IMG/VR virus record: IMGVR_UViG_3300027754_000065
Coordinates: 1-64,000 of that record
Strand: one strand, 5' to 3'
Length of the DNA stretch: 64,000 nt
Source of the DNA: a virus
The notes beneath the pieces are model-generated. The model did not search any database and was not told the DNA's origin. It saw only the letters and a program-made list of their open reading frames with translations. Positions 1-64,000 of the stretch are shown one piece after another. Position 1 is the stretch's first letter. Each line of letters opens with the position of its first letter. Position numbers and translations under genes: made by a program.

Positions 1-20
1 GTGTAGAGTTGTAAGTTTAT

Positions 21-96
21 TCCTCGGTAGCACAGCGGTAGTTGCACCTGACTGTTAATCAGGGTGTCGGTAGTTCGATCCTACCCCGGGGAGCCA
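21..96 (+). tRNA. tRNA-Asn (GTT)
   Basis: Full cloverleaf. Acceptor TCCTCGG pairs with CCGGGGA, the anticodon loop CTGTTAA carries GTT, and the T-arm has TTCGATC. The encoded 3' CCA is at 94-96. First gene of the left tRNA cluster, 7 nt before tRNA-Lys. Confidence 0.95.
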
Positions 97-103
97 AGTT
101 TTC

Positions 104-180
104 GGGTCCATAACTCAATTGGTCAGAGTATCAGACTTTTAATCTGAGAGTTCCCGGTTCGAGTCCGGGTGGACCCACCA
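104..180 (+). tRNA. tRNA-Lys (TTT)
   Basis: Acceptor GGGTCCA/TGGACCC pairs perfectly, the loop CTTTTAA gives anticodon TTT, the T-loop is TTCGAGT, and CCA is encoded. Confidence 0.96.
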
Positions 181-187
181 AGACAAT

Positions 188-261
188 TGGGGTATGATGT
201 AATGGTAGCATACCGGATTTTGATTCCGTTCGTTGGGGTTCGAATCCCTATACCCCTGCCA
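188..261 (+). tRNA. tRNA-Gln (TTG)
   Basis: Acceptor TGGGGTA aligns with TACCCCT, leaving a U1-U72 mismatch where bacterial tRNA-Gln normally has U1-A72. The loop TTTTGAT gives anticodon TTG; discriminator G and CCA are encoded. GlnRS favours a weak first pair, so the mismatch is probably tolerated (inference). Confidence 0.93.
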
Positions 262-352
262 AGTTGATGATTTAGACATTAGACTGAGTGCGCTAGCAAA
301 TGTCCAATCAGGTGTAAAGCCTGTCAGTATATGCACCGTTAGCGCAATTTCT

Positions 353-390
353 AGGTTAGAGTGATAAATACTTTATCAAAGGACTAACCT
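353..390 (+). promoter_or_regulatory. Nested hairpin with late-promoter motif in front of the HNH start codon
   Basis: Outer stem AGGTTAG (353-359) pairs with CTAACCT (384-390), directly touching the ATG at 391. Inner stem TGATAAA (362-368) pairs with TTTATCA (372-378). The ribosome site AAGGA (379-383) lies between the two 3' arms. The late-promoter motif ATAAATACT (364-372) is inside the hairpin. Transcripts reading in from upstream should hide the ribosome site, whereas one started from the internal late promoter lacks the 5' arms. This is the arrangement known for T4 I-TevI and mobE. Confidence 0.7.
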
Positions 391-819
391 ATGCCGAAAA
401 AGAACTGCTTAAACTGCGATACCAAATTTATGTGGCACCCCTCTCAAAGTAAGGGCAAATATTGCTGTAATGAATGTGGTATACAACATGTATTAAAAGA
501 AAAGATTGAAAGTGGTATTTACACTAAGTCAAACGCACTTTCATATTTTAGAAGATTCACCGAGTACAAATGTACTGAATGTGGTATATCTGAATATAAC
601 GGCAAGCCGATACGACTTCAGATTGACCACATTGACGGAAACAACAAAAACGATAGACTAGAAAATTATCGTTATCTTTGTCCTAATTGTCATACTCAAA
701 CTGAAACTTGGGGTGTCAAGAATGCTAGCGACGAGGGCAAACAAAGAATTAAAGAGGCTGCTAAGTTGGGCAATGACATTCGTAATGGTAGAATGCCCAT
801 TGGCAGTAGATTGAGTTAG
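391..819 (+). CDS. HNH homing endonuclease
   Basis: 142 aa. N-terminal zinc-ribbon-like cysteines (C6, C9, C25, C26, C29) precede a second CxxC (KCTEC). The HNH core follows, with the DHIDGNN signature, a central Asn and CPNCH. HNH proteins of this size are free-standing DNA endonucleases that nick or cleave phage DNA and copy themselves into the cut site. It sits in the tRNA cluster and its stop codon shares one base with tRNA-Asp. Expression is probably restricted to late infection by the 5' hairpin. The family call is firm; the target site is unknown. Confidence 0.9.
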   Translation: MPKKNCLNCDTKFMWHPSQSKGKYCCNECGIQHVLKEKIESGIYTKSNALSYFRRFTEYKCTECGISEYNGKPIRLQIDHIDGNNKNDRLENYRYLCPNCHTQTETWGVKNASDEGKQRIKEAAKLGNDIRNGRMPIGSRLS

Positions 820-893
820 GTCTCAAAGTGTTCATGGACGCACATCAGCCTGTCACGCTGAAAGAAGGGGATCGTTACCCCTTGGGACCGCCA
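819..893 (+). tRNA. tRNA-Asp (GTC)
   Basis: Acceptor GGTCTCA/TGGGACC with one G-U pair. Anticodon stem TCAGC/GCTGA, loop CTGTCAC with anticodon GTC, encoded CCA. The T-loop reads ATCGTTA, so the usual T54-A58 pair is replaced by A54-T58, which is atypical. Starts on the last base of the HNH stop codon. Confidence 0.8.
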
Positions 894-936
894 AATCATG
901 CATGATGGTTCAAGTCCCCTACGGTGCGCCAAATAT

Positions 937-1001
937 AGTGCGGTGCCAACGTAGTCCAATAGAACGGATTGCAGTGGGTGCGAACCCCACCCGCACTTCC
1001 A
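937..1001 (+). tRNA. Degenerate 65-nt tRNA-like element
   Basis: Acceptor AGTGCGG/CCGCACT pairs perfectly, the T-arm GTGGG-TGCGAAC-CCCAC is perfect, and CCA is encoded. Only 28 nt separate positions 9 and 49, so there is no normal D-arm. The possible anticodon stem AGTCC/GGATT closes an 8-nt loop (AATAGAAC), so no anticodon is assigned. Either a decayed tRNA or a tRNA mimic. Confidence 0.5.
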
Positions 1002-1030
1002 AATAATATTTTCCGCGTATAGATAAAATA

Positions 1031-1037
1031 ATAAATA
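1031..1037 (+). promoter_or_regulatory. Late-promoter-like motif ATAAATA
   Basis: ATAAATA lies 26 nt before the methyltransferase ATG in an AT-rich gap after the tRNA cluster. It matches the core of the T4 late promoter; weak on its own. Confidence 0.4.
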
Positions 1038-1063
1038 TTTTTCTAATCGCGGTAAATGATTAA

Positions 1064-1597
1064 ATGCATAATCAAAAATTTTTAAATGAATATTTTTCTA
1101 AACATTGGGTATCAGGTGACTCAAGAGGATTGACTAGCCCTGCAAGAATATCAACTTTCATCAATGATGATGAATGGTTGTTAGATGTAGGATGTGGGGC
1201 TAATCCTTTTAAGTCCTTAGTAAAAAATGTTATAGGTATAGATCCTGCGTTTGCTCAGGCTGACTATAAATGTACCATAGAAGAATATGAACCAAATAGG
1301 TTGTTTGATGTTGCTACTTGCTTAGGTAGTATTAATTTCGGCACTAGTGAAATCATTGAACGCCAAATTGAAAAAGTAGTAAGTTGTTTAACTCCTTCAT
1401 CAAGAATATATTGGAGATTAAATCCAGGTCGTCGTGACCACGATAATAAACAGTGTTTAGATATTCCTTTTTTCCCATGGACATTTGATAAATTAAATGT
1501 ATTTGCCAAAAAGCACAATTATGTTCAAACAGTAGAAAAAATAGATGAACATTTAACAAGGCCTAGATTGTATGCAGAATGGCATAGAACTTCCTAA
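1064..1597 (+). CDS. SAM-dependent methyltransferase-like protein
   Basis: 177 aa. Class I methyltransferase motif I is visible as LLDVGCG near residues 39-45, followed by an acidic strand end (GIDP) and a later ATCLGS segment matching motif IV spacing. The length suits a minimal Rossmann methyltransferase with no extra recognition domain. The substrate cannot be read from sequence; glycan or small-molecule methylation is as likely as nucleic acid. The 3' end overlaps the next gene by 26 nt, implying co-translation. Confidence 0.65.
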   Translation: MHNQKFLNEYFSKHWVSGDSRGLTSPARISTFINDDEWLLDVGCGANPFKSLVKNVIGIDPAFAQADYKCTIEEYEPNRLFDVATCLGSINFGTSEIIERQIEKVVSCLTPSSRIYWRLNPGRRDHDNKQCLDIPFFPWTFDKLNVFAKKHNYVQTVEKIDEHLTRPRLYAEWHRTS

Positions 1598-2162
1598 AAG
1601 AATATTTTTTACTGGTGTGCCTGGAAGTCGGTGGAGCGGAATAGCGCAGACTATTGAAAGTCTTGATGGATTTAATATTAGTGATCGCACCTCTGAGAGA
1701 GAATATAGTCATAATGGATTTAGTGGACATAAGGGTGCATACTTTGGGCGACACATGGAATTCGATGCAATACTTGATGCTGAGTATATAGATCAAGCAT
1801 GGTCGAGTTTAGATGGTACAAGGCTAATCAAAAGTCATAATTGGGCATATATCTTAGATGACGTAAAAACATTTTTTCCTAATGATTGGATAATGTTAAT
1901 TTATAGACCAGACATGTCTAGTTATGCTTGGTGGCATGAAGCAGGTGGATTTAATATTAAATATCCCGATTACACTTGGTATAAAAATAGTACCAATATG
2001 TTAGGGGAGATAAGTAATCAGAATTCTCATATATTAGAATTTGCATATAAACATAATCTAACTTGGAATTATTTTACAACAAGTTGGATTGAATATAACT
2101 TTAATCAAACTATAGAGATAAAAAACAAATGGTCAGATGTTTTAGTAACATTGTTAAAATAA
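1572..2162 (+). CDS. Uncharacterised phage protein with P-loop-like N-terminus
   Basis: 196 aa, not assigned to a family. The N-terminus places a beta-strand (RIFFTG) before a glycine-rich turn (GVPGSRWSG), reminiscent of the PAPS-binding loop of sulfotransferases. Trp/Tyr-rich C-terminal half. It overlaps both neighbours (26 and 34 nt), so the three genes form one translational unit. A sulfotransferase-like role in surface-glycan modification is only a guess. Confidence 0.55.
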   Translation: MQNGIELPKRIFFTGVPGSRWSGIAQTIESLDGFNISDRTSEREYSHNGFSGHKGAYFGRHMEFDAILDAEYIDQAWSSLDGTRLIKSHNWAYILDDVKTFFPNDWIMLIYRPDMSSYAWWHEAGGFNIKYPDYTWYKNSTNMLGEISNQNSHILEFAYKHNLTWNYFTTSWIEYNFNQTIEIKNKWSDVLVTLLK

Positions 2163-3097
2163 TTGTATTAACTTGTTTGTCGGTATCAGCATATGCTTGG
2201 GAGCCTACAAAACCAATAAATGTTCTTGTAGGGTTTGCACCTGGGTCGGGTAATGAAATTAGTTTTAGGGGTGTTAGTAGTATATTAGAAAAGTTAAATC
2301 CTAAAATTAATTTTGTTATTGAAAATAAGCCAGGTGCAGATGGTGTAGTGGCCATGAATGAATTCATCAAAAAACCCGCAGATGGCTATAATATCTATGT
2401 GCCTAGTCATCAAGGAATTTGGGTCACTAGTGAATTCTTCAATAAACCAGCTGTAAAATATACATTAGATGATTTTGAATATGTAGTTACTATTGCTAAA
2501 AGCCCGCTAGCTATTATTGCTTATAGTGGTAGCACCGTTAATAGTGTGCCTGAATTATTAGAAAGAATTAAAAATACTGACAAACCTATTACTTTTGCTG
2601 CTGGTAGCGGTGCTCATAAATTAGCATTTGAATATATGTCCACAAAGGTCAAAGTTAGTGAATTAGTAAAGACTGTGGGATATAAAGGCCCTGCTCAAGC
2701 CGCACAAGACGTTGCCGGAGGTCATGTTGAGTTTGGTATTGTCCCTACTGCGGTAGCCGCTACATTGTTATCTAGTGGAAAAATTAAATTCATTAGTATA
2801 TGCGGAGAAAAACCTTTAGTAGGAATTGATGCTCCGTTGATGAATCGATGGGTGCCGGGAATGAATGTATATGCAGCTTGGGGTATCATATTGCCCAAAG
2901 GCACTGATCAGGACATAGTTAAATGGTATGTGGGAAACTTTTCTCGTACAATACGATCTGTTGAAGCCAAAAAGTTTTTTGATCAAAATTATATGTTTAT
3001 AGAAGAAAGAGAATTAACACCTGCTGGTTTTAAAAATAGTATGACTCAACTAAGAGAACAATGGGTTCCTATATTACAAAATTTTAAAATCGACTGA
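2129..3097 (+). CDS. TctC/Bug-family periplasmic solute-binding protein
   Basis: 322 aa. An N-terminal signal peptide (hydrophobic IVKIIVLTCLSV, AYA cleavage site near residue 23) leads into the Bug fold: KPINVLVGFAPGSGNE, VIENKPGADG, the PADGY motif and the GTDQDIV helix. Bug/TctC proteins bind small carboxylates in the periplasm and deliver them to tripartite tricarboxylate transporters. No TctA/TctB genes are nearby, so it would have to work with host membrane subunits or act alone. Full length with no frameshift. The family is strongly expanded in betaproteobacteria, suggesting host origin. Confidence 0.88.
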   Translation: MVRCFSNIVKIIVLTCLSVSAYAWEPTKPINVLVGFAPGSGNEISFRGVSSILEKLNPKINFVIENKPGADGVVAMNEFIKKPADGYNIYVPSHQGIWVTSEFFNKPAVKYTLDDFEYVVTIAKSPLAIIAYSGSTVNSVPELLERIKNTDKPITFAAGSGAHKLAFEYMSTKVKVSELVKTVGYKGPAQAAQDVAGGHVEFGIVPTAVAATLLSSGKIKFISICGEKPLVGIDAPLMNRWVPGMNVYAAWGIILPKGTDQDIVKWYVGNFSRTIRSVEAKKFFDQNYMFIEERELTPAGFKNSMTQLREQWVPILQNFKID

Positions 3098-3970
3098 ATA
3101 TGCATTTGGGCACTGAATTTGTACCCATTCTGTTAATTTTGATAACCAATCACCTAGAATAAAAACTTCATATGGTTCGCCAAATGTTTCTTCGATTACC
3201 TGTAAATTTCTAAAGTAGTAGTTTGAAATAATTTCGGGATCGATTGGTTTTTCCATATTTAAAAGTTGACAAAATTCTTCTGAGTTATTAACTGGGTCTA
3301 AGTAGAGATTATCTATATTATATGGAATCCATTTACCAGTGTTATTTTGAACGAAGGTATTATAATAATTATATTTTTTTAAAAAAAAATTCTTAACAAA
3401 ATCCGTGGAATTATTAAATAAATTTGACATGGCTAAAATTTCAAATGAATAATAATAATTTCTATTAGCAAATATGCTATCAAGTATTTTATTTCTAGCA
3501 GCTATATCGAATTTAGAGGTATACGTTGAAATTTGTTCTCTAATAAAAATCTCTTTATTTTCACACTCTTGTATGAGAACCCATCTTTTTATCCATAGTA
3601 ATAAATAAAAAAGGGGAGTTAATTGATTACTATATACTCTAATTATCTTAAGTCTAGGTAATCTATATATTGTATCTAAATGCGCTTGATTAAAATAACT
3701 AAAAAAATGAATAGGTGCTACTAAATTTTTTTCATTATAATGTAAATCTATATTTTCTAATGTATTGTCGGTAGTAACTAGTAAATCTTGCATGAATTGG
3801 TTTTTTGTATTTAAATTCCATTTTGCAAATGGATTTTCTAAATCATAGGTATTGGTAATAGGATTAATTTTATATTCTAATGGATAAAAATCACTATCTT
3901 TAGAGATTTGAGAGCATAAAAAATCTCCTCCTGATCCGCCATTAAATGCAAGTAAATAGATATTGTTCAT
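3074..3970 (-). CDS. Tandem paralogue A, uncharacterised (GGSGGDF N-terminus)
   Basis: 298 aa. Begins MNNIYLLAF then a glycine loop GGSGGDFLCSQISKD, resembling a phosphate-binding loop, and ends in a conserved block (NNSEEFCQL, IEETFGEPYEVFILGDW). The neighbour at 3988 has the same head and tail with a diverged middle. Convergent with the TctC-like gene, overlapping its 3' end by 24 nt. Function unknown. Confidence 0.75.
   Translation of the reverse strand: MNNIYLLAFNGGSGGDFLCSQISKDSDFYPLEYKINPITNTYDLENPFAKWNLNTKNQFMQDLLVTTDNTLENIDLHYNEKNLVAPIHFFSYFNQAHLDTIYRLPRLKIIRVYSNQLTPLFYLLLWIKRWVLIQECENKEIFIREQISTYTSKFDIAARNKILDSIFANRNYYYSFEILAMSNLFNNSTDFVKNFFLKKYNYYNTFVQNNTGKWIPYNIDNLYLDPVNNSEEFCQLLNMEKPIDPEIISNYYFRNLQVIEETFGEPYEVFILGDWLSKLTEWVQIQCPNAYSVDFKIL
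3133..3209. repeat. Direct repeat, copy 1 of 2 (partner 4038-4114)
   Basis: 77 nt with one mismatch against 4038-4114, both within the C-terminal coding part of the paralogues. Identity here greatly exceeds that in the gene middles, which suggests gene conversion or selection on this domain. Confidence 0.9.
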
Positions 3971-3987
3971 TGATTTTCCTATAAAAA

Positions 3988-4869
3988 TTAAAAATTAATT
4001 GAATATGAATTTGGACATTTAAGTTCAATCCATTTTTTTAATTTTGATAACCAATCACCGAGAATAAAAACTTCATATGGTTCGCCAAATGTTTCTTCGA
4101 TTACCTGTAAATTTTTGGAATAATATGATGCAATAATTTCGGGATTAATTGGTTTTTCCATGTTGAACAGTTGACAAAATTCTTTTGAGTTATTAACTGG
4201 GTCTAGATAGAGATTATCTATATTATATGGAATCCAATCTTTAGATACGGTGTGAGGATTAGGAAAGGAAAAAATAAAACAATAATATCTATAAAACCTT
4301 TCAATGCAATCTATGGCATTACCAAGTAATCTAGTTGCGGCTATTAGTTCAAAATCATATACAAAATTTCTATTTGCCAATATATTATCTGCTATTTTAT
4401 CTCTAAAGAATTTAGCATATGCATCATTGGGTAAGCTACTAGCACCTGTTACCTTTCTTAAAAAAGTCTCTTTATCTATAAAGTGCTTCGGGCCAGACAA
4501 TCTTTTTATCCAATATAACAAATAGAAAAGGGGAAAAAATTGTTTAGTGTATAGGTGAACTCCTTTAAGCCTAGGCAATTTAATTTCACTAAGATTACCG
4601 AAAAAATGAGTAGGTGCTACTAAATCTTTTTCATTATAATATAATTCTATTTCTTTTAACATAACATCAGAAATTTCTAAAACCTTAAATTTATGATGAG
4701 ATTTTAGGTCAATATTCCATTTTAAAAATGGATTCTCTAACTCACATGTATTAGTCGCAGTATTCATGCTTGATTCTAATGGATAAAAATTAATGTCTTT
4801 AGAAATTTGAGAGCATAAAAAATCACCACCACCGCCACCTGGAAACGTAACTAAATAAATATTGTTCAT
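3988..4869 (-). CDS. Tandem paralogue B, uncharacterised (GGGGGDF N-terminus)
   Basis: 293 aa. Same architecture as the 3074 gene: MNNIYLVTF, glycine loop PGGGGGDFLCSQISKD, variable centre, near-identical C-terminal block with DWLSKL. Transcribed first of the pair. The late-promoter motif TATAAATA lies 7 nt before its ATG and no Shine-Dalgarno is visible. A kinase or sulfotransferase-type P-loop is possible but untested. Confidence 0.75.
   Translation of the reverse strand: MNNIYLVTFPGGGGGDFLCSQISKDINFYPLESSMNTATNTCELENPFLKWNIDLKSHHKFKVLEISDVMLKEIELYYNEKDLVAPTHFFGNLSEIKLPRLKGVHLYTKQFFPLFYLLYWIKRLSGPKHFIDKETFLRKVTGASSLPNDAYAKFFRDKIADNILANRNFVYDFELIAATRLLGNAIDCIERFYRYYCFIFSFPNPHTVSKDWIPYNIDNLYLDPVNNSKEFCQLFNMEKPINPEIIASYYSKNLQVIEETFGEPYEVFILGDWLSKLKKWIELKCPNSYSINF
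4038..4114. repeat. Direct repeat, copy 2 of 2 (partner 3133-3209)
   Basis: See copy 1. The single difference is CCTAG versus CCGAG. Confidence 0.9.
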
Positions 4870-4876
4870 ATATTGT

Positions 4877-4884
4877 TATTTATA
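4877..4884 (-). promoter_or_regulatory. Late promoter TATAAATA for paralogue B
   Basis: Exact T4 late-promoter octamer on the minus strand, 7 nt before the ATG at 4869. Initiation at the usual distance would leave almost no leader. Confidence 0.65.
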
Positions 4885-4918
4885 CAACGCCATTGTAGAT
4901 ATGATATTGCCGCATTGC

Positions 4919-4927
4919 ATAAATACT
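4919..4927 (+). promoter_or_regulatory. Late promoter ATAAATACT for the 4930 gene
   Basis: ATAAATACT ends 2 nt before the ATG at 4930, so the transcript should begin at or within the start codon. Diverges from the motif at 4877-4884. Confidence 0.65.
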
Positions 4928-4929
4928 AG

Positions 4930-5559
4930 ATGCGTTATCATCAATTATTAGTTGAAAAGGTTCTTAATCTACATACTCCTGAACAAAAAATGAAGTATGC
5001 GGATAAGATATGGGATATGCTTCAGCGTAGTTATAAAAAGATTGGCGGCTTTAAAAGCGCTAATAGTGCTGAAGAATTAGCAAATGATTTAGGTTATTGG
5101 AAAGTAGTTCGCCGTGGTGATCATATAACTGCATTAGGTGTTTATAAACAAGTATCTAATACGGATAATTTTAAAATGATTGCTAGTGCTACTGAAACAG
5201 AACTTAATCCTGAAGGTGAATATAAAGCCACTGCACAAGGATTAAAAGATTATAACATGCTCAAAAAAGATGACATTAAAACAAAAAGAGCATGGGCAGA
5301 AGTAAGCGGACCTGCTGAAAAATTAATGCTTAAAGCAGGCGCAAAACCAATTGACAATAAATATGCTGAGTTTTTAACTGGTAAAAAGATATTAGATTTA
5401 AATCCTGATGGATATCATTATACTAGATTAATTCAGGGCGAACCGCATGAAAAGATAATAGTTGGATTTGTCAAATTAAGTCCAAATGGTAAAGAAAAAT
5501 TATCTAATTTAGGCTTTGATTTAAAGCATCTTCCTGACAATATCGTATCCAAAATTTGA
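4930..5559 (+). CDS. Phage protein with capsid-targeting-like N-terminus
   Basis: 209 aa. The first residues (MRYHQLLVE) match the short amphipathic, L-x-E-ending peptide shared by eight proteins in this window and resembling T4 capsid-targeting sequences. The rest (KYADKIWDMLQRSYKKIGG, WKVVRRGDHITALGVYK, AEVSGPAEK) has the strand order of a GNAT-like acyltransferase fold, but no acetyl-CoA loop is obvious. Late promoter immediately upstream. Read as a late, possibly virion-packaged protein; enzymatic role uncertain. Confidence 0.7.
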   Translation: MRYHQLLVEKVLNLHTPEQKMKYADKIWDMLQRSYKKIGGFKSANSAEELANDLGYWKVVRRGDHITALGVYKQVSNTDNFKMIASATETELNPEGEYKATAQGLKDYNMLKKDDIKTKRAWAEVSGPAEKLMLKAGAKPIDNKYAEFLTGKKILDLNPDGYHYTRLIQGEPHEKIIVGFVKLSPNGKEKLSNLGFDLKHLPDNIVSKI

Positions 5560-5584
5560 CAAATATTCTATAGTTTGCTATACT
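5556..5584 (+). promoter_or_regulatory. Sigma70 promoter for the esterase gene
   Basis: TTGACA (5556-5561), 17-bp spacer, TATACT (5579-5584). The -35 overlaps the stop codon of the upstream gene. Confidence 0.8.
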
Positions 5585-5615
5585 ATAGTTCAGACAGTGA
5601 CTTTTGGGCGTCAAT

Positions 5616-6191
5616 ATGATAGTTTACTTACATGGTTTTGCGAGTTCAGGCACTAGTGATAAGGTCACCGCTCTCAGAAAACGGTTCGGTGACGATAAGG
5701 TAATCGCACCCGATCTGCCCTTTGACCCCGATCTAGTGGGTGAGTTGGTCGACGGTATTGTCTGTGACTTTATGAAATCCCGAGAACCAAACGAAAAATT
5801 GGTATTCGTTGGTACTAGTCTAGGAGCATTTTACGCAAATTATTTCGGTCACTTGTATGACAGTTGTGCTGTGTTAGTTAATCCTAGTTCTACCCCCAGC
5901 GAGACTCTTAAGGAGAAGTTAGGACCAAACAAAAACTATTATACTGGTGAAGAATTTCTTGTTTCTATAGCACATTTAGATAAACTAGATAGTATGCGGA
6001 AACATGTCCGTGAAATCTATTCCCCTAGTTTGGTGAGTTTGTTTGTCGCTAAAGATGATGAGGTCATCCCCCATGAATCTATGCTAGAAGGCTTTCCTTA
6101 CGCAACAACAACCATCTTGGAGAACGGTGGTCACAGGTTTACTGAGCATTGGGATCTAGTTCTAGATCGGGTAGAAAGTCTCTTAAAATAA
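5616..6191 (+). CDS. YqiA-like alpha/beta-hydrolase (esterase)
   Basis: 191 aa from the ATG at 5616; an upstream in-frame TTG at 5604 is less likely. Alpha/beta-hydrolase landmarks in order: oxyanion strand IVYLHGFASSG with the SDK following (typical of YqiA/UPF0227), PDLPFDP, nucleophile elbow GTSLGAFYA with Ser, acid in AKDDEVIP and His in NGGHRF, so the triad is complete. YqiA cleaves short acyl esters. In a phage it might remodel host lipids or surface esters (inference). Own sigma70 promoter, so early expression is expected. Confidence 0.8.
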   Translation: MIVYLHGFASSGTSDKVTALRKRFGDDKVIAPDLPFDPDLVGELVDGIVCDFMKSREPNEKLVFVGTSLGAFYANYFGHLYDSCAVLVNPSSTPSETLKEKLGPNKNYYTGEEFLVSIAHLDKLDSMRKHVREIYSPSLVSLFVAKDDEVIPHESMLEGFPYATTTILENGGHRFTEHWDLVLDRVESLLK

Positions 6192-6220
6192 TTGACAAAT
6201 ATGCAGGTGTCGTGTACAAT
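6192..6220 (+). promoter_or_regulatory. Sigma70 promoter for the second tRNA cluster
   Basis: TTGACA (6192-6197), 17 bp, TACAAT (6215-6220), about 43 bp before tRNA-Leu. Confidence 0.8.
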
Positions 6221-6262
6221 GTATACATACACTGAGAAATTAGAAGTTCTTTAAAAATTAAC

Positions 6263-6348
6263 GCCCGGGTGGTGAAATAGGTAGACACAAGAGACTTAAA
6301 ATCTCTCGCTCACAAGGCGTGCCGGTTCGAGTCCGGCCCCGGGCACCA
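6263..6348 (+). tRNA. tRNA-Leu (TAA)
   Basis: 86 nt. Acceptor GCCCGGG/CCCGGGC, anticodon stem AGAGA/TCTCT with loop CTTAAAA, long variable arm, T-loop TTCGAGT, CCA encoded. Confidence 0.96.
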
Positions 6349-6355
6349 AGTATAT

Positions 6356-6433
6356 GCCTCTGTAGCTCAATCGGTTAGTAGCAGCGGCCTCATAAGCCGT
6401 TGGTTGGGGGTTCAAGTCCCTCCGGAGGCACCA
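6356..6433 (+). tRNA. tRNA-Met or tRNA-Ile2 (CAT)
   Basis: 78 nt. Acceptor GCCTCTG pairs with CGGAGGC (one wobble), loop CTCATAA, T-loop TTCAAGT, CCA encoded. The D-arm is slightly enlarged. CAT could be elongator Met or lysidine-modified Ile. Confidence 0.88.
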
Positions 6434-6438
6434 AGATT

Positions 6439-6526
6439 GGAGAGTTGGTAGAGTGGTTAATACAACGGTTTGCTAAACCGTCGCTGAGAAATCGGTGCAT
6501 AGGTTCGAATCCTATACTCTCCGCCA
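6439..6526 (+). tRNA. tRNA-Ser (GCT)
   Basis: 88 nt. Acceptor GGAGAGT/ACTCTCC, anticodon stem ACGGT/ACCGT with loop TTGCTAA, long class II variable arm, CCA encoded. Confidence 0.95.
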
Positions 6527-6786
6527 AGACGTTCCGTCTAATCAACGGATACTCTGACCCAGAGGATATGAAGTACAGTGATATGTACGGGTGGTTCTGA
6601 AGAGTAATATCTTCACATGGTAACATGCGGTTTAACCTAACCGGCGCTGGCAATGCGATAACGATCCCTGTCGAGAGCGGGTGGAGGGCGTGTGTGATGG
6701 TGTGTGGTAAGAACTAATTGTTGTTCTGAGGTCCATATGCTTGATGCGCTATAATTACCGCCGAGGGATGCAGAGCACCTTATTAG
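6527..6786 (+). ncRNA. Gene-free 260-nt stretch with consecutive stem-loops
   Basis: Between two tRNA-Ser genes. Three hairpins follow each other: GAAGA/TCTTC (6599-6614), CATG-GTAA-CATG (6616-6627, GNRA-type loop) and CGGTT/AACCG (6628-6643). A further stem AGAAC/GTTCT lies downstream. No convincing ORF: the only in-frame peptide is about 10 codons (ATG at 6571). Possibly a small structured RNA or decayed tRNA genes. Confidence 0.3.
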
Positions 6787-6876
6787 GGAAGCGTGGCAGA
6801 GAGGCCGATTGCGTTAGTCTTGAAAACTAAAGGCCCTGAAAGGGGTCCGTGAGTTCGAATCTCACCGCTTCCACCA
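6787..6876 (+). tRNA. tRNA-Ser (TGA)
   Basis: 90 nt. Acceptor GGAAGCG/CGCTTCC, anticodon stem TTAGT/ACTAA with loop CTTGAAA, long variable arm, CCA encoded. Confidence 0.95.
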
Positions 6877-6881
6877 ACAGT

Positions 6882-6955
6882 GCGGGTGTAGTTCAATGGT
6901 AGAACGGCAGCCTTCCAAGCTGCATACGAGGGTTCGATTCCCTCTACCCGCTCCA
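6882..6955 (+). tRNA. tRNA-Gly (TCC)
   Basis: 74 nt. Acceptor GCGGGTG/TACCCGC with one wobble, stem GCAGC/GCTGC with loop CTTCCAA, T-loop TTCGATT, CCA encoded. Confidence 0.95.
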
Positions 6956-6964
6956 ATTATATTA

Positions 6965-7048
6965 GCCCCGGTGATGTAACGGTAGCCATGCTGGTCTTAG
7001 AAGCCAGTGCAGAAATGCGTGTCGGTTCGAGTCCGACCTGGGGCACCA
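6965..7048 (+). tRNA. tRNA-Leu (TAG)
   Basis: 84 nt. Acceptor GCCCCGG pairs with CTGGGGC (one wobble), stem CTGGT/GCCAG with loop CTTAGAA, variable arm present, CCA encoded. Confidence 0.93.
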
Positions 7049-7074
7049 AAATATATCTTTTATATCTACATATA

Positions 7075-7081
7075 ATAAATA
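7075..7081 (+). promoter_or_regulatory. Late-promoter motif ATAAATA for the 7087 gene
   Basis: Ends 5 nt before the ATG at 7087; no Shine-Dalgarno visible, so a near-leaderless transcript is predicted. Confidence 0.55.
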
Positions 7082-7086
7082 GCAAT

Positions 7087-7524
7087 ATGTTATACTTGAT
7101 TAAATCAGACCAAGACGAATTGTTTACTAAATTGGCTGAGGACCCTGTTCGCCCCAATATACCTCATTCTATAAGAATAGGTAACAATAGAGATATCTTT
7201 GTATTGAAAGATGAAAATAACATAGTAAAAGCAATTACTTGTGTTAGTTATCAAGACCAAATACCTACAACAGAAAGCGAATTGTTCAATCATGATAGCA
7301 ATCCTAACATGGCTATATTCTATACTATATGGAGTTATAAGCCAGGTGCTGGTAGAGATTTAATTTTAAATGCTGTTAGTTATATTAAATCCAATAAACC
7401 TCATATTAGTCGTTTTGTAACACTAAGTCCACCAACTGAAATGGCTCGCAGATTTCATTTAAAAAATGGAGCTAGTGTTTTCAGAAATAACACTGAAACT
7501 GTCAATTACGAATACCTAGCTTAA
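7087..7524 (+). CDS. Small phage protein, possible GNAT fold
   Basis: 145 aa from ATG 7087; an upstream in-frame start would run through tRNA-Leu. The strand-helix pattern (IFVLKDENNIVKAITCV, AIFYTIWSYKPGAGRDLI, then ARRFHLKNGA) resembles GNAT N-acetyltransferases, with the GAGRDL turn in place of the CoA loop and the FHLKNGA helix like the family's F-Y-x-x-x-G-F. Not identified beyond that. Confidence 0.6.
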   Translation: MLYLIKSDQDELFTKLAEDPVRPNIPHSIRIGNNRDIFVLKDENNIVKAITCVSYQDQIPTTESELFNHDSNPNMAIFYTIWSYKPGAGRDLILNAVSYIKSNKPHISRFVTLSPPTEMARRFHLKNGASVFRNNTETVNYEYLA

Positions 7525-7583
7525 TATTTTTTTCTGTATCTGTATTCTAAGTAAATACTGTACATTTTTAAAAAGGATATTAT

Positions 7584-7712
7584 ATGGCTAAGGCATCTGA
7601 GGGTACTACAAAATCGGTTGTTAAACGAACTAGTCAAGGTGGAAAGGTTAAGACTAGCACTCTAAATAAAACAGAAAAAAGAAGTTTTAAAAAATATAGA
7701 GGTCAAGGTTAA
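7584..7712 (+). CDS. Small basic protein (42 aa)
   Basis: Lys/Arg/Thr/Ser-rich peptide (starts MAKASEGTTKSVVKRT, ends KKYRGQG) with a good Shine-Dalgarno AAAAGGA 8 nt upstream. Too short for family recognition. The charge suggests nucleic-acid or ribosome contact. Confidence 0.6.
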   Translation: MAKASEGTTKSVVKRTSQGGKVKTSTLNKTEKRSFKKYRGQG

Positions 7713-7722
7713 AAGTAAAAAA

Positions 7723-7797
7723 GCCTCGTTAACTCAGTGGTAGAGTAGCGCCTTTACACGGCGAATGTCGGCAGTTCGACCCTGTCACGAGGCACCA
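7723..7797 (+). tRNA. tRNA-Val (TAC)
   Basis: 75 nt. Acceptor GCCTCGT/ACGAGGC, stem CGCC/GGCG with loop TTTACAC, CCA encoded. Confidence 0.95.
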
Positions 7798-7811
7798 AAT
7801 TAATAATAATT

Positions 7812-8480
7812 ATGAATATAGTATTTTGTTTTCCTGGAATGTCATTTAGTAGAACGTGGGTGACATGTTGGACTAATACCGTTACTTGGTTAAACAAAGA
7901 AGGTATAGCATTTAATGTTAGCACTACTTATACACCTGTAATTTATAATTGCCGTAATTGGTTATTAGGTGGAACAGGATATCCTCCTAAAGATTTCAAG
8001 CCATTTAATGGAAAAGTAAAATACGATTGGATTGTTTGGATTGATAGTGATAGCGTTTGGACACCTAAGGATTTAGAAAAACTAATTAGTAACCCCGAAC
8101 ATAAAATTGTAACTGGATTTTATATTCAACACAATAATAAAATATACGCACAGGCAGTTGAAGGCAAAGAAAAAAACACAATGAATTGGATGCCTAGGAA
8201 TGAGGTAGATGTTAATGGCGAGCGAATTGAATTATTAGCAACTGGCATGGGATTCATGGGTGTTCAAAAGGGTGTATTTGAATCATTGACATTCCCGTGG
8301 TTCAAACCTCTAGTATTTTCTGATAGTGAAAGAGAAACCTTTTTATCAGAAGATACAGGATTTTGTCATAGGGTAAAAAAATTAGGTTATACTATATGGG
8401 GAGATCCTACAATACAAATAGGACATGAAAAATCTTGGATATTAACAGGTGCTGACAGTAGTGGGCATAAACCTGCATAA
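7812..8480 (+). CDS. GT-A fold glycosyltransferase
   Basis: 222 aa. Rossmann-like start (MNIVFCFPGMSFS), a central WIVWIDSD carrying the metal-binding D-x-D (D78, D80), then LATGMGFMGVQKGVF and a C-terminal GHEK. This order is that of small GT-A transferases. The acceptor may be phage DNA, a capsid protein or a host glycan. Between tRNA-Val and the radical SAM gene, 8 nt from the latter. Confidence 0.75.
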   Translation: MNIVFCFPGMSFSRTWVTCWTNTVTWLNKEGIAFNVSTTYTPVIYNCRNWLLGGTGYPPKDFKPFNGKVKYDWIVWIDSDSVWTPKDLEKLISNPEHKIVTGFYIQHNNKIYAQAVEGKEKNTMNWMPRNEVDVNGERIELLATGMGFMGVQKGVFESLTFPWFKPLVFSDSERETFLSEDTGFCHRVKKLGYTIWGDPTIQIGHEKSWILTGADSSGHKPA

Positions 8481-8483
8481 ATA
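8477..8483 (+). promoter_or_regulatory. Late-promoter motif ATAAATA for the radical SAM gene
   Basis: Overlaps the end of the glycosyltransferase and stops 5 nt before ATG 8489. Confidence 0.55.
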
Positions 8484-8488
8484 GACTA

Positions 8489-9526
8489 ATGAATCACCCG
8501 CCAAAATTTCTATTCTTAGATACTAACTTACAATGTAATCTAAAATGTAAAACCTGCATGTATTGGACTAGGGAAGAAGTTGTATTACCTACTCATATCA
8601 CTATAGAAGAACGCGGGAATATTATTCAGGAATTTCATGAATTAAATCCACATGGTGCAGTAGTAATATGTGGCGGTGAAGCATTAATGAATCCTGAAAG
8701 ATATTGGCCAATTACTAGATATTGTCGCCAATTAGGACTAAGATGTTTATCAGTGATGAACGGTACAATGGTTACTGATTTGTCAATGGCTAAAAAGTTA
8801 ATCGTTGAAGGTCCAACTGAGATTACTATATCACTAAACAGTTACATACCTGAAGTACATGATTCAACTAGAGGCATGGTAGGATCATTTGACATGGCTG
8901 TTAATGCTATTCGTCTATTACTTCAAGCGAGAAAAGAATTAAACAAATCTAATCCTGTATACGCAATGTCTATAATGTGCGAGCAAAATTACAGAGATTT
9001 AGATAAGTTTTATGACTTTGTATTGAATGACCTTAAAGCAGATAAGTTAAAATTAAATTGGCTTCAACCAATGTTTGGTACACTATTAGATAAAGAAGGC
9101 AAACAGCGAGATGACAAGTTTTATGATAACAATGTCATTAGGGATCATGAAGGGTTGTTTAAAATACTAAATGCTTGTAATGAAAAGTATAATCTAAGTT
9201 TAGATCCTGAATGGATTGAAACAGTTGAGATGTACCATCGTAGTGTTCACAAAAACAACGATGCGGTTATTGGGTGGAATGGTCGAGGTACTGAAAAATT
9301 GATTTGTAATTCCTTCGACAGAAATATTATGGTAGATATGGACGGGATTGCCCGTTTATGCTTCTCACATAAGTTCCCTGGGTTTAAAATAAAGAGATAC
9401 GGTGACTTGAAAAGATTTTGGTATGGCACCGATAACTTAAGGAATGTCATGTCAAAGTGTACACAGTATTGTGGTATTAGTCACAGTGTTCGTAGAGTAA
9501 ATGCTACATTGAAAGCGCGGGTATGA
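8489..9526 (+). CDS. Radical SAM protein with SPASM-like C-terminus
   Basis: 345 aa. The cluster motif C16-x3-C20-x2-C23 is followed by the GGEA (GGE) motif and SLNS strand typical of radical SAM TIM barrels. Four more Cys after residue 270 (LICNS, RLCFS, CTQYC) look like an auxiliary Fe-S cluster as in SPASM/twitch enzymes, which modify peptides or sugars. Its last codons and stop lie inside the first 10 bases of tRNA-Gly. Substrate unknown; the paired glycosyltransferase hints at sugar or peptide maturation. Confidence 0.85.
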   Translation: MNHPPKFLFLDTNLQCNLKCKTCMYWTREEVVLPTHITIEERGNIIQEFHELNPHGAVVICGGEALMNPERYWPITRYCRQLGLRCLSVMNGTMVTDLSMAKKLIVEGPTEITISLNSYIPEVHDSTRGMVGSFDMAVNAIRLLLQARKELNKSNPVYAMSIMCEQNYRDLDKFYDFVLNDLKADKLKLNWLQPMFGTLLDKEGKQRDDKFYDNNVIRDHEGLFKILNACNEKYNLSLDPEWIETVEMYHRSVHKNNDAVIGWNGRGTEKLICNSFDRNIMVDMDGIARLCFSHKFPGFKIKRYGDLKRFWYGTDNLRNVMSKCTQYCGISHSVRRVNATLKARV

Positions 9527-9590
9527 TGTAAAGGTAACCTGAATCCTTGCCAAGGATTATTTGCGAGTTCGATTCTCGCTACCCGCTCCA
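9517..9590 (+). tRNA. tRNA-Gly (GCC), overlapping a CDS
   Basis: 74 nt. Acceptor GCGGGTA/TACCCGC perfect, stem AATCC/GGATT with loop TTGCCAA, CCA encoded. Its 5' end encodes the last residues and the stop of the radical SAM gene. Confidence 0.95.
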
Positions 9591-9598
9591 AACATCAA

Positions 9599-10051
9599 AT
9601 GAAACAAAAATTTATTAATCTATATATGGATTGGGCTACCCGAGTTGCCCAATTAAGTTATGCCCGTAGGCTACAAGTTGGTGCAGTTATCGTAAAAGAT
9701 GATTGTGTTATCAGTTATGGTTATAACGGTACGCCTGCTGGCTGGGATAACAATTGCGAAGATGAAATACCTGTTTCACCTTGTGAAGAATTAGATAATA
9801 CTTGTACACTAAAAACTAGACCTGAAGTATTACATGCTGAAATGAATGCATTAATGAAATTAGCAAAAACTAATGGATCAGGTAATAAAGCATCTTTATT
9901 TGTAACTCATGCTCCGTGTTTAGAATGTGCGAAAGGAATATATCAAGCAGGTATATCTGAAGTCTATTACGGAGAAGATTACCGATCTGAAGATGGGGTA
10001 TATTTTTTAAATAAATGTGGTATTAAAATACAAAAAGTTTTTAATAAATAA
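9599..10051 (+). CDS. dCMP deaminase
   Basis: 150 aa. Zinc-dependent deaminase motifs: GYNGTP (41-46), HAE (79-81, catalytic Glu) and PCLEC (C107, C110). It converts dCMP to dUMP for thymidylate synthesis, a standard function in T4-like phages. Extra cysteines at 53, 62 and 69 fit the second, structural zinc site of the T4 enzyme. Starts 9 nt after tRNA-Gly. Confidence 0.93.
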   Translation: MKQKFINLYMDWATRVAQLSYARRLQVGAVIVKDDCVISYGYNGTPAGWDNNCEDEIPVSPCEELDNTCTLKTRPEVLHAEMNALMKLAKTNGSGNKASLFVTHAPCLECAKGIYQAGISEVYYGEDYRSEDGVYFLNKCGIKIQKVFNK

Positions 10052-10067
10052 AGCAAAAGGAAATTAT

Positions 10068-10268
10068 ATGCCTAGAATTAGTTCTGAAAAAGCTATTAAA
10101 GCAATTGGTAATTGTTATGATTTAATTTTAATTGCGGCTGTAAGACAAAGAGAATTAAAGCGTGGTTATAAACCTAAAGTTGAAACAACTAATCTAACTG
10201 CTATTACCGCATTGCAAGAAATTGAACAAGGCCTAATAGGCAGAGAGTACCTGAAAAAAGTCAAATAG
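10068..10268 (+). CDS. rpoZ: RNA polymerase omega subunit (RpoZ) homologue
   Basis: 66 aa from ATG 10068 with AAAAGGA 8 nt upstream. The omega pattern is clear: MPRISSEKAIK, IGNCYDLILIAAVRQREL (bacterial: IGNRFDLVLVAARRAR), then TAITALQEIEQGLIG and a terminal LKKV. The G-x-x-PK-x-E linker and LKKV end resemble betaproteobacterial omega more than the longer E. coli form. Omega binds the beta' C-terminus and assists RNAP assembly. A phage copy could replace host omega, perhaps to favour late promoters (inference). Confidence 0.85.
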   Translation: MPRISSEKAIKAIGNCYDLILIAAVRQRELKRGYKPKVETTNLTAITALQEIEQGLIGREYLKKVK

Positions 10269-10296
10269 AGTGGGAAAGTGTTGTATAAAACAACAC

Positions 10297-10325
10297 TTGA
10301 CAATAAATGGGCGGTTTGCTATAAT
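10297..10325 (+). promoter_or_regulatory. Perfect-consensus sigma70 promoter
   Basis: TTGACA (10297-10302), 17 bp, TATAAT (10320-10325), with the recurrent -35 extension ATAAATGG. The expected +1 falls on or beside the ATG at 10332, so the GIY-YIG mRNA may be leaderless. Confidence 0.9.
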
Positions 10326-10331
10326 ATATAC

Positions 10332-10673
10332 ATGATGACAACAACACGCAAGCGCCGAACAGATCGTAATCATCTGATCTATATGATTCAGAACACTAGT
10401 ACTGGAGAACAGTACATTGGTCTGACTGCACTGTGCTACAACGGAAACGTCAGGCGCACTCTTACCCGTCGTATGCAGAAGCATCTACAACGGGCTATGG
10501 CAGAAAACAAGACTTGGGGTCTGTGCCGCGCACTGCGTGAATATGGTCCTGAATCGTTTGTGTTTGGTCATTTAGAAACGATTCGTGGTAAGGGCCCAGC
10601 CCATGCCCGTGAAACAGAATTGATTAAACAGTTGAATCCAGCGTTGAATACATTTGGAACTACGCATGATTGA
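10332..10673 (+). CDS. GIY-YIG family endonuclease
   Basis: 113 aa. The N-terminal HLIYMIQN...TGEQYIGLT corresponds to the GIY...YIG strands. A basic segment (RRTLTRRMQKH) supplies the conserved Arg, and LREYGPESF with a later E (RETELI) fits the catalytic Glu. Such small enzymes are free-standing homing endonucleases. A start upstream at 10278 would lie inside the promoter, so ATG 10332 is used. Confidence 0.8.
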   Translation: MMTTTRKRRTDRNHLIYMIQNTSTGEQYIGLTALCYNGNVRRTLTRRMQKHLQRAMAENKTWGLCRALREYGPESFVFGHLETIRGKGPAHARETELIKQLNPALNTFGTTHD

Positions 10674-11067
10674 CTGTTTGGTATTAGGTGATAGTATAGC
10701 AGTAGGGCTATATCATCATGTAGCGCCATGCGAGTCATTGAGTAAAGGCGGTTGGAATACTACACAATGGAATAGAGACTACTTAAAATACGATCTCACC
10801 GCCAACACGGTGATTATCAGTTTGGGTAGTAATGATCATAAAGGCATCAAAACACAAGAAGAACTAGAACGCTTAAGAGAAAAAGTTCAAGCAGGCCGCG
10901 TGTTTTGGATATTGCCCGCAATCAAGCCAGACATTCAACGCATAGTCAAAATGATAGCTGCCTTATACGGTGATACTGTAGTGCCAATCACTCGCCTACA
11001 ACCAGATAAAATTCACCCTAGTTGGGCAGGTTACAAACAAATTGCTAAAGAGGTAAAACATGAATGA
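10666..11067 (+). CDS. SGNH/GDSL-like hydrolase
   Basis: 133 aa from ATG 10666, overlapping the upstream stop by 8 nt. SGNH blocks: GDSIAVG (block I Ser), a central G-x-N (SLGSND, block III) and DKIHPSWAGY (block V, Asp-x-x-His). Block II Gly is less clear. These enzymes de-esterify acyl or acetyl groups on lipids and polysaccharides, so a role on the host envelope is plausible. Short but catalytically complete in appearance. Confidence 0.75.
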   Translation: MIDCLVLGDSIAVGLYHHVAPCESLSKGGWNTTQWNRDYLKYDLTANTVIISLGSNDHKGIKTQEELERLREKVQAGRVFWILPAIKPDIQRIVKMIAALYGDTVVPITRLQPDKIHPSWAGYKQIAKEVKHE

Positions 11068-11146
11068 ATTTTATTCGGTCCAATTAATTGGTTGTGATAA
11101 TTACTATTGGGCTGGTACTGGTGGTATACTTTCTTGGGGATATTAA
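11060..11146 (+). CDS. Small ORF, 28 aa
   Basis: Starts within the end of the SGNH gene and stops 0 nt before the next ATG. Aromatic- and glycine-rich (NYYWAGTGG). Supported only by tight coupling to both neighbours. Confidence 0.35.
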   Translation: MNEFYSVQLIGCDNYYWAGTGGILSWGY

Positions 11147-11281
11147 ATGATTTGGAGCGCACTAATATTTGGATTTTTCTCAGTATTTGGATGGAACAGT
11201 GGACAGAAGGTATGGGACAAATATATTGAACCTAAATTTGAAACTAAAGTTGAACAACCCGAACATAAAGGAAAGGATTAA
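11147..11281 (+). CDS. Small membrane protein, 44 aa
   Basis: Hydrophobic N-terminus (WSALIFGFFSVFGW) forming one membrane segment, then a charged tail (YIEPKFETKVEQPEHKGKD). Directly follows the previous stop; the next gene starts 2 nt later after AAAGGA. Function unknown. Confidence 0.5.
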   Translation: MIWSALIFGFFSVFGWNSGQKVWDKYIEPKFETKVEQPEHKGKD

Positions 11282-11283
11282 TT

Positions 11284-11781
11284 ATGCACCTAGGTGAAAT
11301 AAACGAAGCATTAGACAACCGCATTACCGGTGGTAGTGAGTATCATTGGCAGTGCTATGGATCTAACGCAAGGTATTTGGATTATGAATCAGACCATGCT
11401 CATGCTAGTGTGTTATTTGATTCAAAAACGCAAGTGGTATATGAAGCATCAGTCAATGCTAAGGACGAAAAGCTAACACCATATCGTTGGCTTAATCCTG
11501 AATATAAAGACGCATACTATGCTGAATCAGCCGATAAAAAAGTTGACCCTAATAATGCTTGGGATGATACCAATTGGTGTGATTTAGAAGTTGCGGATGA
11601 TTGGCTTGAAAAGGCTTATGCTATATTCAATGGGCTAAGTTTTGATAACCGAGTGACAGTTCCTCTTGACTTAGATGATGATACTATGCTACAATTGTGT
11701 ATGGAAGCGCATAAGCGTGATATCACTTTGAATAAAATGATTGAACAAATTTTGGAGATGGCGATAGCCAAAGAATCATGA
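11284..11781 (+). CDS. Conserved phage hypothetical protein, possible ribbon-helix-helix tail
   Basis: 165 aa. Starts MHLGEINEALDNRITGGSEY, a head recalled from other T4-like phages. Trp/Tyr/Asp-rich middle. The last 45 residues (VTVPLDLDDDTMLQLC, KRDITLNKMIEQILEMAI) match the strand-helix-helix pattern of Arc-type DNA-binding domains. Shine-Dalgarno AAAGGA 8 nt upstream. Confidence 0.65.
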   Translation: MHLGEINEALDNRITGGSEYHWQCYGSNARYLDYESDHAHASVLFDSKTQVVYEASVNAKDEKLTPYRWLNPEYKDAYYAESADKKVDPNNAWDDTNWCDLEVADDWLEKAYAIFNGLSFDNRVTVPLDLDDDTMLQLCMEAHKRDITLNKMIEQILEMAIAKES

Positions 11782-12065
11782 ACGAGGCTATAAATAATTC
11801 AGTACACTGGATTATAGATGATTACCGATCAGATCGTATACGCTTTATTATGGAGTTGGTTGCTTGGGCTCTTAGTATTGGGTGCGCTATTGCGATGGCT
11901 GGAACAGTACCAAACCCTCCACTTATGGCTCTTTACCCTGCTTGGATTACTGGTTGTTCTATCTATGCCTGGTGTGCTTATTCTCGTCGCTCATTTGGTA
12001 TGCTCGCTAACTACCTCTTGCTTGTCTCCATTGATTCTGTTGGTTTAATTAGAATATTTTTGTAA
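11778..12065 (+). CDS. Membrane protein, three predicted segments
   Basis: 95 aa. Hydrophobic spans at about 25-45, 50-67 and 75-93, with a short charged N-terminus (DDYRSDRIRF). ATGA overlap with the upstream gene. No enzymatic motif; function unknown. Confidence 0.6.
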   Translation: MNEAINNSVHWIIDDYRSDRIRFIMELVAWALSIGCAIAMAGTVPNPPLMALYPAWITGCSIYAWCAYSRRSFGMLANYLLLVSIDSVGLIRIFL

Positions 12066-12073
12066 GGAATAAT

Positions 12074-12391
12074 ATGTCAGAAGAAACGCAGTTAGTATTA
12101 GTTGAATGTGTATCAATGTTCCGTATGCGGTACTTAGTTGAAGTTCCTGTTGGAATCGATAACTATGGACATGACAAAAAAGAATGGGCATTAGATACTG
12201 TATCTATGGAAGCGGCAAAAGAATTCAGCCAACACCATATTGGCGAGAACATTGTTAGTAGCCGAGTCATTACCAAAGAAGAAGCATTAGTATTATGCAA
12301 TCAGGATAATGACTATGCTAGGAGTTGGTCCGAAGAACATAAAATTGGACAATTTTTTACTATGAAAGAGGAACACCTTGAATCCGTATAA
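12074..12391 (+). CDS. Conserved small phage protein
   Basis: 105 aa, acidic. Strand-rich opening (QLVLVECVSMFRMRYLVEVP), then SMEAAKEFSQ helix and RVITKEEAL. Resembles small T4-like early proteins without known function. Shine-Dalgarno AAGGAA. Confidence 0.6.
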   Translation: MSEETQLVLVECVSMFRMRYLVEVPVGIDNYGHDKKEWALDTVSMEAAKEFSQHHIGENIVSSRVITKEEALVLCNQDNDYARSWSEEHKIGQFFTMKEEHLESV

Positions 12392-12683
12392 TCCAACTGA
12401 AGATTGGGCTGAAAATGATTGGACAACCTTTACCACTTGGCTAAAGGGAGCATTGCACTCCAATGAAGTAACCGTAACCTTTACCAAAAAAGACGGATCC
12501 GAACGGGTGATGAAATGTACTCTTGATCCTGAGATTCTTCCCCCTTCTCCTGTGACTGAGGGCAAAACTGAACGGAAAAAGTCAGAAAACACCCTAGCCG
12601 TCTATGATTTGGAAGCCCAAGCGTGGCGTAGTTTTACCATCAAATCCGTGAAAAAAGTCACTTTCTCCGTTCCCAAAAGTTGA
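12378..12683 (+). CDS. SH3-like phage protein (DUF2693-type)
   Basis: 101 aa with a TTG start supported by AGAGGA 6 nt upstream. Core VTFTKKDGSERVMKCTLDP and a later LAVYDLEAQAWRSF are the two sheets of a small beta-barrel found in T4-like early proteins. The linker (SPVTEGKTERKKSENT) is basic and flexible. Function unknown. Confidence 0.65.
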   Translation: MNPYNPTEDWAENDWTTFTTWLKGALHSNEVTVTFTKKDGSERVMKCTLDPEILPPSPVTEGKTERKKSENTLAVYDLEAQAWRSFTIKSVKKVTFSVPKS

Positions 12684-12708
12684 CAATAAATACCCGTGGT
12701 GATATAAT
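12680..12708 (+). promoter_or_regulatory. Perfect-consensus sigma70 promoter
   Basis: TTGACA (12680-12685), 17 bp, TATAAT (12703-12708), with the same TTGACAATAAAT extension. Overlaps the upstream stop codon. Confidence 0.9.
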
Positions 12709-12742
12709 TATTATATTGAGTCAGCAACTAGCAACACAGATC

Positions 12743-12895
12743 ATGCGTAAAGAAACTATCTCGTTCAAAGTTCCCCGAGCCAAAACTCGGGCACACTTTG
12801 TCCTCTTCTCTGAGGATTCCCCCTTCAAGCCCAAGGCTGTGAAGCGTAAGGATTCCTACAAGCGTAAGCCAAAGTACAACAGGTACGAGGAATGA
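12743..12895 (+). CDS. Small basic phage protein, 50 aa
   Basis: Starts MRKETISFKVPRAKTRAHF and ends with a Lys/Arg-rich tail (KRKDSYKRKPKYNRYEE). The ATG at 12743 is chosen because the longer frame would begin inside the promoter. No clear Shine-Dalgarno. Likely nucleic-acid binding by charge only. Confidence 0.6.
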   Translation: MRKETISFKVPRAKTRAHFVLFSEDSPFKPKAVKRKDSYKRKPKYNRYEE

Positions 12896-13017
12896 TTATG
12901 CTTGACAAAATATCGGATTGGGTGTATACTAGACTTCTGATGTTGATGTTTTACCCAATCGAAACATTAATTTTGACTAGTGTTTTTTTGTTTGTTTTTC
13001 TACTTTGGAGTAACTGA
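12892..13017 (+). CDS. Small membrane ORF, up to 41 aa
   Basis: ATGA overlap with the upstream gene. The C-terminal half (IETLILTSVFLFVFLLW) is a membrane span. A sigma70 promoter lies inside its first codons, and an internal ATG at 12940 is close to the predicted +1, so a 25-aa form may be the real product. Confidence 0.4.
   Translation: MIMLDKISDWVYTRLLMLMFYPIETLILTSVFLFVFLLWSN
12902..12930 (+). promoter_or_regulatory. Sigma70 promoter
   Basis: TTGACA (12902-12907), 17 bp, TATACT (12925-12930). Drives the 13.0-13.6 kb genes. Confidence 0.8.
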
Positions 13018-13018
13018 T

Positions 13019-13165
13019 ATGTATACTTACTGGGCTTTTGTTCGTACTGTTGTCGGTGGTTTTATGCGTGTTACCGTTCAAGCAGATAATCCTTATAACG
13101 CATATCAAATGTTGCGGGCAATGTATGGTAATCAGTTGATTTCCGAATCTGCTGCTCCGTGTTAA
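13019..13165 (+). CDS. Small conserved protein, 48 aa
   Basis: Strand-rich (YWAFVRTVVGGFMRVTVQAD) followed by a helix (NAYQMLRAMYG). This strand-strand-helix layout with A-x-N-x-Y-x-A recurs in small phage proteins of unknown role. Starts 1 nt after the preceding stop. Confidence 0.6.
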   Translation: MYTYWAFVRTVVGGFMRVTVQADNPYNAYQMLRAMYGNQLISESAAPC

Positions 13166-13198
13166 TTTTTAAATCCTACTTTATTTAAAGGAATCACA

Positions 13199-13582
13199 AT
13201 GTCTAATCAGACTTTTAAGGTTGCGGGTATTACTGTTCATGGCGATTCAATCAAGGTCCGTTTCACGGATGACATGGTTCGTCGCATCAAACAATTCACT
13301 AAGGGCGGAGCAAGTCGGTGTGACTTCGTTGAATTGCCCAGTGAGATGACTAAAATTGAGGCACTGAACTATTTGGCTCAGCATGCCGAGTTTCAAAGCC
13401 CTAGTGATCAGGCTACTATCGCCGATTGTCTTGCTGATAAGAGCAAGGAATCTAAGAAAGGTGAAGTAAAGGTTAAGGCTGAAAAGGCTAAACCTAGTTT
13501 GGCAGCAATCAAAGCCCGTGCTAAAAAAGCAACCGTAACCCCTGAACAAATTTTGGAGGAGGTAAATTCACCCGACGCATAA
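13199..13582 (+). CDS. Conserved phage protein with Lys/Ala-rich tail
   Basis: 127 aa. Globular first 75 residues (FKVAGITVHGDSIKVRFT, KIEALNYLAQH) and a charged, probably disordered tail (KESKKGEVKVKAEKAK, AAIKARAKKATVTPEQ). Shine-Dalgarno AAAGGA. Last plus-strand gene before a strong terminator. Function unknown. Confidence 0.65.
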   Translation: MSNQTFKVAGITVHGDSIKVRFTDDMVRRIKQFTKGGASRCDFVELPSEMTKIEALNYLAQHAEFQSPSDQATIADCLADKSKESKKGEVKVKAEKAKPSLAAIKARAKKATVTPEQILEEVNSPDA

Positions 13583-13599
13583 CTTGTTCACAAAACAAA

Positions 13600-13623
13600 A
13601 AGCCCCATAAGGGGCTTTTTTTA
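13600..13623. terminator. Bidirectional Rho-independent terminator
   Basis: AAGCCCC-ATAA-GGGGCTT hairpin with an A-run on its left and a T-run on its right, separating convergent plus- and minus-strand units. Confidence 0.92.
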
Positions 13624-14472
13624 TGGGTTGTTAACCGTTTTTATTATCCAAAAGTCATCGCTCATGGTAGTGTCCTGAACCACTTGGAATGGCATATAAA
13701 AATAACCCTTCAATCCCCAAGAAGTGCCCCAACTGTTTCTAGCGATAAATGCCTCTCTATTCATATCATACCCTACTAACAGTACAGCATGACCACCTAA
13801 CAACCTTTCAGTTCGTGTATTAGGGTAAGGCATAACTCCTGTTCTACCTGTACTGATAAAACTGCTGTATACATCAAATCCCATTATTATAGGATATTGA
13901 TTAGATAGTGCATTAATTGATCCAGTGTACTGATCGGTAATGCGTTCGTATCTAGATATTTTTCTTCTTAGCCCATCGTTGATTGCGGCAGTCGATGGCT
14001 TTGTCCTAAACTTAATTATGTTGTATGGCCATAATCTTTCTAGTGATGCACCATATTTATAACATGCTTTGATGGCATCTCTTATGTAAGCACCACTATC
14101 ATAATTAACAGTTCCTTCTATCAATCGTACATAGTAGTAAATAAACAACCTGCTTACATCAAGCATGTTATTATTTTTCTTGTTAAGAAATTCAATCGCA
14201 CCTGCTACAGCATTTCCTGTACAACTGCCTAAATTGCCCTGATCTTCTATTGGGCTACAATACCGCCTTAAATCTACCGTAGATGAAACTCTTACATTGG
14301 ACGCATTGTAAACATAGTCTCTTGTATCAATCGTATCACGAGCCCATTGCAGGTTGTATTTACCAGCAAGTGTCCTAGGACCTAATTTAATAGAAGAAAC
14401 ACTATGAATTGGTTTACTAAAGGTATGGTCTGTGTTGCTGTCTATGATTGTGCGAGGATCTTGTTTAATCAT
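13621..14472 (-). CDS. Papain-like (C1 family) cysteine protease
   Basis: 283 aa from ATG 14472. The complete C1 catalytic set is visible: oxyanion Gln78 and Cys84 in EDQGNLGSCTG, His228 in GGHAVLLVGYD, and Asn246 in ARNSWGTSWG, with the classic GYFYMP strand after it. About 60 residues precede the catalytic domain, possibly a short propeptide. No signal peptide. It is the last gene of the tail-fibre unit, suggesting a virion-associated protease acting at the host surface or maturing fibres (inference). Confidence 0.88.
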   Translation of the reverse strand: MIKQDPRTIIDSNTDHTFSKPIHSVSSIKLGPRTLAGKYNLQWARDTIDTRDYVYNASNVRVSSTVDLRRYCSPIEDQGNLGSCTGNAVAGAIEFLNKKNNNMLDVSRLFIYYYVRLIEGTVNYDSGAYIRDAIKACYKYGASLERLWPYNIIKFRTKPSTAAINDGLRRKISRYERITDQYTGSINALSNQYPIIMGFDVYSSFISTGRTGVMPYPNTRTERLLGGHAVLLVGYDMNREAFIARNSWGTSWGLKGYFYMPFQVVQDTTMSDDFWIIKTVNNP

Positions 14473-14473
14473 A

Positions 14474-15172
14474 TTAGTACCCAAATCTTGATTTGTATGT
14501 AGCGTATTGAGATTGTATATCAGCTAAAGTCAACACTCCGTTGTACGCTTTGACTAATCCTATATCAGCAGATTGCACTTCCGAACCTGCAGATCTGCTG
14601 AACATTCGTAATTGATTAAAACCGCCACCACCGGCATTTGTTCCGGTGAATGATGTACCAGTTGGTTGAGTACTTGTTGCAGTGTATAGTTGTCCCAAAC
14701 TTGTTGTGGTATTCCATGTAGCCCAATTGAAACGCCATACTAGATCAGCACCTGATGAAGGCAAGTTCACTGAGAAATTGGGATAGAATGCGTTGGGATT
14801 ACCGTTGTACAACCCTAACAACCAGTCTTTACTGGCTTCACTTTGTGTGTTCAGCAGTCGTCCGGATGATGTGGCTATGCGTCTGTAAACCATGAATACT
14901 GAGTAACTTTGTCCTGTGACCCAGTTGGGTCCGCCGTACATGAAATCTGTTCCTAGCGAGGTGCTTTTTCTAAATAATCCACCGCTGTCGGCTTGCCAAG
15001 AAATACTTGAACCGGCATTAGCAACAGTAATAGTATATGCACCTGTGCCAGCCACCGTAGAACCATTTACAGGAACAGCCGAATAGTCTGCCGCATCTAA
15101 ATCATAGACTAATACCGGCGGAGTAGAAAGAGACTTCCAACTACCGATAGTGGCTTGCATAATTCCACTCAT
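14474..15172 (-). CDS. LamG/concanavalin-like lectin protein, tail-associated
   Basis: 232 aa. Beta-rich with the LamG pattern: VYDLDAADYSAVPVNGSTV, then YSVFMVYRR, QLYTATST and a final IGLVKAYNGVLTLADIQSQY, the usual closing strand of phage LamG modules. Such domains bind glycans. TAATG overlap with the large fibre upstream suggests it is a fibre tip or adhesin component. Confidence 0.75.
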   Translation of the reverse strand: MSGIMQATIGSWKSLSTPPVLVYDLDAADYSAVPVNGSTVAGTGAYTITVANAGSSISWQADSGGLFRKSTSLGTDFMYGGPNWVTGQSYSVFMVYRRIATSSGRLLNTQSEASKDWLLGLYNGNPNAFYPNFSVNLPSSGADLVWRFNWATWNTTTSLGQLYTATSTQPTGTSFTGTNAGGGGFNQLRMFSRSAGSEVQSADIGLVKAYNGVLTLADIQSQYATYKSRFGY

Positions 15173-18100
15173 TATGCTACCCCAGTACCGTTAATCATCC
15201 AAGTATCAGTTGCAACCTTCATTAGTGTTGCCATACCATAATTACTTACAACACGATTTGCCGCTGTTGAGTTACCTGCCATATACAATGTTACACCACT
15301 TGCGGCATTGACTAAGACATTGCCAGCAGATTGAACAACAATACTGATTGCTGTACCTGTTGCGAATGATGTAGTTGTGTTATTTGGAACAGTTAATGTG
15401 AAGTTACCAGCTGATGTTGAGTAGTAGTGCTTACCTGCATCCGTTAATGCGATTGTAGTATTGCTTGCAGCAACTTGTGGAATATTCAAGTAACCGATAG
15501 CAAAGCCGGCTGTATTACCTGTGATATTACCGGTAACATTCAATGTGCCAGTGATGTTAGCACCAGTACCAGTGACTGTCATAGTTGTATTGCCAACTGC
15601 TGCTATAGTAACATTGCCATTTGCTGTTGCAATATTGACATTACTATTACCATTTGCTAATGCACCGATAAATGTAGTTGCTGTAATAGAGTTAGCTGAA
15701 AGGTTAGCAGTGAGGCCTGTGCTTGTTAGTTCCGATATGTTTCCTGTTGCCGCATTTGCAAAGATAAGGAAGTTATTTCCTGTACCGGCAGCTACAGTGA
15801 TAAAATCAGCAACATTAGCATAATCAACATTCAAGTTTGCAACACGAGTTGTACTTGTTACTACCAACGGAGCAGTGCTAGTTGCAATATTTGAGATTAG
15901 TTGAGGCGCGGTGATATTGGCAGTAGCAAGAACTTGTGCTGTACCTAAGTTGCCAACGTTAGCATTACCATTAGCATTTAATGTACCTGCTACATTTACG
16001 CCGGTTGCAGTAATTATAACTTCATCAGGAGATCCTACTGCCGACAACGAGATGTTACCGTTACTAGTAATAGTGATATTTGAATTACCATTCTGTAATA
16101 AACCACTGTTAATAGTTGTAATATTACCAGTTGTAATGATTGCAGTTGTTGTGCCCAAATTACCAACGTTAGCATTACCAGTAGTCGTTAAGGTATCAGA
16201 ATTGATATACTGACTGTATACGATTGAGTTTAATGATGTACCACCAAATGTAGAATTTACTTTATCATAAATAGCGTTTATAATAGAATAGAATCCACCA
16301 AAACTATTTCTTGCTACGTTTGTGAGATCAGGTATCAATGTTTGGGTATTGTTTAATGTTAACACTGAACCAGCACTTTGCGTTATGGCATTAGCAGTAT
16401 TAGCAGCAGCATAGACCAGCGTGTCAGAAAGTTGTAGTGTTCCTGCCGTCAAAGTTACCGGGCCCATTGAAACAACTGCTTTGGCCAAAACGCCGGCTGC
16501 GGCATTGTTTACAGTAAGCGTAAAATAATTACCACCAACTAAAACTGTTGTTCCTGTACCAGTAATGTTTAATGTAGCAGAAGATAAATCACATCCTCTA
16601 AAATTTGTATATGCTGAAGATGTTTTAGTTACTGCACCTGTCACTGTACAACCAATTAAATCAACTGACCCGGTTGCGGAAGTTGCCGAGATAACAAGAT
16701 TGTTCATCTTCAGCCCATCAATAGTACATCCTGTTGTAACAGTCAATGTACCACTAAGCGTTGTATTTTTACCCACTAACTCATGTGTGGTTAAAACAGT
16801 GTATTGAGTATCAATGGTTACGTTTTCTACATAATCACCAGGATGCAATACAATTGTTTTTCTTTGTCCCGCCGATGATGTTTCAAAGGCTTCCGCCAAT
16901 AATGCTTTAGCTCTAGCAATAGTTTTAACTGGGGTGCCAATAGTACCGTTACCAGTATCATTAAGGGCACTCGGGCTAACATGAATTTCTATTGCATATC
17001 CTGTAATGTATATGCTTGATGCATCTATATCGTTGCTGTATGTGACAGCGCCTGTGCCCGGAACATACTGTAAAATTCTTTTGGTTGCATACGCACTGGT
17101 ATTACCACTTTGAGAGAATGTATAATTACTCAGTATGTTTCCGCTTACAGTAAGATTACCGGTGATGTTAGCACCAGTTCCAGTAACAACCATAGTAGTA
17201 TTACCGACAGCAGAGATATTAACATTGCCGTTTGCTGCAGGGATATTGACATTACTATTACCGTTAGCAATAGATGACAACGCTACCTGAGAACCGTTAG
17301 CGTAATTGATAGCAAACGCATTCGCAGGTAGTGTTAAGTTACCTGTGTAATCAAAGTTCCATTGCCCACTGTTTCCGGTACCATCATTACTATTGATAAT
17401 AACGTTTCCAGTGTTAGCCAATTTTACATATAAGTCATCACTACCTAAGAATAGTTCAGTATTGTATAAATTACCTGAAGTCAAATGTAAGTGATTAAAG
17501 TCAGAACCAATTGCTGTTGGATAAACAAGCAACTGTTGGTCAGAATTAATGCCGCCCTGTGGTTTTAGAACAATAGTATTGCCAGTTAATACTCCACCTG
17601 GAATGTTAGTTTCATAGATGATACCACCATTTGGTAATGCCAAGTTGCCACTTGTGTCAAAGTTCCAAGTCTTTGTGCCACCGGCATTACCTGCTTGTAT
17701 ATACACATTACCATTAACATTGACCATGACATTAGCATAGGCATCAGTTCCTAGAATAATAGATTCACCGTTGCCGGCAATATGAATGTCTGGACCTCCG
17801 GTTAAATAGATATCCAAATAAGCATTAGCGTTAGTAGAATCCGGAGAAAGTTTTAAATTGCCTGCACCTAGTATACCGGCCGGTACTGTTAAGTTACCAT
17901 CTGTGCCAAATGCCCATTGATTGCTGTTAGTTCTGTCACTGACAACAAAATTATTATCACCGTTTCCAAAAATACCAAAATCCCATTGTTGGGTAGCATT
18001 GGATTGATCTTGCACTGACAAGTAAGCACTGCGTGGTGTATTGTAGGTGTCATCGTATCCGACTACTGTTAGTCCAGGTCCAGCAACAATTCCAAAATCG

Positions 18101-19032
18101 GTGCTCTCTACTCTAGGCGCAAGTATTTGCATATAAGGTGAATTGTCAACTCTTTGTTGATATGCATTGGTTCCATTCAATGTTGGCATACCATTGCTGT
18201 CAAACTGTAGTGTACTATAGGTATCTCCGGGTGTGCCGCCTTGATTAGAGAAATTTCCTTGCCAGTTGAACTGTGCTGCACCAGAACTTCCAGCCGGAGT
18301 ACCTAATGGTACTTGTGTACCGTTGGCATAGTTAACACTAAATGCATTAGCAGGTAATGTTAAGGTACCATCTTCTCCAAAATTCCATGTATTGCCATTA
18401 GACTGTAGAGTAATGTTAGCATTAGGTGAATTTGGTCCCCAAACTGATATTTGACTATCACCATAATTTCCTAATGTGATAGCATTACCCGATGCTTCAA
18501 ACAAATGAATATCATTGTCTGCTGTTGGATAAATCTGTAAAGCATTAGTAAAATCAGCAGATGGTTGAATATATATGCTGTAACTGTCACTAGAGCCTGC
18601 AGGTCCTGTCATAGTAGTACCACTAAATGTGATATTGCCTGTGTTACCACTAGTCAATGAATTTATAGTGACATTCCCTGTACCGCTGACCCCTGTACTA
18701 GTTATTGATACTCCATTTCCTGCAATAATTGAATAGACACCTGTTTGGTTTACTATATTTTGTTGTATAGTTTGATCTATACTGCTAACATATACATTAC
18801 CGGAAGAAGGATAAACGGTTACAGTGTCACTAGGCTGATTATTGGCGCTAGTATTAAGTGTTATTGAGGTTGGACTCGTTCTTATAGTCGTTGATGGTAA
18901 TATAAGTTCAGACTGAGATACAGTGGGTCTTCCATTTGCTATGACGGCCGCTTGTTTTAAATTGGCTTGTAGTTTTCTAGCTACATCAGGGTCTGTTGGT
19001 CCAATAACGGATGGCGTTCTTTTTATTGTCAT
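15172..19032 (-). CDS. Large tail fibre protein
   Basis: 1286 aa, Gly/Asn/Thr/Ser-rich. Repeating units (TGTGANITGNL, NGNSNVNI, WNFGEDGTLTLPAN and variants) alternate with beta segments, as in trimeric fibres. A central region (about 670-890: IEIHVSPSALNDTGNGT, VLHPGDYVENVTI, repeated short TI/VL strands) looks like a right-handed beta-helix. The C-terminal tip (TLTVPNNTTTSFATG to MINGTGVA) is a common fibre-end module. Likely a host-recognition fibre. The DNA is internally repetitive, so copy-number variation is expected. Confidence 0.88.
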   Translation of the reverse strand: MTIKRTPSVIGPTDPDVARKLQANLKQAAVIANGRPTVSQSELILPSTTIRTSPTSITLNTSANNQPSDTVTVYPSSGNVYVSSIDQTIQQNIVNQTGVYSIIAGNGVSITSTGVSGTGNVTINSLTSGNTGNITFSGTTMTGPAGSSDSYSIYIQPSADFTNALQIYPTADNDIHLFEASGNAITLGNYGDSQISVWGPNSPNANITLQSNGNTWNFGEDGTLTLPANAFSVNYANGTQVPLGTPAGSSGAAQFNWQGNFSNQGGTPGDTYSTLQFDSNGMPTLNGTNAYQQRVDNSPYMQILAPRVESTDFGIVAGPGLTVVGYDDTYNTPRSAYLSVQDQSNATQQWDFGIFGNGDNNFVVSDRTNSNQWAFGTDGNLTVPAGILGAGNLKLSPDSTNANAYLDIYLTGGPDIHIAGNGESIILGTDAYANVMVNVNGNVYIQAGNAGGTKTWNFDTSGNLALPNGGIIYETNIPGGVLTGNTIVLKPQGGINSDQQLLVYPTAIGSDFNHLHLTSGNLYNTELFLGSDDLYVKLANTGNVIINSNDGTGNSGQWNFDYTGNLTLPANAFAINYANGSQVALSSIANGNSNVNIPAANGNVNISAVGNTTMVVTGTGANITGNLTVSGNILSNYTFSQSGNTSAYATKRILQYVPGTGAVTYSNDIDASSIYITGYAIEIHVSPSALNDTGNGTIGTPVKTIARAKALLAEAFETSSAGQRKTIVLHPGDYVENVTIDTQYTVLTTHELVGKNTTLSGTLTVTTGCTIDGLKMNNLVISATSATGSVDLIGCTVTGAVTKTSSAYTNFRGCDLSSATLNITGTGTTVLVGGNYFTLTVNNAAAGVLAKAVVSMGPVTLTAGTLQLSDTLVYAAANTANAITQSAGSVLTLNNTQTLIPDLTNVARNSFGGFYSIINAIYDKVNSTFGGTSLNSIVYSQYINSDTLTTTGNANVGNLGTTTAIITTGNITTINSGLLQNGNSNITITSNGNISLSAVGSPDEVIITATGVNVAGTLNANGNANVGNLGTAQVLATANITAPQLISNIATSTAPLVVTSTTRVANLNVDYANVADFITVAAGTGNNFLIFANAATGNISELTSTGLTANLSANSITATTFIGALANGNSNVNIATANGNVTIAAVGNTTMTVTGTGANITGTLNVTGNITGNTAGFAIGYLNIPQVAASNTTIALTDAGKHYYSTSAGNFTLTVPNNTTTSFATGTAISIVVQSAGNVLVNAASGVTLYMAGNSTAANRVVSNYGMATLMKVATDTWMINGTGVA

Positions 19033-19053
19033 TATTTGTTGTCTCCGGATATT

Positions 19054-19062
19054 ACTATTTAG
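19054..19062 (-). promoter_or_regulatory. Late-promoter-like CTAAATAGT
   Basis: One base from the ATAAATA core, 21 nt before the fibre ATG. A ribosome site CCGGAG lies between. Confidence 0.4.
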
Positions 19063-19073
19063 TGGTAAAATGT

Positions 19074-19098
19074 AAAAAAGCCCTTGCGGGCTTTTTTA
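19074..19098. terminator. Rho-independent terminator between fibre genes
   Basis: AAAAGCCC-TTGC-GGGCTTTTTT hairpin flanked by A- and T-runs, functional in either direction; ends the 19117-21556 transcript. Confidence 0.88.
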
Positions 19099-19116
19099 TT
19101 GGAGTTAATTTTTAAG

Positions 19117-20427
19117 TTATCCTATACGCCAATTTGTCCCGTCACTGTAAACTGGTACTGTATTTGACCCTGTATTACCCACTGTTGATCCAAAATTACC
19201 TGCAGCCACTAAATTAGCATCATTGATAAATGCTCTTAACCCGGCTGTTGTTGCAGCAGGAAGTGAAGAGAACGCAACCACGGTGCCTGAAAATGTGTTT
19301 GCTTCAACAACATTAGCACCAAAAATATTGCCACCATCATAAAATTCAAGTGCATTATTACTGTGACTAATTCTAGCAAATTCATTTGAGGTTAAAAACC
19401 CACCAGTAGCAAATATAATATCTTTAACAGTACCCTGAGCGCCAGTCGCTAATACTAAATTACCACCACGTCCACCCGGGGCTTGTCCACTAGCATAAGT
19501 TTGTACTATGAAATAGCCATCACCTTGTCCAGTTATAGTATAATTAGCATCACCGAATCCTGAACTATTAAAGCCCATGTCTGCCCAACCATACTCATTA
19601 TTGCCTAAATGACCTAGGGCTACCCAATCAGCACTACCATTATCTGATACATTATTAATAACTGCTTGAATATATGCGTCAAGGTCACTACTTGCTACTA
19701 GTACAGCATTAGTTAATTCTTCAACTAATGCATCAGCACCTGGACCAATTGCAATACTTGTTCCACCTAATACTACATTGTCTGGGGCATAAAATGTACC
19801 ATCATCGCCGAAAGTGAAACTATGAACACCTGCGTTTGAAAATATATTAAAATTAGCATTTGCTGGACCTATCAAATTGCCAGGAGTTAATAAATTACCA
19901 TCGTTTCCAAAATTCCATACATGGCTGTTTGAACTAAGATTAATCTCACCAGTGCCGTTGCCTGTGATAATAATATTTGTATTAAGAGAACTAGTTGATA
20001 TATTAGCATTAGCGAATGTAATAGTACCAGTTACGCCTCCACCAGAAACCCAACTTAAATTTCCTGCACCGTCTGTTCTTAATATCTGTCCACTAATTCC
20101 ACCGCTAATCTTTACATTACCTACAGGACCCAATGAGACATTGCTAGCACTGGTAAAATTAACGGTCCCTGTACTAGTTACTCCTGTTAATGTACCTACA
20201 CTAGTAATATTTGGTTGAGCAGCATTTGTAACAGACTCAGCATAAGTTGACAGTAATGCATTCTCTAATAGATTGCCTGCTTGAGTTAATACAAAGTTAG
20301 CAAGATTGCCTACTGTTACTTTATCTGTTTGAGGTACGCCAGTAGTGTCAACTATAGGTAAAATACTTGATGCTGATATATTAGCATTTGATATCGTTGG
20401 TAATTGTGGTATCGTTATTGTTGTCAT
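19117..20427 (-). CDS. Tail fibre protein 2
   Basis: 436 aa. N-terminus (TTITIPQLPTISNANIS, SSILPIVDTTGVPQ) is a virion-attachment-type module, followed by GTLTGVTSTGTVNF and WNFGNDGN repeats shared with the large fibre. C-terminal ATTAGLRAFINDAN...YSDGTNWRIG is a frequent phage fibre ending. Ribosome site CGGAAA 6 nt upstream. Confidence 0.82.
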   Translation of the reverse strand: MTTITIPQLPTISNANISASSILPIVDTTGVPQTDKVTVGNLANFVLTQAGNLLENALLSTYAESVTNAAQPNITSVGTLTGVTSTGTVNFTSASNVSLGPVGNVKISGGISGQILRTDGAGNLSWVSGGGVTGTITFANANISTSSLNTNIIITGNGTGEINLSSNSHVWNFGNDGNLLTPGNLIGPANANFNIFSNAGVHSFTFGDDGTFYAPDNVVLGGTSIAIGPGADALVEELTNAVLVASSDLDAYIQAVINNVSDNGSADWVALGHLGNNEYGWADMGFNSSGFGDANYTITGQGDGYFIVQTYASGQAPGGRGGNLVLATGAQGTVKDIIFATGGFLTSNEFARISHSNNALEFYDGGNIFGANVVEANTFSGTVVAFSSLPAATTAGLRAFINDANLVAAGNFGSTVGNTGSNTVPVYSDGTNWRIG

Positions 20428-20440
20428 GTTATTTTCCGTG

Positions 20441-21556
20441 TTATGCGAATACTACGCCGTTGTTACCTATACAGAACCATTTACTGTTTATGTATTGTAG
20501 CGTACACCCATCTCCTATATCTCCAAATGTCATTGTGCCTGTACCCGAAGATTTCCATCCTGCATTGGTTACAGTGATAACCATGTCGCCGGTATCAGCA
20601 ACCATCATAAATGTCTTTATTTGCCCTGCAGTACCGGCCGCTACGGTCGCTGTTTCAGCAGCAGCGGTACTAAAATAACTAGCGGTTATGGATAGATTTG
20701 CAGCAGCGCCATTTGCTAAATCTTCACTTCCATTTGCTAAGAATTGACCTGTTATAATTACATTAGACATTGTAACAGTAGATGGTAAATCAACTGTAAT
20801 TGTACCTGCGGCTACAACAGGACTACCTGATACTGTTAATGAAGAACTGGACACTCCAACACTGGTCACTGTGCCAGCGCCCACTGTAGTAGAAACTGTT
20901 ACATTGCCATTGCTACCACTTAAACTAATTCCTGTACCAGCGCTAAGTCTAGTAACTCCAGTATTAGTAATAGTCATTGTGCCACTGGTAGTAACAGGAC
21001 TTCCTGTTACTTGAATGCCAAAACCTGGACTAAGTCCTACACTAGTGACTGTGCCAACTGATGAAGCATTGGCTATGCTTGTTATTCTTCCGTATGTATC
21101 TACTGTTACGGTTGGATATGTATAACTACCTGAAATTACGCCGGTGGTTGCTAAGTCTAGAGTTATTGTACCACTACTAATAATAGGGCCACCACTAGTA
21201 GTAATTCTAGCATTAGATGCTGCACCAACTACACTAACACTAGTAACAGTTCCTGCGCCACCGTTTCCTCCCCCAGTTGATTCTATAGTGACATTACCAT
21301 TACTACCACTTAATACTATTCCATTACCTGCGGTTAATGACAGAACGCCGGTGTTTAATACATCTACTACACCAGTAGTAGAGTTTGAATCTATGGTAAT
21401 TCCTAAATTGCCGGTATAGGTATTATATGGGCTAGCGTTCCCAAATAATGTAGCAAAGTTAGTTTTTGTTTTATTAAAGGCGGTATATAACGAATCGCTA
21501 TTTGCAGATTCGTTTTGTAGCCCAATATTGATTACCTGTATCCCCGAAATCGCCAT
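20441..21556 (-). CDS. Tail fibre protein 3
   Basis: 371 aa. N-terminus carries SDSLYTAFNKTKTNFATLFG, an attachment module seen in phage fibres. VTSVG-type repeats (TVTSVSVVG, TVTSVGLSPG, TVTSVGVSSS) fill the middle. The tip GQIKTFMMVADTGDMVITV...WFCIGNNGVVFA is a conserved C-terminal domain. Likely part of the same adhesion apparatus as its neighbours. Confidence 0.82.
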   Translation of the reverse strand: MAISGIQVINIGLQNESANSDSLYTAFNKTKTNFATLFGNASPYNTYTGNLGITIDSNSTTGVVDVLNTGVLSLTAGNGIVLSGSNGNVTIESTGGGNGGAGTVTSVSVVGAASNARITTSGGPIISSGTITLDLATTGVISGSYTYPTVTVDTYGRITSIANASSVGTVTSVGLSPGFGIQVTGSPVTTSGTMTITNTGVTRLSAGTGISLSGSNGNVTVSTTVGAGTVTSVGVSSSSLTVSGSPVVAAGTITVDLPSTVTMSNVIITGQFLANGSEDLANGAAANLSITASYFSTAAAETATVAAGTAGQIKTFMMVADTGDMVITVTNAGWKSSGTGTMTFGDIGDGCTLQYINSKWFCIGNNGVVFA

Positions 21557-21572
21557 ATATAATCCTTATAGT

Positions 21573-21581
21573 ACTATTTAT
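21573..21581 (-). promoter_or_regulatory. Late-promoter motif ATAAATAGT for the fibre operon
   Basis: 16 nt before the fibre 3 ATG with AAGGAT between; overlaps the last base of the erpA stop. Confidence 0.6.
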
Positions 21582-21904
21582 CATACACTAAAAGAACTCC
21601 CGCATCCGCAAGTAGTTGTAGCTTGAGGATTCGTTATAGAAAATCGTGATCCTTGTAAATCTTCTTTGTAATCTACTACTGCACCTTCTAAGTATTGTAA
21701 ACTCATACTGTCAACTAGTAGATTGGTTTTACCTACTTCAAAGGTAAAGTCATCTTCGTTTTGCTCTGAATCAAATGTAAATCCATAACTAAATCCACTG
21801 CATCCACCACCTTGTACATACATGCGTAATTTGATTGTTGGATCAGATTCTTCTAATATTAATTCGTTAATTTTTGTTGTTGCGTTTTCTGTAATTGTAA
21901 TCAT
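21581..21904 (-). CDS. erpA: ErpA/IscA-type iron-sulfur carrier
   Basis: 107 aa from the second ATG (21904), preceded by GGGGGA. Three conserved Cys: C35 in [12 protein letters not shown]99 and C101 in [10 protein letters not shown]. Residues such as [11 protein letters not shown] and GSRFSITNP closely follow E. coli ErpA, closer than to IscA or SufA. A-type carriers deliver Fe-S clusters to apoproteins; here possible clients are the phage's own radical SAM enzymes and ferredoxin (inference). ATGA overlap with the SOD gene indicates coupled translation. Confidence 0.92.
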
Positions 21905-22455
21905 AATGATTTCCCCCATCTTGTGTTAATCACATTCCAGTTGATAATCTTCCATTGTTCTTTTAAGTATTTTTTCTTATCACTGCCGTAATCTAAAATC
22001 CAAGCATGTTCCCACCAGTCAATTAACAATAATATATCGTTGCGTACCTGATGATTCGCAATCGTTTTAATCTTTCCATCAGTAGATAGATATATCCAAC
22101 CTGAACCCTGTATCTTCATGGCTTCAGTTTCAAACTCAGATTTCATATTATCATAGTCGCCAAAATGTTTATTGACGAATCCTAGCATAGGGCCGTTGGG
22201 GTTGTTATTGTTTCTTACTTCACGGAATTGTGGGAACAATGTATTATGCAGGAAAGCACCTGCATAGTTGAAATCTCTATCACCTTCTTTTTTGTTATAG
22301 CGTTCAGCGTAACCTTGCGCTAACTTACCATAATGAAGGTCTATAGTGGCTTTAGACAGCACAGGACTAACCTCGCTGTCTGTAAAATTCAACGGAATAA
22401 TTTCTATGTCTTGAGGTTTAGTTTTTTCCTCAAGTAATGTAATAATATCTCGCAT
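21901..22455 (-). CDS. Fe/Mn superoxide dismutase with capsid-targeting-like N-terminus
   Basis: 184 aa from ATG 22455. All four metal ligands are present: H41 (LHYGK), H70 (FLHNTLF), D146 and H150 (DWWEHAW). The GSGWIYL strand and the C-terminal [11 protein letters not shown] are typical. The second-shell His pair after GK in E. coli FeSOD (H30, H31) is replaced by Leu-Ala, so activity may be altered. An extra leader [10 protein letters not shown] precedes the SOD fold and carries an L-x-E site. The late promoter TATAAATA is 4 nt upstream. Removes superoxide if active; packaging in the virion is an inference. Confidence 0.85.
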
Positions 22456-22459
22456 GTTG

Positions 22460-22467
22460 TATTTATA
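22460..22467 (-). promoter_or_regulatory. Late promoter TATAAATA for the SOD-ErpA operon
   Basis: Exact octamer ending 4 nt before the SOD ATG. No room for a Shine-Dalgarno in a transcript started at the usual distance. Confidence 0.7.
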
Positions 22468-22490
22468 CAATACAGAAGATAGTTGTTACA

Positions 22491-22706
22491 TTATTTTCGT
22501 CTGATTATTCTGCCTTTAGTAAGATCATATGGGCTTAGTTCTACTTCAACTGTATCGCCTAACAAAATTTTAATTTCGTTTTGACGCATTCTTCCTGAAA
22601 TATAACCTAGTATTTTATTACCAGTGCCTAATGATATTCTAAATGTCGCATTGGGCAAAACATCTGTAATTTCGCCCTCCATTTTAATAGTATCTTCTTT
22701 AGCCAT
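22491..22706 (-). CDS. infA: Translation initiation factor IF-1
   Basis: 71 aa from ATG 22706; the longer upstream frame overlaps the 22708 gene and is not homologous. Starts [13 protein letters not shown] and follows IF-1 along its whole length: [45 protein letters not shown], the OB-fold residues that contact the 30S A-site. IF-1 works with IF-2 and IF-3 in start-site selection. A phage copy could bias initiation toward phage messages. Follows the 22708 gene by 1 nt. Confidence 0.93.
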
Positions 22707-22707
22707 A

Positions 22708-23091
22708 TTAATTTCTACGCATAGTGCTAATATCTTTTGCCTGCTCAGTATTAAAGATTGGTACTGCGTTAGATTTATGCATTGTACCAATACCAATAAT
22801 TTTGTCACCTGTATACATTGGAGTCTTTGCACAGGTTACCGCACCTGTGATACCCAAATTAAGGCTAGGGATGTGTGGAGTTTCTCTAGCGATAGTAGGA
22901 CTTAGTTTAGGAGCCTGTGTTTTAATTTTTTTAGCAACAGGCTTTAGCATTGCGTCCCATTTAGCTTTATTTTTTGCCCACTCTTGTTCTAATTCTCTAG
23001 CCTTGCGGGCTTCATCGGCATTACGGAATTTTTGTTTACCCTTGCGTTTTCCTAGGGAGGTAAGAGCAGGGTGTGCTAGATGCATAGTCAT
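22708..23091 (-). CDS. Conserved T4-like phage hypothetical protein
   Basis: 127 aa. Basic helical N-terminal half ([25 protein letters not shown]) and a C-terminal segment [29 protein letters not shown] that I recall in other large myophages. Function unknown. First gene behind the sigma70 promoter at 23121-23149 and translated with IF-1. Confidence 0.7.
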
Positions 23092-23120
23092 ACTGGTATC
23101 ATATAAGTTACGATACTAGT

Positions 23121-23149
23121 AGTATATGATAAAGTGGAATAAATGTCAA
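23121..23149 (-). promoter_or_regulatory. Sigma70 promoter for the 22708-infA unit
   Basis: Minus strand TTGACA (23149-23144), 17 bp, TATACT (23126-23121). Confidence 0.8.
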
Positions 23150-23152
23150 CCG

Positions 23153-23545
23153 TCACTTTTGAAGAATTGTCCACATCTTTTCTTTTTCTAGGATTTCTTT
23201 TTCCAAAGCACGATAGCGCTCGCCCAATTCTTTTAATTCTTCCCATCTACCTTCTAGTTTTGGGTTTGGATGTAATAAACCTAATCGTTTCTCTAAGCTT
23301 TCAATAGCGTCTAATAGACTTTTACCTTTAATAGTAACTTCACCCTCAAACTCAGCATCACCTTTCACTGTTAACTGGTTATTAGTAGTAGTGTTTGGCT
23401 GAATAGTCCAAATAGGATTGCCTCCTATAGTATTTGGGGCGGTTGTATAATACCCATAATTTGGAACAGTATTTGGAGTGGTAATGGTAACGGTATTTGG
23501 AGTTGTGGTAGTGTTAGTTATCATTGTGTTATTTTGTATGTACAT
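23153..23545 (-). CDS. Phage protein with coiled-coil C-terminus
   Basis: 130 aa. Thr/Asn/Pro-rich low-complexity N-terminus (about 1-50), a beta turn unit LTVKGDAEFEGEVTIKGKSLLDAIE like intramolecular fibre repeats, then a charged helix (WEELKELGERYRALEKEILEKE). The architecture resembles small structural or base-plate proteins of T4-like phages. TAATG overlap with the AbrB-like gene. Confidence 0.65.
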   Translation of the reverse strand: MYIQNNTMITNTTTTPNTVTITTPNTVPNYGYYTTAPNTIGGNPIWTIQPNTTTNNQLTVKGDAEFEGEVTIKGKSLLDAIESLEKRLGLLHPNPKLEGRWEELKELGERYRALEKEILEKEKMWTILQK

Positions 23546-23724
23546 TAAATCTTTTTCAAATAAATTTTGCCGTCTTTATCAAGACTAATATCAAGGGAGT
23601 CCCCTTCTTTCCAATTTAAGCGGTCTAGTACGGGTTGTGGAATAGGCAATATTAGATCCCCGGTACTCGGGTCTTCTTGTGTAATCACCTCGTATCTGGT
23701 AACGAGATCGGGTTTTTTGGCCAT
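23545..23724 (-). CDS. AbrB/SpoVT-like DNA-binding protein
   Basis: 59 aa. The swapped-hairpin pattern is clear: ILPIPQPVLDRLNWKEGDSLDI then LDKDGKIYLKKI, the loop-hinge-helix of AbrB and MazE antitoxins. No toxin partner is adjacent, so a small transcriptional regulator is the better reading. Confidence 0.75.
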   Translation of the reverse strand: MAKKPDLVTRYEVITQEDPSTGDLILPIPQPVLDRLNWKEGDSLDISLDKDGKIYLKKI

Positions 23725-23782
23725 GTATTAATTTAGAAATTGTTTGTACAATATTTAGCATCTAGCACGGTGTATAAAAAAT

Positions 23783-24475
23783 TTACCATGCTCTACATGA
23801 CCAATATCTAGCTTTCCAACGTGGTCCAGGGTTTTCACAACGATGACGGGCTCTAAATGATTTTCTGCGTCCGGGTATATTCTTTTTAATACGCATGTTT
23901 TTGTCACCAAAGTTAACTTTGACAACATTACCCTTTGGACCCTTTACATAGACTTTAGACTTGGCTACATCACCCTGCATTGGTTTACCTAATGGAACTT
24001 CACGGCCCTGATATTTGGCCTCATCCATTTCATCTTCACCCATTTTAAATGATCCCGCACTAGAAGCATCCGACCCTGAACCTAGTACCATACCTTCTTG
24101 ATACATATCGTCATCATAGGCTTTTTGATCTGCCTGATCCGCATAATATGCTTCTGCATCATCGCTGTCTTGTGCGCGGTCCCATGCTTCTGCGTCATCT
24201 ACTGCATCATAGTAATCTTGATCACTATCATAACGATGTGGATTTGTAGATGGTCTGAAACGATTAGGAGCCTCACTTAATAGTTTTTTACTAGTAAGTA
24301 ATTTAAATGTTTCTTCATCGGCTTCAAGTACTATCCCGTCTTTTGTAAATCCGATTACTCCGGTTTCTATTACAAAGTCTTCGGATAATTCAATATCAAA
24401 ACTGTCATGAAGCTCAACATTGTCCTGCTCACTTAGTTCTTCTACAATGTTTAATAAATTTCTAAAGTCGCTCAT
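23783..24475 (-). CDS. Capsid-targeted-like protein with conserved Cys C-terminal module
   Basis: 230 aa. N-terminus MSDFRNLLNIVEELSE ends in L-S-E like T4 capsid-targeting peptides. The middle is acidic and Asp/Tyr/Ala-rich (DYYDAVDDAEAW, QDSDDAEAYYADQ), probably disordered. The last 60 residues, KVNFGDKNMRIKKNIPGRR then RHRCENPGPRWKARYWSC, form a basic module with two Cys that I recall at the C-terminus of several myophage proteins. TAATG-type junction with the HAD gene. Possible packaged DNA-binding protein. Confidence 0.65.
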   Translation of the reverse strand: MSDFRNLLNIVEELSEQDNVELHDSFDIELSEDFVIETGVIGFTKDGIVLEADEETFKLLTSKKLLSEAPNRFRPSTNPHRYDSDQDYYDAVDDAEAWDRAQDSDDAEAYYADQADQKAYDDDMYQEGMVLGSGSDASSAGSFKMGEDEMDEAKYQGREVPLGKPMQGDVAKSKVYVKGPKGNVVKVNFGDKNMRIKKNIPGRRKSFRARHRCENPGPRWKARYWSCRAW

Positions 24476-25101
24476 TATATTCTCCGCATGTTTTCGTTGG
24501 TTCTCTGATACTCTCCTGCTTTACCATCTAAACTCACACTCCAAGCGTAAAACTTAGTATCAGGGTATTCTTTTTTAAGTGTGACAAAACTATCTAAATT
24601 TGGAATAGAATCATCATACATAATCGCTTTGCTATAGTTACCGCTATCTAATAACTTTCTAATAATAATCTTTTTCTTTTCGTCAATCTTTATATTATCT
24701 TTATTATTTCCTGCACGGTAGACATGTACTTTATTCATATCTACCCCATATTTTCTAAATGTATCTAAAAACAATTCTTTATCATCAAAATCTGACCTAG
24801 CAGTTACCATAACAACTTTATTACCTGTAGCAATATCTTGTTTAAGTTGATCCATCATAGGAATAATTGGCTTAGCATTGTCAAAGAATTCTTTAGCATC
24901 AGTGAAATCTCCAAAATCAAACTTTTCACCGGGTTTCAATTTATAATGTGTAAACTCGTGGCTGTTTAGGCTACGAACTATTTTACCATCTTTGATAACA
25001 TGGACTTTAGTTTGGGTATGCACAAGAGTATCGTCAATATCAAATATTACTAATTTTGATACATCATCTACATATTCTTTTAATATTTCAATTATCTTCA
25101 T
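24475..25101 (-). CDS. HAD-superfamily phosphatase, capsid-targeting-like N-terminus
   Basis: 208 aa. HAD motif I LVIFDIDDTLVHT, motif II VVMVTARSDFDDK, Lys in KIDEKKK and motif III/IV MYDDSIPNLD. The HAD fold begins only after a leader MKIIEILKEY containing L-K-E. This layout resembles short polynucleotide or nucleotide phosphatases such as the T4 Pnkp phosphatase domain, but no kinase half is present. Substrate not deducible. Confidence 0.82.
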   Translation of the reverse strand: MKIIEILKEYVDDVSKLVIFDIDDTLVHTQTKVHVIKDGKIVRSLNSHEFTHYKLKPGEKFDFGDFTDAKEFFDNAKPIIPMMDQLKQDIATGNKVVMVTARSDFDDKELFLDTFRKYGVDMNKVHVYRAGNNKDNIKIDEKKKIIIRKLLDSGNYSKAIMYDDSIPNLDSFVTLKKEYPDTKFYAWSVSLDGKAGEYQRTNENMRRI

Positions 25102-25451
25102 TGGTCAGTCTCAGATGTATTATTTATATCTTGTTTATTGAGTTTCTGTTTACCTAAGATTAATTCTGTTGGTTTTTTATTAATTAGTGTATGTGCAATA
25201 TGATGTTCAGTATCCAATGCTGATTTTCGTAGTTGAGTTACTGTTTGAACTTTTTGATCTAACCTGATTAAATCATTATCTAATACACGAATTCTATCAA
25301 TTAAAGCCACTAGTGTAGCACTTGCTTCACTAAGAACCGGTTTAATTTCTTTAGTCGCCCATGACCAAACATAGTAAGTCATGCCACCTAATCCTACTGC
25401 TGCTACAATAGGAAATCCAAATCTATTAACCAAATCACTAATATTTTCCAT
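25098..25451 (-). CDS. Small membrane protein, holin-like (BhlA-type layout)
   Basis: 117 aa. One N-terminal membrane span (FGFPIVAAVGLGGMTYYVWSW) followed by an amphipathic coiled coil (ALIDRIRVLDNDLIRLDQKV). Same layout as the neighbour at 25453, so probably an ancient duplication. Resembles BhlA/UviB-type holins, but antiholin or other membrane roles are open. Confidence 0.6.
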   Translation of the reverse strand: MENISDLVNRFGFPIVAAVGLGGMTYYVWSWATKEIKPVLSEASATLVALIDRIRVLDNDLIRLDQKVQTVTQLRKSALDTEHHIAHTLINKKPTELILGKQKLNKQDINNTSETDQ

Positions 25452-25452
25452 A

Positions 25453-25731
25453 TTAGTCTCTCCTATGATCTACTCGTTCTGCTCTAGCAATGCGTTCGTA
25501 ATCAGGATCTAGTCCCAGTGATTGGCTAATCTTAACATCTAGTCTTTGTAATTCGTCAGTCATAGTATCAATTCTATCGTCCAATCCTTTAACAATAGCA
25601 TTCATACTGTTAACACTACTAGTAACTCCTGCTAGAATAAACTTAATAGTGAGGAAAACAAAATATCCCGAGGCGCAGGAAGCTGCAATAGGAAATCCTA
25701 ATTCGCTAATAAGTTGAAAGATATCGGGCAT
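25453..25731 (-). CDS. Small membrane protein, holin-like paralogue
   Basis: 92 aa. Membrane span LGFPIAASCASGYFVFLTIKFI, then a coiled coil with IVKGLDDRIDTMTDELQRLD parallel to the 25098 protein. The late-promoter motif ATAAATA ends 5 nt before its ATG, consistent with a late lysis or envelope function. Confidence 0.6.
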   Translation of the reverse strand: MPDIFQLISELGFPIAASCASGYFVFLTIKFILAGVTSSVNSMNAIVKGLDDRIDTMTDELQRLDVKISQSLGLDPDYERIARAERVDHRRD

Positions 25732-25736
25732 ACATA

Positions 25737-25743
25737 TATTTAT
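25737..25743 (-). promoter_or_regulatory. Late-promoter motif ATAAATA for the holin-like pair
   Basis: Minus-strand ATAAATA, 5 nt from ATG 25731. Confidence 0.6.
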
Positions 25744-25750
25744 TGATTAA

Positions 25751-25758
25751 TATAAATA
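25751..25758 (+). promoter_or_regulatory. Late promoter TATAAATA, divergent
   Basis: Plus-strand octamer 20 nt before ATG 25779, with a strong AAGGAGG ribosome site between. Confidence 0.6.
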
Positions 25759-25778
25759 ATATACAACAAGGAGGCTAT

Positions 25779-26324
25779 ATGGCAGAAGTTAAAAAAGAAT
25801 CAAGATCAGAACGTGAAGCACATATTAAAGATAAAGCAGGATGGGTAATTACCGTATTAGCAGCATTACTTGCTATCAATACTTATATTGCAGGTAATAA
25901 TTCTAGTAAGGTCCTAAACAATACCATTAAAGCCAATGACACTTGGGCTTTTTATCAAGCAAAAAGTATCAAACAGACACTTGCTGAAATGGCTAGAGAT
26001 GATGCAGAATACAAAAAACAATTTGACAAGGCTACCAAACTTCAAGCTAAGATAGATCGTTATGAAAGCGACCCTGAAAAGGGAGAGGGTAAAAAAGAGT
26101 TAATGGCTAAAGCTCGGGCATTAGAAGCCGAGCGTGATGAAATTCGTAAAAGAAGTCCTTGGCTAACTTTTGCAGGTTCTGCATTCCAAATAGCAATAGT
26201 ATTATTAACCGCTAGTATACTTGCAGTTAATATGATATTGTTTTGGGCCAGCATTGGTGTAGGAACTATTGCAGGAGTATTAATGACTCAGGGTATTTGG
26301 ATGTGGATACCTTTTATGTCTTAG
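25779..26324 (+). CDS. DUF4337-like membrane protein
   Basis: 181 aa from ATG 25779, chosen because AAGGAGG lies 7 nt upstream. N-terminal span (WVITVLAALLAINTYIAG), a soluble helical middle with NTIKANDTWAFYQAKSIKQTL (the hallmark block of DUF4337), and two C-terminal spans. The family is widespread in bacteria with no known function. Only plus-strand gene in a minus-strand region, so possibly acquired. Confidence 0.78.
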   Translation: MAEVKKESRSEREAHIKDKAGWVITVLAALLAINTYIAGNNSSKVLNNTIKANDTWAFYQAKSIKQTLAEMARDDAEYKKQFDKATKLQAKIDRYESDPEKGEGKKELMAKARALEAERDEIRKRSPWLTFAGSAFQIAIVLLTASILAVNMILFWASIGVGTIAGVLMTQGIWMWIPFMS

Positions 26325-26571
26325 TTTTTCGTTTTGGAAAATAATCTACATCGGGGATTGGTGTGCGGTCAAATTCAATAGGATCGCGGATCATTTCCCC
26401 GTATTTAATTACAATATATCCTAGCATTTTCTCATCAGCATCATCTTCAAATCCCAGCATCATATGATGCCCCCAAGTAATTTTAAACTTGGTTTTAATA
26501 ACACGGTCATTGGACAATTCTGAAAAATCGTTGTTTATATCGTAAAAGGTATAGTATATCATTTCTGCCAC
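26314..26571 (-). CDS. Hypothetical protein, 85 aa
   Basis: Not recognised. Alternating strands ([30 protein letters not shown]) and a Pro/Lys tail. The 3' end converges with the DUF4337 gene (11 nt overlap). ATG alternatives at residues 1 and 4. Confidence 0.5.
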   Translation of the reverse strand: MAEMIYYTFYDINNDFSELSNDRVIKTKFKITWGHHMMLGFEDDADEKMLGYIVIKYGEMIRDPIEFDRTPIPDVDYFPKRKTKT

Positions 26572-26765
26572 AGAATAAAGTTTATTTGATCAGATTGGTC
26601 TACAAAATGAAATTTATATAAGCCAGGTTTTTCACCTGATGGTGATACCATATGCCAGCCCCATTTGTCTTTGCAATTCGTTTTACACCATTCTAATAGT
26701 GGATTTAAAGAACCATATGGTACAGTAATATCGGTTCTGAATGCATATTCAGTAACGGTTATCAT
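26559..26765 (-). CDS. Hypothetical protein, 68 aa
   Basis: Not recognised. Contains [18 protein letters not shown]; mixed alpha/beta. Overlaps both neighbours by 4-13 nt, so it belongs to the ferredoxin operon. Confidence 0.55.
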
Positions 26766-27088
26766 TCTTCAAGTAAATTAATTTTATTAGGCTTGTCTTT
26801 CCATTCTTCTGCATCTGGTGGAGGATCTTTTCGTTTAGTAATGCTAGGCCATTTTTCTGCAAGTCTTGTATTAAGGTCGTACCAAAACTTTACATTTTCT
26901 AAATTCTTATCAGTATCCTCTACAATTGCGGAAACAGGGCACTCGGGTATGCATACGCCACAGTCAATACATTCATCAGGATTGATTACAAGAAAATTAG
27001 GACCTTCGTAAAAACAATCTACAGGACAAACAGTAACACAATCTGTATGTTTGCATTTGATACAATTTTCAGTTACAAGGTGAGTCAT
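26762..27088 (-). CDS. fdxA: FdxA-type 7Fe ferredoxin
   Basis: 108 aa. Cys pattern C9, C12, C17, C21-P, C25, then C40-x2-C43-x2-C46-x3-C50-P, as in Azotobacter-type FdI with one 3Fe-4S and one 4Fe-4S cluster. The C-terminal extension ([24 protein letters not shown]) is that of betaproteobacterial FdxA and is intact. Low-potential electron carrier; might feed phage radical SAM enzymes or other reductases (inference). Confidence 0.93.
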
Positions 27089-27312
27089 TTAATATATCCC
27101 AACATTTCAATATGATATTTGGCTGTTTCGTCACTTAAATTTTTTAAAAAGGTATCATTTAACTTAAACTTTTTACAAAAGGATTCTGCGAAACCAATAC
27201 CCTTAAGTTTTTCAAAAACAAACTCTTTGCAAAATAGATCGTATTGCTTTTTACTTATCTGTTTACTATTGTTGCTAGTTAATTGTTCTAGACCTGCGGC
27301 GATGAAATTCAT
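27085..27312 (-). CDS. Hypothetical protein, 75 aa
   Basis: Starts [10 protein letters not shown] at ATG 27312, just after the upstream stop; a longer frame to 27429 lies inside the neighbour. Lys/Phe-rich helices ([16 protein letters not shown]). ATGA overlap with fdxA. Function unknown. Confidence 0.55.
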
Positions 27313-27313
27313 T

Positions 27314-27850
27314 TTAATCCCACAAGTTTCTATAGTATTTTGCAAATAAGTCGATACCTTCTTGTATTCGTTTATTATGTAATTCCAAACCCTCATGATC
27401 AAACCAATGCTCGTCGGGATTTTTATCAACCATCTGAAAAGTAGTTTCCATCTTTCCTGTTACTGGGTTAAGCATTTTTGTACCACTTTTTTCCCATTTA
27501 AACTCTACCTTACCATGATGGTATTTAGATTCATAATCTTCTATCGCAAGTTGCTGAAAACTCCAAATCATTTTATCAAGAACGGTATCCCATTCTAGAA
27601 TTTTTTTGTTAAACATTTCAGCGTAATCTTCCCTGTAAAAGTCAAAGCATTCTTGGGAATTATAATCTTCACCACCGACTTCAGCAAATTCGTGGGGTAC
27701 TCCGTGTTTTGTGGCTTTTAATTGTAATAGCATTGGGAGTATAATTAAAGCAAGGGTATGATCCATGCTATAAGTATCAAACTGCTCAATCTTTATGTCT
27801 ATTTTTCGGTTATTGCCTTTTTTGGGATATTTGCCGATATTAATTTTCAT
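27314..27850 (-). CDS. Conserved phage hypothetical protein
   Basis: 178 aa, acidic, His/Trp-rich. Blocks such as FYREDYAEMFNKKILEWD, DKMIWSFQQLA and EEGIDLFAKYYRNLW-like C-terminus match a family I recall in large T4-like phages. No catalytic motif identified. Confidence 0.65.
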   Translation of the reverse strand: MKINIGKYPKKGNNRKIDIKIEQFDTYSMDHTLALIILPMLLQLKATKHGVPHEFAEVGGEDYNSQECFDFYREDYAEMFNKKILEWDTVLDKMIWSFQQLAIEDYESKYHHGKVEFKWEKSGTKMLNPVTGKMETTFQMVDKNPDEHWFDHEGLELHNKRIQEGIDLFAKYYRNLWD

Positions 27851-28185
27851 TATGGTTTTGTAACCTTTCCTTCGATAAACATTAACACAGATGAATCATG
27901 TTCTACTATGGCAAGTTGAATTTGATTTTGTTTAAATATCTTTTTAGCTAATTCTTCAATTGATTTACCTTGGCAGACAAATGTATCTGTACCTTTTTCA
28001 AAAACATAAATCATGTTATTATGAATTTCGGTAATTAGTTTAGGAACATTTTCTGTTTTTGTGTTTTTATCTTTGAGTATACCGTGTTCAATTAATTCTT
28101 TTTTGATTCGGTGTTTCGTCCATGATGAACCGATAATAAAACCTAAGGCAAAAATATATATTATAAAAAAATAATCGTCTGACAT
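27850..28185 (-). CDS. Membrane-anchored small protein, 111 aa
   Basis: One N-terminal span (FFIIYIFALGFIIGSSW), then a soluble domain (KLITEIHNNMIYVFEKGTDTFVCQGKSIEELAKKIF). The soluble part has the strand-helix feel of small phage accessory proteins. Function unknown. Confidence 0.6.
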   Translation of the reverse strand: MSDDYFFIIYIFALGFIIGSSWTKHRIKKELIEHGILKDKNTKTENVPKLITEIHNNMIYVFEKGTDTFVCQGKSIEELAKKIFKQNQIQLAIVEHDSSVLMFIEGKVTKP

Positions 28186-28189
28186 GATA

Positions 28190-28468
28190 TTATTTAGTAA
28201 GTGTGATATTAGACCAAGTTTTTAGTTTTTCAAATTTGGCTAGTTTGGCCTTTTCTATATTATGTTGGCTAACCACACCATTCATTTCTAATAGGGTAAT
28301 CATTGCTACCAAATCACCTAATTCTTCTTCTAAGTGTTCTTTGTTAGTTTTAGGCTTACCTGGTTTGTGGTTATCTAAACCAAACCTAAAACATTTGCTG
28401 ATAGCCTGTGTAACTTCAGCACATTCTTCTTGCATAATCAAGAGGATTTCGTTAACATTAGTATCCAT
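28190..28468 (-). CDS. MazG-like NTP pyrophosphohydrolase
   Basis: 92 aa. The two halves of the metal site are visible: EECAEVTQAISK (E-E-x-x-E) and HLEEELGDLVAM (E-x-x-D), the all-alpha NTP-PPase signature. These hydrolyse (d)NTPs to NMPs; phage MazG-like enzymes may clean nucleotide pools, particularly of modified or non-canonical nucleotides. Confidence 0.88.
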   Translation of the reverse strand: MDTNVNEILLIMQEECAEVTQAISKCFRFGLDNHKPGKPKTNKEHLEEELGDLVAMITLLEMNGVVSQHNIEKAKLAKFEKLKTWSNITLTK

Positions 28469-28478
28469 AATTTATTCT

Positions 28479-29255
28479 TTAAATATCCAAATCATATAAT
28501 TGAAAATCGTATGTGCTAGCCTCATAGCCAACATAACCACGAGGATTGCAAACTACTCTAGTAGAACCAATGCGGTATTCAAAAAAGTCATGGACATGAC
28601 CATGACACCAAACCTTAATCTGTGGATGATCCAATATAAATTCACTTAGGTCACTTGCATAAGCACCGCTCATATGATGATTATGACTATATCTTTCATG
28701 GATACTTTGATATGATGGGGCATGATGAGTAATAACTACTACATCACGATCCTGATATTCAGCCAATGTATTTTTAAAATAGTCTATAGTGTTTTTATGT
28801 AATTTGTAGGTATAATCAGGTGTTAATTTATGGTATAAATTTTTGTCGGCATAATAGTTTTGTATCGCCCTATAATCATTCATTCCGTCCTTAACTGTCA
28901 TCTCAGTAACAGGATCATTCTGATTAAGGTCAGTCCACATAGTAGCGCCCATGAACACTATATTGTTATAGTCTACAGTTTCATTTTCTAATAGTGTTAC
29001 ATTGCTGGGCAATATTGCTTTAAAGTCTTCGTGGGTTTTATCTAGTCTGTGATGATAAGATTCATGGTTACCACTAACCATAAACACTTGTGCATATTTG
29101 GCACATTCTTTCTCAAAGAAATCAGTAACAAATGATTTTCTTTTTTTAAAGGTACGGTATTCGCAAATATCACCAGCAAGGATCAATACATCACCACCAA
29201 GCAATTCTAATGGACCAAATTCTAAATGTAGGTCACTTGCTAGTTCTATTTTCAT
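28479..29255 (-). CDS. Calcineurin-like metallophosphoesterase
   Basis: 258 aa. All five metal blocks present: D8-x-H10 (SDLHLEFG), D29 (LAGDI), GNHE (62-65), THHAP, and GHVH near 220. Length suits a single-domain cytosolic enzyme. A degenerate relative lies at 34005. Substrate unknown: nucleic acid, cyclic nucleotide or phosphoprotein. Confidence 0.9.
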   Translation of the reverse strand: MKIELASDLHLEFGPLELLGGDVLILAGDICEYRTFKKRKSFVTDFFEKECAKYAQVFMVSGNHESYHHRLDKTHEDFKAILPSNVTLLENETVDYNNIVFMGATMWTDLNQNDPVTEMTVKDGMNDYRAIQNYYADKNLYHKLTPDYTYKLHKNTIDYFKNTLAEYQDRDVVVITHHAPSYQSIHERYSHNHHMSGAYASDLSEFILDHPQIKVWCHGHVHDFFEYRIGSTRVVCNPRGYVGYEASTYDFQLYDLDI

Positions 29256-29436
29256 TTTTATTCAACCTTAATTTTCTGCATTCATTCCTCATTTCAGGGG
29301 TGAAATCAATGCTTATCTCAGCTAAGTCACAGATATATACTTTTTCATGCACTGATGATACCAAGAATTGCGAAATACAATATCCCAGTGCTAAAGACAC
29401 TCCTATAATAACTAACTGTTTAAGTAATGCTTTCAT
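29233..29436 (-). CDS. Small membrane protein, 67 aa
   Basis: Single span (LVIIGVSLALGYCISQFLV) with a charged C-terminal tail (RNECRKLRLNKNENRTSK). Overlaps the phosphoesterase start by 23 nt. Function unknown. Confidence 0.5.
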   Translation of the reverse strand: MKALLKQLVIIGVSLALGYCISQFLVSSVHEKVYICDLAEISIDFTPEMRNECRKLRLNKNENRTSK

Positions 29437-29753
29437 TATAGTTTAATGTGTTTACAATTGCCTCTGAAGTTAAATCCTTGGCATGTGCAAGTTTTAGCAT
29501 CAGGGTCAACATAGTACTTATCACCCTTGCTACCAACAACTTCAATTAGGCTACTTTTAATAACCTTAAAAGGGTTTGTTTTAAGAGCAATAAATTTACG
29601 CCCACGCTTGTCAATGCGTAGCGGGTTTTGAAAATAAAAAGGAGTTGTCTCACCTTGCTTGATGTAAGCAACAGCCTTATCACCGTCAAACAGATAAGTA
29701 TGATTGGGATGGACACTACCATCCCAAACTGTCAATTCCTGCATTGCTAGCAT
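29436..29753 (-). CDS. SWIM-like zinc-finger protein
   Basis: 105 aa. C-terminal [14 protein letters not shown] is a C-x-C-x(n)-C-x-H SWIM-type zinc motif. The upstream part ([15 protein letters not shown]) is the usual strand pair before it. SWIM domains bind DNA or protein. A second ATG at residue 4 is possible. TAATG overlap with the previous gene. Confidence 0.72.
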
Positions 29754-30199
29754 TATGCCGCTTCCTTGACAAGGACCTCGCTTAACAATTCAAACCCATT
29801 ACCTTGGTCAACATACCATTGACCGTCTTTACGAAGAATATATTCATATTCCTCTGTTTGGTGATTAGCGGCATAGTCTTCAAAATTATCAAAGTACTTG
29901 GCCTGAGTATCGTTCTCATCACGGTCACGACCATAGAAGGTACACATGTCACGATACAGGTTAGCATACTCATCCTGTGTCATTTTTGCTTCAAACATAC
30001 TGAAGGGGTGCTTTATACCAATTTGAGTACGCAAGGTAGACAAGTCACCGAGATCGATCAGGTCACGCAACTTGAACGGGTCGCTGTAATTCTCCAACAG
30101 AATCGTACCGTTGTGACTCAGGTAACCATCCCAGTGACAATAGACCTGACCAACGGTGTCATCAGCAAATTCTAGAGCGATTGTAGAGCGAGTAGCCAT
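29753..30199 (-). CDS. Conserved phage protein, 148 aa
   Basis: Opens [31 protein letters not shown], a start widely seen in phage hypothetical proteins. Acidic with a C-terminal [20 protein letters not shown]. Expressed from the sigma70 promoter at 30233-30261. Function unknown. Confidence 0.7.
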
Positions 30200-30215
30200 T
30201 TCCTAGTCCTTTAAT

Positions 30216-30238
30216 TAACTGTCTAAGATTCTATTATA
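30216..30238. repeat. 23-nt promoter-leader repeat, copy 1 of 3
   Basis: Identical to 30791-30813 and 43946-43968. Spans the -10 box and the start of the leader (minus strand: TATAATAGAATCTTAGACAG...). Confidence 0.95.
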
Positions 30239-30261
30239 CGCCCAAACTCATTTATTGTCAA
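30233..30261 (-). promoter_or_regulatory. Perfect-consensus sigma70 promoter
   Basis: TTGACA (30261-30256), 17 bp, TATAAT (30238-30233), with the shared TTGACAATAAATG extension; drives the 29753 gene. Confidence 0.92.
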
Positions 30262-30491
30262 ACTTTCTCCAAGTTTTGGGCCAAGGATTTGATCCGTTCT
30301 TCGTATTCAAGACGGGAAAGGATAATAGTGTATACCATATACAACAGTCCACCAATTAACCCAAATTCAATTAGGGTGATAACGGTTTCCTTAGAGATAT
30401 ATGTTGTAACCAAGTTCAGCAATAAGGCAACGGTAAGGCTTGTCGCCAAAATTCCAACCAATTGCAAAAAAGCTTTAAGTTTAAGTGACAT
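30258..30491 (-). CDS. Small membrane protein, 77 aa
   Basis: Two hydrophobic spans (LVGILATSLTVALLLNLV and LIEFGLIGGLLYMVYTIIL) and a charged helical tail. Its last codons overlap the -35 of the next promoter. Ribosome site AAAGGAAATTACT. Function unknown. Confidence 0.6.
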   Translation of the reverse strand: MSLKLKAFLQLVGILATSLTVALLLNLVTTYISKETVITLIEFGLIGGLLYMVYTIILSRLEYEERIKSLAQNLEKV

Positions 30492-30516
30492 AGTAATTTC
30501 CTTTTAAGTTAAGACC

Positions 30517-30774
30517 TTAAATAAGGTCGATTTGAATTTGCTTACCACGGATTGTAGTACCAAGCCCTACAATGGTTTTCATATATTTGCGCTCAGAAAC
30601 CAACATCTCAAGGGCTTCATAACACAATGAGCGGGCGTTGGTCGTAGCAAACATTTCAGACATTTGCTTTACCGTCATGTAAAGTCCAACGTCATTTTCA
30701 GAGCCATCGCCCTTGAAAATCACACGGAATTTTTGAGAGTTTTTCAGACCGTTGATGATAGTTGGTGTACGCAT
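30517..30774 (-). CDS. Small phage protein, 85 aa
   Basis: Basic N-terminus (MRTPTIINGLKNSQKFRVIF), a helix TVKQMSEMFATTNARSLCYEALEML and a final strand pair. Behind the promoter at 30808-30836, transcribed with the 30258 gene. Function unknown. Confidence 0.6.
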   Translation of the reverse strand: MRTPTIINGLKNSQKFRVIFKGDGSENDVGLYMTVKQMSEMFATTNARSLCYEALEMLVSERKYMKTIVGLGTTIRGKQIQIDLI

Positions 30775-30790
30775 TTTGAACTCCGTTGTT

Positions 30791-30813
30791 TAACTGTCTA
30801 AGATTCTATTATA
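30791..30813. repeat. 23-nt promoter-leader repeat, copy 2 of 3
   Basis: Identical to copy 1 (30216-30238) and copy 3 (43946-43968). Confidence 0.95.
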
Positions 30814-30836
30814 CAGGGAACCTGATTTATTGTCAA
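30808..30836 (-). promoter_or_regulatory. Perfect-consensus sigma70 promoter
   Basis: TTGACA (30836-30831), 17 bp, TATAAT (30813-30808), with TTGACAATAAATC. Confidence 0.92.
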
Positions 30837-30854
30837 CCTTTGGTAATGTTGTTT

Positions 30855-31055
30855 TTACGCAACAACTTCCACTTTATCCATACAAATTGCCTGCAACATA
30901 CAATAAGCATCGTAGTACTCGGTATCCGTCAAATCAATGGACCGTTGTCTAGGTGTTCCAAACCCAACTTCCAGTTGATAGTGATAGTCGGCCATTCTCC
31001 AAAGAATGGCTGAGTCACCGTTTTCAATGTAACCTTTAGCAATAAACTGTGTCAT
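30855..31055 (-). CDS. Small phage protein, 66 aa
   Basis: Start at ATG 31055 because the longer frame crosses the promoter at 31086-31114. Strand-rich (FIAKGYIENGDSAILWR) with a C-terminal helix (YYDAYCMLQAICM). Function unknown. Confidence 0.6.
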   Translation of the reverse strand: MTQFIAKGYIENGDSAILWRMADYHYQLEVGFGTPRQRSIDLTDTEYYDAYCMLQAICMDKVEVVA

Positions 31056-31085
31056 TTTGTGACCTTTTGTTGATTCAATACAAGT

Positions 31086-31114
31086 ATTATAGATCCAAAA
31101 CCATTTATTGTCAA
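31086..31114 (-). promoter_or_regulatory. Perfect-consensus sigma70 promoter
   Basis: TTGACA (31114-31109), 17 bp, TATAAT (31091-31086); overlaps the stop of the 31111 gene. Confidence 0.92.
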
Positions 31115-31320
31115 GCGACAAAATCGAAGGCGAATTCTTCACCACACTTGCTGATGCGGACCTTGTTGACTCCGCCGAAGTTGTCACAAAGTGTGTGAAA
31201 AATACAACGGGCTGTGTCTTCGGCACAATTTACGAACAGTGTGCCATAACTGAAATCTACTTGCTCTCCTGAGCCCAGCAATGGTTTGATCGTGTTGACA
31301 ACAATTGATTCAAATTCCAT
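31111..31320 (-). CDS. Small phage protein, 69 aa
   Basis: Start at ATG 31320 with CGGAG upstream. The first in-frame ATG (31353) lies in the -10 box. Contains VNCAEDTARCIFHTLCDNFGG. Alpha/beta, function unknown. Confidence 0.6.
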   Translation of the reverse strand: MEFESIVVNTIKPLLGSGEQVDFSYGTLFVNCAEDTARCIFHTLCDNFGGVNKVRISKCGEEFAFDFVA

Positions 31321-31351
31321 TTGTTTCTCCGTTTTCTTAGCGTATAATTTC

Positions 31352-31380
31352 ATTATACATCACTGCCCATTTATTGTCAA
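31352..31380 (-). promoter_or_regulatory. Perfect-consensus sigma70 promoter
   Basis: TTGACA (31380-31375), 17 bp, TATAAT (31357-31352), with TTGACAATAAATGG. Confidence 0.92.
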
Positions 31381-31382
31381 AT

Positions 31383-31973
31383 TTACGGCCGCTTGTCAAT
31401 GATACGGTCGGCTAGTCCATACTCAACCGCTTCTTCACCGGACATGAATCGGTCTCGTTCCATATCCCTAGTCAACTCCTCAAAAGTCTTTCCCTTTGAA
31501 TTGTGTTTAACATAGATGTTGGTAAGATTACGCTTCATTTCAAGGATTTCTTTTACTTGAATTTCCATATCAGTAGCCTGACCACGTGCACCACCGCTTG
31601 GTTGATGAATCATATGGCGAGCATTAGGTAAAATCAACCGTTTATTTTTAGCACCTGCTTGTGCTAACAAACTACCCATACTACATGCCTGTCCCATAAC
31701 AATGGTTGAAACATCAGGTGTAATAAATTGAATAGTATCATAGATAGCCATACCTGCGGTAACTGATCCACCCGGTGAGTTAATGTAAAGATTAATATCC
31801 TTATTGCTATCTTCACTTTCAAGGTAAAGTAATTGAGCAACAATCAGATTTGCCATTTGGTCATGAACTTCCCCTTCTAGGAGAATTACACGGTCACGCA
31901 ACAGCCGACTATAGATATCATAACTGCGTTCGCCGCGGGATGTTTGCTCAAGTACAATTGGGACTAAACTCAT
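31383..31973 (-). CDS. clpP: ClpP protease subunit
   Basis: 196 aa. Catalytic Ser98 (GQACSMGS), His123 (HMIHQP) and Asp170 (TRDMERDRF). The oxyanion GGSV (69-72) and the family signature around [11 protein letters not shown] are intact. No propeptide is evident. Forms the double-heptamer chamber fed by ClpX. Its own sigma70 promoter places it among early genes. With ClpX and ClpS nearby the phage could assemble a complete phage-encoded proteolytic machine or mix with host subunits. Confidence 0.95.
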
Positions 31974-31998
31974 AAAATTCCTTTGTAAAATAATAACT

Positions 31999-32026
31999 AT
32001 TATACAGGAATTTTATTCTTTGTCAA
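31999..32026 (-). promoter_or_regulatory. Sigma70 promoter for clpP
   Basis: TTGACA (32026-32021), 16 bp, TATAAT (32004-31999). Overlaps the end of the 32023 gene. Confidence 0.85.
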
Positions 32027-33600
32027 CGTTTTTTACGCCCAACATCTCCTGATGGTTTAGGTTCTTTTGGCTCTCTTCTTTTTGGATTAACAATATCCAT
32101 TGATGATGTAGACAAATCGGATACCGTACCTATAACACCATCATCAGGTTCGACGCCTGCCCCTAGTTCATCAGGCTCTTCCAAATCAGTTTTAGGTGCT
32201 GTATTGGCTAATTTAAAACTGAATCCACCTTTAGTTGGATCAGTTCCTCCTGATTTAGATTCTAATGTAATTTTTCCTTCAAGTTTAGCAGGCCATTGTG
32301 TAGCAAAGCTCATTATTCTACTCTTAGGATCAAAGTCTGCGTATTGCTGAATGAAGTTCATATCTAAAATGGATAATACCACATCTTGGAATTCAGGAAT
32401 AGCTTGGCCTTCGTTTACTGCATTCATCACTGCTAATTTAACTGCATGAGTTAACTTTCCACCGTCGCTACTTGGTTTTTGAAATTTAATGTCATTAAAA
32501 AATATATCATAGCCTGGCATCTTACCTGGATAAGAATTAGGCCTAGATGGCTGCACATTTTTTTTAAAATCTTCGATGCTTTGTTTTACATCTTTTGTAA
32601 TTTTATTAACATCCCACGGTAACACTGATTTAAATTTCTGCGGGATAGATTCGGGTGCTACTTCATTTAATAAATTCATAGCAGCAAAGACGGAGCTAAT
32701 AGTTCTAGGTGATGGTAAAGATATTTTAGCGGGAACCTTTTTAGTGCCATTATCACATAAATCAATGAAACCTACTGCACCAAGATAATCAGGATTATTT
32801 CTAATTTCATCAGGTACCTTTAATCCACTTACACTTGGAGGAGCACCGCCACCTTGACCTTTACTTGAAATATTAATTTTGTGATTTGTTTTATCGTTAG
32901 AAATGCTGGCATAGCTATCGGCTATGTTAGTATTAGCTTTACCTGGAAAATTAATAATTAACTCAGATACATCACTTCCTAGCCATTCAGTAAAACCCTT
33001 CTTTCTAGGGAAACGGGAAGTACCCGATACTAGTGCCAACACACCTAAATACTCACCTGCGTAGTCAACAATACTATCTTTAATCTTGGAAGGAACATCT
33101 TTGGAGATAACTGGGTTCCCACCATTCATAATAGTTTCAGCCATTTCAATGACTAATCTTCCATAATCAGTAGATTGCAGCACACTGTTATTAATAATTG
33201 TTTCTCCTAATTGACTAGCAGGAATGTCTTTGTCAGTGATTTTAATCTGAGAAGGTTTTAATAAAGCTGATTCTTTACCAGTTTCTTCACCCTCTTCACC
33301 TGTTTTAGCCTGTCCTCCTAAATCAGAGGTTTTTAACAATTGACTTAATAGAATTTGCCTACCATCTTCTAATTTAATTTTAAGAGTACCTGAAAATTTG
33401 CCATTATCATATAATTGTTGGAAACGGTCTGCTTCGGAAGGGTCAGCAATCACCGATTCTTGATCAATAGTATAAAACGGCTGTTGATTAGCAATCATTG
33501 ATATGAATTTTTCAAATCTACCGGTCCGATTTATAATCTCCGATGCACTCAGAGTGCTAGCTTCAGATAGGGTTTGGATGAGGTTTAGTAAATCACGCAT
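32023..33600 (-). CDS. Large late protein with capsid-targeting-like N-terminus
   Basis: 525 aa, not assigned. N-terminus MRDLLNLIQTLSE-A fits a T4-type capsid-targeting peptide (L-S-E cut before Ala). A Ser-rich strand with GQGGGAPPS (about 250) and a following DLCDNGTKK recall restriction-nuclease-like cores, but no catalytic set is certain. The C-terminal 70 residues are Pro/Glu/Lys-rich and probably disordered. ATAAATACT sits 5 nt upstream. Candidate packaged internal protein. Confidence 0.65.
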   Translation of the reverse strand: MRDLLNLIQTLSEASTLSASEIINRTGRFEKFISMIANQQPFYTIDQESVIADPSEADRFQQLYDNGKFSGTLKIKLEDGRQILLSQLLKTSDLGGQAKTGEEGEETGKESALLKPSQIKITDKDIPASQLGETIINNSVLQSTDYGRLVIEMAETIMNGGNPVISKDVPSKIKDSIVDYAGEYLGVLALVSGTSRFPRKKGFTEWLGSDVSELIINFPGKANTNIADSYASISNDKTNHKINISSKGQGGGAPPSVSGLKVPDEIRNNPDYLGAVGFIDLCDNGTKKVPAKISLPSPRTISSVFAAMNLLNEVAPESIPQKFKSVLPWDVNKITKDVKQSIEDFKKNVQPSRPNSYPGKMPGYDIFFNDIKFQKPSSDGGKLTHAVKLAVMNAVNEGQAIPEFQDVVLSILDMNFIQQYADFDPKSRIMSFATQWPAKLEGKITLESKSGGTDPTKGGFSFKLANTAPKTDLEEPDELGAGVEPDDGVIGTVSDLSTSSMDIVNPKRREPKEPKPSGDVGRKKR

Positions 33601-33605
33601 AGTTT

Positions 33606-33614
33606 AGTATTTAT
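33606..33614 (-). promoter_or_regulatory. Late promoter ATAAATACT for the 32023 gene
   Basis: Minus strand, 5 nt from ATG 33600; near-leaderless mRNA predicted. Confidence 0.68.
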
Positions 33615-33681
33615 TCTTCTTACCTAATTAAATAATATTAGATTTGGTAGAGGTTATGTTAAATACTTGTTTAGGAGATAT

Positions 33682-34008
33682 ATGATGGAAGTAATTATTG
33701 TTTTGGTTGTAGTGATAGGTATTATTGGATGCCTGTTATACTTTAGAAGCAGAGAAGCATCTAAGATTGCTCCAGTTGAAGAAGCTAATGCATGGCCTGT
33801 TACTGAACCTACTGTACCTGTTGCTACTGTTAGCGAGTCTGTAGTAGAAACTCCTGCCGTAGTAGAAACAGTAGAGCAACCTGAAGTAGTTGCTAAACCA
33901 AAAAGAACAAGAGCTAAAAAAGCTACGGTAGAATCTACAACTGCCGAACAGCCTAAACCTGCTGCTAAGCCTAGAGCAAAAAAACCTAAAATGACTGTAG
34001 CGAAGTGA
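33682..34008 (+). CDS. Membrane-anchored Ala/Pro/Lys-rich protein
   Basis: 108 aa from ATG 33682, with TAGGAGAT upstream. Single span (VIIVLVVVIGIIGCLLYF), then a Val/Glu/Pro-rich spacer and a Lys/Arg-rich end (KPKRTRAKKATV, KPRAKKPKM), like a membrane-tethered basic tail. Function unknown. The last codons overlap the next gene by 4 nt. Confidence 0.65.
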   Translation: MMEVIIVLVVVIGIIGCLLYFRSREASKIAPVEEANAWPVTEPTVPVATVSESVVETPAVVETVEQPEVVAKPKRTRAKKATVESTTAEQPKPAAKPRAKKPKMTVAK

Positions 34009-34685
34009 AGATAGGGTTTGATTTAATCAGTGATTTAAATCTTTCATCGGAAGATAGTTTTAATTGGGAAGATAAGGCTACTAGTCTATATTGCGTAGTA
34101 GCCGGTAATGTAAGTTCTGACATGGGTGTTTTATTAAACACCCTTAAATACCTATCAAACTTCTATCAAGGTATATTTTATATACCTGGTGCACTAGAAT
34201 ATGAGAATGCAGAATCTATAGAAAAAAGAACACATGAAATAGCTAATATTTGTAATAAGATTACTAGTGTTGCGTTATTATACCATCATGTTGTGTTGAT
34301 TGATGGTATTGCTATATTGGGTGCTAATGGATGGCATACTGATTCGGTTACTGAATCAGTAGAGATCAACCGTTATAGTGATTTAGTATATCTAAAAAAT
34401 TCAATACAAAAGTTACAAAAACATTTGGATGTGAAAAAAATATTCGTGTTAACTAGTGCTGTGCCTAGTAATGATTTGTATTTTGGAGAAACCCCTAAAA
34501 ATCTTAAAGGTGTTCCTGAGTTAGTAATTACACTATTAGCAGATATGGAATCTAAGGTTTCACATTGGGGATTTGGTACATATGGAAAAATAGTTGACAC
34601 TACATTGAATAGTGTCAACTATTTTAATAATCCATATAATAATAGTAGCCCTTATTGGGCTAAAAGAATTGATATAGAAATTTAA
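34005..34685 (+). CDS. Degenerate metallophosphoesterase-like protein
   Basis: 226 aa. The strand order follows the calcineurin-like enzyme at 28479, but the metal ligands are changed: SDLNLS instead of SDLHLE, AGN for AGD, and PGALE for GNHE. No GHxH block is visible. The fold is probably kept while catalysis is lost, suggesting a binding or regulatory pseudoenzyme. Function unknown. Confidence 0.65.
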   Translation: MKIGFDLISDLNLSSEDSFNWEDKATSLYCVVAGNVSSDMGVLLNTLKYLSNFYQGIFYIPGALEYENAESIEKRTHEIANICNKITSVALLYHHVVLIDGIAILGANGWHTDSVTESVEINRYSDLVYLKNSIQKLQKHLDVKKIFVLTSAVPSNDLYFGETPKNLKGVPELVITLLADMESKVSHWGFGTYGKIVDTTLNSVNYFNNPYNNSSPYWAKRIDIEI

Positions 34686-34987
34686 GACTCAACCTCTACT
34701 TTGATTTGAAGAGGATAACCATGTGTTCTTGCATCTAGTGTTACTTCAATGCCCTTTTGCTCTGCGATTTCATAGGGTAAAATAGCAACTACCGCACTAC
34801 CATGTTCATGAATGCTATCTGTAATTGAAGCGGCAGATTCATTACTATAGTTAAAATAATCAACCAAAGAATTGATTACAAATTCCATAGATGTAACATC
34901 ATCATTCATGTAAATGATTTTGAAAAGGGGCGGTTCTTTAAGACCCAAGTTTGGTTTAATTTTGATTTTAGTATCGGCTTTGGACAT
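34682..34987 (-). CDS. clpS: ClpS adaptor
   Basis: 101 aa from ATG 34987. ClpS core PPLFKIIYMNDDVTSMEFVI with the N-degron pocket residues N28, D29, D30, M34 and H60 (IHEHG) conserved, and a C-terminal ARTHGYPLQI. ClpS brings N-end-rule substrates to ClpA, not ClpX, in E. coli. No ClpA is in this window, so it may recruit host ClpAP or redirect its substrate choice (inference). Convergent with the 34005 gene (4-nt overlap). Confidence 0.9.
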   Translation of the reverse strand: MSKADTKIKIKPNLGLKEPPLFKIIYMNDDVTSMEFVINSLVDYFNYSNESAASITDSIHEHGSAVVAILPYEIAEQKGIEVTLDARTHGYPLQIKVEVES

Positions 34988-35041
34988 TTTAGTTCTCTCA
35001 TAAAATGTGTGCAGCGGATGCTGCACACATACGCTACTATA

Positions 35042-35488
35042 CTATTTAGTGTAGGTAATAGCAATCTTCTTGGGTTTTTGCTCTTCAGGAATTTGACGTT
35101 CTAAATTGATAGTCAACATACCATCAGATACAACAGCACCAGTTACTTCAACATGATCGGCTAGCGTCCAAGTTCTAATGAAATTACGGGCACTAATACC
35201 ACGATGTAGATATTCAACTGTTTCATCCAAATTAACTGCTTTTTCACCCTTGACGGTTAGTTGATTCTTTTCTACAGTAACATCAATGTCACCATTTTTA
35301 AAACCAGCAACTGCCAATTCAATGGTAAACTTATCCTCACTATGTTTCACAACATTGTATGGTGGATAATTTGTTTGTTGTTGTGCGGAAGTTTGTCTCA
35401 TAAGTTCATCAAACATTGTATCGAAACCGATACCAAACTTATGAAGTGACGGAATGTCAAGGGAACGAAGGGATAATGTATTTGTCAT
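35042..35488 (-). CDS. ibpA: IbpA-like small heat-shock protein (Hsp20)
   Basis: 148 aa. Opens with SLDIPSLHKFGIGFDTMFDEL, the IbpA-type head, then the alpha-crystallin domain (PPYNVVK to NLERQIPE) with the GMLTINL strand and the terminal PKKI anchor. Holdase that keeps unfolding proteins soluble. T4-like cyanophages also carry Hsp20. Located between clpS and rpsU/clpX, suggesting a protein-quality-control unit. Late-promoter motif 62 nt upstream. Confidence 0.93.
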   Translation of the reverse strand: MTNTLSLRSLDIPSLHKFGIGFDTMFDELMRQTSAQQQTNYPPYNVVKHSEDKFTIELAVAGFKNGDIDVTVEKNQLTVKGEKAVNLDETVEYLHRGISARNFIRTWTLADHVEVTGAVVSDGMLTINLERQIPEEQKPKKIAITYTK

Positions 35489-35549
35489 TTGTTTTCTCCT
35501 TTAATAAGCAAGATGACTGATTGTAGACCCGACTATCGGCATCTACAAC

Positions 35550-35558
35550 AGTATTTAT
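35550..35558 (-). promoter_or_regulatory. Late promoter ATAAATACT upstream of ibpA
   Basis: Exact 9-mer on the minus strand, leader of about 60 nt with a TAAAGGAG ribosome site. Confidence 0.65.
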
Positions 35559-35594
35559 CATAAATAATTTTCGTAAAAAATTCTACTATTTTGG

Positions 35595-35816
35595 TTAAAA
35601 AAGTTTCTTAGGAATTTCTTGACTATTTAAAAATCTTTTCCAACGTTTCTTTGCTTGGGCTTTAGCAACTTTTCTTTTTTCGGTTGGCTTATTATAAAAT
35701 CTACGGTCTTGAACTTCTTGGAGCAGGCCATCTTCGCTAATTTTCTTTTTAAATTTTCTTAGCGCCTTTTCTACATTACCGTCTTGTACTAATACTTTTC
35801 TGCCCTTTGAACTCAT
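35595..35816 (-). CDS. rpsU: Ribosomal protein bS21
   Basis: 73 aa. bS21 pattern: VEKALRKFKKKISEDGLLQEV, DRRFYNKPTEKRK, then AKAQAKKRWKRFL, matching bacterial ALRRFKR...FYEKPTTERKRAK. bS21 sits on the 30S platform next to the anti-Shine-Dalgarno and is exchangeable, so a phage copy could be fitted into host ribosomes. ATGA overlap with clpX, so translated with it. Confidence 0.92.
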   Translation of the reverse strand: MSSKGRKVLVQDGNVEKALRKFKKKISEDGLLQEVQDRRFYNKPTEKRKVAKAQAKKRWKRFLNSQEIPKKLF

Positions 35817-37012
35817 ACTAATGGTTGTGGATTAATCACCATGTCCTGACTAATATTTATCACGGTTATACCATGATCATGGTATTTGCGAGCATTATAC
35901 ATATGTGGCATTAAGCACCGTTCAATTTCAGTATGTAGACCACGAGCACCTGTTTTAAGTTCTAGGCAATTATCTACTATTTGCTCTAATGCTTCGGTAT
36001 CAAAATTCAAATCAATATTATCTAGTGAAAATAGATATTGGTATTGGTTTATATAGTTATTTTTGATTTCTGTTAATACCTTAAGTAGTTCATCCCTATC
36101 TAAATCAGTTAGAACAACTGATGTAGTAAATCTACCAATGAACTCAGGAATCATTCCAAACTTAGTTAAATCATCGGGCGAAACTAAATTTAGTTCAATA
36201 TCTTCATGGTTGGCAATAACATTAGCACCGAAACCAATTCTAGTGCCCTTGACCCTTGATTTAATAATATCATATAGGCCTACAAATGCACCACCTGAAA
36301 TGAATAAAATGTTTTTAGTATTAACTTCTAACATATCACCACCGGGATGTTTTCTACCACCACCTGCAGGAATACGACATATAGTACCCTCTACTAATTT
36401 AAGTAGTGCTTGTTGAACACCTTCCCCCGATACATCACGGGTAATGCTAGTAGATTCACCTTTACGGGCAATCTTATCAATTTCGTCAATGAATACAATA
36501 CCGCGTTCTGCTTTTTTAACATCACCGCCGGCTGAATTAACTAACATACTAATCATACTTTCAACATCATCACCAACGTAACCTGCTTCTGTTAATGATG
36601 TAGCATCAGCAACTACAAATGGTACATTCAAAAACTTTGCTACAGTTTTTGCTAGTAACGTTTTACCTGATCCAGTAGGACCAATTAGTAACACATTTCC
36701 CTTTTGGATTTCTAAATCTTCAGGAGGATGTGTAATTCGTTTAAAGTGATTTGCTATAGCAACACTGAGAATCATTTTAGCATCAGCTTGTCCTATGATA
36801 TGCTGATCCAAATACTCTTTAATTTGAATAGCATCATAGGTTTGATGTTCTATTTTTTCAGATTCAACTGAAGAATCATCATTGATTAGTTGATTACATA
36901 GTTCAATGCAATCACTGCAAATTGCAACCGATTCGCTGACAATTAACTTTTTTACAACTTCTTTGTGGCTTCCACAAAAAGTGCAGTGGGTGATTTTATT
37001 TTCTAAGGTCAT
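35813..37012 (-). CDS. clpX: ClpX ATPase
   Basis: 399 aa from ATG 37012 (MTLENK). N-terminal zinc domain C10, C13, C32, C35; Walker A GPTGSGKT (111-118); pore loop GYVG (144-147); Walker B FIDE (174-177); RKH loop (220-222); and the ClpP-docking IGF loop (259-261). All key elements are present, so it should unfold substrates and dock ClpP. Slightly shorter at the C-terminus than E. coli ClpX (424). Confidence 0.96.
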   Translation of the reverse strand: MTLENKITHCTFCGSHKEVVKKLIVSESVAICSDCIELCNQLINDDSSVESEKIEHQTYDAIQIKEYLDQHIIGQADAKMILSVAIANHFKRITHPPEDLEIQKGNVLLIGPTGSGKTLLAKTVAKFLNVPFVVADATSLTEAGYVGDDVESMISMLVNSAGGDVKKAERGIVFIDEIDKIARKGESTSITRDVSGEGVQQALLKLVEGTICRIPAGGGRKHPGGDMLEVNTKNILFISGGAFVGLYDIIKSRVKGTRIGFGANVIANHEDIELNLVSPDDLTKFGMIPEFIGRFTTSVVLTDLDRDELLKVLTEIKNNYINQYQYLFSLDNIDLNFDTEALEQIVDNCLELKTGARGLHTEIERCLMPHMYNARKYHDHGITVINISQDMVINPQPLV

Positions 37013-37090
37013 GAAGTATATATCTTGAAAGAATTTGTGACACAATAAATTATGTCATAATTATTGGAAAAATTAAAGTTATTTGGTAAT

Positions 37091-38647
37091 TTATTTAGAT
37101 GAACTTAGGTACGATGCAATCTGTGCCTTTTCGTTATCAGATAATAAATCAACTTCATATTCTCCCGAATCTATTTTTGAAATTAAAAATTGAATATATG
37201 CTTGGTCATACAAGTATGAATCGGATAACTCTTTGTTTATCTCTATCCATTTGTTACCATCAAATTTGTATACCTTATTAGGTAATATATCTACTCTTAC
37301 AAATACATCGCCCTTATTAGAGAACTTTGGAAATTGTGCTCCAAAGTTCGTACTAATCTGATTAGCCATATCGGCTTTGATAGTGAATAAATCAGGACGC
37401 ATTTCTTTTAATGCTTCCTTACGAATGTGTTTTCCGTCACTAGTTAACACATAATCTTCATCAATTTCTCTATATGGTTTTTCTTTAGTCACCCCTGTAG
37501 TTTCAATTGTTATTGACTCTGCCTTAGGTTCTACTATTAGTTCAACTGATTCTTCCTCTTCAAAAGGACCATCTCTAACATCACACTTTAGATTTGGACA
37601 GAACAATCCAATACCTGGGGCATTCATTAAAGTCGTTCCGCATTTGAAACAAGGGATTTCTTCAGGCTGTTCTTCAATCTTTTCTTCAGGTTTAGAGACT
37701 AATCCAACTGTAGAACCAGATGTAAACCCTTTCCACGGCTTTTTCAAATAAGCGTACTCATCTATTACAGGTTTCTCTACCGTTTCTTCAACTTGTTCTA
37801 TTTGCTCTTCGGTAAGTGGACCATCATCTGGTTCATACTCAGGTTCTTCTTCGGGTTTTTCTTCTACTTTAGGTTCTTCTCTATCCCACACCCTACTACC
37901 ATTTGCCGCTAATACAAGAGTTAGTGCTAATGGATCAAACACACTTACAATAAGAATAATTACCCATCGTACTGCTCTTTCAAGTAGGTTAGCATCAGGG
38001 TTATCACCGTAGATAAGAGCGGCTATGTATTTGATTGGGCCAACTTCCGCTTCTACTTTGCGTATTTCGGCAGCAATGGGTGCCCTTTCTTCATTAAGAC
38101 TACTAATTTTTTTCTGTTCGGCTTCAATTTCAGCAAGGAGACGCCCACGCTCTTTTTGTTGATTCCTACGTAGAGCCACGGCTTTATCGGCACCTTTCTC
38201 ATCCGTACTTCGACCCATAACTTGGTCCACTGATTCATCAAGTTGTTTAAGCGCCTTACGGTTAACATCTATATTTTCCCTTGCTGTTTTAATTTTTTCA
38301 TCATAAATTGCTATCTTAGCAGCCACGTCACCTGATACTAGGCCCTGATCACTATGTGCTTTACTTAAGAAGCCAAAGATTCCCATACTGGTTAAGAAAG
38401 CAAGTGCTATGACGGCAGCTACAAGATAGACACGCATAGTCCATTTTACTTTAGGCCAGTATTTGTGCAACCAAACAGTGGTAACAACCTTTGATATTTC
38501 TAGTGCGCTACCCATTATAATAATGGGAATAACAGCAGCCGCAAAGATTGCTGTTAATCCTAGAATACTATACCAAGCTGCAATAGTGCTTAGTGTCAGC
38601 GCAGTTAATAGTGTGAGGTTGGTAAGAGTGAATATTCTTTTAAGCAT
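37091..38647 (-). CDS. Large membrane protein with coiled coil and zinc ribbon
   Basis: 518 aa. Three N-terminal spans (about 10-30, 33-52, 75-95), a long coiled coil (IYDEKIKTARENIDVNRKAL to NEERAPIAAEIRKVE), a fourth span (WVIILIVSVFDPLALTLVLA), then a Glu/Pro-rich cytosolic region with a CFKCG...CPNLKC zinc ribbon. Matches a family of T4-like phage membrane proteins of unknown role. Late motif just upstream. Confidence 0.72.
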   Translation of the reverse strand: MLKRIFTLTNLTLLTALTLSTIAAWYSILGLTAIFAAAVIPIIIMGSALEISKVVTTVWLHKYWPKVKWTMRVYLVAAVIALAFLTSMGIFGFLSKAHSDQGLVSGDVAAKIAIYDEKIKTARENIDVNRKALKQLDESVDQVMGRSTDEKGADKAVALRRNQQKERGRLLAEIEAEQKKISSLNEERAPIAAEIRKVEAEVGPIKYIAALIYGDNPDANLLERAVRWVIILIVSVFDPLALTLVLAANGSRVWDREEPKVEEKPEEEPEYEPDDGPLTEEQIEQVEETVEKPVIDEYAYLKKPWKGFTSGSTVGLVSKPEEKIEEQPEEIPCFKCGTTLMNAPGIGLFCPNLKCDVRDGPFEEEESVELIVEPKAESITIETTGVTKEKPYREIDEDYVLTSDGKHIRKEALKEMRPDLFTIKADMANQISTNFGAQFPKFSNKGDVFVRVDILPNKVYKFDGNKWIEINKELSDSYLYDQAYIQFLISKIDSGEYEVDLLSDNEKAQIASYLSSSK

Positions 38648-38651
38648 AGTA

Positions 38652-38660
38652 AGTATTTAT
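38652..38660 (-). promoter_or_regulatory. Late promoter ATAAATACT for the 37091 gene
   Basis: 4 nt between the 9-mer and ATG 38647. Confidence 0.68.
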
Positions 38661-38682
38661 TGTTACTTAATGGTTTAAATTA

Positions 38683-38889
38683 TCACTTGTTATTGTCCTC
38701 ACCTTTAAACAGATATCCATATGTGTTATTGAATTCATGTAATGACATAACTAACTTGCGAGGGACACCGGGTCCTTGCTTTGTTTGATATGTCACCCAT
38801 TCTTCGTTACCGTCACGAACCTTAACTTGAGTGACGGTGATGCTATCACCGTCAGGGAAAACATAAGACTTTCCTACAAAATCATGCAT
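38683..38889 (-). CDS. Small phage protein, 68 aa
   Basis: Starts MHDFVGKSYVFPDGDSITV at ATG 38889, overlapping the upstream stop by 8 nt. Beta-rich with WVTYQTKQGPGVPRKL. Resembles small phage proteins containing a beta-sandwich; function unknown. Confidence 0.6.
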   Translation of the reverse strand: MHDFVGKSYVFPDGDSITVTQVKVRDGNEEWVTYQTKQGPGVPRKLVMSLHEFNNTYGYLFKGEDNNK

Positions 38890-40192
38890 TATGATGAACC
38901 GAGAATTCGCTCCATTGACCACGCCAGTTGTCTTTATGTGAGTCCATGCCCTCATCTTCAAGTTCATACCCGTCATACATCAACCGATGTACCACAGAAC
39001 TTCCTTGAACATCCCAAGTTTTATAACTTAGTTTGCGTGGATCGAATTCTTTACCTTCAGTTTCAATTGAAGTCTGAATACAACTGCCCTTACCACCTTG
39101 AGTCCACATTACAAAGTAACCTGTACCCAAATCTTCAGTATATAATTCTTCCTCTTCTTCAGTGGCTTCCCAACGTGAAAATCTATCACCGTGTGCCTGA
39201 TAAATGAAATCTTCTAGGGTACCGTCATAGATTTCCTCATTATCACTATTGGTGATAGTCATATGAGTATCATCTTCATCAAAACCCCAAAATGATTTTA
39301 CATCTTGGTATTCATAGTAGGCATGATTAAACCGAGCATTTTCAGGAGTTTCGTTTTCATCATAGTCATAACTTTCATTTAGTGCATCACTAAGATCATC
39401 CTCATGGTCTGAATCACTCCAGTGTTCATACTGTTCTTTAGAGATAGTACCTACACCAATTTCACGGGTACGACCCCAAATACGAATAGCATACTCACCT
39501 GCAGGATAGTTAGGAAGTACTTCAACTTCAGGGAACGGCCACGCCGGCGCTACCAATTCTTCTTCTTCATCGGTGATTTCTTCTTGTTCATTAACGGCAC
39601 TCAAACCTCCGTCAAGATCAATGTTTTCTTTTTCAACAGCCATTTCTTTTTCCTCTCTGGCTTTTGCCCATTTTTCTTTTTGTGCTTTGCGTTTTTCTTC
39701 TTCTGCTACACCTGCTTCGGTCAACTCAACTGAACTGTCACACATTGGGCATACATCACTGGTGTGATCCGATACTTCTTCAGTAGAGTGATAATTTTCA
39801 ATTACTGTGCCGTCAACACGATGGTGCTGAGTGCGTGTTTCGTAGTTTTTACCAGTCCAACGACACTTAGTACATTTAGTTGTATCAGGTGCTTCCTCTG
39901 CAGGAGTATGCCAACTTTTTTCGTTACCTAGTTCATAGGTAATATCATACCCACCCTTACGATCGGTCCACCAATCATCATATTGGCGATCCCATTCAAT
40001 TTCTACATCATTGTCCCACGCTTCGTTAACAATTTCTTCAACGCTAACTTCGCCGGCTTCAATCTGTGCCATCATTGCTTCAATTTCTTCTTCCTCTAAC
40101 TCAGGATAAATTTCGCTGAGTTTATCAGAGTCTAACTCAAAGGCAAATTGTGAATCAACTTGATGCCATTCATGTTTAACTAATGTTACCAT
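38882..40192 (-). CDS. Acidic phage protein with zinc-binding CxxC pairs
   Basis: 436 aa, very Glu/Asp/Trp-rich. CTKCRWTGKNYETRTQHHR and DVCPMCDSS form a likely zinc ribbon near 105-150. A charged helix follows (EEEKRKAQKEKWAKAREEKE). The N-terminal EIEWDRQYDDWW and C-terminal YEYQDVKSFWGFDED are aromatic-acidic, a composition shared with the 44207 protein. DNA-mimic-like charge is a possibility only. Confidence 0.6.
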   Translation of the reverse strand: MVTLVKHEWHQVDSQFAFELDSDKLSEIYPELEEEEIEAMMAQIEAGEVSVEEIVNEAWDNDVEIEWDRQYDDWWTDRKGGYDITYELGNEKSWHTPAEEAPDTTKCTKCRWTGKNYETRTQHHRVDGTVIENYHSTEEVSDHTSDVCPMCDSSVELTEAGVAEEEKRKAQKEKWAKAREEKEMAVEKENIDLDGGLSAVNEQEEITDEEEELVAPAWPFPEVEVLPNYPAGEYAIRIWGRTREIGVGTISKEQYEHWSDSDHEDDLSDALNESYDYDENETPENARFNHAYYEYQDVKSFWGFDEDDTHMTITNSDNEEIYDGTLEDFIYQAHGDRFSRWEATEEEEELYTEDLGTGYFVMWTQGGKGSCIQTSIETEGKEFDPRKLSYKTWDVQGSSVVHRLMYDGYELEDEGMDSHKDNWRGQWSEFSVHHNA

Positions 40193-40193
40193 T

Positions 40194-40589
40194 TTAAATT
40201 CCTTTTAATGCTTTTAACAATGCCCGAGCAACTACTCGGTCTTTTTCTTTCTCTTCTTCAGGAAGTTGTGCATAACTCTGTTGTGCCAACTTATACCGTT
40301 TCAATTTCTTTTCATCGGGTGTAGGAGTGTCTAGATCCAACTCACCGTTGTAATCTGCCATGGCAGTAATATTCCAACCATCGTGAATAGCATCGGCAAT
40401 AACATCAACATCGGTAGCACCTTGTTGGATAAGTTTCAGTGCCGCTTTTGCTGATTCTAAATTAGCGAGCCATCCAAAGTTCTTGCCAGGAGTACTTCGT
40501 CCATAATGATAAACATCATCAAGTGCTTTATCACTAATGGTTGCTAATTGAATAAGGTCGAGTGATTCTGATAATTCGCTAATTTTCAT
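40194..40589 (-). CDS. RyR-domain-like protein with capsid-targeting-like start
   Basis: 131 aa. Starts MKISELSE, matching the L-x-E leader class. C-terminal half AIHDGWNITAMADYNGELD then YAQLPEEEKEKDRVVARALL matches the RyR repeat signature (H-x-x-W ... LPEEEKEKDR) found in bacterial and phage proteins of unknown function. Transcribed behind a sigma70-like promoter, so its expression class is ambiguous. Confidence 0.65.
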   Translation of the reverse strand: MKISELSESLDLIQLATISDKALDDVYHYGRSTPGKNFGWLANLESAKAALKLIQQGATDVDVIADAIHDGWNITAMADYNGELDLDTPTPDEKKLKRYKLAQQSYAQLPEEEKEKDRVVARALLKALKGI

Positions 40590-40797
40590 TTGTAAAATTT
40601 CCTTTAATGTTTCCTGTATTGTAAATTACTTGGTCGTACTTGTCAAGTATGTCAAATTCCAAAACCTCAGGCCCAAGTGCCATTTTCAATGCTTCTATTG
40701 CCGAATCAGCAACTTGTCTGCCCTGACTGTTTTGTTTGAAAGCCACACGCATCCACTCTAATGCTTCTAGAGCCTCACGCATGGCTTCTTTACTCAT
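40579..40797 (-). CDS. Small phage protein, 72 aa
   Basis: Helical N-terminus (MSKEAMREALEALEWMRVAF), then ADSAIEALKMALG. Short and acidic at the C-terminus. ATGA overlap with the ligase gene. Contains the promoter at 40618-40646. Function unknown. Confidence 0.55.
   Translation of the reverse strand: MSKEAMREALEALEWMRVAFKQNSQGRQVADSAIEALKMALGPEVLEFDILDKYDQVIYNTGNIKGNFTNEN
40618..40646 (-). promoter_or_regulatory. Sigma70-like promoter
   Basis: TTGACA (40646-40641), 17 bp, TACAAT (40623-40618), inside the 40579 gene, 29 bp before the RyR-like ATG. Confidence 0.7.
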
Positions 40798-42122
40798 TTA
40801 TCATCCCTAAACCGAATAAAGCGTGGGAAACGCAAACTATATGTACCATCTTGGTTTTGTGTAATTACATCACACAAGATTTCACAAGTGCGACCAATGA
40901 TAAAATTCCGATTAGTCCAATAATCATCTCTATCACCGTCGCTAAAGCCACTACCCACATTGACTGTGATAAATTTCCCATCATCTACGCCTGAGCAAAC
41001 CAGTGCTCCAAGTCGTCCTACATTTCTTCCAGTACCCTCTTCAACACCGATCACCTCTAAATCAACTGTAATAGTTGGCTTCCACTTCATCCAAAATGTA
41101 TTACGCTTGCATTCGTAAGGAGCACCAACATCCTTAATCATAATACCCTCGAACCCTGCATTGACTTGATCCTTAGCATAACGCATAAGTTGGTCTTTAC
41201 CTTCACTGGTATCAAGGTCTACCATAATGTGCGGAAGCAACTCTACGTTGGGCAATACATCAATTACAGGACGCATGTATTCTAGCATCTCAATACGCTT
41301 TTCAAGTTGAGCGTTCCAATATCCTCGACGAAAATCATCAATTGGGATTATATCAAAAATGTTGAATACTGAATCAGTAGCTTGTACATTTTCTTTACGG
41401 CGAGCCTGACGCATCAATTCTTGGAAAGAATTTCCAATAACCTCACCGTCAAGTACAAAACCCTTCATCAATGAACGGTTATGCCTAATCAATTTTGGTA
41501 AGTACTCACCAATCTGATTTTCAATATGGGTGAAGTTTTCAAACAGTTTACCATTACGACTATACGAAAATACTGCATTTCCCGTATCAGATACCATAAC
41601 CATCATTAGTACCCTGACACCATCCAACTTAGGCTCAAGGCGTTTGACACCCTTCATTTCAGGGCGACCTTCGCTATTAGCAGCCAATTGGCAAGCAAAA
41701 ACAGGGATTTCGTAATCTGTTTTCTTACAGATTTTGTTAATCGTTTTTTCTGATACACCTGCACGAAGGTCTCGCCTAAGTACAGGAGCACAGAATGTAT
41801 TCCATTCTTCGCTATCAAACCTAAGGCTCATATCTTCAATAGCGTCCCTAGCAGCATTACCAGTTAGACCTCGTTGACCAAGATTGTGTAGAAGGTCATT
41901 AAACTCTTCCCAAGGATTTTCAGCACCAGTAATACCTTCTGTACTTGGGATTTGACGAACACCAAATGTTACATAAGGATTGTAGCAGACCTTAGTCAAT
42001 GTCAAAAAATTAACAGCATTAGTACTACCAAGGACACTTGCCTCGAGGGCTTGTCGAATAATATCTTCCTTGTACAGTCGGCTATCACTCTCATTCAGTT
42101 TGTTAATCCAACTTGCGCTCAT
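40794..42122 (-). CDS. ATP-dependent DNA ligase (T4 gp30-like)
   Basis: 442 aa. Adenylation motif I with Lys165 (EPKLDGVR), motif III VLDGEVIG, motif IV FEGIMIKD and motif V FWMKWKP, followed by an OB-fold (VIGVEEGTG...LVCSG). The N-terminal all-alpha domain with RGLTGNAARD and LRRDLRAGVSEKTINK is as in T4 ligase. Seals nicks in replication and recombination. Confidence 0.95.
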   Translation of the reverse strand: MSASWINKLNESDSRLYKEDIIRQALEASVLGSTNAVNFLTLTKVCYNPYVTFGVRQIPSTEGITGAENPWEEFNDLLHNLGQRGLTGNAARDAIEDMSLRFDSEEWNTFCAPVLRRDLRAGVSEKTINKICKKTDYEIPVFACQLAANSEGRPEMKGVKRLEPKLDGVRVLMMVMVSDTGNAVFSYSRNGKLFENFTHIENQIGEYLPKLIRHNRSLMKGFVLDGEVIGNSFQELMRQARRKENVQATDSVFNIFDIIPIDDFRRGYWNAQLEKRIEMLEYMRPVIDVLPNVELLPHIMVDLDTSEGKDQLMRYAKDQVNAGFEGIMIKDVGAPYECKRNTFWMKWKPTITVDLEVIGVEEGTGRNVGRLGALVCSGVDDGKFITVNVGSGFSDGDRDDYWTNRNFIIGRTCEILCDVITQNQDGTYSLRFPRFIRFRDDK

Positions 42123-42472
42123 TCTTTTTCTCCTTTAGTGATAATACTCACCAATTGGCGATTGCGTTCATCTTGTTCTTTGCGTTCACGGTTCTTGTCA
42201 TGTTTTTGACCAAACAACATTTGGTCATACTTGCGAGCCCATTGAATGCCATTCAACCAAATACGAATTTCACTTAATGAACCGCACATAACTTCAGCAT
42301 CACGGCAGTAGATAGGTAGACTATCTGCGTCTTTGGGCTGAACCCCTGCGCGGTCACTCATGTCACTGCCCCAACCATGTTTAGGTGCCGTAAGCATAAG
42401 ACCAATTTGATCTAATTCTGATTCTAGTCTGCGAAGTTCTAGTATTGCGTTGTAGCCTGCCATAATTACCAA
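42119..42472 (-). CDS. Hypothetical protein, 117 aa
   Basis: Helical: AILELRRLESELDQIGLML, CGSLSEIRIWLNGIQWARKYD and a very charged end (GQKHDKNRERKEQDERNRQ). ATGA overlap with the ligase, so co-translated; function unknown. Confidence 0.55.
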   Translation of the reverse strand: MVIMAGYNAILELRRLESELDQIGLMLTAPKHGWGSDMSDRAGVQPKDADSLPIYCRDAEVMCGSLSEIRIWLNGIQWARKYDQMLFGQKHDKNRERKEQDERNRQLVSIITKGEKE

Positions 42473-42870
42473 CTTGAATTGTAAAAAACTCTCAACCCTA
42501 GGAACAATTCTGTCTTAGCATTGATACAGAATTCCAAATCCCGTTCGTAGTATACATCATCTGAGGGATTTCCAAAGAAAAAACCATTGGTAGAAGGAAG
42601 CATGCCGTGTTTAACTGCCCGTTCAAGTGCGTCAACATCTTCCCAAGTCAGTTCAAGTTCAATTCCATTGAAATCGGAATCGTCATGCTTTCTTCCAGGT
42701 TTACCTTTGCTAACCCAAAGTTGTTCCATCCAACCATGTAGATTAGGATGTTTACGCCAATATGCAATGTCACGGGGCTTATTAACAGTAGAATCCCTAT
42801 CCAAACTCTTATACCAATAATCGTCACGTTGTCCGGGGTTCCCAACATAAGCATACATATCAAGACCCAT
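42466..42870 (-). CDS. Conserved phage/bacterial protein (MGLDMYAY family)
   Basis: 134 aa from ATG 42870 with AGAGGAT upstream; a GTG at 42903 is less likely. Hallmarks: MGLDMYAYV, IAYWRKHPNLHGWMEQLW, GFFFGNPSDDVYYERDL, ending LRVFYNSSW. This family recurs in phages and bacteria with no known activity. Confidence 0.75.
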   Translation of the reverse strand: MGLDMYAYVGNPGQRDDYWYKSLDRDSTVNKPRDIAYWRKHPNLHGWMEQLWVSKGKPGRKHDDSDFNGIELELTWEDVDALERAVKHGMLPSTNGFFFGNPSDDVYYERDLEFCINAKTELFLGLRVFYNSSW

Positions 42871-42909
42871 TTTATCCTCTACTTGTTTGTGTTTGAATTT
42901 CACAAAAAA

Positions 42910-42917
42910 TATTTATA
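42910..42917 (-). promoter_or_regulatory. Late promoter TATAAATA
   Basis: Minus-strand octamer 39 nt before ATG 42870; overlaps the stop of the small ORF at 42913. Confidence 0.55.
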
Positions 42918-43011
42918 TGCACTTACCAATATAATGATTTAGCAAGTAAGTGATAGAAATCACCATAGTGATGATTCCTACCAATTGAATTGTCCTTTCT
43001 AACTTAGACAA
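42913..43011 (-). CDS. Small membrane ORF, 32 aa (TTG start)
   Basis: SKLERTIQLVGIITMVISITY is a basic head plus one span. TTG start overlaps the upstream stop region. Weak support. Confidence 0.35.
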   Translation of the reverse strand: MSKLERTIQLVGIITMVISITYLLNHYIGKCI

Positions 43012-43678
43012 GTTTCACCCGATTGAGTTGGGTAGTGTTATCACGGTGAGCCTTAACTGTACCCTGAGCAACAATTGTCTTGCCAGTTGGGATAGTTTCA
43101 CGATAGCTGAAGAACACCGGCTGATCGTCAGTAGTGATACCAGTGATAAAGAACACGTTCCACTGCTGGCTAAACACACTACGAATAACCTCAACAGTGA
43201 GTTTAACTTTATCACCAACACGACCAACAAATCCACCCGACGCACTGTCAATCTTACGGTTAAGATTGTCACGCTTGACGGCCCGCTCATACGAAGCAGG
43301 GAGACTTGCGATCACCGCAACATCATAGTTGGATTCGATAACATCGCGGTTAGAGATAACCATTGCGTTGTTGTCAAACTCCGACAACATCTTACCTTGA
43401 AGGATTTTGAAAGTAAACGCTTTGTAGTACTTACGAACAGCCTCAGCCTGAACACGGTCAGCATCGGTGATCAGACTCGGATCGGCAACCAAACGGTTGA
43501 TAATATCGCGGTTGATTTCTTTAGGAGGAGTCTGCTCAGACTCGGGAAGAATGTCCTCGTTAGTCACATAAGAGGTAACAGCCTTGACATACTCACCGTT
43601 GATACGTTGAGCCGCACAAGCAGCCGACCAAACAGTGTCAGCATCAAGATTCAGAACTGGGCGTTGATAGCGAGCCAT
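43004..43678 (-). CDS. Conserved T4-like phage protein, 224 aa
   Basis: Starts MARYQRPVLNLDADTVWSAACAAQRING. Mixed alpha/beta with a C-terminal beta region (GRVGDKVKLTVEVI, NVFFITGITTDDQPVFF, AQGTVKAHRDNTTQLNRVKLV) reminiscent of an OB-like fold. Strong sigma70 promoter directly upstream, so abundant early product. The long antisense frame is a shadow. Function unknown; possible nucleic-acid binding. Confidence 0.7.
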   Translation of the reverse strand: MARYQRPVLNLDADTVWSAACAAQRINGEYVKAVTSYVTNEDILPESEQTPPKEINRDIINRLVADPSLITDADRVQAEAVRKYYKAFTFKILQGKMLSEFDNNAMVISNRDVIESNYDVAVIASLPASYERAVKRDNLNRKIDSASGGFVGRVGDKVKLTVEVIRSVFSQQWNVFFITGITTDDQPVFFSYRETIPTGKTIVAQGTVKAHRDNTTQLNRVKLV

Positions 43679-43709
43679 TTGTTACTCCGTTTTCTCAGTG
43701 TATGTGTAT

Positions 43710-43738
43710 ATTATATAGCCGAAACCAATTATTGTCAA
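43710..43738 (-). promoter_or_regulatory. Perfect-consensus sigma70 promoter
   Basis: TTGACA (43738-43733), 17 bp, TATAAT (43715-43710), for the 43004 gene. Confidence 0.92.
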
Positions 43739-43929
43739 ATCAGTGTATCGTCGTACCAGCCATTACCGGTGATAGCATCGAAGCCTGCAGCCTGTACCAA
43801 TTCTCCACCGATGCCAATGTAACCTTCCCAGTTTCCCGTCGTATCATCCGACATTTCCATAGAAAAAGTGTCGGCTTCGAACAGGCTGAAGAAGTCTACC
43901 GAGTTTGTGTATTGTGCTTGGGTTACCAT
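43735..43929 (-). CDS. Small acidic protein, 64 aa
   Basis: MVTQAQYTNSVDFFSLFEAD then GNWEGYIGIGGELVQAAGFDA; acidic and glycine-rich. Ribosome site ACGGAG from the shared leader. Function unknown. Confidence 0.55.
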   Translation of the reverse strand: MVTQAQYTNSVDFFSLFEADTFSMEMSDDTTGNWEGYIGIGGELVQAAGFDAITGNGWYDDTLI

Positions 43930-43945
43930 TGCGTACTCCGTTATC

Positions 43946-43968
43946 TAACTGTCTAAGATTCTATTATA
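43946..43968. repeat. 23-nt promoter-leader repeat, copy 3 of 3
   Basis: Identical to 30216-30238 and 30791-30813, more than 13 kb away. Confidence 0.95.
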
Positions 43969-43991
43969 TAGCCGTGCCCAATTATTGTCAA
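43963..43991 (-). promoter_or_regulatory. Perfect-consensus sigma70 promoter
   Basis: TTGACA (43991-43986), 17 bp, TATAAT (43968-43963), for the 43735 gene. Confidence 0.92.
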
Positions 43992-44008
43992 CCGTCAGGA
44001 TCGGTCTG

Positions 44009-44092
44009 TTAGACGATCCCCATGAGTATCATACACAACACTATAGCATATCCAAATAAAATAAAGCCCATTACATGTTTATCTGAAATCAT
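44009..44092 (-). CDS. Tiny membrane ORF, 27 aa
   Basis: Almost entirely one span (VMGFILFGYAIVLCMILMG). Overlaps the end of the next tiny ORF by 4 nt (ATGA). Confidence 0.4.
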   Translation of the reverse strand: MISDKHVMGFILFGYAIVLCMILMGIV

Positions 44093-44214
44093 GACATAGA
44101 ATCCTTAATAATGTAGATTAAAGAAGCAATTAATATTAATGCGGTTATTCCAAATGCGGATAACATAATAATAGGATTATTTAAATATTTTAAAAACCCA
44201 ATTGATTCATTCAT
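44089..44214 (-). CDS. Tiny membrane ORF, 41 aa
   Basis: Span IIMLSAFGITALILIASLIY after a short polar head. Overlaps the 44207 gene by 8 nt. Coupled starts support translation; function unknown. Confidence 0.45.
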   Translation of the reverse strand: MNESIGFLKYLNNPIIMLSAFGITALILIASLIYIIKDSMS

Positions 44215-44596
44215 CAATCTCTTCCAATTCTAATGGACCATAGAACAAGTATTCAGTATTATCATTGATCCATCCATCACCTTCTAGGCCTTCAATATAA
44301 TCCTCTTCACATAATGCAAGAAATTGTTCTTGTTCCTCTTCATCCATATCCTCAGGGAAATCCCACTCAACCCAACAACCATCATCAAGATTGTCTAACT
44401 CCCAATCATAGTCGGAATTAGTAAGATCATACCCATTTTCATTGTCAAGGTCAATATTAGGCTGTTCATCACTTTCACAATAGAAGGTTCCCCAACGATA
44501 ACCTTCTTCTCGGATAATAGTGACACCCTCTTTAGTCCAATATTGCTTTTCTACAGCATTTTTCTTTGACGCGGTTGATAGTTTCCAAGTTGCCAT
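44207..44596 (-). CDS. Acidic phage protein, 129 aa
   Basis: Lysine-rich head (WKLSTASKKNAVEKQYWTKEG), then an Asp/Glu/Trp-rich body (DDGCWVEWDFPEDMDEEEQE). Composition resembles the 38882 protein. Ribosome site TAGGAG. Function unknown. Confidence 0.6.
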   Translation of the reverse strand: MATWKLSTASKKNAVEKQYWTKEGVTIIREEGYRWGTFYCESDEQPNIDLDNENGYDLTNSDYDWELDNLDDGCWVEWDFPEDMDEEEQEQFLALCEEDYIEGLEGDGWINDNTEYLFYGPLELEEIDE

Positions 44597-44614
44597 TTGT
44601 TATCTCCTAAATAA

Positions 44615-44905
44615 TTATTTGTCAGTGTCTTTAGTTTTTAAACCGTTACTATGTTTATCAGTTTCTTTATCAATATCCTGAAACATGCGGCGTTCTTGCA
44701 ATGTTAATTCATTAAAGGTTTTTCTAGGATTAGCGCACATTACACATTTTGGATTACCGCAATTTAATGCATGTTGTTTGGCAAATTTATGAGAGTCTTT
44801 GATAGGAACACCATGTTCTTTGGCAATCTTAACTTGTTTTTTTACAGCATTTTCATCTTTAAGTAAACGTTTGGAATGCTTGAACTTATCTTCTTCGGTA
44901 CTCAT
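44615..44905 (-). CDS. Conserved phage protein with Cys cluster
   Basis: 96 aa. Hallmark block FAKQHALNCGNPKCVMCANP with C-x4-C-x2-C followed by RKTFNELTLQERR, familiar from many T4-like phages. Likely a structural zinc site. Behind the promoter at 44932-44960. Function unknown. Confidence 0.7.
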   Translation of the reverse strand: MSTEEDKFKHSKRLLKDENAVKKQVKIAKEHGVPIKDSHKFAKQHALNCGNPKCVMCANPRKTFNELTLQERRMFQDIDKETDKHSNGLKTKDTDK

Positions 44906-44931
44906 TATAAATCCCCTTTAGGATATTTATA

Positions 44932-44960
44932 ATTGTAACACCATAAAAATTAATTGTCAA
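44932..44960 (-). promoter_or_regulatory. Sigma70 promoter
   Basis: TTGACA (44960-44955), 17 bp, TACAAT (44937-44932), placed directly after the terminator at 44963-44987. Confidence 0.8.
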
Positions 44961-44962
44961 GC

Positions 44963-44987
44963 CAAAAAAATACCCCCTTTCGGGGGC
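44963..44987 (-). terminator. Rho-independent terminator (minus strand)
   Basis: Minus strand GCCCCCGAAAGGGGGT hairpin with a GAAA loop followed by ATTTTTTT; ends the transcript of the 45005 gene. Confidence 0.9.
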
Positions 44988-45004
44988 TTTGGGTTTATTT
45001 ACCC

Positions 45005-45271
45005 TTACTTCTTAGCGCCTGCGTTAACGAAGGCATACATCTTTTCTGCCGTTGATAATACCTGCTCAAGTCCAGGAAACTGTGGCATACCAACTGTGGT
45101 AATAACAGTGCCTGACTTTTCATCACGCTGTGCCGAGATTTCCCAACCGTGGAATTTAGCGTGGTATTCCTCCATCATAAGGCTTTTGGCCATATCGAGG
45201 ATTTCTGTGCGGATTTCATAACCATTGCGGTTAAATTTAACTTCGGGAAGTTTTGGTGTGTAGTCTGACAT
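45005..45271 (-). CDS. Conserved phage protein, 88 aa
   Basis: KFNRNGYEIRTEILDMAKSL, YHAKFHGWEI and TTVGMPQFPGLEQVLSTAEKMYAFV form a helix-strand-helix pattern I recall in T4-like cyanophages. Followed by its own terminator, hence probably highly expressed. Function unknown. Confidence 0.68.
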   Translation of the reverse strand: MSDYTPKLPEVKFNRNGYEIRTEILDMAKSLMMEEYHAKFHGWEISAQRDEKSGTVITTVGMPQFPGLEQVLSTAEKMYAFVNAGAKK

Positions 45272-45313
45272 TTTTTTCTCCTATGTGTGTGTAATGTCGA
45301 TCCATTAGGTGGA

Positions 45314-45565
45314 TTAGTCCTTCTTTGGAAAGTACCTCTCTGAAATACAATCCATAGAATATTTTCCAAGTTCAACAGTGTTAGAGACTAACATTTTGGC
45401 AAACTCGGTTTGGCTATTAATATAGTTATGAGCGGCCCTATTCATCTTAGGATCCGTGATCATTCTATTAGTTAGATCCCGTTTAACCCCTTGCAATGAA
45501 TCAATAAAAAACTCTGGAGTTAATGATGTGGAAGGGGTAGTCCATGCTAGAAAGGGATTAATCAT
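45314..45565 (-). CDS. Small helical phage protein, 83 aa (phasin-like)
   Basis: Pro/Thr head, then long helices DSLQGVKRDLTNRMITD and INSQTEFAKMLVSNTVELGKYS, similar in style to phasin-type amphipathic helices. Late motif 7 nt upstream of the ATG. Confidence 0.55.
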   Translation of the reverse strand: MINPFLAWTTPSTSLTPEFFIDSLQGVKRDLTNRMITDPKMNRAAHNYINSQTEFAKMLVSNTVELGKYSMDCISERYFPKKD

Positions 45566-45572
45566 AATGTAA

Positions 45573-45579
45573 TATTTAT
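45573..45579 (-). promoter_or_regulatory. Late-promoter motif ATAAATA
   Basis: Ends 7 nt before ATG 45565. Confidence 0.55.
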
Positions 45580-45580
45580 C

Positions 45581-45640
45581 TTATTTAAATTTCTCAGGGA
45601 AATTTAATTGTTCCCATTCTTCATCTGTAACGGGCCACAT
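45581..45640 (-). CDS. Tiny ORF, 19 aa
   Basis: Acidic peptide (WPVTDEEWEQLNF) coupled to the upstream ORF by a TAATG overlap. Very short, low support. Confidence 0.25.
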   Translation of the reverse strand: MWPVTDEEWEQLNFPEKFK

Positions 45641-45717
45641 TACGGATGTACCTCAAAGTCTTTAGGATCAAACTTTAAAAAATGGCGTAATGCGATAATA
45701 AAGTTTATCATGTCCAT
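45640..45717 (-). CDS. Tiny ORF, 25 aa
   Basis: MDMINFIIALRHFLKF then DPKDFEVHP; one member of a chain of coupled mini-ORFs. Confidence 0.3.
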   Translation of the reverse strand: MDMINFIIALRHFLKFDPKDFEVHP

Positions 45718-45720
45718 AGT

Positions 45721-45816
45721 TTAATAGTAGTGATGAATGTTATTGCGTTTACGATAATTATAAACGACTTCGCTCCAAACGGCTAACCACTCATAAAATT
45801 TGTTGATGATTTTCAT
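45721..45816 (-). CDS. Tiny ORF, 31 aa
   Basis: Aromatic and basic ([25 protein letters not shown]). Starts 1 nt after the stop of the 45818 gene. Confidence 0.35.
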   Translation of the reverse strand: MKIINKFYEWLAVWSEVVYNYRKRNNIHHYY

Positions 45817-45817
45817 A

Positions 45818-45970
45818 TTAGGCCTTTCTTCCGTATGTGAATTGACGGATAAGATTATCTACATCACCACCGTGACATGGATTGTGTGCAATAATAAATC
45901 TTTCTAAATCTGTTTTATGTGAGGTAAACCGATCCAATAAATTAATAAACTTGTCAATTAGTGTTAACAT
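45818..45970 (-). CDS. Small phage protein, 50 aa
   Basis: MLTLIDKFINLLDRF, then ERFIIAHNPCHGGDVDNLIRQF, a block reminiscent of small T4-like proteins. Ribosome site AAAGGAAAC 5 nt upstream. Heads the mini-ORF chain. The stretch 45971-46071 holds nothing else recognisable. Confidence 0.5.
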   Translation of the reverse strand: MLTLIDKFINLLDRFTSHKTDLERFIIAHNPCHGGDVDNLIRQFTYGRKA

Positions 45971-46071
45971 TATATGTTTCCTTTTATTTAGTAGTCACTT
46001 ATGGTTTCTACTAATGTATTTAGTCCTAACATATTGCAGTGCAACAATTAGCTAGTTAAAAAATGGGGATA

Positions 46072-46255
46072 TTATCCCCATTTCGTATCGTACTTCCTAA
46101 GTGCTAAGTACCTAGATAATAGTAATCTGAATTTAATATATTCATCAAGTTCAGATACTATTATCTTTTTTGGTGTGATAATGTGTCGACGGTATCCTGA
46201 TTGTAAGTCCAAGTCTTCAATAGTGATACCATCGCCATCATCATCTAAACAAAAA
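46072..46255 (-). pseudogene. Conserved-looking ORF without a standard start codon
   Basis: The frame reads DDDGDGITIEDLDLQSGYRR, then SELDEYIKFRLLLSRYLALR to a stop at 46072, clearly protein-like. No ATG or GTG lies between the end of the upstream signal-peptide gene and this coding stretch; only a TTG (in EDLDL) is available. The frame is +1 relative to the upstream gene, whose stop it overlaps. Options: TTG start, +1 frameshift fusion, or a decayed start. Confidence 0.45.
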
Positions 46256-46468
46256 TTACTTACCTGCGGGCGCGGCAGCTGGCGTAGCAGCCTTTGCGTC
46301 TGCCTTGGCAGCAGGTGCACCTTCACTTTTTTTCTCGTCTTTCTTAGCTGGAAGCTTAATATCAGCAGCAGGAGCAGCAGCAGGAGCTGCGGCTGGGGCC
46401 TTAGCAGGCTCAGCAGCAAAAGCAGTAACAGCGAAAAGTCCAGCGATCAAAGTTGCGATTGTTTTCAT
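46256..46468 (-). CDS. Secreted Ala/Pro/Lys-rich protein
   Basis: 70 aa. Clear signal peptide (MKTIATLIAGLFAVTAFA, cut after AFA), then a low-complexity Ala/Pro/Lys body (KAPAAAPAAAPAA, KKDEKKSEGAPAAKAD). Export to the periplasm by Sec is predicted. Similar short AP-rich exported proteins occur in betaproteobacteria. Ribosome site AAAGGAAATAC. A periplasmic role late in infection is possible; function unknown. Confidence 0.7.
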   Translation of the reverse strand: MKTIATLIAGLFAVTAFAAEPAKAPAAAPAAAPAADIKLPAKKDEKKSEGAPAAKADAKAATPAAAPAGK

Positions 46469-46564
46469 TTGTATTTCCTTTATAAGTTAAATGAAAGAGA
46501 GTTTAGATACATCGTGTATCTATATCTATTAACGCTTGAGTTACAGATTTCGTTGACAATTATT

Positions 46565-46711
46565 TTATCGTCCACGCCCAGTTCTGCGAACTACGTTAGT
46601 TCCGCCAAACCCTTTCGTGTTTGGTTTAGGAATTTTGGGTTGATTAAACTGTGAGGTTTTTTTAACTGGCAAAGTGACAGTTGGTTTTTTTGGTTTGTTT
46701 TCTTCGGTCAT
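46565..46711 (-). CDS. Small basic protein, 48 aa
   Basis: Lys/Pro/Thr-rich (MTEENKPKKPTVTLPVKK) ending in NVVRRTGRGR. ATGA-type overlap with the 46708 gene. Disordered, charge suggests RNA or DNA binding. Confidence 0.5.
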   Translation of the reverse strand: MTEENKPKKPTVTLPVKKTSQFNQPKIPKPNTKGFGGTNVVRRTGRGR

Positions 46712-47112
46712 TGTCTCACCTTTATAGAATTTAAATATTCATGTAAGTTGCCATATAATCCTACCATCATAGCAACCTTACTGTCATACAGTCTGATGTA
46801 GGGAAGTTTTTTCGTTTCAGTTTTATTTACACCCAAGTAATATGGACATTTAATTTTTTTGTTTACTTCAAGTACAAAACTATGCCAACTTTGCCCTTCT
46901 TGTTTAAATTCATAATCATAATGAGATATTTCAGCCAATTGAAATGCTACCATACCTTCATCAGTTAATCTTAGTCCTTCTTGTCTACCTGTCATCCACC
47001 ACTTGAACATTAGGTCTTCAACTGGGATTTCATGGTAGATATGTAAATGTTGTGGTATTTCTTTTAATACCGTTTCTGTAATTATTTTTTTAGTAGTCTT
47101 ATGCCTGATCAT
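46708..47112 (-). CDS. Conserved phage hypothetical protein, 134 aa
   Basis: Contains PVEDLMFKWWMTGRQEGLRLTD and YLGVNKTETKKLPYIRLYDSK, a family I recall in T4-like phages. Ends with an aliphatic helix (VAMMVGLYGNLHEYLNSI). Function unknown. Confidence 0.65.
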   Translation of the reverse strand: MIRHKTTKKIITETVLKEIPQHLHIYHEIPVEDLMFKWWMTGRQEGLRLTDEGMVAFQLAEISHYDYEFKQEGQSWHSFVLEVNKKIKCPYYLGVNKTETKKLPYIRLYDSKVAMMVGLYGNLHEYLNSIKVRQ

Positions 47113-47398
47113 CAGGATAAACTGTTCTCCCGTTGTTCATAAACACAACGGTAAATTTGTCTGTTTTGAATTGTACATTCAATTTACGACAAAGGTTTCT
47201 TGCGTGACCTGGATTACTAAAGCTAGTCTTTTTATACTTAGGAGTAGACTCACTATCCAAGTAGTGTTGTGACTTGAGATTAATTGGTTGTCCCTCGTAA
47301 AACACAGCCCAAATACCACTAGCTTCTACGATTTGGTCGCATTTGTAAGTTGTCTTATCTACTATTTCTAGCAAGACTTTGGGCTGTGTTCTACTCAT
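47099..47398 (-). CDS. Conserved phage hypothetical protein, 99 aa
   Basis: KTSFSNPGHARNLCRKLN and FTVVFMNNGRTVYPD; beta-rich with one helix. Coupled to both neighbours by short overlaps. Function unknown. Confidence 0.6.
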   Translation of the reverse strand: MSRTQPKVLLEIVDKTTYKCDQIVEASGIWAVFYEGQPINLKSQHYLDSESTPKYKKTSFSNPGHARNLCRKLNVQFKTDKFTVVFMNNGRTVYPDDQA

Positions 47399-47601
47399 TT
47401 GAATGATCCAGCTTTTAATTCAATTTGTATTACTGGTTCATCAACTGGCTTTTTGTCAGTATTTTTTTCGTAATACTCTACTAAAATTTTAGCCAGTTCA
47501 TCACGAAGGCCTCTAGCCTCAATGAGAGGCATAACAAAATCTTTATTTTGTTTGCTTTCTACTACAGACACTTTGTCAATGAACCTTTTAATATAAATCA
47601 T
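47395..47601 (-). CDS. Conserved phage hypothetical protein, 68 aa
   Basis: VMPLIEARGLRDELAKILVEYYE is a strongly amphipathic helix pair typical of a recurrent small T4-like family. Function unknown. Confidence 0.6.
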   Translation of the reverse strand: MIYIKRFIDKVSVVESKQNKDFVMPLIEARGLRDELAKILVEYYEKNTDKKPVDEPVIQIELKAGSFK

Positions 47602-48056
47602 TGATTATTTATCTGGTGTTCAGCGTCCAATTTAGTTTTGAAGGGACCCATATATGGATACCGTTGTACAAAAATATACTTAGGACAAAATACTACTTCG
47701 TTTTCTCCTGTATGATTTAGAACGAACCAACCGGCTGCATGAAAACACTTGCTTTTGGGCGTCTTAGTATAGATATGAAGTTTTCGCTTAATATCTAAAA
47801 TAGAGTTGTAAATCTTTCCAGTTGTGGGATAGTTAGCGAAAGGAAGTTGGATTTTAGTTTTGTTAGATTTTAGTGTTTGGAATTCAATATTGGTTGTACG
47901 CTTGAGTTCAGTGGTAGTTTTGTAATGAGTCTGAGACCCATTCATTTTAACATCAAATCCTGAACCATTGGCGATCACATTACCAATTTTTTTATCACCA
48001 TCAGTGATGACCCAATATTGATCCTTAACAATAGGTTTAGCTACAATTTCAGACAT
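47598..48056 (-). CDS. Conserved phage protein, 152 aa
   Basis: N-terminal beta region (YWVITDGDKKIGNVIANGSGF), basic helix, then FHAAGWFVLNHTGENEVVFCPKY. Recalled as a conserved T4-like gene near replication genes. Function unknown. Confidence 0.62.
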   Translation of the reverse strand: MSEIVAKPIVKDQYWVITDGDKKIGNVIANGSGFDVKMNGSQTHYKTTTELKRTTNIEFQTLKSNKTKIQLPFANYPTTGKIYNSILDIKRKLHIYTKTPKSKCFHAAGWFVLNHTGENEVVFCPKYIFVQRYPYMGPFKTKLDAEHQINNQ

Positions 48057-48057
48057 G

Positions 48058-48303
48058 TTATTCCTTTTTATTAAGCATAAAAGCCTTTAGCACTTCATTT
48101 GCTTCTGTATAATCTTCATCGGTATCGCTTTCAGCAATTTCAATAAGCAAAAGCCAATACAACTGCTCTGCTAGTTCACGGTCATCGGTTGACAAGGTAG
48201 CTACCCAATCATTGAATTCTTCTTGGGAGCCCAGTCCCCACATGATATCTAGCATTGCTACTTGTTTGTCGGTAAGACCATTGATAGTGATTTCTTTACT
48301 CAT
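48058..48303 (-). CDS. Small acidic helical protein, 81 aa
   Basis: GLTDKQVAMLDIMWGLGSQEEF and ELAEQLYWLLLIEIAESDTDED; all-helical. Function unknown. Confidence 0.6.
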   Translation of the reverse strand: MSKEITINGLTDKQVAMLDIMWGLGSQEEFNDWVATLSTDDRELAEQLYWLLLIEIAESDTDEDYTEANEVLKAFMLNKKE

Positions 48304-48315
48304 TTTGAAAATTCC

Positions 48316-49320
48316 TTAGATTTGAGTGAGATGACCGTTGTAAGGCGAGTTTAACCACTTAGCATATGTTTCTGCTTGTTCACTAATTTTAGTCAATTCA
48401 TACTTGCCACAAAATTTCATAAAGTGAGCACCTACCTGAGAGGTTGTAGTAGTACGAACATCTTTTTTGATTCTATCATCAACCGATATTTTAATATCTT
48501 CGGGCTGTGCTGTCAAGTCAATTAGGGTACGATTACGTTCATAACAATCCCTAACCCGATTTTCAACACCCTCATGATCTACCCAACGTTGAAGCATCAT
48601 GTTATTCCAATGAAACCCTTGCTTTGTACGGTCGGCATATGCCTCAATCAATCCAACCTTATTTTTACTACCTTTAGTACGGACGCCGGGGTACGCTGAA
48701 AATACATTGTCGCTTGAATCACCTCGCATACATTTTTCAAATAGATGAAATTTAGGATCACCTAATAGTTTAGGTTCTTTTGTTTTCTTATCTATTACAA
48801 GACGTCCTTTCTCATCATGGTATCCCTCGGTAGTGATAAGTTGGTTAGTGATACCGTTGTACTGATGTACGTTTTCACTAATAAGTTGGATATAATCAGT
48901 GTCAGAAGAAATAATGTAATGCGTATCATCGGGATGTAAATGAACAAAACGGGCAATGATATCGTCAGCTTCAGCCCGTTCGTGCCTGAGTACACTGACA
49001 TTAGTTTTTTCACGCATGAATGTAGTAAACATATCATACGTTTCCCAAAACATTTTGTTTTCGGCTACATCTGCTTCAGTCATAGCAGATTCATCTAACT
49101 TGCGATTAGCTTTATAAGGTTTGTAGTAATCCTTACGCCAACTGCGACCTTCTAGACATACGACTACGTGGTCGATTTTAAATTTTTTAACGACCTGATT
49201 TACACTTGCTAATGTAAGATGCAGGGCCATACCCACTTTCTCCTCAACAGTACTATTGCGACTAGCAATATGCCGAGCACGGAAGAAGGTATTTGCGGTA
49301 TCAATGAGTGCGTAATTCAT
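48316..49320 (-). CDS. 5'-3' exonuclease / T4 RNase H-like FEN nuclease
   Basis: 334 aa. FEN-family acidic sites in order: ALIDTANTFFRAR, CLEGRSWRKDYYKPYKANR (arch region), ERAEADDIIARF, SSDTDYIQL and RGDSSDNVFSAYPGV (H3TH). Removes RNA primers and 5' flaps in phage replication. Transcribed from the strong promoter at 49347-49375. Confidence 0.93.
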   Translation of the reverse strand: MNYALIDTANTFFRARHIASRNSTVEEKVGMALHLTLASVNQVVKKFKIDHVVVCLEGRSWRKDYYKPYKANRKLDESAMTEADVAENKMFWETYDMFTTFMREKTNVSVLRHERAEADDIIARFVHLHPDDTHYIISSDTDYIQLISENVHQYNGITNQLITTEGYHDEKGRLVIDKKTKEPKLLGDPKFHLFEKCMRGDSSDNVFSAYPGVRTKGSKNKVGLIEAYADRTKQGFHWNNMMLQRWVDHEGVENRVRDCYERNRTLIDLTAQPEDIKISVDDRIKKDVRTTTTSQVGAHFMKFCGKYELTKISEQAETYAKWLNSPYNGHLTQI

Positions 49321-49346
49321 ATAGGTCCTTAAGTAGTCGTATAATA

Positions 49347-49375
49347 ATTATACGACTACCTGGTTTTATTGTCAA
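49347..49375 (-). promoter_or_regulatory. Perfect-consensus sigma70 promoter
   Basis: TTGACA (49375-49370), 17 bp, TATAAT (49352-49347), TTGACAATAAAA form. Confidence 0.92.
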
Positions 49376-49797
49376 GAAATATCTTCTAGGTATTTATCCG
49401 GAAAGTTTTTTATTCCATCGACAATAGTTTTCATATTATAACGTGTAATGGGCAAGAAAACTTGCTTTACCCGTTTCATCTTAAGTGGATGACATTTGAT
49501 CCTATCTTCAACTATAAGACGCACATAGTCTGCGGTTATGTGTGTGTATTTAGGATCCACGTATTCACTTGGTTTATGATTACCTTGAGGATTTTCTAAG
49601 AAGGAAAATAGTTCCCTCATTAAATAACTCTCACAATTTTTTACATGTTCGTCGTAACCATCTACCGCAACATACAGATGATGAACTGTGGGGTTATTGT
49701 TTCCTTTATCATATGAAATTATTCGGGATCTAGCTTTTTTAGTGATACCGGGTTTAATTTTACCGTACACCTCTGCAATATATAACATCATACTCAT
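49372..49797 (-). CDS. GIY-YIG / T5orf172-like protein
   Basis: 141 aa. N-terminal LYIAEVYGKIKPGITKKARSRI has the strand-turn-helix of GIY-YIG-type T5orf172 domains with the conserved Arg. KNCESYLMRELF supplies a candidate catalytic Glu. Possibly a nuclease, though a conserved non-mobile phage family is also likely. Confidence 0.6.
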   Translation of the reverse strand: MSMMLYIAEVYGKIKPGITKKARSRIISYDKGNNNPTVHHLYVAVDGYDEHVKNCESYLMRELFSFLENPQGNHKPSEYVDPKYTHITADYVRLIVEDRIKCHPLKMKRVKQVFLPITRYNMKTIVDGIKNFPDKYLEDIS

Positions 49798-50999
49798 TTG
49801 AATTTTGCCTTTTGTGCAGGGGTAAGTTGTTTGAACATGTTAGAATTGTTTTCGCAGTATCGAGTATACAGGCTTTTAGGAACATATTGGTATGTTCCGC
49901 CTGCCTTAAGATACAGTTGCATTAACAAAACTAGTGATGCATCTTTAGGGCACCCTGCAGGTATATCACCAAAAGCATCTTTATAATATGTTGGATACAA
50001 CGATTGTGTAAGATTCTTAAATTCAGGCCAACCTCCAGCAACTTCTTTAACCAAAGCATTCAAGTCACGCATGAATTCTTTGAATTCAGTAGTAGTAAAA
50101 TCAGCACCTTCTTTGATAAGCTTCTTACGAAGTTCTTGGAAAGGCAACATTTCAATAGGGTCAAGAGGTTCTTGAGGCCAATATGTATAGTGATTCTCAC
50201 CTAGGAAACGAACATCATGTACATCTAATTTAGACAATAAGTTGCTGTGAACTACCGCACCTGCCTTAAAACGATCAGGACTGTCAGGGTGTACCGGAAT
50301 AAGATTCCAACTTTCTAATTCAGTTTGAATACGATTAGCAAGTTCATACTTTTCTTGTGTTTCGTTGTCTGGTGAATCTAAGCGCTTGCCAAATACATGA
50401 ATTTTGTGGTTTTCGAATGGAATGATAGGGAGTTTATCTTCGCCGTTGATTCCTAAGAAATGTTCACGGGCAAAACTAAAATCACTGGTCTCGACTACCT
50501 GACAGTTGACTTCAATATCTAACCAATCCGCAGGATCAACATCAGGAAACATACCTAGTTTGGCACGTAAGGCAATTGCAAGCACCGTGTGCTGACCGTC
50601 GGTGATATAACATGTGTTGCTTTTAGGCAATTTGATAACATTGATTGTTGCAGGTCGGCGGCTATCCCAAGTTGTGATAATACGAACAAGGTGATCGAAA
50701 TTAATTTTCCTTTGTACAGCAAGAGCCGATAACAAATGACGAATAGCAATTCGTTTCATTTTGGGCATTTGGCTGTATCGTTGAGGTTTGCCCTTACGAC
50801 TGAGTTTAAACTCGGCTGTTTCTAAAAGTTGTTTGAGTTGGGTATACTCAGGACTATCAACAAAAAGTTGGGCTAATCCTTCAATGCTATGTTGGTCAAT
50901 GTATCCGGGCTGTTTGTCCAACTCATTAATTGGACGATCTGTAACAGTGACTTGTTTTGAGTTAGGTACCCAGGCAAATTTAAAAGTAGGTGTTGTCAT
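49794..50999 (-). CDS. DGQH-motif ParB/DndB-like protein
   Basis: 401 aa. Central CYITDGQHTVLAIALRAK matches the DGQHR motif shared by DndB and ParB/sulfiredoxin-like folds. A preceding helical domain (RIAIRHLLSALAVQRKINFD) and NVIKLPKSN strand fit. Similar proteins occur in phages without known function; DNA binding or NTP binding is plausible. ATGA overlap with the 49372 gene. Confidence 0.68.
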   Translation of the reverse strand: MTTPTFKFAWVPNSKQVTVTDRPINELDKQPGYIDQHSIEGLAQLFVDSPEYTQLKQLLETAEFKLSRKGKPQRYSQMPKMKRIAIRHLLSALAVQRKINFDHLVRIITTWDSRRPATINVIKLPKSNTCYITDGQHTVLAIALRAKLGMFPDVDPADWLDIEVNCQVVETSDFSFAREHFLGINGEDKLPIIPFENHKIHVFGKRLDSPDNETQEKYELANRIQTELESWNLIPVHPDSPDRFKAGAVVHSNLLSKLDVHDVRFLGENHYTYWPQEPLDPIEMLPFQELRKKLIKEGADFTTTEFKEFMRDLNALVKEVAGGWPEFKNLTQSLYPTYYKDAFGDIPAGCPKDASLVLLMQLYLKAGGTYQYVPKSLYTRYCENNSNMFKQLTPAQKAKFK

Positions 51000-51056
51000 T
51001 TTTTTCTCCTTTGTGTTAAATGACTGTGCAAAGAATATTATTCAACGCACAAAGTA

Positions 51057-51084
51057 ATTATACACGAAAAAAATTTAAATGCAA
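51057..51084 (-). promoter_or_regulatory. Sigma70-like promoter
   Basis: TTGCAT (51084-51079), 16 bp, TATAAT (51062-51057), for the 49794 gene. Confidence 0.65.
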
Positions 51085-51090
51085 GCCTTT

Positions 51091-51522
51091 TTACGCTACC
51101 TCGCTACGTCCGTTGCCCAAATCTTTACTTCTAATGTTACGCATATCTGCCATACCTCTCATGTCTGGATCGGCTTGTTGTTGTTCATAGACTTCTAGTG
51201 CAATATTTCGTGCTACTGTTTGAAACCATCTATCTATAATCTCACTATCTTTATCATTTTCCTTAATTTTATAACCAGCCTTTATAAGATTTATAATGAA
51301 TTTATCATTCCAATCTAGTTCAAAACTACCATTACCAATATTGTTTGGATCTAGTTCAATACTAATGATACCAACATAAGGTTCACCATTTTTAGTTGCC
51401 AACTCTTTGGGAGTAAGTTTAACTTCTTCCTTAGGAGCACGAGGCTTAGGTTCTTTCTTAACTGGTTCTTGAACTTGTGGTTCGGGTTGTTTCTGAAATA
51501 ATTTCTTTAATTTATCAAGCAT
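51091..51522 (-). CDS. Conserved T4-like phage protein, 143 aa
   Basis: Lys/Pro/Glu-rich linker (EPVKKEPKPRAPKEEVK), then LTPKELATKNGEPYVGIISIELDPNNIGNG-type core in two parts and WFQTVARNIALEVYEQQ. Matches a family I recall in T4-like cyanophages, function unknown. ATGA-like overlap with the UV endonuclease gene. Confidence 0.7.
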   Translation of the reverse strand: MLDKLKKLFQKQPEPQVQEPVKKEPKPRAPKEEVKLTPKELATKNGEPYVGIISIELDPNNIGNGSFELDWNDKFIINLIKAGYKIKENDKDSEIIDRWFQTVARNIALEVYEQQQADPDMRGMADMRNIRSKDLGNGRSEVA

Positions 51523-52546
51523 AACTTACCTTTTGTTTGTACCTATCAAGTAGTTTAAAACTAGCTAGATTTTTCGCCTTGCTCTCGCACATGATATCAA
51601 ATTTATCATAGAAAGTCAATGCCCAATCGTTCACCGCATCATTCCAATAATAGTCGCTGTGAGCCCTGAGTTTTTGTTTATTACTACCAGACTCAATCAG
51701 TGCATGATGATTGGGTAGGGTGTCTGGGGCATGATTAATAAGATAGTCTTCACGGCTAACAGAGTAGTGAAGAGTAGGCCTAATACCGCGCCAGCTATCA
51801 ATAATTTTTTGAATACGTGGATCATTTGCGTTAATATACTCGCCTGTTTTTACCCAATGATGATGTAGATCGAAAACCAAAGCACAGGTATCTACCAACT
51901 CTAGGCTAGCCTCGATACCCCATGAGATTTCGTCGTTTTCAATGGTGATTGAATTTCTTGCTTCGGGGGATAAGCGTCCAACCACGTCCTTGATACCTTG
52001 GGGACCGCGTTTACCCGAGATGTGTACGTTGATTTTAATGTCTTGGAATTCCTTGCCGTATCCCATACACCGAGCCATGTCAACATGATATTCAAATTCC
52101 TTTATAGAGTTATTTATGATTTCTTCACTAGCACTTGCAAGAACTGTAAACTGACCTGGATGAAAAGAAAGCCTAACATCATTATCCCTTGCCGTGTCAC
52201 CAATTGGCGCAAAAAGTTCTTCCATTCGCCTACGAACATCACCTTGTTTGTAAAAGTATTCCCAATCACCATGTGTATATCCAGTCATCATATCACTAGT
52301 TAGCCTAACCATTCTTAGTGCAGGATCTAGTGTAGCAATACGTTTGACCAAATTATGAGTGTTGGTAATGTTCTTTTCCATTACATCCCACATCTTTTGT
52401 TCGGCTACTTCACGTTTTGCTTTTTTAAGAAAGGTAAGTGTAGTGCCACCTGTGTTAAGCCCTTCAACGCTAGAGATTTCTCCTTTCTTGTTGATTTCTG
52501 AGAATTTGCAGGCAAAGCCAATACGTTTAATAGATTGATTTGTCAA
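51515..52546 (-). CDS. uvsE: UV damage endonuclease (UvdE/UvsE)
   Basis: About 343 aa from a TTG at 52546. No ATG lies before the conserved IKRIGFACKF, and an upstream GTG at 52588 is inside the promoter. TIM-barrel motifs RLSFHPGQF, INVHISGKRG, TIENDE and FDLHHHW carry the metal-binding His/Glu residues. Nicks 5' to UV photoproducts. Behind its own promoter at 52579-52607. Start codon uncertain. Confidence 0.9.
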   Translation of the reverse strand: MTNQSIKRIGFACKFSEINKKGEISSVEGLNTGGTTLTFLKKAKREVAEQKMWDVMEKNITNTHNLVKRIATLDPALRMVRLTSDMMTGYTHGDWEYFYKQGDVRRRMEELFAPIGDTARDNDVRLSFHPGQFTVLASASEEIINNSIKEFEYHVDMARCMGYGKEFQDIKINVHISGKRGPQGIKDVVGRLSPEARNSITIENDEISWGIEASLELVDTCALVFDLHHHWVKTGEYINANDPRIQKIIDSWRGIRPTLHYSVSREDYLINHAPDTLPNHHALIESGSNKQKLRAHSDYYWNDAVNDWALTFYDKFDIMCESKAKNLASFKLLDRYKQKVSYA

Positions 52547-52578
52547 GTTAAAAGTCCAAAGTGATAAATAGTCTATGT

Positions 52579-52607
52579 AGTGTAACACCGTTGCACAATA
52601 AAGTCAA
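52579..52607 (-). promoter_or_regulatory. Sigma70 promoter for uvsE
   Basis: TTGACT (52607-52602), 17 bp, TACACT (52584-52579). Confidence 0.72.
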
Positions 52608-52627
52608 CTATTTACGGAAAAATTATC

Positions 52628-54229
52628 ATGAATATTAAAGAATTATTTGAGGGAGTTGAACCAGAATTACCAGGTGCTCCTGAAGGTATCCAAATAATGA
52701 CCCCTCAGCAATTTATTGCTAAATCCGCACAAGGTGAGGAACCTGAACCCGAACAGGAAGTAGATGAAGATTTCAAGATGAAATCTGATTTTAGTAAAGA
52801 AACCGATGATGCTGTAGCAGACTTTTTAAATAAAGGTGGAAAGATTACACAATTACCGCCAAATCGTGTAAGAGTAAAACCTGGTCAAAGTTTAGCCAGT
52901 AAGCACATTGGTAGTAGAAGCGAAACCGGAAGAATAATAGGTAAAGATAGAAAAGTTTACGGAAATAAACCCGTAGTTAATGTGTCGGAAAGCAAGATGG
53001 CTGAGTTAGACATGGACCTTGATGATCCTGAATTATCTGATCGAGAATTTGAAAAAATATATGGCATGTCTAGAAGAGAAGCTAGAGAAGAATTTTCACA
53101 AACCAATAAATGGGATTTTCCTGATGTTAGAGATCCTAACAAAAAACTACACGAACAAGGTGTGGCGGAAGCAACAGCACTACCTGCTAGCACCCGTGAA
53201 TTAAAAGGTCAAGAGTTAACAGATTATCTAGACCGTATTCGTAATCAAGAAAAGAAGAAAACAGACAAATATAATTTACCTTATGTCCATCGTAGTTCAG
53301 TAGTTGGATACTATAATGCTGACGGTAAAAAATATAATACTGACGCTATTAAAGCAGGGTTAAAGGAAAGACCAAAATCACTTCTTAAAAAGAATGAGAA
53401 GATGAAGCATAGTGATGGAGCACAAGAACAATTTTTTAACATTGGATTTGCTGCTCTAGTTGGTATCGCACTAGATGAAAATACAAATGAGTTAATTGTT
53501 GTTAATACATGTCCAGGTGCTGGTAGTTGTAAAGTAGATTGCTTTGCTATGAAGGGCGGTAAAGTTCAATTCGCTGGTCCGTGGTTAAGCGATGGTCGTA
53601 TACTTACATATCTACTAAATCATCCTGATGAGTTCTTTGAACAACTAACACAAGAAATTAGTAAAGAAGAAGCAAAGGGTAAAAAAGGTGGTTATTCAGT
53701 AAGTATTCGTTGGCATGATGCTGGAGACTTCTTTAGCCCTGAGTATATGGACATGGCATTTGACCTTGCAAACTCATTACCTGATGTTAAGTTTTATGCT
53801 TATACTAAAGTAGCAAAGGCTGCAATGGCTAGTAAGCCTAGCAACTTTATTATTAATTGGAGTGAAGGCGCAAGTACTAGCCAAGAAAAACAAATTAAGA
53901 GAAATGATCCAAACTTAGACACAACTAAGAATAGTCGTATCGTTCCTAGTAGTTTGTTTTATGACCTATTAGTTAAGGATTCTAAAAAGAATTTAGTTAA
54001 AGGACCTGAAGGTCAATGGCAAGTAATACCTGATGAATTACCTGAACTAAAACAGCGCCTCGCCGATAAGTATGGTATAAGCAAAAATAGTATTCTAAGT
54101 TATGATGAATGGAATACTAAGGGTAAAAATAATAAATCCATGAAGTGGAATGTTATTGTTGCCCCCGGGGAGCCTGATTTAACGGCAAATGACCCTGGTG
54201 TATTAGGCACTCTATTATTGAAGCATTAA
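52628..54229 (+). CDS. Gp88-like protein with capsid-targeting-like N-terminus
   Basis: 533 aa. Leader MNIKELFE-G fits L-x-E cleavage before Gly. A second candidate site VAE-A lies at 179-182 (HEQGVAEA), after a polar linker. The remainder matches the Gp88 family: CPGAGSCKVDCFAMKGG, WHDAGDFFSPEYMDMAFDLA and KFYAYTK, with a Cys cluster suggesting metal binding. Gp88 function is unknown. Divergent from uvsE, TAATG overlap with the next gene. Confidence 0.75.
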   Translation: MNIKELFEGVEPELPGAPEGIQIMTPQQFIAKSAQGEEPEPEQEVDEDFKMKSDFSKETDDAVADFLNKGGKITQLPPNRVRVKPGQSLASKHIGSRSETGRIIGKDRKVYGNKPVVNVSESKMAELDMDLDDPELSDREFEKIYGMSRREAREEFSQTNKWDFPDVRDPNKKLHEQGVAEATALPASTRELKGQELTDYLDRIRNQEKKKTDKYNLPYVHRSSVVGYYNADGKKYNTDAIKAGLKERPKSLLKKNEKMKHSDGAQEQFFNIGFAALVGIALDENTNELIVVNTCPGAGSCKVDCFAMKGGKVQFAGPWLSDGRILTYLLNHPDEFFEQLTQEISKEEAKGKKGGYSVSIRWHDAGDFFSPEYMDMAFDLANSLPDVKFYAYTKVAKAAMASKPSNFIINWSEGASTSQEKQIKRNDPNLDTTKNSRIVPSSLFYDLLVKDSKKNLVKGPEGQWQVIPDELPELKQRLADKYGISKNSILSYDEWNTKGKNNKSMKWNVIVAPGEPDLTANDPGVLGTLLLKH

Positions 54230-55587
54230 TGCGTATTAAAGAGTTATTAGAATCAGTTCAAGTACCCACCTATCTATATAAGTGGGTAGAAGGAAATCAA
54301 TTTCAAAAGTATATTGATTCTAAAAAATTACCAGTGAAAAGAGGTTATGCTCACTATATAGAATCAGAAGGGAAAATGATACCCGGTAATAGTTTTACTG
54401 ATAAAGAACATATTAGTAGATGGACAGGAGATACATTAATTAGAATTAATGCTAGTAAAATATCTAATAAAATATATCCAATACCAGGACATAAAACTTT
54501 TATGCGAACAAAGGGTATGACTAGTGCTAACTATGATCCTAATGCGTGGAAGTATGAATCTGATGATATTGATGAGTATTGGATAGCAGGACCATTAGAT
54601 TTATCAAGTGCAGAGATTGTCAAGCCATCAGAAAAAAATATAACAGAAAATACAGACAATAAACCAACTATTGGCATCAATGTCAGAAGTGATGGCAATA
54701 CTGACTATGCTAGTTTAATTGTTGACGGCAAAAAGAAATACGAATCTAGAAAAACTGACAGTCTTAGACCATATGTTGGTAGAACGGTTGGTATTGTTAG
54801 AACTGGTAATGGCCCTGCAGTTGCGATTGGTCAAGTAACTATTGGGGAACCAATAGTAGTAGATGCTGAAAAGTTTGATAAACTTAGAAAACAACATCTA
54901 GTTCCACCGAGAAGTCTGTTTGATATCGGAGCCACCGATACCAAATACTTGTATCCAATGATTAACCCAGTTAGGTGGGATGAAGAGAAATTAATAAAGA
55001 ATAAAGGTATCGTTGCTAGAAAAATTGAAGAGCAAGAATTAACCGAGTTTGACTATAATAAACATGTCAACATGCTTAATGATTATATGAATAAATTAGG
55101 CTATAGTTATATCGGTCATGGTACAGACGCACATGTTTTTGCTAAAGAAGAAGGTCCAGTAATTAAAGTATTAATACCTGAGAATGGCGATATCTCTACC
55201 GCTAAAAATCCATTCTTAGCATTTCTTAATTATTGCGAGAAAAATGCTAATAACCCACACTTACCTAAGTTTATAGAAACTACTAAACAACCAATTCAAT
55301 TGGGAGTTGAAAAGTTTGATCAGGTAGTTATGGAACGATTAGAAGAATTAGATCCTGACTATGATGAAATGATTATAGATATGATGTATAGTATTGACGA
55401 AGGCAGTCCATTAGATCCGCAATATCGTCAATATACTAATTTCTATAAAACACTTAAATCAGTTACAGCAACCGGTACTAAATTAGGATTTAGTAATGAT
55501 ATTATCGCACATGATTATAGCAATGTAATGCAGAGAGATGATACTCTAGTAATTGCTGATCCTTGGGTCAGTGCAGGTTTAAAGTAA
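54229..55587 (+). CDS. Multidomain protein: leader, unknown domain, ASCH-like, kinase-like
   Basis: 452 aa. Leader MRIKELLE-S. Residues 12-140 (LYKWVEGNQFQKYI, GNSFTDKEHISRW, DEYWIAGPLDL) are unassigned, with an ADP-ribosyltransferase-like feel. Residues about 145-245 (YASLIVDGKKKYESRK, GRTVGIVRTG) look ASCH-like. Residues 290-452 are kinase-like: glycine loop and Lys (GHGTDAHVFAKE, VIKVL), MERLEEL hinge, HDYSNVM catalytic loop and ADPW in place of DFG. A packaged host-modifying protein analogous in layout to T4 Alt is the working idea. Confidence 0.6.
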   Translation: MRIKELLESVQVPTYLYKWVEGNQFQKYIDSKKLPVKRGYAHYIESEGKMIPGNSFTDKEHISRWTGDTLIRINASKISNKIYPIPGHKTFMRTKGMTSANYDPNAWKYESDDIDEYWIAGPLDLSSAEIVKPSEKNITENTDNKPTIGINVRSDGNTDYASLIVDGKKKYESRKTDSLRPYVGRTVGIVRTGNGPAVAIGQVTIGEPIVVDAEKFDKLRKQHLVPPRSLFDIGATDTKYLYPMINPVRWDEEKLIKNKGIVARKIEEQELTEFDYNKHVNMLNDYMNKLGYSYIGHGTDAHVFAKEEGPVIKVLIPENGDISTAKNPFLAFLNYCEKNANNPHLPKFIETTKQPIQLGVEKFDQVVMERLEELDPDYDEMIIDMMYSIDEGSPLDPQYRQYTNFYKTLKSVTATGTKLGFSNDIIAHDYSNVMQRDDTLVIADPWVSAGLK

Positions 55588-55589
55588 AT

Positions 55590-56408
55590 TTAAATCTTTA
55601 GTAGTTGACCAATATTATACAACTCATGCATGTAAGATGATGGGTTCTTAAGTACATAATGTTCAATATCACCCTTTCTACGAGGGCCTGTCTTCACATT
55701 GATTTTACAATTATTAATACTTTCAAAGATAGTTACCATTTCTTTAACAGTATATCCTTTACCATGACCTAATGCTTCTGTTTGATTTGCTGGCCGTTCA
55801 ATTGCCAATTTAATAGAATTACAAATCTCATCTACATGAACATAATCTCTAACACAAGTGCCATCACTAGTATTATAATCACTACCATGTATAGTAAATT
55901 GACCAGTCGCCCGAGCTTTAATTAAATTGTAAAATAACCCATCTGGGTTAGTAGGATTAACTACTGTGCTACCAATGACATTATAAAATCTAAAGATAGT
56001 ATAGTCCATACTAACCATTTCAGAATACGACCTTACTACATCTTCTGCCGCTCGCTTACTAATACCATATGCACTTATACAGTCTTGTGCAGCACCGGTA
56101 CTAGAAAAAATAAAGTTTTTAGTTTTTATCTTATTAACTACATTCATAGTACCATTTAGGTTAGTAATGTAGTATTGAATAGGTTGCTTTTCACTTTCTC
56201 CTACATTAACTAGAGCGGCTAAATGTACTACAGCATCAAACTCTTCATCTAAGTTAAACTGACGGTTAATGTCACAATGATAAAATGTATGTGGTGCTAC
56301 TTGTGGTTCAACACGATCAAGTCCATGTACTTCATATTCATCTTTTAATAGATTAGTAAGATGACTGCCAATGTATCCTGAACTACCTGTTATTAATACT
56401 TTTTTCAT
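55590..56408 (-). CDS. NAD-dependent sugar epimerase (GalE-like)
   Basis: 272 aa. Rossmann GSSGYIG (8-14), catalytic Tyr114-x3-Lys118 (YGISK) with Ser in FSSTG, and RDYVHVDE as in UDP-glucose 4-epimerases and related SDR enzymes. Would supply a UDP- or dTDP-sugar to the glycosyltransferases beside it. Overlaps the 56405 gene by 4 nt (ATGA). Confidence 0.88.
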   Translation of the reverse strand: MKKVLITGSSGYIGSHLTNLLKDEYEVHGLDRVEPQVAPHTFYHCDINRQFNLDEEFDAVVHLAALVNVGESEKQPIQYYITNLNGTMNVVNKIKTKNFIFSSTGAAQDCISAYGISKRAAEDVVRSYSEMVSMDYTIFRFYNVIGSTVVNPTNPDGLFYNLIKARATGQFTIHGSDYNTSDGTCVRDYVHVDEICNSIKLAIERPANQTEALGHGKGYTVKEMVTIFESINNCKINVKTGPRRKGDIEHYVLKNPSSYMHELYNIGQLLKI

Positions 56409-57745
56409 AATCCTTCAAATAGGCTTAAGCCTGTTACTTCCTCTACTGGTTCAAATGTTGGATCTTTAGATAAGTATGTATCATTATCTGTGTATATTAT
56501 ACGGAATTTATGTTTGTTTGTCAATACAGATTTAATATCGTCAATACACAATAATCTACGACCTAAACTATTAGTAAAATCAATATACTTTACTGTAGTT
56601 TCTTCACATATTTTTGCGGTATTACTGTTTGATTGTTTACTAGTAAACTTGTTAAAACATTCATTCCATTTGTGAAATACATCATTCTCTTTACTCTGAT
56701 ACACTTCTAATATATTATTAGCATACCATGTTTTAGCATCAGGAACATTGTTGTATAAATCTAATACAGTTTCAACCATGTTCTTTTTATTGACAGTAAA
56801 GAAATGATTTTTATCAAAGTTATTAGTCCAACGTTGATTTTCTAAAACAACTGTAGGTAATTGAATATGTTGCTCATAGAAAGCCATACCATAACTTTCT
56901 ACTGTACTAGGATTGAATGCTACTCTACAACTAGTAATGAAATCTACTTTTTCTTTACCAATAATACTAACAGCAATTTTATAATCAGTTACGCCTATCT
57001 TTTTAAAGCGTTCTTCAAACTTTTTTGCACCATTGGCATTAGTCATTACCCTCGCAGGTAACTTAGTTTTTTCAATCAACTCTAAATATGTTTCGGGATT
57101 TTTACCTTCTTCCCAACGACCAATAAACAATACACCTTCACGTGGTTTATGATGTTCTTCTAGTAACCCACGCTCAGTAATTGGAATAGGTAGATGCCAT
57201 GCGCTATTGCTCATTGAAATTTGATTGAATTTGCTTTGTGTTCCTACATACAATCCATTCATTTCTAATTGATTACGCATCATTTCATTGGTACTATGTA
57301 AGAAAGGATTTTTAGTATCCTTAAAGATTTGACTTTCTAAATGAGTATAGGCAATGATTTGAATTACATCTTCAAGACCCATTGTACTAGCAACTTGTAT
57401 AGTTTCATATGTGTTACAAATTAATGCGTCATATAGGTTATTGGTTGTGGCTTTAATTATTGCGTTGCGAAAGTTAGCCATTCGTTCATAGCAAAAGGTA
57501 TCACCATACATAAAGATATTACTATGATCTGTGTATGTGAATGACTCAGTAGGATAAACAATATTTGCTTTTAATGAGTTTACAAACTCATTATTTTTTG
57601 GTTCTTTGTCAGTAATAATATCAACTTTAATATTATGACTATCCATCAATTCGCAGAAACTTTTAGCGAATTGTCCTATACCACCATGAGGTACTAGTGT
57701 TTGGAAACTAACTAAAAAACCAATTCGTTTATCATACGTCCTCAT
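56405..57745 (-). CDS. GT-B glycosyltransferase (GT4-like)
   Basis: 446 aa from ATG 57745. GT-B features: HGGIGQFAKSFCELM near the N-terminus, a central VLFIGRWEEGKNPETYLELI (start of the C-terminal Rossmann domain) and NPSTVESYGMAFYEQ, the E-x7-E nucleotide-sugar site. The last 80 residues are extra. TGATG overlap with queE and ATGA with the epimerase tie sugar chemistry to the deazaguanine genes; DNA-base or virion glycosylation are both possible. Confidence 0.82.
   Translation of the reverse strand: MRTYDKRIGFLVSFQTLVPHGGIGQFAKSFCELMDSHNIKVDIITDKEPKNNEFVNSLKANIVYPTESFTYTDHSNIFMYGDTFCYERMANFRNAIIKATTNNLYDALICNTYETIQVASTMGLEDVIQIIAYTHLESQIFKDTKNPFLHSTNEMMRNQLEMNGLYVGTQSKFNQISMSNSAWHLPIPITERGLLEEHHKPREGVLFIGRWEEGKNPETYLELIEKTKLPARVMTNANGAKKFEERFKKIGVTDYKIAVSIIGKEKVDFITSCRVAFNPSTVESYGMAFYEQHIQLPTVVLENQRWTNNFDKNHFFTVNKKNMVETVLDLYNNVPDAKTWYANNILEVYQSKENDVFHKWNECFNKFTSKQSNSNTAKICEETTVKYIDFTNSLGRRLLCIDDIKSVLTNKHKFRIIYTDNDTYLSKDPTFEPVEEVTGLSLFEGL
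56496..56524 (-). promoter_or_regulatory. Intragenic sigma70-like promoter
   Basis: TTGACA (56524-56519), 17 bp, TATAAT (56501-56496), within the glycosyltransferase; could drive the epimerase. Confidence 0.5.
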
Positions 57746-58596
57746 CAAGTACCCCATTCGTTTTTGAACAGAGGTACCTGGAGTCTATCGCTGTATCTTA
57801 GTCCATGCTTCATTGCTAGCATGGCTACATTTTTATTATTCATAGAGTAAATACTTTCCACACCACCAATTGGCATTAGATATACATGTCCTTTAAATCC
57901 TGCACCACGAAATTCAGCAATAGCATTTTTGGCATCAGCAAAATCTTGTTCTGTAGCAATAACAAACTTTAGATAGGAAGTGCCATATTGTTCATATTCA
58001 CATACTACCTTAGGTTTAATAGCATCTTCCCATATTTCACCGCTACAAGGCAGTTTGGCACTAACACTAAATGTAATTTCTCTATTGTACCATTTGCTCC
58101 ATTCTTTTAATGCTGATTTAAATTCTGAAGTTAGTTTTTGAGTACCATTTGTTTCAAAAGTAATTTCTTTTAAACCATGCATTTTAAGATGATTTAATAG
58201 ATCAGGATATTGTTTTTGCCAACCTAGCAATGGTTCTCCACCTGTAATAACCAAATGTTCATCACGCCATTCATTATATGGAAGAATTTCCATAATGCGA
58301 TTAACGATAGCATCAGTAGTAAGTACAGGACTCAAATCTTTAAATGCTGGATCCCAACTTGCATAACTGTCACAACCTGTACTTACAAGGGGCAAATCTT
58401 TATAATTTTTATAAGGATTTCCTTCATGTAACAATCCAACTTGAATTCGTTCAATACTTGTTCCTCCGCGTGGCATACCAAAACCATCACAGGTAAAATT
58501 ACAGCCAAATGTGCGAAGGAACACACTAGGCACCCCCATATAACGACCTTCTCCTTGTATGGAATAGAACAGTTCGCTTATCTTAATATTACTCAT
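57745..58596 (-). CDS. queE: QueE, 7-carboxy-7-deazaguanine synthase
   Basis: 283 aa. Opens with ELFYSIQGEGRYMGVPSVFLR, the QueE hallmark. Cluster cysteines C32-x3-C36 then C75-D (TGCDSY): 38 residues are inserted before the third Cys, which normally follows two residues later. GGEPLL (119-124) and ETNGT are intact. Radical SAM enzyme converting carboxy-tetrahydropterin to CDG in preQ0 synthesis. Some bacterial QueE also have a lengthened Cys loop, so activity is likely. Confidence 0.92.
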   Translation of the reverse strand: MSNIKISELFYSIQGEGRYMGVPSVFLRTFGCNFTCDGFGMPRGGTSIERIQVGLLHEGNPYKNYKDLPLVSTGCDSYASWDPAFKDLSPVLTTDAIVNRIMEILPYNEWRDEHLVITGGEPLLGWQKQYPDLLNHLKMHGLKEITFETNGTQKLTSEFKSALKEWSKWYNREITFSVSAKLPCSGEIWEDAIKPKVVCEYEQYGTSYLKFVIATEQDFADAKNAIAEFRGAGFKGHVYLMPIGGVESIYSMNNKNVAMLAMKHGLRYSDRLQVPLFKNEWGT

Positions 58597-58777
58597 CTAT
58601 ATAATCTTTAAATAATTGGATACGGGCTTTTTTACCTAACTCTTGGTCAAATATCGTTTTAACTGAAGTCAACATAGCACAGGCTAACATTAGCAAATCT
58701 TCCCTATTATCGCACATCATAATTTGCTTGTCAATAGGTTCCATTAATTCTGCCATGCGATTTCTAACATCACTCAT
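58589..58777 (-). CDS. Small helical phage protein, 62 aa
   Basis: RMAELMEPIDKQIMMCDNREDLLML and LTSVKTIFDQELGKKARIQLF. Overlaps queE by 8 nt. Looks like a conserved T4-like small protein; function unknown. Confidence 0.6.
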   Translation of the reverse strand: MSDVRNRMAELMEPIDKQIMMCDNREDLLMLACAMLTSVKTIFDQELGKKARIQLFKDYIDE

Positions 58778-58795
58778 TTTAAATTCCTAAATTAA

Positions 58796-58978
58796 TTACC
58801 AATGTCGTATAATCCCTGCTATGATAAACATATTTGTAATTATATATGATATCACAATACAAGTTCTAACCAAAGCTATTAGGTCACTTTCTTGATCCGT
58901 GGCACCGGACTTTTCTCCCAATGCCTTGCTCCATAATCGCCAAAGTTTAACCCTCGTAGGTAGCTGAGTTGGCTCCAT
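58796..58978 (-). CDS. Small membrane protein, 60 aa
   Basis: VKLWRLWSKALGEKSGATDQ then a span (CIVISYIITNMFIIAGII). Overlaps the 3' end of queD by 32 nt. Resembles a T4-like small membrane protein; function unknown. Confidence 0.55.
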   Translation of the reverse strand: MEPTQLPTRVKLWRLWSKALGEKSGATDQESDLIALVRTCIVISYIITNMFIIAGIIRHW

Positions 58979-59492
58979 GCTCGAAAACCTCGGCGCTTTT
59001 AATTCTTACATTAGGGTTAATGGGATATCGCATATTACCACCGTCTAACAACTCAGCCATTTTGTCATATGCCATTTTAGCAAACATCTCACAACCTACA
59101 CCTTCTACAATGCGTAAATCACATAGAGAGCCTCTTTGGTATGGCTCGAAATTATTTCTATCAACTCGCATTTCATCTGGACCGGTTTCGGGCAAAGTCC
59201 AGTTTGTGTCAATCAATGCCATTTGCTTGAAAAATTCTAGATGAGGATCATCTTCAGCAATAATTAGTGTATGGTCAAACATATAATCAGCCCATGCTTT
59301 GAATTCTTTTAGTCCACCAAAGTCCATACACCAGTTTTTGTCATCCAATGTTTCGCATTCAAATACTAATTTAATACCAATACTGTATCCATGTAATGTA
59401 CTACAATGACTGTGTTTAGCTCGCCATTGTCTAAAACAACAACTTAATCCTCTGTCATTACCATAAGTTTTGGTTGAATAAAACTTAGCCAT
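58947..59492 (-). CDS. queD: QueD-like 6-carboxytetrahydropterin synthase
   Basis: 181 aa from ATG 59492. T-fold landmarks: HSHCSTLHGYS with catalytic Cys30 and zinc His (H27/H29, H34), where the usual second His of HGH is Tyr36; MDFGGLK; catalytic DHTLI; GVGCEMFAKM; and the terminal EHGANSATY. Makes carboxy-tetrahydropterin from dihydroneopterin triphosphate. Longer than bacterial QueD (about 120 aa) owing to an inserted segment (about 85-120). Confidence 0.85.
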   Translation of the reverse strand: MAKFYSTKTYGNDRGLSCCFRQWRAKHSHCSTLHGYSIGIKLVFECETLDDKNWCMDFGGLKEFKAWADYMFDHTLIIAEDDPHLEFFKQMALIDTNWTLPETGPDEMRVDRNNFEPYQRGSLCDLRIVEGVGCEMFAKMAYDKMAELLDGGNMRYPINPNVRIKSAEVFEHGANSATYEG

Positions 59493-59493
59493 A

Positions 59494-59697
59494 TTATTCA
59501 ACCAAATTGGCTACTAGAGTTTTAATTTCACTGTCAGTTAAGAAAAATTGATAGGTTGAAGTATCTACTACTTCACCTTTATCGTTTTTACTTTCTTGGA
59601 TAAACTCAATATGAGTAAACTCTTGTGGTCTCAAACACCTATTTTTCTTAACTCTAACTGTGTATTGATGCATATCTTTAAGCACAAATTCTTTCAT
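59494..59697 (-). CDS. Small phage protein, 67 aa
   Basis: Beta-rich: QYTVRVKKNRCLRPQEFTHI, STYQFFLTDSEIKTLVANL. Ends 1 nt before the queD ATG. Function unknown. Confidence 0.55.
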   Translation of the reverse strand: MKEFVLKDMHQYTVRVKKNRCLRPQEFTHIEFIQESKNDKGEVVDTSTYQFFLTDSEIKTLVANLVE

Positions 59698-59701
59698 TTT
59701 A

Positions 59702-59938
59702 TTACCTTTTTAGTATGTTGATCATTCTTTTTTGAGATTCTTCTTTTAAGAATTCCTCTTCGCCATTAAACGTACCAGATCGTTCAATTATATCATCTAA
59801 AAGAAACTTAATGTAATATAATTCTTTTTTGATTTCCCATTGTGTAAATCCATCGTTATATGGACTAGTTAGTTCTCTTCCAGCCGCGCTAATCTGATAA
59901 ACGACTGTACTTAATTCTAATGGTTTTTTAAATCCCAT
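59702..59938 (-). CDS. Small phage protein, 78 aa
   Basis: VVYQISAAGRELTSPYNDGFTQWEIKK-type block in two parts, then LLDDIIERSGTFNGEEEFL. Resembles a conserved small T4-like protein; function unknown. Confidence 0.6.
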   Translation of the reverse strand: MGFKKPLELSTVVYQISAAGRELTSPYNDGFTQWEIKKELYYIKFLLDDIIERSGTFNGEEEFLKEESQKRMINILKR

Positions 59939-59940
59939 CT

Positions 59941-60066
59941 TTATACCTTACATGTACAGTTGCGACCTTGATTGCAATTTCCATTGCAATTACTATTGAT
60001 TGTAGTTTTAAAAAACATAATATAAGTTATAGCAACAATTACAATCAAGGTCAATATAGTTAACAT
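59941..60066 (-). CDS. Cys-rich membrane peptide, 41 aa
   Basis: Span LTILTLIVIVAITYIMFF, then NSNCNGNCNQGRNCTCKV with four Cys. TAATG overlap with folE. A tethered metal site is possible. Confidence 0.5.
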   Translation of the reverse strand: MLTILTLIVIVAITYIMFFKTTINSNCNGNCNQGRNCTCKV

Positions 60067-60740
60067 TAACGCATCCTTGCAATCTGATAAAATTCATTAC
60101 GAACTTCAGGATCAGATTTGAATCCACCGCCAAGCCTAGTAGTAACAGTACTACTACCTGTATCTTCTACACCTCGGCTTTTGACACAATAATGTTGGGC
60201 ATCAATCATAACCGCAACATCATTTGTTTCAAGGATAAATTGTAGTGCATAGAAAATCTGTTCAGTCAACCGTTCTTGAATTTGTGGGCGCTTGCTAAAG
60301 TATTCTACAATGCGATTAATTTTACTTAGACCTAATACCTTTCTTTTTGGTACATATGCTACAGTTGCTAATCCATCAATGATTACAAAATGATGTTCGC
60401 AGTTACTTTGAACGTTGATATTACGTTCAACCACCATTTCATTATAGTGCATTTTATTGTCTACTGTAGTACATTTTGGGAATGCTTCAAAATCGAGTCC
60501 CCAAAAAATTTCATTTACATACATTTTAGCAACACGGTTAGGTGTTTCTATTAGACTATCATCAGTTAAGTCTAGGCCGAGAATCCCCATAATCTCACGA
60601 AAATGATTCTCAATTTTATCAATCTTTTCTTTACGATCAATACCGTTTGAAATAACAGGAGTTTCAACTCCCATCTTTACTAGATATTCATGTACTAATA
60701 GTCCTAGTTCAGGATCTGTTTTGGTTTTATTGTACGACAT
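60066..60740 (-). CDS. folE: GTP cyclohydrolase I (FolE)
   Basis: 224 aa from ATG 60740, preceded by GGAGGG. Zinc ligands C114, H117 (SNCEHH) and C185 (QHYCVKSRG) place it in the type I enzymes. PKRKVLGLSKINRIVEYFSKR and TTRLGGGF are intact. Converts GTP to dihydroneopterin triphosphate, the first step toward preQ0. The leader contains a TGTCAC/GTGACA hairpin. Confidence 0.95.
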   Translation of the reverse strand: MSYNKTKTDPELGLLVHEYLVKMGVETPVISNGIDRKEKIDKIENHFREIMGILGLDLTDDSLIETPNRVAKMYVNEIFWGLDFEAFPKCTTVDNKMHYNEMVVERNINVQSNCEHHFVIIDGLATVAYVPKRKVLGLSKINRIVEYFSKRPQIQERLTEQIFYALQFILETNDVAVMIDAQHYCVKSRGVEDTGSSTVTTRLGGGFKSDPEVRNEFYQIARMR

Positions 60741-60799
60741 TTGATAACCCTCCGTTGTGATGGTTTTGTTTTGACATTTTGTCACCTTTGTGTGACATT

Positions 60800-60808
60800 A
60801 GTATTTAT
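60800..60808 (-). promoter_or_regulatory. Late-promoter motif ATAAATACT upstream of folE
   Basis: Exact 9-mer with a roughly 60-nt leader to ATG 60740. Confidence 0.55.
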
Positions 60809-61983
60809 CAATACTTATTTTCTCTGAGATATTTACGATAGTCAGTAGACATTCTCAACATACTATCACCTTTATCTTGTAGAATGTCACAAATACGGTC
60901 AATAGTACCATCATTATATTTACTAATCTTACCAATATTAACGTGAGGTTTAGCCAACAATTTTTCTAGTTTTGCTAGTGCATCTTCTATTGACCAAGGT
61001 ACATAAAGTCTTGTATGGTCATTAGAAAAAGTCTCAGGGAAAGACCGATAAGCAGGGAATAAAACATTACACCCAAGACTATCTGCTTCACTGACTGTGT
61101 TGGAAACCCAATCTTGAAGGGCGCAATTAAAGACAACCCTACTATCATTAAGGATATTATAATAAGCATTTTTTTCTAAGTTTTCATAAACCGTTAGCAA
61201 ACCTTTTTCTTGAAATTTGCGAGTCCTACTCATGTAAGATTGGTTATTTGACTTAAGACTACCACCGCTACAGATAACAAATTCGGTATTATGATTTGGA
61301 TGTGAGGCATGATATGCTTCAATCAGATCCATATAAAAATCAGGTTGTTTTTCCTGATCCCAACGTGAACTGAACACTACACGCATACGCCGATCATTGA
61401 AGTTTTTAATTTGCTCAACACGGCTTTGTACTTCATCACGACCAAATGCAAGCCCTGAAATATTATAGATTGGAGCCCTCCAACCTGCTACCTTCATATG
61501 CATTACCATTTCTTCGTTAGTAGCAAGTACACCATCTACGAACGAGTCAACCATTTTTTCATAATGGCCCATCCACTCTGACATACCCCAGACATGAACA
61601 AAATCATCTGGATCAATAGACTGAGCAAGACAGCGAACAAAAATGCGAGGGCAATGCTCAGGACTGATTTGATTGAGGATATAGGGTAGACTCTCGATTC
61701 CTGGTTGAAACATGTCCTCAAAGTATATAACATCTTCATTACTGCATTCACCTGCCTTCATCAACTTAACTAGATTCATTAATTGGCTCATACCAAAGTA
61801 TGTGCGACCATGTGCATCTAGGACCTGACCAGTAACAATAGATTGGTCAGTAGTTAGTGTTTCGCCGGGTACGATTACATAGTTAATCTTACGCCGCTTA
61901 AATACACGTTCATTCCATTCTTGTAGTTGTAGAGTGTATCGGGCCTTATACGGCTCAAGACCCATGTAAAATAGTTTACGCAT
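60808..61983 (-). CDS. GT-B-type glycosyltransferase
   Basis: 391 aa. FGRDEVQ and VVFSSRWDQEKQPDFYMDLIEAY mark the C-terminal Rossmann domain, with FVICSGGS and NCALQDWVSNTVSEADSLG as the nucleotide-sugar region; basic head GLEPYKARYTLQLQEWNER. Resembles phage transferases that glycosylate modified DNA bases or structural proteins. Between folE and the second T-fold gene. Acceptor unknown. Confidence 0.75.
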   Translation of the reverse strand: MRKLFYMGLEPYKARYTLQLQEWNERVFKRRKINYVIVPGETLTTDQSIVTGQVLDAHGRTYFGMSQLMNLVKLMKAGECSNEDVIYFEDMFQPGIESLPYILNQISPEHCPRIFVRCLAQSIDPDDFVHVWGMSEWMGHYEKMVDSFVDGVLATNEEMVMHMKVAGWRAPIYNISGLAFGRDEVQSRVEQIKNFNDRRMRVVFSSRWDQEKQPDFYMDLIEAYHASHPNHNTEFVICSGGSLKSNNQSYMSRTRKFQEKGLLTVYENLEKNAYYNILNDSRVVFNCALQDWVSNTVSEADSLGCNVLFPAYRSFPETFSNDHTRLYVPWSIEDALAKLEKLLAKPHVNIGKISKYNDGTIDRICDILQDKGDSMLRMSTDYRKYLRENKY

Positions 61984-62192
61984 TAATTAGCCTTAGTATC
62001 AATATCCCATATACTCTTTACAGTTTTACCTGAAAGATGTTTAGTGAATTGCCTATAGACGTAGCTTTTAGTGCTGTAGAGGTCTGCTTCATCAAATTTA
62101 AATCCATAATCTACACAAAATTCGCGGTACTTGTCAAGGTCATCGAAAATTGCATGAACACGGGGATTAGGTTGAAATTTAATTTTAGCCAT
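61983..62192 (-). CDS. Small basic phage protein, 69 aa
   Basis: Start at 62192 (MAKIKFQPNPRVHAIFDDLD) because the longer frame is inside the 62203 gene. Has KYREFCVDYGFKFDEADLY. Shine-Dalgarno AAAGGA. Function unknown. Confidence 0.6.
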   Translation of the reverse strand: MAKIKFQPNPRVHAIFDDLDKYREFCVDYGFKFDEADLYSTKSYVYRQFTKHLSGKTVKSIWDIDTKAN

Positions 62193-62202
62193 TTTATTTC
62201 CT

Positions 62203-62652
62203 TTAAATAGCAAGTTGTTGATAAGGTTTAGTTGTATTATAGTAAATTGTGGCACCGTTCTCACCATCTTCTGAAATAGTGATATGAATGTCACGGTCGG
62301 GATAGCGATTAGCAATAGACTGATAAAGGTCATCACTAATCATTTCACAACTTTTGTAATTTAGTTCAAGTGTGCCACGATAAAGGTTCTCTAACCATCG
62401 CTTAAACTGAATAAATTCAATATCCCTGTCGTTGTGAAATACTTGAATCGCCACATTGAAATGAAAAATGTGACGATGCGGAGTTCCTAAAAAACTTACA
62501 TCATATTCATCACCTGTTGCCAAATTAGCATCAATAGATGCAGAAGGGTAACAGTGAATACCTTCTTTTTGAAAAGTAACCCAAATCATGCGTTTAGCCT
62601 GATCTTTAATACGATTACGCTTTTCTTGTTTTGCTAGCAATACTTGTTCCAT
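62203..62652 (-). CDS. Second T-fold (PTPS/QueD-like) protein
   Basis: 149 aa. PHRHIFHFNVAIQV with His residues, IEFIQFKRWL (parallel to the QueD DF..LK helix), then SCEMISDDLYQSIANRYPD and IHITISEDGENGATIYY, parallel to the QueD TSENLA helix and ETPTSG strand. The HGH zinc triad and catalytic Cys position are not conserved in standard form. In context, a QueD paralogue or a distinct step of deazaguanine synthesis. Confidence 0.6.
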   Translation of the reverse strand: MEQVLLAKQEKRNRIKDQAKRMIWVTFQKEGIHCYPSASIDANLATGDEYDVSFLGTPHRHIFHFNVAIQVFHNDRDIEFIQFKRWLENLYRGTLELNYKSCEMISDDLYQSIANRYPDRDIHITISEDGENGATIYYNTTKPYQQLAI

Positions 62653-62856
62653 TTAATGGTCATCCTCAAAGTTAACTCGGTCGTGTTCTTCTTCCCATTG
62701 CAATTTAGTAAGTTTGTTCAATTCAGTACTCAAAATAAGTACTTGACGCCGCATATCAAATACAGTTTCCGCATCATATTCATTGTATGAATAAATTCTA
62801 GATTCTAATAGTTTGATACTTTGTTTAATAGTTTCTATACGATTTTTATAAGGCAT
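62653..62856 (-). CDS. Small helical protein, 67 aa
   Basis: SIKLLESRIYSYNEYDAETVFDMRRQ-type helices and KLQWEEEHDRVNF. Adjacent to dpdA on both sides of tight junctions. Function unknown. Confidence 0.6.
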   Translation of the reverse strand: MPYKNRIETIKQSIKLLESRIYSYNEYDAETVFDMRRQVLILSTELNKLTKLQWEEEHDRVNFEDDH

Positions 62857-62857
62857 A

Positions 62858-64000
62858 TTAATCTCCTAGTACCTCAAGCATTAAGTCATCACTATCTTCA
62901 ATTACTTCTTCTTTGGGTTCTTCAGTAGTAAACAATTGATCAAACATAGTTCTAGCGTTTACAGTTTTCTTACCACTAAACCCTTGACTACCACTTTGCA
63001 TCTGCATCCAAAATCTACTATGATAATCAATTAAGTCCAAACTCTTTTGGCGGTCGTTGAGAGAGAAAATTTCATCTACAATTTCACTAAAACGAATACG
63101 CTCAAAAGTTTCATTCATAATCATCTTTGGAATCACACCCTGTTCATATCTGCGATTAGCCTCTTGTACAGCATAGATATGCTGGTATACATTATGAGAT
63201 TGAAGTAGAGTATAACTTAGAGTATCCCAACTAGTTTTTGTTTCTTTACCATGTTGACCAATGAATCCTTGACCCCTATAGCACAGATCCTTTAACAGCA
63301 TTCTATCAGTTACAGGACTATCTGTAAACACTTTATGGATACCATCTTGTAATACCGCATCACGGAATTTGCGAGTATCATTAGCATAGGATTTTTTCTC
63401 TGCGGTTTTTTCCATGCTATAGGACCATTTTTTATTATGCTCAATACTGGTATTGAAATATGCTAGTCCTTTAGCCGCACTGAAGAATGGGCTGGCACAG
63501 TCAAAAGTAATCTGTAGTTTTGGATTATGATATTTGCGAACCGCTCGTTGAATATCTGTAAACAATACAGCATATTCCAAGATACTTGTACCCAAACAGT
63601 GAATCAAATCATGTTTACCTTCTTGGAGAAGACCGTCATGAATAATGCCTACGATACGTTTGAGAGTAAGATGAATATCAATTTTATTTTGTCCCCCAAA
63701 TGCCCAACCATTGAAATGATTCTCGGGATAGATATTTGGATCACAATATTTTTTCATCTCTTCATACCACTGATCACTTTGAGTATGAGTAAGACCCTGT
63801 AGAACATTTAAGAACTTACAGTTACCATTACGGTTCTCAATAAAATATTTGTTATTGATATGTGTAGCATCAATAGCCTCTTGAATAGTACTGATGCCAT
63901 GCAATGACTTACCTGTCTTTGGATCTTTTAAGTGAAATGTGCGTAGAGATTGCGAAGGAATATCAAGACACATACCATAGTCCATGTATGTGTCCATCCA
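62858..64000 (-). CDS. dpdA: DpdA-like DNA transglycosylase (partial at window edge)
   Basis: At least 380 aa, reading frame open at the window end, so the N-terminal part is probably missing. TGT-like blocks: FLNVLQGLTHTQSDQWYEE, HFNGWAFGGQ (bacterial TGT: FDGYAIGG), LIHCLGTSILEY (YLMGVG) and ITFDCASPFF (MFDCVMPTR, nucleophile Asp). DpdA swaps guanine in DNA for a 7-deazaguanine; QueE, QueD and FolE next to it provide preQ0 precursors. The zinc site of tRNA TGT is not obvious. Confidence 0.82.
   Translation of the reverse strand, partial: WMDTYMDYGMCLDIPSQSLRTFHLKDPKTGKSLHGISTIQEAIDATHINNKYFIENRNGNCKFLNVLQGLTHTQSDQWYEEMKKYCDPNIYPENHFNGWAFGGQNKIDIHLTLKRIVGIIHDGLLQEGKHDLIHCLGTSILEYAVLFTDIQRAVRKYHNPKLQITFDCASPFFSAAKGLAYFNTSIEHNKKWSYSMEKTAEKKSYANDTRKFRDAVLQDGIHKVFTDSPVTDRMLLKDLCYRGQGFIGQHGKETKTSWDTLSYTLLQSHNVYQHIYAVQEANRRYEQGVIPKMIMNETFERIRFSEIVDEIFSLNDRQKSLDLIDYHSRFWMQMQSGSQGFSGKKTVNARTMFDQLFTTEEPKEEVIEDSDDLMLEVLGD

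What the first reader, a model, noticed from the sequence alone, without database searches (positions are those of the whole stretch)
4930..55587. Eight proteins share capsid-targeting-like leaders ending in L-x-E
N-termini at 4930 (MRYHQLLVE), 22455 (MRDIITLLE), 24475 (MSDFRNLLNIVEELSE), 25101 (MKIIEILKE), 33600 (MRDLLNLIQTLSE), 40589 (MKISELSE), 52628 (MNIKELFE) and 54229 (MRIKELLE) are alike while their bodies are unrelated. T4 internal proteins are targeted by a similar peptide and cut after L/I-x-E by the prohead protease. Several carry late promoters. The cargo would include a SOD, a HAD phosphatase and a kinase-like protein.
Basis: partly seen in the sequence, partly recalled or inferred. 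Interest (0 to 1): 0.88.

Follow-up and report, generated by a model that had tools for sequence, protein, structure and literature searches.

The report
Cleavable capsid-cargo polyproteins in jumbo phages
A giant bacterial virus appears to put the same short, removable address label on many unrelated enzymes so that they are packed into its head, and to string some of them together as chains that can be cut at the same kind of site, ready to be injected into the host with the viral DNA.

Summary
All eight leaders lie where stated, and a tight leader pattern is found on 8 of 120 genes of the 86.8-kb record against 0.37 in shuffles. More lie in a cluster beyond the window. A near-identical 335-kb record carries a gp21-type S77 prohead protease and a gp23 capsid protein. 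The leader is like phage T4's capsid targeting sequence. In cyanophage S-CREM2, 5 of 6 proteins that match my pattern were detected in the published virion proteome (PMC10665884).

Two further features emerged. (1) Domains that follow a leader in one protein are, when internal in another, preceded by the same [hydrophobic]-x-E: 196 of 273 junctions, controls about 17%, for glutamate alone. This suggests cargo polyproteins cut at domain borders. (2) One junction, QGVAE[G/A], is conserved as DNA: 240 of 240 copies of the 15-mer AAGGTGTGGCGGAAG are in one reading frame, and homology between relatives breaks at it. Modules appear to be exchanged there. Cleavage and the exchange mechanism are inferred, not shown.

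The parts
4930..4956 (+). leader MRYHQLLVE of gene 4930-5559 (209 aa, no family found)
   Evidence: late-like box CATAAATAC upstream
22429..22455 (-). leader MRDIITLLE of the Fe/Mn superoxide dismutase gene 21901-22455
   Evidence: about 14 residues more than PDB superoxide dismutases (query 18 aligns to chain residue 4); 17 of 17 homologous rows, the twin included, align from residue 1 and have a leader-like E at residue 9-10
24428..24475 (-). long leader MSDFRNLLNIVEELSE of gene 23783-24475 (230 aa, phrog_7595 at its C-terminus)
   Evidence: does not match the tight pattern
25075..25101 (-). leader MKIIEILKE of HAD/polynucleotide-kinase-like gene 24475-25101
   Evidence: phrog_415 E 7e-13; its one internal homologue lacks a site
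33562..33600 (-). long leader MRDLLNLIQTLSE of gene 32023-33600 (525 aa)
   Evidence: my gene caller preferred a start at 33498
40566..40589 (-). leader MKISELSE of gene 40194-40589 (RyR-domain match below cut-off)
   Evidence: two internal homologues, both with a site
52628..52651 (+). leader MNIKELFE of the GP88 multi-module gene 52628-54229
   Evidence: PF17338 E 3e-26
53156..53171 (+). DNA-conserved junction CAAGGTGTGGCGGAAG, encoding Q-G-V-A-E before A, between the variable front and the GP88 domain
   Evidence: only copy in the window; homology of L034-L037 to the downstream part starts here
53381..53890 (+). GP88 domain (residues 252-421)
54229..54252 (+). leader MRIKELLE of the three-part gene 54229-55587
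54640..54648 (+). internal site I-T-E (residues 138-140) before an ASCH-like part (name recalled) that is a leader protein of its own in L057 (MRATEFIVE-NSIPTIGINV)
55039..55047 (+). internal site L-T-E (residues 271-273)
55048..55575 (+). protein-kinase-like domain (residues 274-449), the confidently predicted part of the model; stands alone behind a leader in relatives

Best explanation
The leaders are capsid-targeting propeptides. In a T4-type jumbo phage they draw unrelated cargo proteins into the prohead core, and the phage's gp21-type S77 prohead protease then cuts after hydrophobic-x-E. The same rule is used inside larger cargo genes: several domains are strung behind one leader with further hydrophobic-x-E sites between them, so that one targeting event would load a polyprotein that is cut into separate proteins inside the head and injected with the DNA. 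Such genes are assembled by exchange of in-frame modules; a widespread junction, CAAGGTGTGGCGGAAG (QGVAE before G or A), serves both as the DNA joint and as the peptide cut site. Shown from sequence: leaders, protease and capsid genes, site enrichment at domain borders, DNA-level junction and breakpoints. Inferred: packaging, cleavage, injection, and the way the modules recombine.
For: Leader far above chance. S77 and gp23 (above cut-off) occur together in 11 of 23 searched records that hold a relative of a leader protein or the junction; the other 12 have neither. Capsid propeptide has stretches of the same form. T4 ipII/ipIII match. S-CREM2 virion proteome: 5 of 6 leader proteins detected against 46 of 212 others, Fisher p=0.003; S-SCSM1: the only leader protein among 62 CDS is the NMNAT labelled a virion protein. 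Internal junctions: [LIVMFA]xE within 4 residues in 196 of 273, control mean 0.17; D, K, Q, N, S, T, G, A and R at most 1.11-fold; 176 of 252 without GVAE-type junctions; 27 of 36 families with a majority of sites against 5 at a shifted position. Internal sites keep P3-P1 but not the E-F of the leader's front half, which fits T4 mutant data that part targeting from processing. All 8 Tat-type signals with a hydrophobic run lie 2-3 residues after a [LIVMFAT]xE; four are internal, at residues 78-1112, where a Tat signal could work only after a cut (background 5.3% of positions). Kinase fold begins right after L-T-E. DNA junction: 240 of 240 in frame, 108 of 112 spacings multiples of 3, breakpoints at its edges.
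Against: I found no virion proteomics or cleavage data for this phage. 77 of 273 internal junctions have no site, one family has 2 of 13 and the HAD family 0 of 1. The generic L/I-x-E rule is barely above chance. The capsid site LLAE-S lies about 12 alignment columns from T4's cut LTE-A and reads YLKE-N in G002, so the actual capsid cut is not fixed by the alignment. Late-promoter evidence is weak. In S-CREM2 26 of 31 detected proteins outside my list of structural genes lack the pattern, so a leader is not needed for detection. The detected S-CREM2 proteins could be contaminants, as its authors say. The model of the 54229 protein is poor outside the kinase (mean pLDDT 55.4) and no fold match reaches E 0.001. 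Without the hydrophobic run only 17 of 61 RRx[FLM][LIVM] motifs follow a site. No enzyme that would act on the DNA junction was looked for.
Confidence: 0.78

Rival explanations
1. Leaders are true capsid-targeting signals and are cut off, but the multi-domain proteins are delivered whole, like some polyvalent proteins of other phages; the internal x-E motifs are relics of domain fusion.
For: Large multi-domain injected proteins are known, some packaged uncut (PMC5512222, passages). Domains are shuffled here.
Against: A relic should keep the whole leader; instead P3-P1 is kept and the E-F half is lost. The enrichment is for E alone. Internal Tat-type signals sit just after the sites.
Confidence: 0.2
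2. Multi-domain cargo is processed by embedded zincin-type metallopeptidases, as proposed for polyvalent proteins, not by the prohead protease.
For: HExxH stretches can be read in the record's 70254-70829 protein (FHELVH) and in L311 (AHELTH); a leader protein with a metallo-protease match occurs (L063, phrog_87).
Against: No Pfam peptidase among the 7 long polyproteins scanned at E 0.01. The junction motif equals that of the leader end and resembles the capsid propeptide.
Confidence: 0.07
3. The QGVAE junction is only a DNA element: a mobile or recombination-prone repeat that happens to be in frame, with no proteolytic role.
For: It is conserved at synonymous positions, with GTG and GCG (16% and 8% of codon usage) in 36 and 40 of 41 copies, which protein selection alone does not explain.
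Against: 240 of 240 copies are in one frame and orientation; V-A-E before G or A fits the gp21 rule; other junctions without this DNA sequence carry the same x-E (176 of 252).
Confidence: 0.12
4. The likeness of the leaders is chance or composition.
For: The loose pattern is near background.
Against: Tight pattern 8 against 0.37; 101 distinct proteins with MRAxEF[ILV]xE.
Confidence: 0.01

Closest known systems
Phage T4 capsid targeting sequence (IPI, IPII, IPIII, Alt) and gp21 prohead protease
   Same: Short N-terminal leader ending in the gp21 motif L/I-x-E, M-K-T-Y-Q-E-F-I-A-E in ipII and ipIII; unrelated cargo; S77 protease beside gp23 (PMC9026906 passages).
   Different: More cargo families, among them SOD, kinase, GP88 and HAD; leader proteins that are chains with internal sites; a DNA-conserved junction. 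In the passages read, T4 cargo proteins are cut at their ends, not between domains.
Polyvalent proteins of phages and conjugative elements (Iyer et al. 2017, PMC5512222)
   Same: Many disparate domains in one polypeptide thought to be injected; likened there to polyproteins (abstract, passages and section 33 seen).
   Different: There the processing is assigned to embedded zincin peptidases, and T4-type ARTs are said not to be in genuine polyvalent proteins. Here a T4-type leader and prohead-protease motifs mark the start and the domain borders.
Propeptides and prohead-protease substrates of SPN3US / phiKZ giant phages
   Same: Many head proteins cut after x-x-E, with several sites in one propeptide (PMC5694885 passages).
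   Different: Mostly long propeptides and other cargo; the sites described in the passages lie in propeptides, not between swapped domains.
Mobile regulatory cassettes that shuffle T4-type genomes
   Same: Short repeats at the joints of exchanged modules (content recalled; the phrase was only counted in papers listed).
   Different: Those joints are intergenic (recalled); this one is inside reading frames and encodes a likely protease site.

Membership tests
T4-type capsid targeting sequence | N-terminal leader of about 8-20 residues ending in L/I-x-E, shared by unrelated proteins | tested here: met
T4-type capsid targeting sequence | phage encodes a gp21-type S77 prohead protease | tested here: met
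   not on the 86.8-kb record, present in its 335-kb twin G001
T4-type capsid targeting sequence | same cut motif in the phage's own capsid propeptide | tested here: inconclusive
   stretches of that form are present, but LLAE-S lies about 12 columns from T4's LTE-A in the alignment; actual cut not known
T4-type capsid targeting sequence | leader proteins are inside the virion | not testable with these tools
   only relatives: S-CREM2 5 of 6, S-SCSM1 NMNAT, PA5oct SOD record note
T4-type capsid targeting sequence | leader is removed after the glutamate | not testable with these tools
   needs semi-tryptic or N-terminal peptides
Polyvalent proteins | two or more domains of disparate activity in one polypeptide | tested here: met
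   54229 protein; L311 with amidoligase above cut-off and nucleotidyltransferase and ParB matches below it
Polyvalent proteins | embedded zincin-like metallopeptidase | tested here: inconclusive
   no Pfam peptidase in the 7 long polyproteins scanned; HExxH stretches visible in two proteins
gp21-cut polyprotein (proposed) | protease motif at domain borders beyond background | tested here: met
   196 of 273 against 0.17 control

The most novel reading that the evidence does not exclude
T4-type jumbo phages run an in-frame cassette system for virion cargo. A leader gene takes up interchangeable modules at a 15-18-base DNA junction (CAAGGTGTGGCGGAAGGC) whose translation, QGVAE before G, is itself a prohead-protease site, so recombination joint and proteolytic joint are the same sequence. 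Each virion then carries a cut-up, fast-evolving set of small injected proteins, some of which (Tat-type signals after the cut) may be sent on to the host periplasm.
Probability: 0.55. Interest if true: 0.9.

Novelty: new variant of a known kind. Interest (0 to 1): 0.82.

Why it matters
If true, the cargo that jumbo phages inject can be read from sequence alone, by leader and junction, in many uncultured genomes. That makes the old question of what the internal proteins of large phages do open to systematic test. It would also be a bacteriophage counterpart of viral polyproteins, cut by the capsid protease inside the capsid, and a case in which one short sequence serves recombination at DNA level and processing at protein level.

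Tried and rejected
Considered and rejected: chance likeness; a host-borne element: 26 single 18-mer hits in the prokaryote collection, 9 of 26 with the QGVAEG frame as the longest, in scattered taxa; homology of the S-CREM2 virion kinase (gp14) with our kinase: no useful match. Late promoters as a strong argument: dropped. The first junction count (255 of 338) held stop-to-stop frames that contained true leaders; those were removed and the count remade (196 of 273). Only 7 of 151 non-contained site-bearing frames were scanned with Pfam (limit 10,000 residues per call) and four loci with PHROGs. Module clustering used all 151 frames (534 modules). G003 (525 kb) was not fetched as stretches and the last 247 bases of G004 were not either, so leader counts cover G001, G002, G004, G005 and 109 loci; the domain-border and junction tests add 120 loci. 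In one search, 745 homologous pairs gave 95 in-register alignments at the site; the others were dropped. In S-CREM2, gp85 was left out because it spans two fetched stretches (218 of 219 CDS tested). In S-SCSM1 only one stretch was tested and its two cut CDS were left out. The T4 control covered 63 CDS of one stretch; 5 matched (ipII, ipIII, gp21, vs.6, e.6), of which the last two are presumably false positives, and ipI was missed. Literature: 10 searches; in the listings and passages seen there was no report of the junction ('GVAEG' gave one unrelated paper) nor of such leaders in jumbo phages; only open-licence PMC papers are held. Of PMC9026906, PMC5694885, PMC7824862, PMC9602691, PMC9964418 and PMC6950013 I saw passages only; of PMC5512222 the abstract, passages and section 33; of PMC10665884 passages and the whole of section 18; PMC12619734 was not read (one search failed and was not repeated).
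Full report
What is there. The window is bases 1-64000 of an 86,814-base virus record. All eight leaders exist at the stated places. The DNA polymerase of the record (65545-68259) resembles those of jumbo phages such as Phosso, Atu_ph07, 121Q and RaK2 (42-50% identity). A 335,035-base record (IMGVR_UViG_3300028394_002328, here G001) holds the same phage: 110 of the 120 proteins called on the short record are identical in it.

More than chance. The loose rule 'L/I-x-E near the start' is poor: 25 of 120 genes against 15.7 in shuffles. The tighter form, with E at residue 8-10 after a hydrophobic pair and K, R or N at residue 2, is strong: 8 of 120 against 0.37, with the same excess in G001, G005, G004 and G002: 10 of 341, 7 of 189, 14 of 468 and 10 of 404 against 0.6-1.2. 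The cluster at record 70254-77926, outside the window, has five leader-like starts: MITESFVGE, MRALEFLNE, MRLNEFVVDE, MANTLRKFQYILE and MKINQIILE. In the set of G001, G002, G004, G005 and 109 loci, 44 of 876 body clusters hold at least one match to the wider pattern, some of them surely by chance. The commonest form, MRAxEF[ILV]xE, stands on 101 distinct proteins, each with a different 27-base sequence; GAA/GAG, TTT/TTC and the alanine codons vary freely. So the leader is kept as protein.

Protease and capsid. The short record has no S77 match, but G001 and four other large records have one (5 of 11 records searched), with gp23 above cut-off in the same five. In a second set of 12 records bearing the junction, S77 and gp23 are both present in the same 6 and both absent in the other 6. 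In G001 the genes run in T4-like order; protease and capsid protein are named by Pfam, while portal, gp67-like, gp68-like and scaffold are my inference from order and size. The capsid propeptide reads MSKVLLE-SRWDETKEALLE-GLKG...VILE-NTKKQLLAE-STAG. It aligns with T4 gp23 downstream of this region; the site LLAE-S lies in the same area as T4's known cut...FLTE-A after residue 65, but about 12 columns away, and G002 has YLKE-N there, so the cut position itself is not settled. In T4, ipII and ipIII match the pattern (MKTYQEFIAE). The review PMC9026906 (passages) gives the T4 rule L/I-X-E, and reports that in the ten-residue IPIII leader targeting rests mainly on residues 4 and 7 and processing on residues 8 and 10.

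A test on published data. For cyanophage S-CREM2 I applied the pattern already used to 218 of 219 CDS and compared with the virion proteome in PMC10665884 (Table 3, read). Six CDS match; five were detected: gp6 SAM hydrolase MKDFDSFLEE, gp13 MKDLHSFLTE, gp14 kinase MKRFDAFLTE, gp17, and gp154 cytidylyltransferase MKNFSSFLTE. Of 212 without the pattern 46 were detected; Fisher p=0.003. gp13 and gp17 were each seen by one peptide, and gp17 (MKQIIIHE) may be a chance match. With the listed tail, neck and portal genes and proteins under 100 aa left out: 3 of 3 against 25 of 104, p=0.017. Of 31 detected proteins outside that structural list, 26 lack the pattern. gp12 (Cas9-annotated, detected) has RFASFMAE-A ending at residue 25, which the pattern does not catch. 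gp160, detected by 7 peptides, is the cyanophage relative of a module of the record's 74288 protein, though it has no leader by my pattern. The authors warn that the regulatory proteins may be contaminants; the leaders argue that they are cargo. In S-SCSM1 the one leader among 62 CDS (MKSFLQFLKE) is on the NMNAT that the record labels a virion protein; the other 7 labelled proteins of that stretch lack it.

SOD. The window's SOD has about 14 residues before the SOD fold (query residue 18 aligns with residue 4 of 1ues). All 17 homologous rows in the set, the twin included, align from residue 1 and keep a leader-like E at residue 9-10, even where the letters differ, as MFNFIKYVVE. The best-ranked relatives among named phages are in Pseudomonas jumbo phages (39%). 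The PA5oct copy carries the record note 'ESI-MS/MS' and begins MNDSIKKYISIAE-AASS.

Internal sites. Several leader proteins are chains. In the 54229 protein an ASCH-like part (name recalled, from no call) begins after N-I-T-E (residue 140) and a kinase-like part after E-L-T-E (residue 273). In relatives the ASCH-like part follows a leader directly (L057, MRATEFIVE-NSIPTIGINV), a 272-residue protein ends before the kinase (L037), and the kinase stands alone behind leaders (for example L018, L025, L064, L069; 26-31% identity). AlphaFold2 models only the kinase with confidence (residues 274-449, ten-residue means of pLDDT 68-95; whole model 55.4); Foldseek's top hits are protein kinases at E just above 0.001 (none at or below 0.001).

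General test. I took up to 80 residues after each of 336 leaders, found homologous stretches inside other proteins, removed cases where a full leader precedes, and asked whether [LIVMFA]-x-E lies within four residues of the border: 196 of 273 distinct junctions in 41 families, against 12-26% at twelve shifted positions. D, K, Q, N, S, T, G, A and R reach at most 1.11 times their control. Without GVAE-type junctions it is 176 of 252; without the two largest families as well, 69 of 100. The commonest offset is exactly zero (83 of 176). By family, 27 of 36 have a majority with a site, against 5 of 36 at a control position. Internal sites keep V/L/I-x-E but not the E-F that often precedes it in leaders: the cutting half without the targeting half. 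Failures: 77 junctions without a site, one family with 2 of 13, and the window's HAD family with 0 of 1.

Tat-type signals. A search of the protein set (4,174 distinct proteins) found eight RRx[FLM][LIVM] motifs followed by a hydrophobic run. In all eight a [LIVMFAT]xE ends two or three residues before (background 5.3% of positions). Three follow an N-terminal leader, as MRANEFINE-DIN-RRDLLKG; one is near the start without a full leader (MKIDEVT-RRDFLK); four are internal, at residues 78, 291, 295 and 1112. The two at 291 and 295 are homologous, and resemble the three leader cases, so three internal cases are independent. Without the hydrophobic run, 17 of 61 motifs follow a site. A Tat signal needs to be near an N-terminus (established knowledge), so the internal ones make sense if the chain is cut there.

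The DNA junction. One border, Q-G-V-A-E before G or A, is conserved as DNA. In sequences found by protein likeness, 41 copies use GTG 36 times and GCG 40 times though these make up 16% and 8% of the codons for their amino acids. The 13-base core had 64 hits in 41 distinct contexts with no long shared flank. In these, 240 of 240 copies of the 15-mer AAGGTGTGGCGGAAG have the QGVAE frame as the longest of the three on their strand (209 of them inside called genes, all in that frame), and 108 of 112 spacings below 1,500 bases are multiples of three. Modules between junctions have a median of 76.5 residues; 534 modules fall into 375 clusters, and the largest cluster of internal modules (11 members, 9 distinct sequences) has 10 different left and 9 different right neighbours. 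That module is predicted as a small beta-beta-beta-beta-alpha domain with floppy ends (mean pLDDT 73.3; 80-85 in the core, below 50 at both ends).

Exchange at the junction. The window has one copy, 53156-53171. Homology of the downstream part of the GP88 gene with its four nearest non-identical relatives starts at window 53156-53168, and L035 has about 369 extra bases just there. Of 95 in-register alignments at a site (from 745 homologous pairs), 50 share only the right side, with homology starting within six bases of the core in 39; 43 share only the left, ending within six bases of the core in 39; 2 share both. Leaders vary in codons and junctions do not, so the two seem to be kept by different forces. 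The simplest reading is repeated recombination at the junction; an enzyme for it was not sought.

Conclusion. Beyond it, the evidence points to cargo polyproteins and to a junction that joins modules in DNA and probably parts them in protein. Cleavage, packaging and injection in this phage remain inferences. The closest concept in print that I found is the polyvalent protein (PMC5512222), for which an embedded metallopeptidase is the proposed cutter and T4-type ARTs are set apart.

Noticed in passing
window 34682-34987, 35813-37012 and 21581-22455: Phage ClpS and ClpX-like proteins, and an Fe-S assembly protein (PF01521) directly beside the SOD gene. PA5oct also has ClpS next to its SOD gene.
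   Followed up: partly
window 26762-27088: A ferredoxin-like protein (Fer4 and DUF3470 matches).
   Followed up: no
window 57745-60785: GTP cyclohydrolase I, PTPS and radical-SAM proteins, which look like a 7-deazaguanine pathway (pathway name recalled).
   Followed up: no
L002:3804-4244 (record 73804-74244): A Dps/ferritin-like protein (PF00210, phrog_3636) without a leader inside the leader-gene cluster.
   Followed up: no
L270, L240 and L180: A second repeated peptide, like LNEFAPG, often follows the junction and may be another joint.
   Followed up: no
window 3074-4869: Two neighbouring genes whose proteins start almost alike (MNNIYL... and GGDFLCSQISKD), apparently a tandem duplication.
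   Followed up: no
OR473000 gp12 (7704-10313): A Cas9-annotated protein detected in the S-CREM2 virion has RFASFMAE-A near its start, so it may be capsid cargo too.
   Followed up: partly
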